From the IMG/VR virus record IMGVR_UViG_3300032265_003467, positions 1 through 20,887 of that record: a stretch of DNA of 20,887 bases. One strand, 5' to 3'. Origin of the DNA: a virus. Of the stretch, positions 1 to 20,887 are shown in pieces. Below the pieces are notes generated by a model, which saw nothing but the letters and a program-made list of their open reading frames with translations, had not been told where the DNA came from and made no database searches. Position 1 is the first letter of the stretch. Each line of letters begins with the position of its first letter. The position numbers and the translations under genes were made by a program.

Positions 1-1
1 C

Positions 2-1693
2 ATGTGGGATCAGCAGCTCCGCCGCACCACGCAGGAAATCACCATTGAGGGACTGGCCACCATGATGGCCGCGACCGAAGACCCCAATCAACTGGCCGCA
101 GTCAAACAGCAAGTGCTTGAGCAGGTCATGGATCCGCTGCGCGAAGAAGAAAATCTCCGTATCCTCACCGGGATGTCGCCAATCCTAAAGAAAGGTGCCG
201 CCCGCGCTTGTCTCAAAGATCTGCGCGAGACCGGCCGTTGTGAAATTCCGGTTCCGGAAGTGTTTTCGGCCATGCCTCGATGGAGCGCCCTCCTTCCGAT
301 GGTCGATGTGTTTTTCCCATGCATCACCGATGACATCCAACGGGCTCCCTGGGTAGCCCACCGTGAGCGTCTTACCGAAAGCGAGCTGCGCGACCGGATT
401 AATACTCATGGGTATGACGAGGATTGGGTGGAGCAAGCTGTGAAGCGCAAGGGCTATGTGGTCGACACCCTGACATCCAACCTTTTGCTTCTTTCCGAAT
501 CTCGCCGCAACTTTTGGGGCATTTTGGATTACGAACGCCGCGACTTAATTGAGATTTTCCATTTTCACCGTAAATCGGTCGATGACGACGGGATTCCCAA
601 TGTTTGGAATACCGTCCTCTGCCTTGGGGTCCGCGATTGCGTCGGCCTCGATGAGGCGCTGCCCTACGAGCATGGCCAGTACCCTTACGTCGTCCACCAA
701 CGCGAACAGATTTCCCGCACGATCCTCGAATCCCGTGGTATCCCGACCATTGCCGATACCTGGGAAAACGAAGTCAAAGCCCAACGTGATGCCCGGGTTG
801 ATCGCACGTCCATTTCCGTCCTCCCGCCTATTTTAGTCCCCGCGTCTCGTGGCGCAATGAACCTCTCATTCGGCCCCGGCACCAAGTGGCCATCCCGCCG
901 AGGTGAAGAGATCTCCTGGATGTCAATACCGCCGGGGGACGGATCCTCCATCGAAGTCGAAAAAGCCGCACAAACATCGCTCGACCGCTACCTTGGTCGC
1001 ATGACCGAGAATTGCCCGCCCCAGCTCGCGCAGCTCCACCAACAAGATCTGGTCGATGGGTGGCTCATCGAAATGCGTCAGGTCATCGGTCAGACCCTTC
1101 AGCTCTGCCAGCAATACATGGCGGAAGACCAAGTGGTGCGCATCGTTGGACCGCTTGGCCGTCCTTGGAATGCTGGTCGCAGTGAAGTGCAGGGAATGTT
1201 CGATGTTTCCCTAGAGTTCGACATTCGTGATCTCAATCACGAACTCCTCAAAGAAAAGTTTGGCCTGATCCAAGCGGTCCTTGCCAATGACCGATTCGGC
1301 CGCGTCGACTACAGCAAATTCACAGAACTCATGTTTCGCAGCATCGACCCCAACATGGCCGGTGCCGTCCTGCAGCCGATGGAACAGGCCACCCAAGCAC
1401 AAGTGGCCGACGAGCAAAGCGCCCTCACGCAAATGGTGGCCGGAATCGAACCGCCAATGGATCCGCAGGGTGGCATGAACTACCAACTCAGACTTCAGAC
1501 CTTGCAGCAATCCATCCAAATGAATCCCGAATTGCAACAGATGATTGCCGCTCGGCCGGTGCTGTCCAAAATGGTTGAGAACCGAATCAAGTTTTTGTCT
1601 TTCCAACTCCAGCAGCAGGGCAATGCACAGATCGGCCGTGTCGGAACGCAACCCGTCTTGCAAGCTGGACAAAGCGCTTCGCCACAACAGTAA
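2..1693 (+). CDS. Portal (head-tail connector) protein, 5' end cut by window edge
   Basis: Likely portal protein: the dodecameric ring at one capsid vertex through which DNA is packaged and ejected and to which the tail attaches. The frame is open from the first full codon at base 2, and this Met is probably internal, so the 563 visible residues are likely the C-terminal majority. Seen: a helical start, a central mixed region, the segment PPILVPASRGAMNLSFGPG (about residues 275-293) that resembles the region before the wing/stem in podoviral portals, then helical stretches and a Gln-rich tail (GQSASPQQ at the end). Context supports the call: a small gene, a scaffold and the major capsid protein follow directly, the standard head-gene order. 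The stop is immediately followed by the next ATG (TAAATG). The family call rests on pattern and position; no single diagnostic motif exists. Confidence 0.82.
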   Translation: MWDQQLRRTTQEITIEGLATMMAATEDPNQLAAVKQQVLEQVMDPLREEENLRILTGMSPILKKGAARACLKDLRETGRCEIPVPEVFSAMPRWSALLPMVDVFFPCITDDIQRAPWVAHRERLTESELRDRINTHGYDEDWVEQAVKRKGYVVDTLTSNLLLLSESRRNFWGILDYERRDLIEIFHFHRKSVDDDGIPNVWNTVLCLGVRDCVGLDEALPYEHGQYPYVVHQREQISRTILESRGIPTIADTWENEVKAQRDARVDRTSISVLPPILVPASRGAMNLSFGPGTKWPSRRGEEISWMSIPPGDGSSIEVEKAAQTSLDRYLGRMTENCPPQLAQLHQQDLVDGWLIEMRQVIGQTLQLCQQYMAEDQVVRIVGPLGRPWNAGRSEVQGMFDVSLEFDIRDLNHELLKEKFGLIQAVLANDRFGRVDYSKFTELMFRSIDPNMAGAVLQPMEQATQAQVADEQSALTQMVAGIEPPMDPQGGMNYQLRLQTLQQSIQMNPELQQMIAARPVLSKMVENRIKFLSFQLQQQGNAQIGRVGTQPVLQAGQSASPQQ

Positions 1694-1984
1694 ATGATCA
1701 AGAGACTTGTGGCGCTCTTGAGCGCAAAGCCCTATGTCCTGCGCGCCGAGCGCATGGATGATGCGCAGCTCCTCGGGGCGCTGGCCGTTGATCCCGATCA
1801 TCCTGTGCTCCAGGCGGTGCTTGAAGTCATTGATCGTGCCCGCACGGAAGCACGAAGCGAAGCTAAGGCAATCATCAAGAGCGACCGGGAAACCGTATTC
1901 GCCCTTGGTGGCGAGAACGGCCTCGACAAGTTGGAAGAGTATTTGCTCAACCTCCGCGCTGAGGCGATGAGGCAGCGATCCTAA
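1694..1984 (+). CDS. Small helical protein between portal and scaffold, unknown function
   Basis: 96-residue protein of unknown function starting on the base after the portal stop, so it is probably translated by the same ribosomes. It is predicted by eye to be almost wholly alpha-helical and charged: an N-terminal MIKRLVALLS helix, a middle LLGALAVDPDHPVLQAVLEVIDRAR segment from about residue 27 that could form a helical hairpin, and a C-terminal KLEEYLLNLRAEAMRQRS helix. There is no signal peptide, membrane segment or known catalytic motif. Small helical genes in this slot are common in podovirus-like head modules; a virion or assembly-accessory role is inference from position. No Shine-Dalgarno sequence is present, since the upstream bases are portal coding sequence. 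Confidence 0.75.
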   Translation: MIKRLVALLSAKPYVLRAERMDDAQLLGALAVDPDHPVLQAVLEVIDRARTEARSEAKAIIKSDRETVFALGGENGLDKLEEYLLNLRAEAMRQRS

Positions 1985-1995
1985 GTAAAAACCCG

Positions 1996-2025
1996 CTTAA
2001 GGGTGCCGCAATCGGGCGGCAAAAT
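1996..2025 (+). promoter_or_regulatory. Promoter-like element P1 (leaderless type) before scaffold
   Basis: CTTAAGG at 1996-2002, a 17-bp spacer, then CAAAAT at 2020-2025, with an ATG seven bases later at 2033. Four other sites in the window share the heptamer, the exact 17-bp spacing and the position relative to an ATG. The spacer holds a perfect 6-bp inverted repeat, TGCCGC (2004-2009) and GCGGCA (2016-2021), around a 6-base loop. This is the weakest -10-like hexamer of the five. Its sequence is nearly the same as P2. Promoter function is inferred. Confidence 0.55.
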
Positions 2026-2032
2026 TCGACGC

Positions 2033-2104
2033 ATGAGACGTTCCTGCATTTCCGTCGTCCTGGCATTTGCCGGGAAAGATGAAGTGCTGATTCCGGCCTC
2101 TTGA
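2033..2104 (+). CDS. Mini-ORF (23 codons) at the predicted P1 transcript start
   Basis: A short frame encoding MRRSCISVVLAFAGKDEVLI followed by PAS. Its ATG lies 7 bp after the P1 -10-like hexamer, at the place where the other promoter-like elements put the start of a gene, and its TGA is 16 bp upstream of the scaffold ATG, in a different frame. It has no Shine-Dalgarno site and no recognisable domain. Two readings are open: a leader peptide that loads ribosomes onto the SD-less scaffold gene, or the chance remnant of a gene. A second mini-ORF in the same relation to P3 favours the first, but length alone proves nothing. Confidence 0.35.
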   Translation: MRRSCISVVLAFAGKDEVLIPAS

Positions 2105-2120
2105 GGGCCACAAAAAACTC

Positions 2121-3128
2121 ATGAGCGAAAGCACCCAAGAAACAGCAGCACCCGCACCCGAAGCTGAGGAATCCTTCAGCGACATCCTAGAACATCTGCC
2201 TCCCGAGGTGGCTCAGGCGCTTGGAAAAACAAAATCCAAGACCGAATCTGAGCCCGATCCAACGGATGCACAAGAAGAGGAATCGGAAGCGGTGGAACCT
2301 GAAGAGTCCGAGGATGACAAGTCTGAAGACAAAAAGGATGACGAAGACGAGGAGGAAGCTCCTGAAGGAGAAGAGGACAAGTCTGTTAAGAAGCTTGAAA
2401 AACGGATCGACAAGCTGACCCGCCGTCGCAAAGAGGCCGAAACCGCAGCGGAATCCCTCCGCGCCGAAAACGAAAACCTCAAAGCCGAAGTGGAAAAGCG
2501 CAGTGCGATCAAATTGGAGCCGACTGCAGAAGACCCTTTTGCCGACATGGACAGCCCTGAAGATCTGGAAATCAAGGTATCAGCGGCCAAGAAAGTCCGC
2601 GCCTGGGCCTTGCAAAATCCCGACGGCGCCACGGTGACCAACCCGGACGGTACGGAGCGCTATGTGGATCGGGCCGAGATTGCCCGGTACGTCGCCCAGA
2701 CTGATTCCCTCCTCACCGACCACGCCCCGGCTCGAAGGGAATACCTTCGCCAGCGTGAGGCCATCCTTCCGGAAGCCAAGTCAACCTACCCCGAACTCTT
2801 CAAAACAGGTTCCGCCGAGCACAAAGTGCTCGTTGACACCCTCAAGCAGGTTCCGGCGCTCAAGCGCTTGCCCGGCTACGAAATGGTGATCGGCGATGCC
2901 ATGCTCGGAATGAGTGTCCGCCTAGAGCGGGCCAAGCTGGCTGAATCCAAAGGTTCCGACGCAAAGAAATCAGCACCTCCTGCAACCAGGAAAGTGATCG
3001 CACCCGCGATTCCCAAATCCTCGGCCAGCAGGCCACCAGCCGCCTCAACCAAAGGGAAATCCAACCGCTTTGACCGTGTGGTCACTGGCGGATCCGTGGA
3101 TGACCTCGCGGCCTACTTTGGCGGTTAA
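2121..3128 (+). CDS. Capsid scaffolding protein
   Basis: Likely scaffold: it co-assembles with the capsid protein to set the shape of the procapsid and leaves before or during DNA packaging. The 335 residues show the expected build: an N-terminal disordered Ala/Pro region, a very acidic Glu/Asp tract at about residues 45-92, a heptad-like charged coiled coil at about 93-130 (KKLEKRIDKLTRRRKEAET), a folded helical middle, a basic Ser/Pro/Ala-rich linker near 285-315, and a compact C-terminal end (NRFDRVVTGGSVDDLAAYFGG). Basic C-terminal ends bind capsid protein in known scaffolds. Its place directly before the major capsid gene supports the call. The start is the first in-frame ATG after the 2033-2104 mini-ORF; the leader GGCCACAAAAAACTC is A-rich and lacks a Shine-Dalgarno site. 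A protease fusion was considered, but no catalytic motif is visible. Confidence 0.8.
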   Translation: MSESTQETAAPAPEAEESFSDILEHLPPEVAQALGKTKSKTESEPDPTDAQEEESEAVEPEESEDDKSEDKKDDEDEEEAPEGEEDKSVKKLEKRIDKLTRRRKEAETAAESLRAENENLKAEVEKRSAIKLEPTAEDPFADMDSPEDLEIKVSAAKKVRAWALQNPDGATVTNPDGTERYVDRAEIARYVAQTDSLLTDHAPARREYLRQREAILPEAKSTYPELFKTGSAEHKVLVDTLKQVPALKRLPGYEMVIGDAMLGMSVRLERAKLAESKGSDAKKSAPPATRKVIAPAIPKSSASRPPAASTKGKSNRFDRVVTGGSVDDLAAYFGG

Positions 3129-3158
3129 TCCAACTCAAACACTCAAAACACCAAAATT

Positions 3159-4175
3159 ATGGCAGCTACAAGCTATCTCAATTCGATCGGTAAGAGGGAA
3201 GACCTCTCCGACATCATCGCCGTCGTCGACGCCAAGGAAACCGTCCTGACGTCCTCCATCAAGAAAGGATCCAAAAAGCCAACCAACGCCTACGTTGAGT
3301 GGCTCGTTGATTCCTATCCTTCCACCAGCACTTCCGGAACCGTTGACGGAACCGAAGTTGCTTACACGGATGCAGCCGACTTTGCGTCGACTCGCTACCG
3401 CATCGGCAACTACATCCAGCAGTTCCGTCGGGTCCCCGGCGTCAGCCGCCTGGAGGAAACCGTCGCCACCGTCGCCGGTATCAACAACCCTGATCCCCAG
3501 GGTGTGGCTGGAGCCACGGAATTCGCGAGGGCCAAAGCAAAAGCCGTCGTAATGGTCAAGAGAGACATCGAGGCTACCTGCCTCAGCGCCAACGGCGCGG
3601 TTGCAGGAACAGGATCGGTCGCTTACAAGACCCGTGGTCTTGGTCAGTGGCTCTCTGCTTCGGCTGATTCCGTTGCCCTTGGTCAGTCCAACGTGTTGCT
3701 CTCGAGCAGCCAGATCTACTCTGGCAACCTGAGTGCTTTCACCGAGGATTCCCTCCGTGGCGTGCTTCAGCAGCGCTGGAGCGTGACGGGCAAGGGTGGC
3801 GATCTTCTCGCCATTGTTGGTAGCGACATCAAGAATTCGGTTTCCGATTTCTCGCGCTACCTCCCCAGCAAGACCAGCAACACCCCTGTGCGTTTCTACA
3901 ATCAGGACGTGAACAGCAAGATGGTCAGCTCCGTTGTGGACATCTACAGCGGCGACTACGGCAACCTGGAGCTTCACCTGAGCGCCTTCCTGCCAACCAC
4001 CCGCACGGGATACATCATCGATCCCGAGTTTGCGGAACTCCGCACCCACACCGCCCCGTACTTTACCGAGCTCCCTGACCTCGGTGCCGGACGTCGCGGC
4101 ATCGTGGAGGCCATCGTGGCATTGGTTCCGACCAACCCACAGGCCCACGCCAAGATCGACGCGGCCAACGCTTAA
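3159..4175 (+). CDS. Major capsid protein, SU10/DUF5309-like
   Basis: Likely major capsid protein, the HK97-fold subunit of the icosahedral shell. At 338 residues it has the usual size. It resembles the SU10-like family (DUF5309) in overall pattern: an N-terminal LSDIIAVVDAKETVLTSSI segment, then a stretch with VEWLVDSY near residue 47, a region with NYIQQFRRVPGVSRLEETV that matches the common 'N-x-x-Q...V-x-V-S-x-T' stretch, an AKAKAVVMVKRDIEATCL long-helix segment, and a beta-rich C-terminal half (SSVVDIYSGDYGNLELHLSA) typical of the P-domain strands. It follows the scaffold by 30 bases, an A/C-rich leader without a Shine-Dalgarno sequence, and is followed by a strong hairpin. The family assignment is from memory of the pattern, not an alignment; the role as capsid protein is well supported by context. 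Confidence 0.86.
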   Translation: MAATSYLNSIGKREDLSDIIAVVDAKETVLTSSIKKGSKKPTNAYVEWLVDSYPSTSTSGTVDGTEVAYTDAADFASTRYRIGNYIQQFRRVPGVSRLEETVATVAGINNPDPQGVAGATEFARAKAKAVVMVKRDIEATCLSANGAVAGTGSVAYKTRGLGQWLSASADSVALGQSNVLLSSSQIYSGNLSAFTEDSLRGVLQQRWSVTGKGGDLLAIVGSDIKNSVSDFSRYLPSKTSNTPVRFYNQDVNSKMVSSVVDIYSGDYGNLELHLSAFLPTTRTGYIIDPEFAELRTHTAPYFTELPDLGAGRRGIVEAIVALVPTNPQAHAKIDAANA

Positions 4176-4191
4176 TTCGATTCGTGGTACA

Positions 4192-4219
4192 CAGCGTCCG
4201 GGGGTAACCCCGGGCGCTG
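4192..4219 (+). terminator. Strong 12-bp hairpin with GTAA loop after the capsid gene
   Basis: CAGCGTCCGGGG... pairs with ...CCCCGGGCGCTG across 4192-4203 and 4208-4219: twelve pairs including one G-T wobble, closed by the four-base loop GTAA, which as RNA is a stable GNRA-type tetraloop. It begins 17 bases after the capsid stop codon. The following bases (CAATTACGATT) are not a T-tract, so it is not a classical rho-independent terminator. It may act as an attenuator, an RNA processing site or a 3' end stabiliser for the highly expressed capsid message. The structure is clear; the function is inferred. Confidence 0.65.
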
Positions 4220-4236
4220 CAATTACGATTCACTTT

Positions 4237-4728
4237 ATGTCACTTGTAGCACCTATCGAAGCCAGCTCGGCCGTCCTTGATGAATTTCGCAAGGGATTCA
4301 AACACCACGCCGTATCAGCCGCGCTGCGCCAGGAAAAAGTAAATGCTTACTCGCGCCAATTGGAAAACTCCTCCCGGCTCATGGATGGGATCGGGCAGCT
4401 CAAATACCGGATCGATGCCGATCTCTACCACCACATGAAAGCCATTTTCGGGCCCGATTGCTGGAAAGATCCTGCTTTTACCGATGCCTTGGAGCGCGAC
4501 GGGGTCATTCAACGGGTCAAAGGCATTTCCGACAAAATCATGTCGTTTGCACCGTCCGAAAAGGCTGAAGGCCAAAGGCTAGAAGCTAAAAAGGAAGATA
4601 CAAAAACCATCATCGCAGAACACACGTTTTCAGAAACCGAACTGCCTGCGCCATCAACGGATGGAGTCATCGATGGCACTGAAATCTCACCCGCTCTCGA
4701 CCCCATCCCCTCGCCACTTGACAGCTAA
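4237..4728 (+). CDS. Conserved head-proximal phage protein of unknown function
   Basis: 163-residue protein. The same frame is open further upstream, to an ATG at 4030 inside the capsid gene, but the start at 4237 is chosen because it begins after the hairpin and avoids a 140-bp overlap with the capsid gene. The central part, GIGQLKYRIDADLYHHMKAIFGPDCWKDPAF and the following residues (about 48-100), resembles a family often found next to capsid or connector genes in podovirus-like phages (pattern: G-x-x-K-x-R-I-x-x-x-x-Y-H ... C-W-x-D-x-x-F); its function is not known to me. The C-terminal 55 residues are acidic, Pro/Ser-rich and probably disordered. Residues coded by 4560-4591 derive from a heptamer repeat that also occurs at 8191-8222. 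The TAA overlaps the next ATG (TAATG). Confidence 0.78.
   Translation: MSLVAPIEASSAVLDEFRKGFKHHAVSAALRQEKVNAYSRQLENSSRLMDGIGQLKYRIDADLYHHMKAIFGPDCWKDPAFTDALERDGVIQRVKGISDKIMSFAPSEKAEGQRLEAKKEDTKTIIAEHTFSETELPAPSTDGVIDGTEISPALDPIPSPLDS
4560..4591 (+). repeat. Heptamer repeat block inside a coding gene
   Basis: About four units of AAAGGCT-like heptamers (AAAGGCT, GAAGGCC, AAAGGCT, AGAAGCT, then AAAA). The first 22 bases are identical to 8191-8212, and 30 of 32 bases match over the whole block. Here it is translated in frame as part of EKAEGQRLEAKK. The other copy lies outside any gene. Confidence 0.75.
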
Positions 4729-5519
4729 TGCGTACCGTTACCTTCAAAAGTGTCATTGACGGGGCCTTGGCCCGCATGGGTCTGGATTCCACAATTTCGC
4801 CAGCCAGCAACACGTTGGCCGCTTTTACCGAGTATGCCAACTCGGCCCTTCGAGCAGCGCAGGAAATGTACCCGTGGCCTGATTTTGTGCGGTTTGAAAA
4901 TCGTCAGTTTTATGCCAACTGGAGCGCTTCCGCTACCTATGCAATTAACGATGTCGTTTTGGGAAGCGATGGGAATTACTACTATGCCGTCGCCGCTGGC
5001 AGTGGCACCGATCCGACTACCGATTCCACGGATGTCCAATGGAAATTTGCCAGTGCCTACACGTCCACCACCGGCAGCGGGATCCTTTATGCCATTGGTC
5101 TTGATCAGGTACTTGGAAGCACCACGCAAACACCCATTGGCGAAGTGTTGGGTGTTTGGGAAAGCGACCCGCGCACGAACCGATACTCCACGCCGATTAA
5201 CTGGTTCCTGACCAATGATGGGATTGTGGTCGGTCAAAATGGCCTATCGGTTACCTCCATTCCCGCAACGGTTTGGATTGAGTTTTCCGCACGGCCAACC
5301 GTGTATACGACCAGCAGTTACACCAATAACGACACGTTTCCCTATGTCCTAGCTGAAGCCGTGAAATATGCAATTTGTGCCGAGGCGCAGCGCGAAGATG
5401 GGCAATTTGACAAAGCCAGTGCTCATGATGCCAATGCCACCGCCGCGCTGAATACCGAATGGGACAAACTTGAAATGAAACAACAGCAGATGGGCCGATT
5501 CCGTGCCCTAGTGCGCTAA
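4728..5519 (+). CDS. Head-tail connector / tail tubular A-like protein with a carbohydrate-binding-like insert
   Basis: Likely adaptor joining portal to tail (the role of T7 gp11 or P22 gp4-like proteins). Of 263 residues, the N-terminal helix region (SVIDGALARMGLD, about 8-20, then NTLAAFTEYANSALRAAQEMYPW, 28-50) and the C-terminal helical part (FPYVLAEAVKYAICAEAQ and a charged coil at the end) match the usual head-tail adaptor layout: helices at both ends, beta in the middle. Residues about 65-107 (W65, Y71, NDVV at 74-77, G82-N-Y-Y-Y, DPTTDS, W105) look like a small carbohydrate-binding module of the CBM5/12 or related type inserted between them. The gene overlaps the previous stop by one base (TAATG). 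The connector role is inferred from order and helical pattern. Confidence 0.72.
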   Translation: MRTVTFKSVIDGALARMGLDSTISPASNTLAAFTEYANSALRAAQEMYPWPDFVRFENRQFYANWSASATYAINDVVLGSDGNYYYAVAAGSGTDPTTDSTDVQWKFASAYTSTTGSGILYAIGLDQVLGSTTQTPIGEVLGVWESDPRTNRYSTPINWFLTNDGIVVGQNGLSVTSIPATVWIEFSARPTVYTTSSYTNNDTFPYVLAEAVKYAICAEAQREDGQFDKASAHDANATAALNTEWDKLEMKQQQMGRFRALVR

Positions 5520-5532
5520 CACCAACACAACC

Positions 5533-5889
5533 ATGGCCGATGTCATTATAGGAAAGACCGATGCCGGAGCGAAGCTTCCGGTCAATGTCGATACCCGGGG
5601 CCGTTTGGTCATTTCTGGCACGGTTTCTTCCATTGGAAATGTCGAAACCATTCTCAATACCCAGACCGCGATTGAAACGGCTATGGCTGCCGATTTGGCG
5701 CTGACTAAGTCCAGTGCAGCTTCCATTGCCGGGATGGCCATCCCTGCCAATGATTACATGGCGCTCAATTATACGGGATCCAATCTGACCAGCATCGTCT
5801 ACAAGTCGGGAGGGGCCAGTGGAACAACCGTTGCAACCCTGACGCTGGCCTATAGCGGAAGCAATCTCGTGAGCGTCACCAAATCGTAG
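5533..5889 (+). CDS. Small virion-associated protein, unknown
   Basis: 118 residues. The N-terminal part (MADVIIGKTDAGAKLPVNVD) and C-terminal part (IPANDYMALNYTGSNLTSIV, then YSGSNLVSVTKS) are beta-rich, with a short Ala-rich helix between them (about 45-62). The C-terminal half, with its repeated Y-x-G-S-N-L motif, resembles short proteins or domains often seen among phage tail and baseplate genes. It lies between the connector and a fibre, so a structural or fibre-attachment role is likely but not shown. The leader CACCAACACAACC before the ATG is A/C-rich, unstructured and lacks a Shine-Dalgarno sequence. No signal peptide or membrane segment. Confidence 0.72.
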   Translation: MADVIIGKTDAGAKLPVNVDTRGRLVISGTVSSIGNVETILNTQTAIETAMAADLALTKSSAASIAGMAIPANDYMALNYTGSNLTSIVYKSGGASGTTVATLTLAYSGSNLVSVTKS

Positions 5890-5892
5890 GTC

Positions 5893-7308
5893 ATGCCTTG
5901 GACGTTTAATCCATTTACCGGGAAACTCGATCAGACCGCCGCAAGCGGTGGTGGTGGAGGAAACCCTTTTGATCAATCGCTCAATACGACCGACAACCCA
6001 ACATTTCCTGTTGTTAGTATTAATGATGGATCGGATGGAACCGGGTATATTTCACCTGCAGGAGTTTTTGGACAAACCGATAACGGCCATGCTAGTCACT
6101 GGTATTTAAGCAAAAATTCCGTTTCTTTTGATAATGGAGACGATTCGGGTCCAGCAACGTCCCTCGTCCACGGATCCATCAACTACACTCCAGACGTTTC
6201 TGTTTCGACAACTCCAATAGTTTTTACATTTCCATCTTCTACAGGAACCTTGGCACTTACAACAGATCTTCCGGATCAGTCGCTGAATATGGCTGATGGT
6301 CCATTATTTAATGCGCTAACTATTGATACATACATACAATACTCTCCAACAAACGGATCGGCTGTACCTGTAGCAAAGGGAATAACATATTTTGATACTG
6401 TTAATAACAGCTTCTACGGATACGTCACCGGGCTTTCTACGGGTTTGCGAAAGTTCACCATGGGGGATGCGAGTGATTTGACTAGCGGAACCCTAAATGC
6501 AGCACGACTTCCATCCACGGCGGTAACGACCACAGGAACACAAACCCTTACCAACAAAAGCATTTCTTCGGGTCAAATTACGGGTTTGGCTGCGGTAGCA
6601 ACCAGCGCATCAGCAGCCGATCTCTCCACCGGCACGCTTCCCGATGCGAGGCTATCAAGCAACGTCTTGCTACTTACCGGGGCGCAAACAATTACCGGAA
6701 CCAAGACCATTACTCCGGCCGCAGGATCTTCGGCGCTCATTGCATCCAATGTAACGCACACGACCTCGGCGCCAATCCTTGATCTCACTCAGACTTGGAA
6801 TGCCTCAGCCGTAGCATTTTCGGCAATCAAACTTTCAGTCACCAATACCGCATCGGCTACGGCCTCAGCGCTGCTCGATCTTTCCGTTGGTGGTACAAGC
6901 CAATTTCATGTAACCCCTGCAAAACAAATCCGGCTTTTTAACAGCAGAACAGATGCATCCAACTATGAGTGCGGCGTCTTAGATTGGACGACCAATACCA
7001 ATGCACTGACGATTGGAACGCAAAAGGCCGGAACGGGTACGGCTCGTCGTGTACGACTCAATTCGGCCGAAAACATCGATTACTACATTTCGGATTCCAG
7101 TCGTGTATTCCAAATGGCGTCAAACGGAAACACCAGTTTTTCCCCATTAACATGGCAGTATTACTCAGGCGCAGGGGATCCCACGACCAGCAACACGCCG
7201 TGGAACAACGGAGCAAGCTATTGTGCACTTTGGCGCAATACGACGACCGGCGTGGTCAAGCTCTGGGTCAACAATGCCGGAACCATGGTCTCCGTCGCCC
7301 TTTCATAA
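5893..7308 (+). CDS. Tail fibre protein
   Basis: 471-residue likely tail fibre or receptor-binding protein. The N-terminus MPWTFNPFTGKLDQ is a recurring phage attachment segment, followed by a run of five glycines (residues 19-23). The body is Thr/Ser/Asn/Gly-rich and beta-prone, with repeated fibre motifs: QSLNTTDNPTF (about 28) and QSLNMADGPLF (about 128), TGTQTLTNKSISSGQITGL near 213, and LLTGAQTITGTKTIT near 256. These are typical of trimeric fibre shafts. The C-terminal region (NTPWNNGASYCALWRNTTTG, then LWVNNAG) is a compact beta tip. There is no visible enzymatic motif. Bases of roughly 5990-6430 are more AT-rich than neighbouring genes, as expected of exchangeable fibre modules. The ATG is three bases after the previous stop. 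Confidence 0.82.
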   Translation: MPWTFNPFTGKLDQTAASGGGGGNPFDQSLNTTDNPTFPVVSINDGSDGTGYISPAGVFGQTDNGHASHWYLSKNSVSFDNGDDSGPATSLVHGSINYTPDVSVSTTPIVFTFPSSTGTLALTTDLPDQSLNMADGPLFNALTIDTYIQYSPTNGSAVPVAKGITYFDTVNNSFYGYVTGLSTGLRKFTMGDASDLTSGTLNAARLPSTAVTTTGTQTLTNKSISSGQITGLAAVATSASAADLSTGTLPDARLSSNVLLLTGAQTITGTKTITPAAGSSALIASNVTHTTSAPILDLTQTWNASAVAFSAIKLSVTNTASATASALLDLSVGGTSQFHVTPAKQIRLFNSRTDASNYECGVLDWTTNTNALTIGTQKAGTGTARRVRLNSAENIDYYISDSSRVFQMASNGNTSFSPLTWQYYSGAGDPTTSNTPWNNGASYCALWRNTTTGVVKLWVNNAGTMVSVALS

Positions 7309-7312
7309 TTTT

Positions 7313-7486
7313 ATGACACCAGAACAAGCGCTCCAAGTCCTATCCGATGCCACCGATCCCGCCGCCGCATACGGAAAACTTTCCCGGTCGGGATTTGCCG
7401 CCGTAGAACAAGCACTCAAAGTGCTCGCACAACTCATCCCAACCCAAGACAAAAACCATGGATCTGACGCTGACCTTCACTCCTGA
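7313..7486 (+). CDS. Small helical phage protein (57 aa), unknown
   Basis: The frame is open further upstream, but the start at 7313 (four bases after the fibre stop) avoids overlap and gives MTPEQALQVLSDATDPAAAY..., a sequence type I associate with many small phage proteins: a helix with 'TPEQALQVL', a short linker, and a second helix (AAVEQALKVLAQLI). It has no known function. The C-terminus is polar (QDKNHGSDADLHS). It overlaps the next small gene by 29 bases in another frame. A tail or lysis accessory role can only be guessed from position. Confidence 0.65.
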   Translation: MTPEQALQVLSDATDPAAAYGKLSRSGFAAVEQALKVLAQLIPTQDKNHGSDADLHS

Positions 7487-7622
7487 GCAATTCCGAGCCA
7501 TTGGTGCCGCTCGGGCCGAGCACAATACTGCTGCGGAAATACCAATTTCCTCCGACCAGGAATATGTAACTTGGGTCATCCTAGCGGCGGCCGATTCTTG
7601 GGGGCAGCTTTATCCTGCATGA
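7458..7622 (+). CDS. Small protein (54 aa), unknown
   Basis: A short frame beginning MDLTLTFTPEQFRAIGAARA and ending WGQLYPA. The start at 7458 lies inside the end of the previous small gene, and the TGA overlaps the next ATG (ATGA at 7619-7622), which argues for a real, translationally coupled gene despite the length. The sequence TFTPEQFRAI...ARAEHN, followed by EYVTWVILAAADSW, resembles short helical proteins found in phage structural regions. It has no membrane segment or catalytic motif that I can recognise. Confidence 0.6.
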   Translation: MDLTLTFTPEQFRAIGAARAEHNTAAEIPISSDQEYVTWVILAAADSWGQLYPA

Positions 7623-7834
7623 TCCAAGATCTGCGGCTTTTTCTCAAAGCCTACCCGGTGGCCAAATCCCGGGTGTTGGCTGCGCATGACACGCACTACC
7701 CAGGGTGTGTGCGCACCCAGCTTGCTTACCACGAAACTCGCACGGAACTGACCCGTCGTGGACTTGCCGATAACGACATCACCGGAGCGGTCATCTATAT
7801 TGCCGTTGGATTTGCCTACCTTTTGAATCGATGA
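7619..7834 (+). CDS. Small basic protein (71 aa), unknown
   Basis: 71 residues starting at the ATG of an ATGA overlap with the previous gene; an upstream in-frame ATG at 7571 would overlap that gene by 52 bases and is less likely. The protein is mixed alpha: MIQDLRLFLKAYPVAKSR, then HDTHYPGCVRTQLAYHETRTELTRRGL, then a hydrophobic C-terminal stretch AVIYIAVGFAYLLNR that could be a short membrane-associated helix. Several His residues and one Cys are present but not in a known metal motif. The function is unknown. It is the last gene of the unit that ends before promoter-like element P2. Confidence 0.65.
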   Translation: MIQDLRLFLKAYPVAKSRVLAAHDTHYPGCVRTQLAYHETRTELTRRGLADNDITGAVIYIAVGFAYLLNR

Positions 7835-7870
7835 AAGATACCCGGCCAATTTTGGATTTTTAGAATCTCG

Positions 7871-7900
7871 CTTAAGGGTGCCCCAATCGGGCCTTAAGAT
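7871..7900 (+). promoter_or_regulatory. Promoter-like element P2 (leaderless type) before the lysis block
   Basis: CTTAAGG at 7871-7877, a 17-bp spacer, TAAGAT at 7895-7900, and an ATG six bases later at 7907. From 7870 to the ATG it is close to a copy of P1: 22 of 23 bases agree in 7870-7892 compared with 1995-2017, and both end in CG(A/T)CGCATGA. CTTAAGG (7871-7877) and CCTTAAG (7892-7898) form an inverted repeat with three further C-G pairs inside, so the element is also a dyad that could be an operator. Function is inferred from pattern. Confidence 0.62.
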
Positions 7901-7906
7901 CGTCGC

Positions 7907-8185
7907 ATGAATACCCATGCCACGTTCAAATCGAGCGGCATCTCTTCGGTCACGGCAAATGCTTCAATATCCACGCCGCTCAACTCGCAACTTGCCACAC
8001 GCGTTATCATTAACAATACGGCCTCGGGATCCGTAGCCATCACGGTGTCTCAAGATGGGGGAAGTGATGTGATCACCATACCGGCGGCTGGAATGTTTCA
8101 ATTCGACGGCTTGCGCAACGCGACGCAGCTTTCGGTCAAAGCGGCCTCCGGCTTTCCGACCGTATCTTACCGTTGGCTGCACTAA
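7907..8185 (+). CDS. Small beta-rich virion protein (92 aa), unknown
   Basis: 92 residues, Ser/Ala/Thr-rich and beta-prone, following P2 so closely that the transcript would start at or within a base of its ATG. The pattern ATRVIINNTASGSVAITVSQ, followed by DVITIPAAGMFQFDGL and TQLSVKAASGFPTVSYRWL, resembles small structural or decoration-like proteins found near phage tail genes ('V-x-x-x-N-x-G-x-x-x-x-x-x-x...G-x-x-x-x-x-x-G'). It has no signal peptide or catalytic motif. It is the first gene of the block that carries the lysis cassette. The exact role is unknown. Confidence 0.7.
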   Translation: MNTHATFKSSGISSVTANASISTPLNSQLATRVIINNTASGSVAITVSQDGGSDVITIPAAGMFQFDGLRNATQLSVKAASGFPTVSYRWLH

Positions 8186-8190
8186 TTGGG

Positions 8191-8222
8191 AAAGGCTGAA
8201 GGCCAAAGGCTAAAGGCTAAAA
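8191..8222 (+). repeat. Heptamer tandem repeat between genes
   Basis: Four AAAGGCT-type heptamers (AAAGGCT, GAAGGCC, AAAGGCT, AAAGGCT, then AAAA) fill nearly the whole 40-base gap between two genes. The block matches 4560-4591 at 30 of 32 bases. Short tandem heptamers of this kind are known in some bacterial genomes (for example the STRR repeats of cyanobacteria). I cannot place this unit in a named family. Confidence 0.75.
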
Positions 8223-8225
8223 CCC

Positions 8226-8456
8226 ATGAGTGCTGATGAAGTAAGCGCGCTGCGGGAAGACATTGCCGAGCTGCGTGCAATCATCCAAGAACGTCAAGCC
8301 AACAGCTTGCGCAACGGAAAGTTCCTGCATGGCATCGCGGCCGCCGTCGCCATTCAGTTGGTTTTTACCGTCTTCTATGCAGGGGCCAAGACGGCCCTCC
8401 TCGACCGGCTCATGACCGATGTCCATGACATTCAGCGCAAGCTCGAATCCCGATGA
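8226..8456 (+). CDS. Coiled-coil membrane protein, lysis cassette (76 aa)
   Basis: 76 residues: a charged N-terminal helix (about 3-28, ADEVSALREDIAELRAIIQE) with heptad character, one hydrophobic segment (about 33-53, LHGIAAAVAIQLVFTVFYAGA) and a charged C-terminal helix (DVHDIQRKLESR). The coil-membrane-coil layout recalls small holin partners or XhlA-like proteins. It opens a run of four or five genes joined by ATGA overlaps, the fourth of which is an endolysin, so a role in lysis (holin, antiholin or regulator) is likely. The exact job cannot be told from the sequence. The ATG is four bases after the heptamer repeat and lacks a Shine-Dalgarno site. Confidence 0.68.
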   Translation: MSADEVSALREDIAELRAIIQERQANSLRNGKFLHGIAAAVAIQLVFTVFYAGAKTALLDRLMTDVHDIQRKLESR

Positions 8457-9031
8457 GACTTTTCCTTTTGTCAATTTTGGGATTGATGACCGGATGTGCC
8501 GCCCAGCACAAAGCGCCAACGGTTTTCACGCCTCCAGCAGTCTCCGGGGTGGCCGCGCCGGTTCAACGCACCCGCGTCGAAGTCACAACGGCCGTGGCCG
8601 ACTTAGACAAACTTGCACCCCATGTCACCGAAGCTGGCCGCGCGCAGCTTGTGGCGCTTAAGGAATCTCTCAAATCGGCACAATCTGCCAGTGTGGAGGC
8701 CCAGGAAGGACTCATCATCTACGCCACTCAGGTTGATGCACAAACACGCGCCCTCAATGAGGCCATCTCGGATCGAAACAAAGCCATTGGTCTTGCCGAA
8801 CAATACCATGCGCAAGCTCACAACAATGCTCAGGAACGTGACGTGATCCTGATTTTGTTTGCGGTGATCGCGTCATTTTGGATTGGCACCCTGTTTGCAG
8901 GAGAAATTTTGCGCAATTTTCCAGCGCCTTGGTCATTTGTTGCGGCCGGTCTTCTCTATGTGGCTGTTGCCATCGGGGCTTACGCTCTGGGGCGACTTAT
9001 CCTTCATGCGGCATCCCGCTTAATCCCATGA
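8453..9031 (+). CDS. Lysis-cassette lipoprotein with coiled coil and two C-terminal membrane segments
   Basis: 192 residues. The N-terminus MRLFLLSILGLMTGCAAQ looks like a lipoprotein signal with the lipid-bearing Cys at 15. A periplasmic-type, Ala/Gln/Glu-rich region follows, helical and coiled-coil-prone at about 45-125 (ARAQLVALKESLKSAQSASV and onward). Then come two hydrophobic segments near 130-150 and 158-182. A lipoprotein next to a holin and endolysin suggests a spanin-like function (disrupting the outer membrane of a Gram-negative host), but typical outer spanins are short and lack C-terminal membrane segments, so this would be an unusual architecture. The lipobox has Met at -3, which is not ideal. 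ATGA overlaps join it to both neighbours. A TTAAGG promoter-like match lies inside the gene at 8657-8686. Confidence 0.7.
   Translation: MRLFLLSILGLMTGCAAQHKAPTVFTPPAVSGVAAPVQRTRVEVTTAVADLDKLAPHVTEAGRAQLVALKESLKSAQSASVEAQEGLIIYATQVDAQTRALNEAISDRNKAIGLAEQYHAQAHNNAQERDVILILFAVIASFWIGTLFAGEILRNFPAPWSFVAAGLLYVAVAIGAYALGRLILHAASRLIP
8657..8686 (+). promoter_or_regulatory. Possible internal promoter-like match within the lipoprotein gene
   Basis: CTTAAGG at 8657-8663, 17 bp, CAATCT at 8681-8686, then six bases to a GTG at 8693 that is in frame with the surrounding gene (codon 81). The geometry equals that of P1-P5. If active it would give a leaderless message for a 112-residue product lacking the lipoprotein signal but keeping both membrane segments. 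It may be chance: the site is in coding sequence and the -10-like hexamer is weak. Confidence 0.25.
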
Positions 9032-9279
9032 CGGACTGGCTCAAAAAAGTGTTTTCTGAAAGTAATGGCACCCCAAGCAGTGTGCGCATTTTGCTTGGGC
9101 TGGCCGTCTTCTGTGCGGTGACCTCCGTCATTTACGTCCTGATATCCCATTCCATGACCGGAAAAGTCATCGACCTGCCCCCGGGGATGGTTTCAGTCAT
9201 CAACTGGACTGTTTCTGTCCTGGCTGGAGCCAAAGCGGCTTCCAAGTTCGGTGAAAACTCAACCATTGAGCGCTCATGA
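9028..9279 (+). CDS. Holin candidate (83 aa)
   Basis: 83 residues starting at the ATG of an ATGA overlap with the lipoprotein gene; the frame is open upstream, but an earlier start would lie inside that gene. Layout: an amphipathic N-terminal helix (TDWLKKVFSESNGTPSSVR), a first membrane segment (about 20-40, ILLGLAVFCAVTSVIYVLI), a short polar loop with DLPPG, a second weaker hydrophobic segment (about 54-74) and a charged tail. This 'short cytoplasmic helix with TPSS-x-R, then TM, DLPPG, TM' pattern matches small holin-like phage proteins that lie directly before endolysin genes. It would make the inner-membrane lesion that releases or activates the endolysin. The TGA overlaps the endolysin ATG. 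Confidence 0.72.
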   Translation: MTDWLKKVFSESNGTPSSVRILLGLAVFCAVTSVIYVLISHSMTGKVIDLPPGMVSVINWTVSVLAGAKAASKFGENSTIERS

Positions 9280-9851
9280 CGATCACCGACATCATGGCCT
9301 CGGCCGCCAGCCAAACCGGATCTTTTCGAAAAGCTCTCAAAATAGTGCTGATGGAAGAGTGCGAGTTTCAACACGATGGGGAAACGATCCGACTCGAGAA
9401 AGTGCCGTTCGACTCCGGGGGAATCACCTTTGCCGGAATCGATCGCGCCAGTCACCCGGAGTTTCCGTTTGATCACCCGCAGCCCTATCACGTCTGGCAA
9501 ACCTACTTGGACAACTATTACCGCCCGCTACGTTGCTCAGAAATGCCAGCATCCCTTGGCATCCTCGTATTTTGCCAAGGAGTCAACCAAGGGGTTGGAA
9601 CGGCTGGCCATCTTTTGCAGTTTGCGCTCAATGATTGCGGCTGCCACCTCACCGTCGACGGCAAAATTGGAGAACAATCCCTCAAGGCGATTTGGGCTCA
9701 ACCCGACACAACGGCACTTGGCATGGCATTCCTAGCCAAGTCCAAGAAACACTACGACGAAATCGTTGAGAAAAACCCATCACAAGAACGCTTTTACAAT
9801 GGGTGGATTGCGCGCATTGATGGTCTGAAGCGGTATGTTTTGAACGCATGA
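9276..9851 (+). CDS. Endolysin, GH108-type muramidase with peptidoglycan-binding domain
   Basis: Likely cell-wall hydrolase that cuts the glycan strands of peptidoglycan at the end of infection. The 191 residues show the GH108 layout: a helix FRKALKIVLMEECEF where Glu28 aligns with the catalytic Glu of the family's EGGY motif, then DSGGITFAGI (46-55) matching the family's D-x-G-G-x-T-x-x-G-I. The C-terminal half matches the PG_binding_3 pattern: YYRPLRCSEMPASLGILVF, QGVNQG (near 110), TVDGKIGEQSLKAIW (about 137-151) and KKHYDEIVEKNP...FYNGWIARI. Odd: the two glycines after the catalytic Glu are replaced by Cys-Glu, and about nine extra residues precede DSGG. There is no signal peptide, so export needs the holin. 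It is joined by ATGA overlaps on both sides. Confidence 0.85.
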   Translation: MTITDIMASAASQTGSFRKALKIVLMEECEFQHDGETIRLEKVPFDSGGITFAGIDRASHPEFPFDHPQPYHVWQTYLDNYYRPLRCSEMPASLGILVFCQGVNQGVGTAGHLLQFALNDCGCHLTVDGKIGEQSLKAIWAQPDTTALGMAFLAKSKKHYDEIVEKNPSQERFYNGWIARIDGLKRYVLNA

Positions 9852-10807
9852 AACAGATTGAACAGCGCGACATTATGTATGCTGCCGTAGGCTCCAATCA
9901 GCTCGGGGACATACTGGACCTTTCGGACAAATCTCTAACGTTTCCTCCCTCAATTACAACAGATGTGGCTGGAAATGTGATTGGAAACGTAACGGGGGAT
10001 CTTACGAGCAATAATGGTTACGGCAACAGCCTGACCAATGCGGCTGTTGTACTAAAGGCTACAGGAGGGGCTATCGTTATTGATAATAGCGGACAAAAAA
10101 GGATTTCCTGGAATGATGGCGGAGGAAATTTCAACATACGATCTGGCAACTACCATGATGGCGCAACGGGGGTCGTCTACGCCAAGGGCTCTTTTGATAC
10201 TAATGGTGGCGCTGCCACCATCACGCTTGCATCCGATGCCGTCGATGGCGCTATCATCTTAGCGACTGCTCCAATCGGCACGCCGGGATCAACGTTCTCC
10301 TACACGAGCTCGCTCACGCTCGATAAGTCAAACCTCACGCTTCAAGGTTCTTTTGGTATTGGGGTAACACCTAGTTACAAGCTCCAGCTTTCAACGGACT
10401 CCGCAGCAAAGCCTTCCACCAATACCTGGACGATTGCATCGGATGCCCGCGTGAAAGAGAATGTACGTCCATACACAAAGGGTCTTGACGCCATTGCAGC
10501 CATTCGGCCGGTCATGTACGACTACAATGGAAAGGCGGGATTTGACAAAATCGCGGATAATATCGGTGTCATAGCGCAAGAGATCCAAGGAATCGTCCCA
10601 GAAGGCGTTTCCTCTTACCAAGTGATGTTAAACCCTGATGATGACGGCCTCACAGAGCTATTTAATTTTAACAGCCACTCGCTCACCTACATCCTGATCA
10701 ATGCGGTAAAGGAGCTCAAAGCAATCGTCGAATCTCAGGCCACCGAGATCACTTCCCTACGCCAAAGTTCCGTTTCTGGTAGTTCCTCCACACTTATTGC
10801 GTCCTAA
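9848..10807 (+). CDS. Tail fibre/spike with S74 intramolecular chaperone
   Basis: 319 residues. The N-terminal two thirds are Gly/Asn/Thr-rich beta sequence (for example DVAGNVIGNVTGDLTSNNGY) suited to a trimeric fibre. From about residue 195 it is a peptidase S74 (endosialidase-type) chaperone domain: SDARVKENV with the candidate catalytic Ser at 198 and the S-D-x-R-x-K-x-N signature, GLDAIAAIRPVMYDYNGKAG, DNIGVIAQEIQGIVPEGV, then SLTYILINAVKELKAIVESQ and a C-terminal coiled coil. In this family the domain drives trimer folding and then cleaves itself off just before the Ser, here releasing about 122 residues. The start at 9848 overlaps the endolysin stop (ATGA); a second ATG at 9875 would give MYAAVGSNQ and cannot be excluded. 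Confidence 0.88.
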   Translation: MKQIEQRDIMYAAVGSNQLGDILDLSDKSLTFPPSITTDVAGNVIGNVTGDLTSNNGYGNSLTNAAVVLKATGGAIVIDNSGQKRISWNDGGGNFNIRSGNYHDGATGVVYAKGSFDTNGGAATITLASDAVDGAIILATAPIGTPGSTFSYTSSLTLDKSNLTLQGSFGIGVTPSYKLQLSTDSAAKPSTNTWTIASDARVKENVRPYTKGLDAIAAIRPVMYDYNGKAGFDKIADNIGVIAQEIQGIVPEGVSSYQVMLNPDDDGLTELFNFNSHSLTYILINAVKELKAIVESQATEITSLRQSSVSGSSSTLIAS

Positions 10808-10815
10808 CCATTCCC

Positions 10816-12939
10816 ATGCCCGCCCAACTTGCTTCACCGGTCGTACGAGACGGCGACACGGCTTTTATCGGACTTCAGTCCCGAAGAAATCCCATTACAA
10901 TCAAAGAGGGCTATCTCCAGCTTTCACAAAATATGCGGCTGGATCGCGGAATAGCCCAGACCCGCAAAGGAGCCATGCGGCTTGCTTCGGGAATTTCTGT
11001 AGGGTCGACTGCAGTGACTGTTCCCTTTGTGCTACACGGCGGAGACCCCGTCACTTCTATCACGCAATCGGGCAATGTGGCCACCGTCACTACCTCTTCA
11101 AATCATGGCCTTGGATCAGTCAATAGCCAATTTTATGTTGAAATCGCTGGCGTCACCGGAGCCACGGCCAGCGCCTACAATGGGAAATTCACGGTAACCG
11201 TCACTGGAAATAATACATTCACCTATCCGGTCACTGGGTCCCCCGCTACCAACCCTCCTGGAACCATCACTTGGGCATGGCCGGTCCTGCTCACCAATTA
11301 CTCAGGAGGCATTTTTGGTGCCGGTGTCTACTCATCGCCACGCTACGACTATTCCAACGAGTATATCGTGCTCTGTGGTCCAAGCAGCGCCTACCTCTAT
11401 CGGCAGGGATCCTCGCTACTGACCCTCTCCTATCCGGTCTCACCGATCACCGAGCAAATCCTACCGGGCGATATCGTCAATACCATGCAAGCTTTTGATC
11501 GTCTTTTCCTTTTCCGATGGCGGTCCTCCGAGCTAATGCAGAAGGTGGCTTCAATCACCCAGGCCAGTGGTACGGCAACGGTGACGACCGCTGCGGCCCA
11601 TGGATTTGCCACCGGAGAGGTGGTGCGACTTTCCGGTAGCGATCAAGCGGGGTATAACCTCGATGCCCTTATTGCCACCGTTCCTTCGGCCACGACATTC
11701 ACGGTGTCAGTACCAGTAGGAACTGCTGCCAACACCTCCACCTCGCTTTTTGCCCAACGGGTCTGCTGTCCTCTTGTCTGGAATGGGTCAACGTCTGGCT
11801 TTGCGGGTTCTTTCTCAAGGGTCTCTACTGGAACCTCCCCGCTCGGCCCGTCCTACTCCCGAATGGTCTCCCCAACTAACGGAATCGCGGCCTACTACAA
11901 CAACCAAGTCGTACTTTGTAACGGCCGTGACACGCTCCTTGTCTCCGACGTACTCGATCCGGATACCTACGACCCCATGCTCAAGGGGTTTCGCACCAAC
12001 ACGGGATCCAATGATTACCTTGTTGCGCTTCACCCGTACGCGGATCGGCAGATTGTTGCATTTCTCAGAAAGTCGATCTACTTGGCCAAACTTGTGATTG
12101 CGGCTGATGGGGTATCTGTGGATCCAAACAATAGCCGACTGGAGCTCTTGACAAGTGAAGTCGGGTGCTCGGCTCGAATGACTATTGCCACCGCCGGAAA
12201 CTACATTTACTTCCTCGCCGATCAGGGCCTCTATCGCCTCGATAACTCGCAGATCGATTTGGCGCTGCGCGGCAATACACTTCCACTATCCGAGCCGGTC
12301 GCCGATCTTTTTGCATCAATCAATCAGGACGCAGTTGCAACGGCGAATGCCGTATATTTTTGCAACCGTTATTACCTTGCCGTCCCAACGGGTAATGCTA
12401 CGACTCCGAATACCCTAATCATCTACAACCAGCTCAATGAATCCTGGGAAAGCGTGGATACTAATTTGCCAGCCCTCGACCGTCTCGTGGTCAGCGACTA
12501 TGGAACGAGCCGAAGACTCTTTGCGGCATCAACCTCGGGCGCTCTTTTCCTACTAGAGGAATATGATTCGTCCAATGACGATACCGGGGCGGGAACCGCG
12601 CAGGCATCTGTCAACGGGGTCATCACGACCCGCAGATATTTTTATGGCCAGCTTTCCCGCAAGCGCCTGGGTAATGTGGCTGTATCCACATACCTCCCAT
12701 CAGACAGCTCTGTCGATGTGGCAGCCGTCACGACGGACCCGGACAACACGACCCACATTGCCACGGTCACCAATCCTGATGATGACAACGATTTCACAAT
12801 CAGGGCGCCGATCCGCAGGCCCGGCACTTACCTAGACCTAACCATTACCACTAGCGGCGGGCGTCCAACAATCCGTGCTGTATCGGCCGACGCCACCCTC
12901 CCCGCTGATACCAGCAGATTGGCCCGTACCGAGTCATAG
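10816..12939 (+). CDS. Tail nozzle / tail tubular B-like protein (707 aa)
   Basis: Likely the large tail tube or nozzle protein of a podovirus-like tail (compare T7 gp12 or P22 gp10). The N-terminal pattern (FIGLQSRRNPITIKEGYLQL, then NMRLDRGIAQTRKG at about 39-52) is common in this class, where it lists an ordered first segment of a beta-propeller. Two copies of a small beta module are inserted at about 79-143 (TSITQSGNVATVTTSSNHGL) and 244-302 (ASITQASGTATVTTAAAHGF), each with H-G-[LF] and a Y-N core. The later region has propeller-like strands: IAAYYNNQVVLCNGRD, YADRQIVAFLRKSIYLAKLV, GCSARMTIATAGNYIYFLAD, QGLYRLDNSQ. No enzymatic motif is visible. The leader before the ATG is eight bases and lacks a Shine-Dalgarno site. 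Confidence 0.78.
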   Translation: MPAQLASPVVRDGDTAFIGLQSRRNPITIKEGYLQLSQNMRLDRGIAQTRKGAMRLASGISVGSTAVTVPFVLHGGDPVTSITQSGNVATVTTSSNHGLGSVNSQFYVEIAGVTGATASAYNGKFTVTVTGNNTFTYPVTGSPATNPPGTITWAWPVLLTNYSGGIFGAGVYSSPRYDYSNEYIVLCGPSSAYLYRQGSSLLTLSYPVSPITEQILPGDIVNTMQAFDRLFLFRWRSSELMQKVASITQASGTATVTTAAAHGFATGEVVRLSGSDQAGYNLDALIATVPSATTFTVSVPVGTAANTSTSLFAQRVCCPLVWNGSTSGFAGSFSRVSTGTSPLGPSYSRMVSPTNGIAAYYNNQVVLCNGRDTLLVSDVLDPDTYDPMLKGFRTNTGSNDYLVALHPYADRQIVAFLRKSIYLAKLVIAADGVSVDPNNSRLELLTSEVGCSARMTIATAGNYIYFLADQGLYRLDNSQIDLALRGNTLPLSEPVADLFASINQDAVATANAVYFCNRYYLAVPTGNATTPNTLIIYNQLNESWESVDTNLPALDRLVVSDYGTSRRLFAASTSGALFLLEEYDSSNDDTGAGTAQASVNGVITTRRYFYGQLSRKRLGNVAVSTYLPSDSSVDVAAVTTDPDNTTHIATVTNPDDDNDFTIRAPIRRPGTYLDLTITTSGGRPTIRAVSADATLPADTSRLARTES

Positions 12940-12946
12940 GAAACTA

Positions 12947-12976
12947 CTTAAGGGCCACCCAACCAGAAACTACTCT
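12947..12976 (+). promoter_or_regulatory. Promoter-like element P3 (leaderless type)
   Basis: CTTAAGG at 12947-12953, a 17-bp spacer, TACTCT at 12971-12976, and an ATG six bases later at 12983. It lies in the 78-base gap after the nozzle gene. GAAACTACT occurs twice, at 12940-12948 and 12966-12974, overlapping the -35-like and -10-like parts, which may be an operator or chance. The ATG opens a ten-codon frame rather than the annotated gene. Confidence 0.6.
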
Positions 12977-12982
12977 CTCCTC

Positions 12983-13015
12983 ATGGGTACCCGACCACTA
13001 TTTAGACTTTCCTAA
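12983..13015 (+). other. Ten-codon mini-ORF at the predicted P3 transcript start
   Basis: ATG at 12983 with the frame MGTRPLFRLS and TAA at 13013-13015, two bases before the ATG of the next gene. The ATG lies exactly where a leaderless P3 transcript would start. It parallels the 23-codon frame after P1. It may act as a ribosome-loading mini-cistron for the SD-less downstream gene; at this length coding potential cannot be judged from the sequence. Confidence 0.3.
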
Positions 13016-13017
13016 GC

Positions 13018-13359
13018 ATGGCAACCGTCACCTCTGGATATACCTTTGTTAATAACGATACGGTAACTCCGGCCAAACTAAACAGCCTGGCAGGCAGCGC
13101 GACTGTCACTCAGATCGTGAATTCCGACATCAATTCTGCGGCTGCCATAGCAGATACCAAGCTGGCCACAATCTCGACGGCAGGAAAAGTTAGCGGTACA
13201 GCCATCACCTCTGGAAACATTTCTACCTCTGGAAACATTTCTACCTCTGGAAACATTTCTGCTTCTGGAAACATTTCCACCAGCGGCTACATCACCGCTG
13301 CATCGCTCTCCGGTGGTGCACTGGCTCAAGTCGCGCAATACGCCCTTGTTTTAGGTTAA
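13018..13359 (+). CDS. Small fibre-like protein with TSGNIS repeats
   Basis: 113 residues, Thr/Ser/Ala/Gly-rich. The N-terminal segment SGYTFVNNDTVTPAKLNSLAG, then VNSDINSAAAIADTKLATIS, is a recurring start of short phage tail fibre or decoration proteins. Residues 64-93 consist of five six-residue units, TSGNIS (three times), ASGNIS and TSGYIT, which would form a small beta-helix or triple-stranded shaft. The coding DNA of the first three units is identical, indicating a recent expansion or slippage. The C-terminus is hydrophobic (ALAQVAQYALVLG). There are no charged catalytic motifs. The ATG follows the TAA of a ten-codon frame by two bases. Confidence 0.72.
   Translation: MATVTSGYTFVNNDTVTPAKLNSLAGSATVTQIVNSDINSAAAIADTKLATISTAGKVSGTAITSGNISTSGNISTSGNISASGNISTSGYITAASLSGGALAQVAQYALVLG
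13207..13296 (+). repeat. 18-bp in-frame tandem repeat
   Basis: Three identical 18-bp units (ACCTCTGGAAACATTTCT) at 13207-13260, a fourth with three changes (13261-13278) and a diverged fifth (13279-13296). Each codes a TSGNIS-type hexapeptide. Because the unit is a multiple of three, copy number can change without shifting the frame. Confidence 0.92.
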
Positions 13360-13371
13360 TCTTTTACACTC

Positions 13372-14040
13372 ATGAAATCCGTCCTTACATCCTCCGCCTC
13401 GCCGACCTTCACTCCAGGTGCTGCAAATGCTGGAACGCTCAACTTTGCCTCGGCCGTCTCTTCCTACGGTTTCCAGTTCGGCAGACTGCTCGGAATCATT
13501 AACCTGACTCAGAACAACATCATTTACACGGCTGGAGTCAGCGGGTATGGAGGAACATGGAACAGCGGAACAAGCGTCCTGACATTGGCTCAATCCACGA
13601 TCGGGATGAATTCTTCCGATGTCCTCGAAGTCATCTGGGATGATCCGTCGCCAGAGATTCAGATTGTCCCACCGTCATTAACTACGCCATCATGTCTCTC
13701 TTTTCAGCTAATATCTGCAGCAGGGACTAATGCTACAGTTGTTAAAGCATCCCCTGGGATTATTAATGCTATATACTTTTCCGGTGCCACCGGTGGCAGT
13801 CAGTTTTTGAAGTTTTATGATACGGCGACCGCACCTATTGTTGGAACAACTACTGTAAAGCTGACATTTGCCGCTGTCACAAACGGTGCCAACTATAATG
13901 GAATGGTCTCGGTCTTTGTTCCTCCTCATGGAATAAAGTTTTCAAATGGCATTTCAATTGCAATCACTGGTGCAATTGCAAATTCGGACACGACTGCAAT
14001 CACAGCTAACACCTGCGTGGTCAACGTTCTATACGTTTAA
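13372..14040 (+). CDS. Virion structural protein, fibre or decoration type (222 aa)
   Basis: 222 residues in two visible parts. The N-terminal part (about 1-100) has SASPTFTPGAANAGTLNFAS and a Gly/Tyr-rich beta stretch ending VIWDDPSPEIQIVPPS. The C-terminal part (about 110-222: SAAGTNATVVKASPGIINAI, FLKFYDTATAPIVGTTTVKL, FVPPHGIKFSNGISIAITG) matches a domain often seen as a small phage structural protein or fibre tip ('A-x-T-x-N-A-T-x-V-K...L-K-x-Y-x-x-A-x-A-P-x-V-G-x-x-x-P-x...G-I-x-F-x-x-G-I'). The DNA changes from GC-rich to AT-rich near 13690, close to the boundary between these parts, as would follow domain exchange. Precise placement in the virion is unknown. Confidence 0.72.
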   Translation: MKSVLTSSASPTFTPGAANAGTLNFASAVSSYGFQFGRLLGIINLTQNNIIYTAGVSGYGGTWNSGTSVLTLAQSTIGMNSSDVLEVIWDDPSPEIQIVPPSLTTPSCLSFQLISAAGTNATVVKASPGIINAIYFSGATGGSQFLKFYDTATAPIVGTTTVKLTFAAVTNGANYNGMVSVFVPPHGIKFSNGISIAITGAIANSDTTAITANTCVVNVLYV

Positions 14041-14403
14041 ATGTTTGCATGGGAAATTGCATACCAATGGCAACAGGAAAATTCTATAACTCCATTTGAA
14101 GAAATTCTTGGGTGGCATTTTTCGTCTGGTATTGTCCATTCAACCCCTTCGGTTTTTATATTGGCCCACGAGGTGACGTGGGATGCGTGTTCTAGGAAAA
14201 TAATAAAAGGAACTCCCAATGCTTGGTTTGTCGAATTAGCGGCGTCGGCGTGCCACGCAACAGCGGTTCATGAATTTTTTAAAATCGCGCCTCACCCCCA
14301 TCAATGGGCCCTCTGGTGCAGACAATCCCAAGGCCGAAAACATGACATCCATGATTACCGATGGGAAAAACTGGCAAAGCGGTTAAGGTTGCATCCCGCT
14401 TAA
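14041..14403 (+). CDS. Unrecognised protein (120 aa) between fibre and ejection genes
   Basis: 120 residues starting on the base after the previous stop (TAAATG). I do not recognise a family. The sequence is rich in Trp, His and Phe (WEIAYQWQQENSITPFEEIL, HEVTWDACSRK, HEFFKIAPHPHQWALWC, HDIHDYRWEKLAKRL) and unlike the Ser/Thr/Gly-rich structural proteins around it, so it is more likely a globular soluble protein than a fibre. The His/Cys content might bind metal but no standard motif is present. Base composition is lower in GC than neighbours. The TAA at 14401-14403 lies within the CTTAAGG of P4. A second TTAAGGTTGC lies 17 bases upstream, within its last codons. Confidence 0.65.
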   Translation: MFAWEIAYQWQQENSITPFEEILGWHFSSGIVHSTPSVFILAHEVTWDACSRKIIKGTPNAWFVELAASACHATAVHEFFKIAPHPHQWALWCRQSQGRKHDIHDYRWEKLAKRLRLHPA

Positions 14404-14428
14404 GGTTGCTACTTCGCCGCTTTATTAT
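14399..14428 (+). promoter_or_regulatory. Promoter-like element P4 (leaderless type) before first ejection gene
   Basis: CTTAAGG at 14399-14405, a 17-bp spacer, TATTAT at 14423-14428 (the best -10-like hexamer of the set), and ATG at 14437, eight bases later. The element overlaps the stop codon of the upstream gene. GTTAAGGTTGC at 14382-14392 duplicates the -35-like part 17 bp upstream (CTTAAGGTTGC at 14399-14409) but has no matching -10 at the proper distance. Confidence 0.65.
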
Positions 14429-14436
14429 TTGTTTCT

Positions 14437-15432
14437 ATGGGAGGATCATCAGGAGGAAAACAACCGGTTCCGCAGCCAGCTCAGCCGCTTGACTACGGTC
14501 AACTTATGGCTGCCGCCTCTGCTCAGGCAAGGGCATCGGTCGATCAGCAATTTGCTGACCAGGTCAAATATTATCCCCAGATGGAATCGCTCCAACTGGG
14601 AACAGTTGGAAAAATTGGAAGCAATCTTAATAACGATTACACAAAGCAGGCCAAAGGGATCATTGACCAGACTTTACAACAGGGTGCTACCCAACTTGCC
14701 GATACTGGAAACCGGATTAATGCTTTAGGAGATCTCTCCGGCGCCATGGCTGCACAAGCTCAACAGCGTGCGCTTGGTGGCCCAACATCGATTGAGCAAG
14801 GCCTGTACGATCGTGCCAACTCGGATCTTGCCCTTGGTAGCCAGCTTAGCCCGGAGGAAGAGCGCATGGCATCTCAGCAGGCCACCGCCGCATGGGCCTC
14901 CCGTGGCCTTGGTACTGGTGCCTCAGCCGGTGCTGCTGACCTTCTTAATCGCTACCAATACGGACAGGCCCGACTCCAACAACGTCTCGGGAATGCACAG
15001 GCAGCCAACCAAACCATGGAACAAGGCATCCAAGGCCGCCAAACAACGGCACAGGGCCTTCTTGGAAACACGGCCAACCTCTATGGTCAAGCCGGTGGCG
15101 CTTATCAGAATGCAGCCTCCCTTGGTTTTGGTGGGGCCAATGCCCTAGTCAATCTAGATCCTTACCAGCGGGCTCTTGGAACCGGCGTCCAACTTGGTAG
15201 CGGCATCTTGGCAAACAACGGACAGATGATTGGCAATGCCTACAACCAAGCCCAGCAGATGGCCGGAAACGTGGCGTCATTTAACGCCAATATGCTGGAT
15301 ACTCGGTACAATTCGGCACTCAACAATAATGCGGCCATTTCTGGTGCCAATAGTGCTGCCAATGGGCAGATGCTGGGTGCAGGCATAGGTGCTATTGGAT
15401 CGATCGGAATGGGTGCGGCCATTGCCATCTAG
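14437..15432 (+). CDS. Internal virion / DNA-ejection protein A (331 aa)
   Basis: Likely a small ejection protein of the type that leaves the virion with the DNA and helps form a conduit across the cell envelope (compare T7 gp14, P22 gp7). Seen: a disordered Gly/Pro start (GGSSGGKQPVPQPAQP), long Ala/Gln/Asn-rich helices (for example QARASVDQQFADQVKYYPQM; LLNRYQYGQARLQQRLGNAQ), very few charged clusters, and a hydrophobic Gly/Ala/Ile C-terminal segment (MLGAGIGAIGSIGMGAAIAI) suitable for membrane insertion. Its place before two further helical and one giant protein fits the ejection-gene order of podoviruses. The GGGAGGA at its start codon is inside the gene, not a Shine-Dalgarno site. The TAG overlaps the next start (TAGTG). 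Confidence 0.75.
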   Translation: MGGSSGGKQPVPQPAQPLDYGQLMAAASAQARASVDQQFADQVKYYPQMESLQLGTVGKIGSNLNNDYTKQAKGIIDQTLQQGATQLADTGNRINALGDLSGAMAAQAQQRALGGPTSIEQGLYDRANSDLALGSQLSPEEERMASQQATAAWASRGLGTGASAGAADLLNRYQYGQARLQQRLGNAQAANQTMEQGIQGRQTTAQGLLGNTANLYGQAGGAYQNAASLGFGGANALVNLDPYQRALGTGVQLGSGILANNGQMIGNAYNQAQQMAGNVASFNANMLDTRYNSALNNNAAISGANSAANGQMLGAGIGAIGSIGMGAAIAI

Positions 15433-16265
15433 TGTTTGAATTGATCCAACGGTCTGTTGATCGGATCAAATGCTGGCACACGCGCTGGCCTAAATCGGCT
15501 ATCTTGTGGAGCGGTGGCAAAGATAGCACGGCCCTTTTGCACCTTTTAAAATACTACGCGCATCTCGACCTTCCGGTCGTGCAATACCGTGAACCAAAAT
15601 TCCGCGAACGCTACGAATACTCTGACCGCCTGATCAAGGAATGGAACCTTGAGGTCTACGAGTACCCGGCTGCACGCCATGCCCTAGCCGACGGGCCCGA
15701 TGTGATTACCGGGGAAATGCGCTTTGACCTGCTGAAATTCCAACAATGGGGCGAGCGCAGCCTGATCCTTTCCCTGGGCACAGAGCGACCAAAGGGAGAA
15801 GAAAAGTATCTTTGCGGCGTGGATTTTCTAGAACGCCCCACGGGTACGTTTAATTGGCCATGGGAAGCGGTCTACCTCGGCACCAAGGGAATTGACTCCG
15901 ATCCGATCAAAGGGGATGTGCCACTTGCCATCGATGTCCGCCATGCACCCGGTTCTCCCTGGGGACTCTACCCGCTGCGCGATTGGAACGATGCCGACAT
16001 TTACAATTACCTCGAGCGTCACGAGGTCATGCCGGATCCCAACCGCTACGAGAAAATCGATGGGGTCTGGGGGCACAAGGCCGACAAGTCCATGAATGCC
16101 GATTACATTCCGACGTGCCTGAATTGCGTCGACCGCCATGCGGGACCCTATGTGGAATGCCCAAAGTTCAAATCCACGGTAAGCAATATCTCCCACCTGG
16201 CAACCTACGAGGACGTGGTCTTCCCGGATCTCGGATTTCGTCCTGTGTGGAAGGAATCGAATTAA
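15432..16265 (+). CDS. PAPS reductase-like (adenine nucleotide alpha hydrolase) enzyme
   Basis: 277-residue member of the phosphoadenylylsulfate reductase / ATP-PPase superfamily. SGGKDS at 27-32 is the PP-loop that binds the phosphates of the nucleotide, following a hydrophobic strand (AILW). YPLRDWNDADIYNYLERHEV (about 187-206) matches the C-terminal region of the PAPS reductase domain. The canonical reductase ECG(I/L)H motif is absent; instead there is C-x2-C at 229-232 and a further Cys at 243, which may bind metal or act in redox. So the substrate may not be PAPS: nucleic acid or nucleotide modification by sulfur transfer is an alternative. It lies between ejection-protein genes. The start is GTG, overlapping the previous TAG by one base. 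The TAA is within promoter-like P5. Confidence 0.83.
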   Translation: MFELIQRSVDRIKCWHTRWPKSAILWSGGKDSTALLHLLKYYAHLDLPVVQYREPKFRERYEYSDRLIKEWNLEVYEYPAARHALADGPDVITGEMRFDLLKFQQWGERSLILSLGTERPKGEEKYLCGVDFLERPTGTFNWPWEAVYLGTKGIDSDPIKGDVPLAIDVRHAPGSPWGLYPLRDWNDADIYNYLERHEVMPDPNRYEKIDGVWGHKADKSMNADYIPTCLNCVDRHAGPYVECPKFKSTVSNISHLATYEDVVFPDLGFRPVWKESN

Positions 16266-16290
16266 GGGTGGCGTTTAAGAAAGGTATTCT
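16261..16290 (+). promoter_or_regulatory. Promoter-like element P5 (leaderless type)
   Basis: ATTAAGG at 16261-16267, a 17-bp spacer, TATTCT at 16285-16290, and ATG at 16297, six bases later. It overlaps the TAA of the PAPS reductase-like gene. It differs from the other four in having A at the first position of the heptamer. Confidence 0.6.
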
Positions 16291-16296
16291 CTTTGC

Positions 16297-16716
16297 ATGT
16301 TCGGCTACGCACCTCAAGTCACCGATCGCTCCGGCGAACTCCAAGCCGCCGGTCAACTCAAAGGCGCCGAGGGCATCGCCTCCGGCATTCAATCCGTTGG
16401 CCAAAGTATTGGTGGTGCATTAGAGACGATGGGCAAATACAAGATGGCCGCCGATCAAGCGGATGCCACGGCTGGGATTGCTCAAAAGATGGGTTTGTTT
16501 AATTCCCAAAATGATCCCGATGGCAGTCAGGCGCTGGCCATGATTAAAGCAACACCCTGGCAGCAAAAAGTTTCCCTTGGTCCATCACTTGTTCAACTGG
16601 CAGGACAGCAAGCCATGATGGGTTACCACAATGCCATGCTTGGAATATCTCAACAAAAAGCTGATCAAGCGGGCGCAAATTCTGCAACAAAGAACGAGCC
16701 GGTTTCTTTGTATTAA
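16297..16716 (+). CDS. Internal virion / ejection protein B (139 aa)
   Basis: 139 residues, predicted by eye to be nearly all helical with a Gly/Ala/Gln bias (GQLKGAEGIASGIQSVGQSI; QADATAGIAQKMGLFNSQND; QQAMMGYHNAMLGISQQKAD). There are no membrane segments of full length and no catalytic motif. Located between the first and third ejection-type genes, it is best read as a small internal virion protein. A tail or scaffold-like role cannot be excluded. The ATG is at the expected leaderless position after P5 and the next gene starts three bases after its stop. Confidence 0.66.
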   Translation: MFGYAPQVTDRSGELQAAGQLKGAEGIASGIQSVGQSIGGALETMGKYKMAADQADATAGIAQKMGLFNSQNDPDGSQALAMIKATPWQQKVSLGPSLVQLAGQQAMMGYHNAMLGISQQKADQAGANSATKNEPVSLY

Positions 16717-16719
16717 TCC

Positions 16720-18003
16720 ATGACCAACGAGGAACTTGCTCAGCTTGGATATCGTCCCAGCATGGGGTCAGCTGACCTCAATGCCGCGCAAGCATCGGTA
16801 TCGCCGCAGGATCTTCAGCAATTTTATGCCGCAGCAGGAAATGCCGTTTTCCCAGAAATGGCTGTTCCGGGACCGCGTCCTCAATTTGATCCGGCCTTAT
16901 TGACGCAGCTTATGGGAACTGCTCCCTCTGCCGCCACGGAAAGTGATCAAGCGCTACCGCAAAGTGATCCCAACAACATTACTTCTAGTCTTTTTCAAGT
17001 TGCTGACTCTCCCGATGGAGGAACTTTGATTTTGCCACCAAATTCTGGCGCTGCAAATACCTATGGTGGAACACCCGTTCCAGAAATTTCATCGACCGCA
17101 TCTCAACCTCAGCAATCGGAATCCCGCGCTCAGCCACAAAATGCCACACCAAATCAAAATGTGGCAACGAAACTTGGATTTCCTCAGTTTTCTGATTGGG
17201 CTAAAGCTTCGGGTCTTCCCCGGCAAGTCATGCCGGAAGAAAGGAAAATTATTTTAGAAAAATACTTGGATCAGCAAAAAGATTTCATGGCCCGTCAGGA
17301 CCCTGAAAAAATTCTCAAGCTCCAGCAGATGCAGCATGACATTTCATCTCAGGGCATGAAAGACCAGAACCTGCAAGCGCAGACCGCTGAATCACAATCC
17401 AAAGTCATTTCGGGTGAATTAGCAAAGCAGCAAGCTCTCGATACGGTCAGTAACCAGATCGCCGATTTGGAAACTCAGCGCGATAACCTCATGACAGTTG
17501 CGCGGCATCCGGAACTCAATGCAATGACTGGGGTTGCCGGTCAATACAACCCCGGGCTCACCGGATCCCAGCGCGATTTGAAAGCCCGATTGGAACAAAT
17601 TGGAGGCCAACAACTCATCGGTGGAATCAATAAAATAAAAGATGAGGCGGCCAATCCCAACGGAACGCTTGGCCTTCGAATTACACAGCAAGAAGCCTTG
17701 GCCGTCAAAAATGCCGTCCAGCGCCTGCAACGCTATCAAGACCCAACGACGTTTTCGAATTCCGCCATGGAGGCCGCTCAATTCTTAGACAAGGGAATCG
17801 CCGCAAAACGTGCGCAACTGAGCCGGATGCCTTCGGTCAACCAGGACCTTTTAAAGCAATTTTCCTATACCCCAAACGGGACGGCTTCCGCAGCGCAGGA
17901 GCCAGCGACGACGCAAACACCGGTTGCCACCATGATCAAGACGATCCCAGGCAAAGGAACATTTCAATCGCTCGGAAACGGTCAATGGAAACAGATTCAG
18001 TAA
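16720..18003 (+). CDS. Internal virion / ejection protein C (427 aa)
   Basis: 427 residues. The N-terminal 150 are Pro/Gln/Ser-rich and probably disordered (for example STASQPQQSESRAQPQNATP). The middle (about 178-260) is a long charged coiled coil: KIILEKYLDQQKDFMARQDP, QQMQHDISSQGMKDQNLQAQ, QIADLETQRDNLMTVARHPE. A helical domain follows (LKARLEQIGGQQLIGGINKI; LRITQQEALAVKNAVQRLQR; FLDKGIAAKRAQLSRM), then a disordered linker and a short C-terminal beta end (GKGTFQSLGNGQWKQIQ). The layout and position match pilot or DNA-transfer proteins (P22 gp16/gp20 or T7 gp15-like in role). I see no transglycosylase motif. Four bases separate its stop from the last gene. Confidence 0.7.
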   Translation: MTNEELAQLGYRPSMGSADLNAAQASVSPQDLQQFYAAAGNAVFPEMAVPGPRPQFDPALLTQLMGTAPSAATESDQALPQSDPNNITSSLFQVADSPDGGTLILPPNSGAANTYGGTPVPEISSTASQPQQSESRAQPQNATPNQNVATKLGFPQFSDWAKASGLPRQVMPEERKIILEKYLDQQKDFMARQDPEKILKLQQMQHDISSQGMKDQNLQAQTAESQSKVISGELAKQQALDTVSNQIADLETQRDNLMTVARHPELNAMTGVAGQYNPGLTGSQRDLKARLEQIGGQQLIGGINKIKDEAANPNGTLGLRITQQEALAVKNAVQRLQRYQDPTTFSNSAMEAAQFLDKGIAAKRAQLSRMPSVNQDLLKQFSYTPNGTASAAQEPATTQTPVATMIKTIPGKGTFQSLGNGQWKQIQ

Positions 18004-18007
18004 AGTC

Positions 18008-20887
18008 ATGGCCATCGGCGACATCGTCAGCGATGCGGATTTAAGCGCCATGGCTCCGGAGGGAACGCCCCTTCCGCAACCGTCTTCATTGCAAAATCAA
18101 AGTGCAATCTTCAGCGATGCCGATCTTGCTGCCATGGAAGATCAATCACAAGCGGCAAGCCAGCTCAATCAAGCCGCAGCGGCCACCCTATCGGAATCGC
18201 CCCTAACAGGACCCGCGTCGCCATCCCCTTTTACACCATCCGGCATCGGTCCCACCCAACCAAAAACGTATTCCGGAACCGATCTCGACAAACTAGAAGC
18301 AGATTCCCTCAACGACCCGTCCATTGATTTGACCCGTGATCAGTGGGACTCAGCCATGGCAGCCCGCAAGCGGGTGGGTGGCAGTTTCGTCGGATCGGCG
18401 CTGGGCAACATTTCCGGTGGGATCGGTGGCCTAATCCAAACCACTTACGGCGGAATTAAAGATTTGATGAACTATCCCCAATACAATGGGGACTTTTCCG
18501 ATACGGCCCAAAAAACGCTTGAACATGAAACCGGTGTGGCCAATTCGTGGCTCCAAGGTGTCCGCAATGCTGGAATGCAGACCATGCTTGGTATCCAGCA
18601 AATCAAACAGGGATTTGCTGGACTCAAAGATGGCTCGGCCGATGCGGGTCTGGTCGATGCCACCCCCGAGCAACTCAAGGTCGGTGCCGATGCAGGCTAC
18701 TCAAATTATCTCGACAATAATTCGTTCAAACGGGAAATCGAACATCCGACAGTTACTTCAGTTCCTCAAATTGTTTCGATGGCTGCGCCTGATGACGCTA
18801 CGGGTCAACCCGTTCAGCAGGCTTTGGCTGCTTCCTTTAACAATCCGGCCACCGCTCCGCTTAAGGATCTTACCGATCTTTCGGCTATGGTCGCAGCGCC
18901 CGAAAACCAAATCGCAGGGGCCGCCGGTGCTTTGATCTCAAAAGTTCCAATTGGAAACATGGTCAAATATGCTTCCGGACGCGTTTTGCAGGGTCTTGGA
19001 AACACAACGATTGTGGCCAATGATGCCCTAGATTCCATTGCCAAAGCCGCAATTGATCGAGTGAACTCGGTAATTCCTTCCGTTCAAATCGGAAATAAAA
19101 TTTACGATGGATCGGAATTGGTAGGAAAAGCGGCGCTGGGTGGTGCCGGGTTGATGGGGTGGAGCAATTATCACAACGAAGATGAGGCCAATCCCTTGTG
19201 GGGTGCCATGAAGCCAGTCCTCGGATACCTGGCACTGCGCAAAGGGGCTGCCGTCATCCGAACGGTAGGCCAGGGTGCTCAGGTCGCCGGAACCATTCTT
19301 AGGGAAGCTTCCGATGTCATGGGGCCTCTCCGTCAGGATGCTCTGGGTGCCATCGCGGTCAATCCGTCCATACCCGCAACCTATCGTGCAGCAGCCGGGG
19401 ATGCCGTCGCCACGGGTGGAACGGGTGCCATCGACTCGACTCCATCCCGGATTGCCAATTCGGAATCCTACCCAGGGTGGATTCGCCGCATCGCCGCCAA
19501 AGCCAACAATCCAATCCTAACCGCAACATCTCGTGCCGTCGGATCTGCCGTGGAAGGAGGAATTGCTGGGGCGCTATCCATGATACCACTTACAATTGGT
19601 CAGGATGAACAATCCGCTGGTGCCAATGTCGGAGCAGGTTTTGGATTTGGTGTTGCCGGAGGATTGGCATCCCGTGTCTTGGGAAGTTCAGCCCGGCAAC
19701 GCAATCAAGATGTCGCACGTTTTCTGGCAGACACGCAACTGGCTGGGGGAGATGTCACTAAAGTGGCCCAGCTCCCCGGCGCCAGACTTCAAAATCTTGC
19801 TGCAATCCAAGGTTTGCTTTCCCTTAAAGGAACCGAAATCATCGCTTTAGATAACAAACCAACGATCGATCCGGCCACCGGTCAAGTCATAGAGCAGGGG
19901 GCTTTTGACAAACGCGTAGGGGAAACTTTAGCCAATCAACCCGGAATTGCCCCTGCCGATACTATTCCCCTCGATGGAACCGACTTCTCGGCCAATGTTG
20001 CAGCTTTAGGTGGTCGTGGTGCTGCAGGGTGGTTTGTCGATGCAACGCCAGGACAACGTGCCCGGGTTTTCATTAATCTCGATGCAGAACACCCGGCAGA
20101 TATTCATGAAGGTCTGGGTCATGCGATCCTAGCATCTAATGTCATGGATGGAGCCCAGCGCTCTGATGCCCGAAACTTCATCCAACAACTCTATGGCGAT
20201 GCCGGAATCGAAGCTCGTGCTAGAGAATATGCTCAAAGACAGGTTGAGGCCGAAGAGGCCTCGCTCCGCCAACGTGCCGCTGCAGCAGGTCAACCGATTC
20301 CAACTTTTGCCCCCCTAGCGGAACGCATCGACAACAGAGTCCAGAATCTTTCGGACAATGGCATGGCTGCCGGGGATGAGCATCCTCTCGATTGGGCAAG
20401 GGATGAGGTTTTTGCCGAGCACATGAACCAAGCGGGTATTGACGTAAACTCAATCCGCAAGGGCCTCCCTGCCAATGTCGATTCGGACGCGGCAACCCGC
20501 TCCATCCTTGTCCATAATGCCCGTTCGCTCGCGGCCCAGGGTGTCTCCATCGATCCTCAGACCGGCAAAGTGGTCGGTTCTCTTTCTTCCATTTTCCAAG
20601 AAAATCCCCTAGTGGGATCCTCTCCGACGCTTTCCAAGCAGTTGGCCCGTTATGTCAGTTCCTACGACGCTTGGCTCAATGGCATCGATCTTGGTTCAAA
20701 ACGCACGGAGGGTACTCAAATCGCTCCCTCCGGATCACCCTACGACATGGCAAGGTCGAACCTAGTCAACCTGCGGCCAGTCCCGGGTCGCCCTGGAGTT
20801 TTTGAGAATGACTTCCTGCGCAATGACAACGGCACGGTCACTTTCAAGTCTCAAGACGAGATCAAGCGCACGGATCAATTAAGGAAA
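18008..20887 (+). CDS. Giant internal virion protein, metallopeptidase-like motif, 3' end beyond window
   Basis: Open from ATG 18008 to the last base: 960 codons without a stop. Likely the large ejection protein of the tail-to-cell conduit. Seen: two short N-terminal repeats SDADLSAM (8-15) and SDADLAAM (36-43); a disordered Pro/Ser/Gln stretch; Gly-rich hydrophobic segments that may enter membranes (GSFVGSALGNISGGIGGLIQ near 121-140; GGIAGALSMIPLTIG; GAGFGFGVAGGLASRVLG). At 700-705 is HEGLGH in the context RVFINLDAEHPADIHEGLGH, and near 799-806 DEVFAEHM. This is an HExxxH form of zinc-peptidase helix (known in M49 dipeptidyl peptidase III as HELLGH) with a candidate third-ligand Glu downstream. 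Activity is unproven. The ATTAAGG at 20878-20884 reads as coding here (Leu-Arg), not as a stop. Confidence 0.8.
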   Translation, partial: MAIGDIVSDADLSAMAPEGTPLPQPSSLQNQSAIFSDADLAAMEDQSQAASQLNQAAAATLSESPLTGPASPSPFTPSGIGPTQPKTYSGTDLDKLEADSLNDPSIDLTRDQWDSAMAARKRVGGSFVGSALGNISGGIGGLIQTTYGGIKDLMNYPQYNGDFSDTAQKTLEHETGVANSWLQGVRNAGMQTMLGIQQIKQGFAGLKDGSADAGLVDATPEQLKVGADAGYSNYLDNNSFKREIEHPTVTSVPQIVSMAAPDDATGQPVQQALAASFNNPATAPLKDLTDLSAMVAAPENQIAGAAGALISKVPIGNMVKYASGRVLQGLGNTTIVANDALDSIAKAAIDRVNSVIPSVQIGNKIYDGSELVGKAALGGAGLMGWSNYHNEDEANPLWGAMKPVLGYLALRKGAAVIRTVGQGAQVAGTILREASDVMGPLRQDALGAIAVNPSIPATYRAAAGDAVATGGTGAIDSTPSRIANSESYPGWIRRIAAKANNPILTATSRAVGSAVEGGIAGALSMIPLTIGQDEQSAGANVGAGFGFGVAGGLASRVLGSSARQRNQDVARFLADTQLAGGDVTKVAQLPGARLQNLAAIQGLLSLKGTEIIALDNKPTIDPATGQVIEQGAFDKRVGETLANQPGIAPADTIPLDGTDFSANVAALGGRGAAGWFVDATPGQRARVFINLDAEHPADIHEGLGHAILASNVMDGAQRSDARNFIQQLYGDAGIEARAREYAQRQVEAEEASLRQRAAAAGQPIPTFAPLAERIDNRVQNLSDNGMAAGDEHPLDWARDEVFAEHMNQAGIDVNSIRKGLPANVDSDAATRSILVHNARSLAAQGVSIDPQTGKVVGSLSSIFQENPLVGSSPTLSKQLARYVSSYDAWLNGIDLGSKRTEGTQIAPSGSPYDMARSNLVNLRPVPGRPGVFENDFLRNDNGTVTFKSQDEIKRTDQLRK

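Follow-up and report, generated by a model that had tools for sequence, protein, structure and literature searches.

A candidate late-promoter family with its own -35-region element, placed for AUG-initial transcripts, in a clade of uncultured phages

The middle and late transcripts of the Thermus phage phiYS40 are leaderless. In Deinococcus-Thermus and Actinobacteria there is ample documentation of leaderless transcription from a -10 motif that adjoins the ORF (PMC12340547, PMC3160421, PMC4633059); in the former group, the '-10 adjacent to ORF' promoters have a TANNNT motif a few base pairs before the ORF and leaderless transcription was shown experimentally (PMC12340547). Leaderless short ORFs with translational coupling are found upstream of genes in mycobacteria (PMC4633059), and synthetic leaderless bicistronic cassettes with a 5'-AUG fore-cistron exist for Corynebacterium (PMC10367133). 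In the Thermus phage P23-45, the gp39 protein blocks sigma region 4 and -35 use, host polymerase reads the late promoters, and the middle and late promoters belong to the extended -10 class (PMC7403470). At the middle promoters of T4, the box of a phage factor replaces the -35 and the sigma-70 -10 is kept (PMC7403470).

The elements described here come from a clade of uncultured phages with almost no annotated genes. To judge from their sequence, they look like a new set, a late-phage promoter family that has its own -35-region element and is placed for AUG-initial late transcripts; a literature search found no paper on this -35 element. The likeness to P23-45 is that of late phage promoters read by host polymerase together with a phage factor, as we propose for the present set, but the P23-45 promoters are of the extended -10 type whereas the present set has a strong and conserved element of 14 bp in its -35 region. 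The architecture that we propose is the same as that of the T4 middle promoters (AsiA/MotA), with a box of another sequence and no recognised homologue of AsiA or MotA; T4 middle promoters are not known to give 5'-AUG transcripts. As in Deinococcus-Thermus, there is a TANNNT -10 a few base pairs from an ORF and leaderless transcripts are predicted; however, the Deinococcus-Thermus promoters work largely without a -35, whereas our set is specific to phages and is conserved most of all in its -35-region element. What is shared with the mycobacterial and Corynebacterium cases is that a gene is preceded by a short ORF with a 5' AUG, as predicted for our set. The differences are that the arrangement is repeated here across a phage late regulon, and that the synthetic Corynebacterium design relies on a Shine-Dalgarno (SD) site of the second cistron whereas we see none.

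The window, i.e. the whole stretch of DNA analysed, is the 20,887-base virus record IMGVR_UViG_3300032265_003467 and covers the phage late region. The first gene in it (2-1693) corresponds to the C-terminal part of a portal-like protein, for which the full gene in relatives encodes about 725-740 amino acids. The features on which the analysis bears are the following.

1991-2025, + strand: predicted late promoter S1; upstream CCC, -35 TTAAGG at 1997-2002, 17 bp, -10 CAAAAT at 2020-2025; score 22.5
2033-2104, + strand: 23-codon leader ORF with a predicted 5' AUG (MRRSCISVVLAFAGKDEVLIPAS), separated by 16 nt from the scaffold gene; a 23-25-codon ORF is found in all relatives
2046-2109, + strand: covarying leader hairpins, 2046-2052/2081-2087, 2058-2064/2070-2076 and 2095-2099/2105-2109
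2121-3128, + strand: scaffold gene (phrog_2932, E 6.5e-4)
3159-4175, + strand: SU10-type major capsid gene (PF17236, E 8.5e-46), after the scaffold gene
7867-7900, + strand: predicted late promoter S2; -35 TTAAGG at 7872-7877, -10 TAAGAT at 7895-7900; score 20.3
12943-12976, + strand: predicted late promoter S3; -35 TTAAGG at 12948-12953, -10 TACTCT at 12971-12976; score 22.5
12983-13015, + strand: 5'-AUG mini-ORF after S3, 10 codons plus stop, ending 2 nt before the gene at 13018
14395-14428, + strand: predicted late promoter S4; -35 TTAAGG at 14400-14405, -10 TATTAT at 14423-14428; score 26.1
16257-16290, + strand: predicted late promoter S5; -35 TTAAGG at 16262-16267, -10 TATTCT at 16285-16290; score 15.8

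The five sites had been picked by eye in a sequence-only reading of the window, which took them for a leaderless phage promoter family. Their sequences are exactly as that reading gave them, including the 17-bp spacer in all five, the hexamers listed above and the distances from -10 to ATG of 7, 6, 6, 8 and 6 bp. The leaderless part of the proposal holds for three sites, where the ATG is the start of a gene predicted to be leaderless (92 amino acids from 7907 after S2, 331 from 14437 after S4 and 139 from 16297 after S5), but ATG 2033 and ATG 12983 open ORFs of 23 and 10 codons, and the main genes start at 2121 and 13018, respectively. Since two of the five ATGs thus open mini-ORFs and not genes, '5'-AUG transcript' would be a better description than 'leaderless gene'.

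In the window, TTAAGG-N16-18-TANNNT has four matches, where dinucleotide shuffling predicts 0.11, and none of 100 shuffles reaches four; TTAAGG alone is not rare (11 versus 6.1 expected). The looser TTAAGG-N17-NANNNT has six forward and no reverse matches, the sixth (8658) lying within a gene and having no ATG at the right offset. A sixth locus lies just beyond the left end of the window; G012 (IMGVR_UViG_3300010885_027733), which is 99-100% identical to the window's phage, has TTAAGG-17-TATTCT-ATG at the head of the portal gene (3113-3149). The late region has other repeated or unusual features. TTAAGGTTGC is found twice, 17 bp apart, at 14383-14405, giving a second -35-like box at the upstream edge of S4. 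The 113-amino-acid gene at 13018-13359 contains an in-frame 18-bp tandem repeat in about four copies (13207-13281), GGCTAAA-like units are repeated at 4560-4591 and 8191-8222 (32 nt, 94% identical), and similar heptamer-like and GTCGAGGG repeats fill intergenic gaps in relatives. A PAPS-reductase-like gene (PF01507, E 3e-7) lies at 15432-16265, its GTG start overlapping the preceding gene.

A fair test was provided by 14 related viral contigs (59-100% capsid identity) retrieved by a capsid search, none of which had been seen when the five sites were picked. Three of the longest, about 37-39 kb each, have 123-bp terminal repeats and are apparently circular, complete genomes. The clade is probably temperate, to judge from the genes for integrases, RHH/CopG-type repressors, DnaB helicases and primosomal proteins that its members carry. 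Five to six late loci in these 14 records carry the element, for which the consensus is CCnnn-TTAAG[C/G]-17 bp-TAnnCT-6 to 8 bp-ATG. Among the window sites, S1 has a counterpart at the same locus in all relatives, S2 in G001-G004 and L139, S3 in G001-G004, G006, G011 and L139, and S5 in G001, G002 and G006; only for S4 (14400) was no counterpart seen upstream of the orthologous genes. The -35 box had been given as TTAAGG, different from TTGACA. The TTAAG core and the difference stand, but TTAAGG is too narrow: the relatives have TTAAG[C/G] with an upstream CC, and TTAAGC is the commoner form (the last base of the box is C in 25 of 38 sites and G in 13). The two upstream C, 4-5 bp before the box, are each found in 34/38 sites, a T follows the box in 32/38, and the -10 reads TA..CT, with C at hexamer position 5 in 29/38. 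TTAAAG versions are found in G013, the most diverged of these relatives.

The counts in the 15 records agree with what the sequence-only reading had proposed, i.e. a recurrent promoter-like element with a fixed 17-bp spacing, at late genes only and with an ATG at the expected +1, and the pattern is enriched before late genes over control sequence. TTAAG-N17-19-TANNNT-N4-9-ATG has 38 matches, 37 on the late strand, whereas control 5-mers give 0-2 except CTTAA (21), which overlaps the real motif. A.A...T hexamer at a spacing of exactly 17 bp accompanies 47 of the 104 late-strand TTAAG[C/G] sites versus 7 of the 108 opposite-strand ones (Fisher P 5e-11); for an ATG at offsets 35-37 the figures are 38/104 versus 1/108 (P 7e-13). 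Both P values are optimistic, as related sequences are counted. The enrichment recurs at six different loci within genomes, with divergent spacers, and at orthologous sites the spacer sequence diverges and its length is constant at 17. A weight matrix built from the sites finds four to six per larger genome, at the portal, scaffold/capsid and further late loci; of 14 sites, none lies in the early third of the three circular genomes.

That the element is no promoter seems to us very improbable, whether it be taken for an operator or for a repeat cassette that was duplicated and so inherited its spacing by copying. Such copying would account for the 32-nt stretch shared at 88% identity by S1 and S2 of the window, and for the likeness of the S3 and S5 cassettes in G001 and G002, and an operator for the dyad CCACCTTAAGGTGG at some sites; but the spacers are mostly unrelated within one genome and yet the 17-bp spacing, the -10 and the ATG offset are the same, and the orientation strictly follows the late strand. 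A palindromic operator reading of CCACCTTAAGGTGG was dropped, most sites not being palindromic.

The element is also confined to the clade. When 2.9 million viral contigs were scanned with a strict pattern, 16 stretches matched, all within it, three of the contigs having been missed by the capsid search; a second strict pattern gave two matches in viral contigs, both in the clade. In relatives at ≤45% capsid identity the element is absent, and the starts at the places read are Shine-Dalgarno-like. This confinement favours a phage-specific factor.

The ATG accompanies 39 of the 50 unique matches to the element; G006 22387, G008 10194, G010 22837, G011 17436 and L057 10376 lack it and are otherwise good sites, which speaks against our main explanation. 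In the window it is the gene start at three sites (7907, 14437 and 16297); the same holds for all portal loci (37 nt), the S2 site of G004 and several other loci in relatives. Where it is not the gene start it is nevertheless kept, and opens mini-ORFs of 3 to 24 codons. Outside the capsid leader, 12 of 12 mini-ORFs close before the gene start or overlapping it, versus 6.4 expected by shuffling (P ~4e-4, one related pair being counted once); several close within 4 nt of the gene or overlap its start (TAATG, ATGA), and stops within -4 to +6 of the gene start show a weaker excess (6 versus 2.8 expected). The genes of the window have no excess of Shine-Dalgarno 4-mers (3/19 versus a background of 10%). 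However, some genomes with leader sites have an SD-like gene elsewhere, in the early region, which indicates that the host can use SD sites and again counts against that explanation.

One of these arrangements precedes the scaffold gene. The 86-92 nt between S1 and this gene are conserved in all relatives and can be folded into three helices, with pairing in 93.9% of cells and 12 double-sided changes, versus 5.8 in shuffles. Pairing falls to 37-48% when the structure is slid, a control that leans in favour of the structure, which had itself been obtained from this alignment. The stop codon of the leader ORF lies in the loop of the last hairpin or, in G013, just past it. No Rfam family matches this leader. 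It seems to be conserved as nucleotides rather than as amino acids, so that the encoded peptide as such probably does not matter. Another possibility is that the element is a promoter and the ATG only an initiator preference (CATG at +1) devoid of translational meaning. In its favour, the S1 leader is conserved as RNA, with 'AAGTGCTGA' kept in two different reading frames and codon positions 1 and 2 as variable as position 3, and a few ATG-less sites retain a purine at that place. We nevertheless consider this possibility unlikely. The ATG of the 39 matches is found at 6, 7 or 8 nt past the -10 and not at one fixed distance, which is compatible with start-site choice by a sigma-70 holoenzyme; it is a true gene start at the loci just cited; every mini-ORF closes before the gene start or overlapping it; and in the S1 leader insertions of 1 and 2 nt co-occur in the same four sequences, so that a frame of 23-24 codons is kept.

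As to what reads the element, the phage-encoded sigma factor suggested in the sequence-only reading did not turn up in the relatives searched: there is no Sigma70_r2 match in six records, by a search positive in 10 of 14 controls and which a very divergent sigma could escape. It is likely that the enzyme is host RNA polymerase. A single-subunit RNA polymerase of the phage would fit an extended element of about 40 bp that is specific to a phage clade, and yet we hold it to be highly improbable. T7-type promoters are contiguous; those described here are unlike them, in that two boxes are set apart as for sigma-70, by a 17-bp spacer that diverges in sequence, and the distance to the ATG varies. 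In addition, the scanned proteins have no RNA polymerase family match, the dedicated search being weak, silent also in all control genomes and thus lacking a positive control.

There is perhaps one chance in a handful that the late genes are simply served by the host's own housekeeping promoter, with its usual -35 and -10 and no phage factor. The spacing is indeed classical, the -10 is TAnnnT, no phage sigma was found and many bacteria have -10 motifs beside ORFs for leaderless genes (PMC12340547, PMC3160421). But the genomes lack the element in their early third, although a constitutive host promoter should occur there too, the strict pattern is found in no unrelated viral contig, and TTAAG[C/G] agrees with TTGACA in no more than 3 of the 6 positions, within a -35-region conservation that spans about 14 bp and reaches well upstream of a normal -35. 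Restriction to the clade and late-only use rather point to a phage factor, which may act at the -35 region by analogy with MotA in T4. The candidates for such an activator gave no recognisable DNA-binding fold: among conserved small early proteins, no activator domain was recognised except in an HTH_17 excisionase-like protein, one modelled candidate regulator (pLDDT 70) had no fold match at E≤0.001, and the model of a second was too poor for use.

The host may be Verrucomicrobia-like, a guess that we base on SD-poor starts and intergenic repeats. A search of bacterial genomes with the capsid gave only distant relatives (24-30% identity) and indicated no host, and neither the phage collection nor five genomes contained a match to the integrase. 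The 5' part of a tRNA-Thr(CGT) gene, likely to be attP, adjoins the integrase gene (G002 22400-22660, G006 2320-2580, in window orientation); it was found in 0/392 and 0/82 genomes of two phyla and, with 1-2 mismatches, in 13/398 genomes of Pseudomonadota, matches that we rejected as a pointer to the host since this common tRNA is not diagnostic. Inspection of early promoters revealed no convincing shared early element. A control region beside the RHH/CopG-type repressor gene (G002 24590-25000, G006 4690-5140, G011 290-712, G013 8190-8680, in window orientation) has several copies of a genome-specific palindrome (TCTTTTAAAGA, TCCTTTAAGGA and ATCATTNAATGAT types), probably operators of the lysogeny switch, and the gene that follows has a clear AAAGGAGG-type site.

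We think it rather likely that the elements are late promoters of this integrase-bearing clade, read by host polymerase with a phage or host factor at the -35, and giving 5'-AUG transcripts. The sequence itself shows the element with its spacing and its confinement to late loci and to one strand, the retention of the ATG, the closure of the mini-ORFs and the covariation in the leader; promoter identity, the +1, the mode of translation and the activator we infer. Bacterial RNA polymerase with a sigma-70-type factor would contact the -10 (TAnnCT), and the -35 region (CCnnnTTAAG[C/G]TC, about 14 bp) would be bound most likely by an early-made phage activator or sigma-appropriating factor, or alternatively by a host sigma whose preferred -35 is unusual. 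Transcription would start 7 to 9 nt past the -10, at the A of the ATG or at most 1-2 bases from it, and the terminal or near-terminal 5' AUG would be usable by ribosomes in the absence of a Shine-Dalgarno site. At some loci this AUG would be the gene start; at others it would open a short leader ORF closing just before the gene, to which ribosomes would be delivered by termination-reinitiation, the leader ORF of the scaffold/capsid locus sitting inside a conserved hairpin structure. More tentatively, and with appreciably less confidence, we may extend this to the whole late regulon: a phage-specific -35 element would set the start at the AUG of every late promoter, every late message would take up its ribosomes at the 5' end, and a short leader ORF (inside the hairpin leader at the capsid locus) would pass them to genes further downstream, as a natural genome-wide leaderless bicistronic design.

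The strength of these conclusions is that of sequence statistics within a set of related phages. For a sparsely annotated phage group, they provide a precise annotation rule, TTAAG[C/G]-17-TAnnCT-6..8-ATG. If the proposed explanation is true, a single element would couple promoter recognition, start-site choice and translation initiation throughout the late regulon of phages that have no Shine-Dalgarno sites at their structural genes. It would be a compact, portable module for leaderless expression and an example from nature of leader ORFs, themselves leaderless, that supply the genes after them with ribosomes, and would give a handle on the timing of late genes in these uncultured phages.
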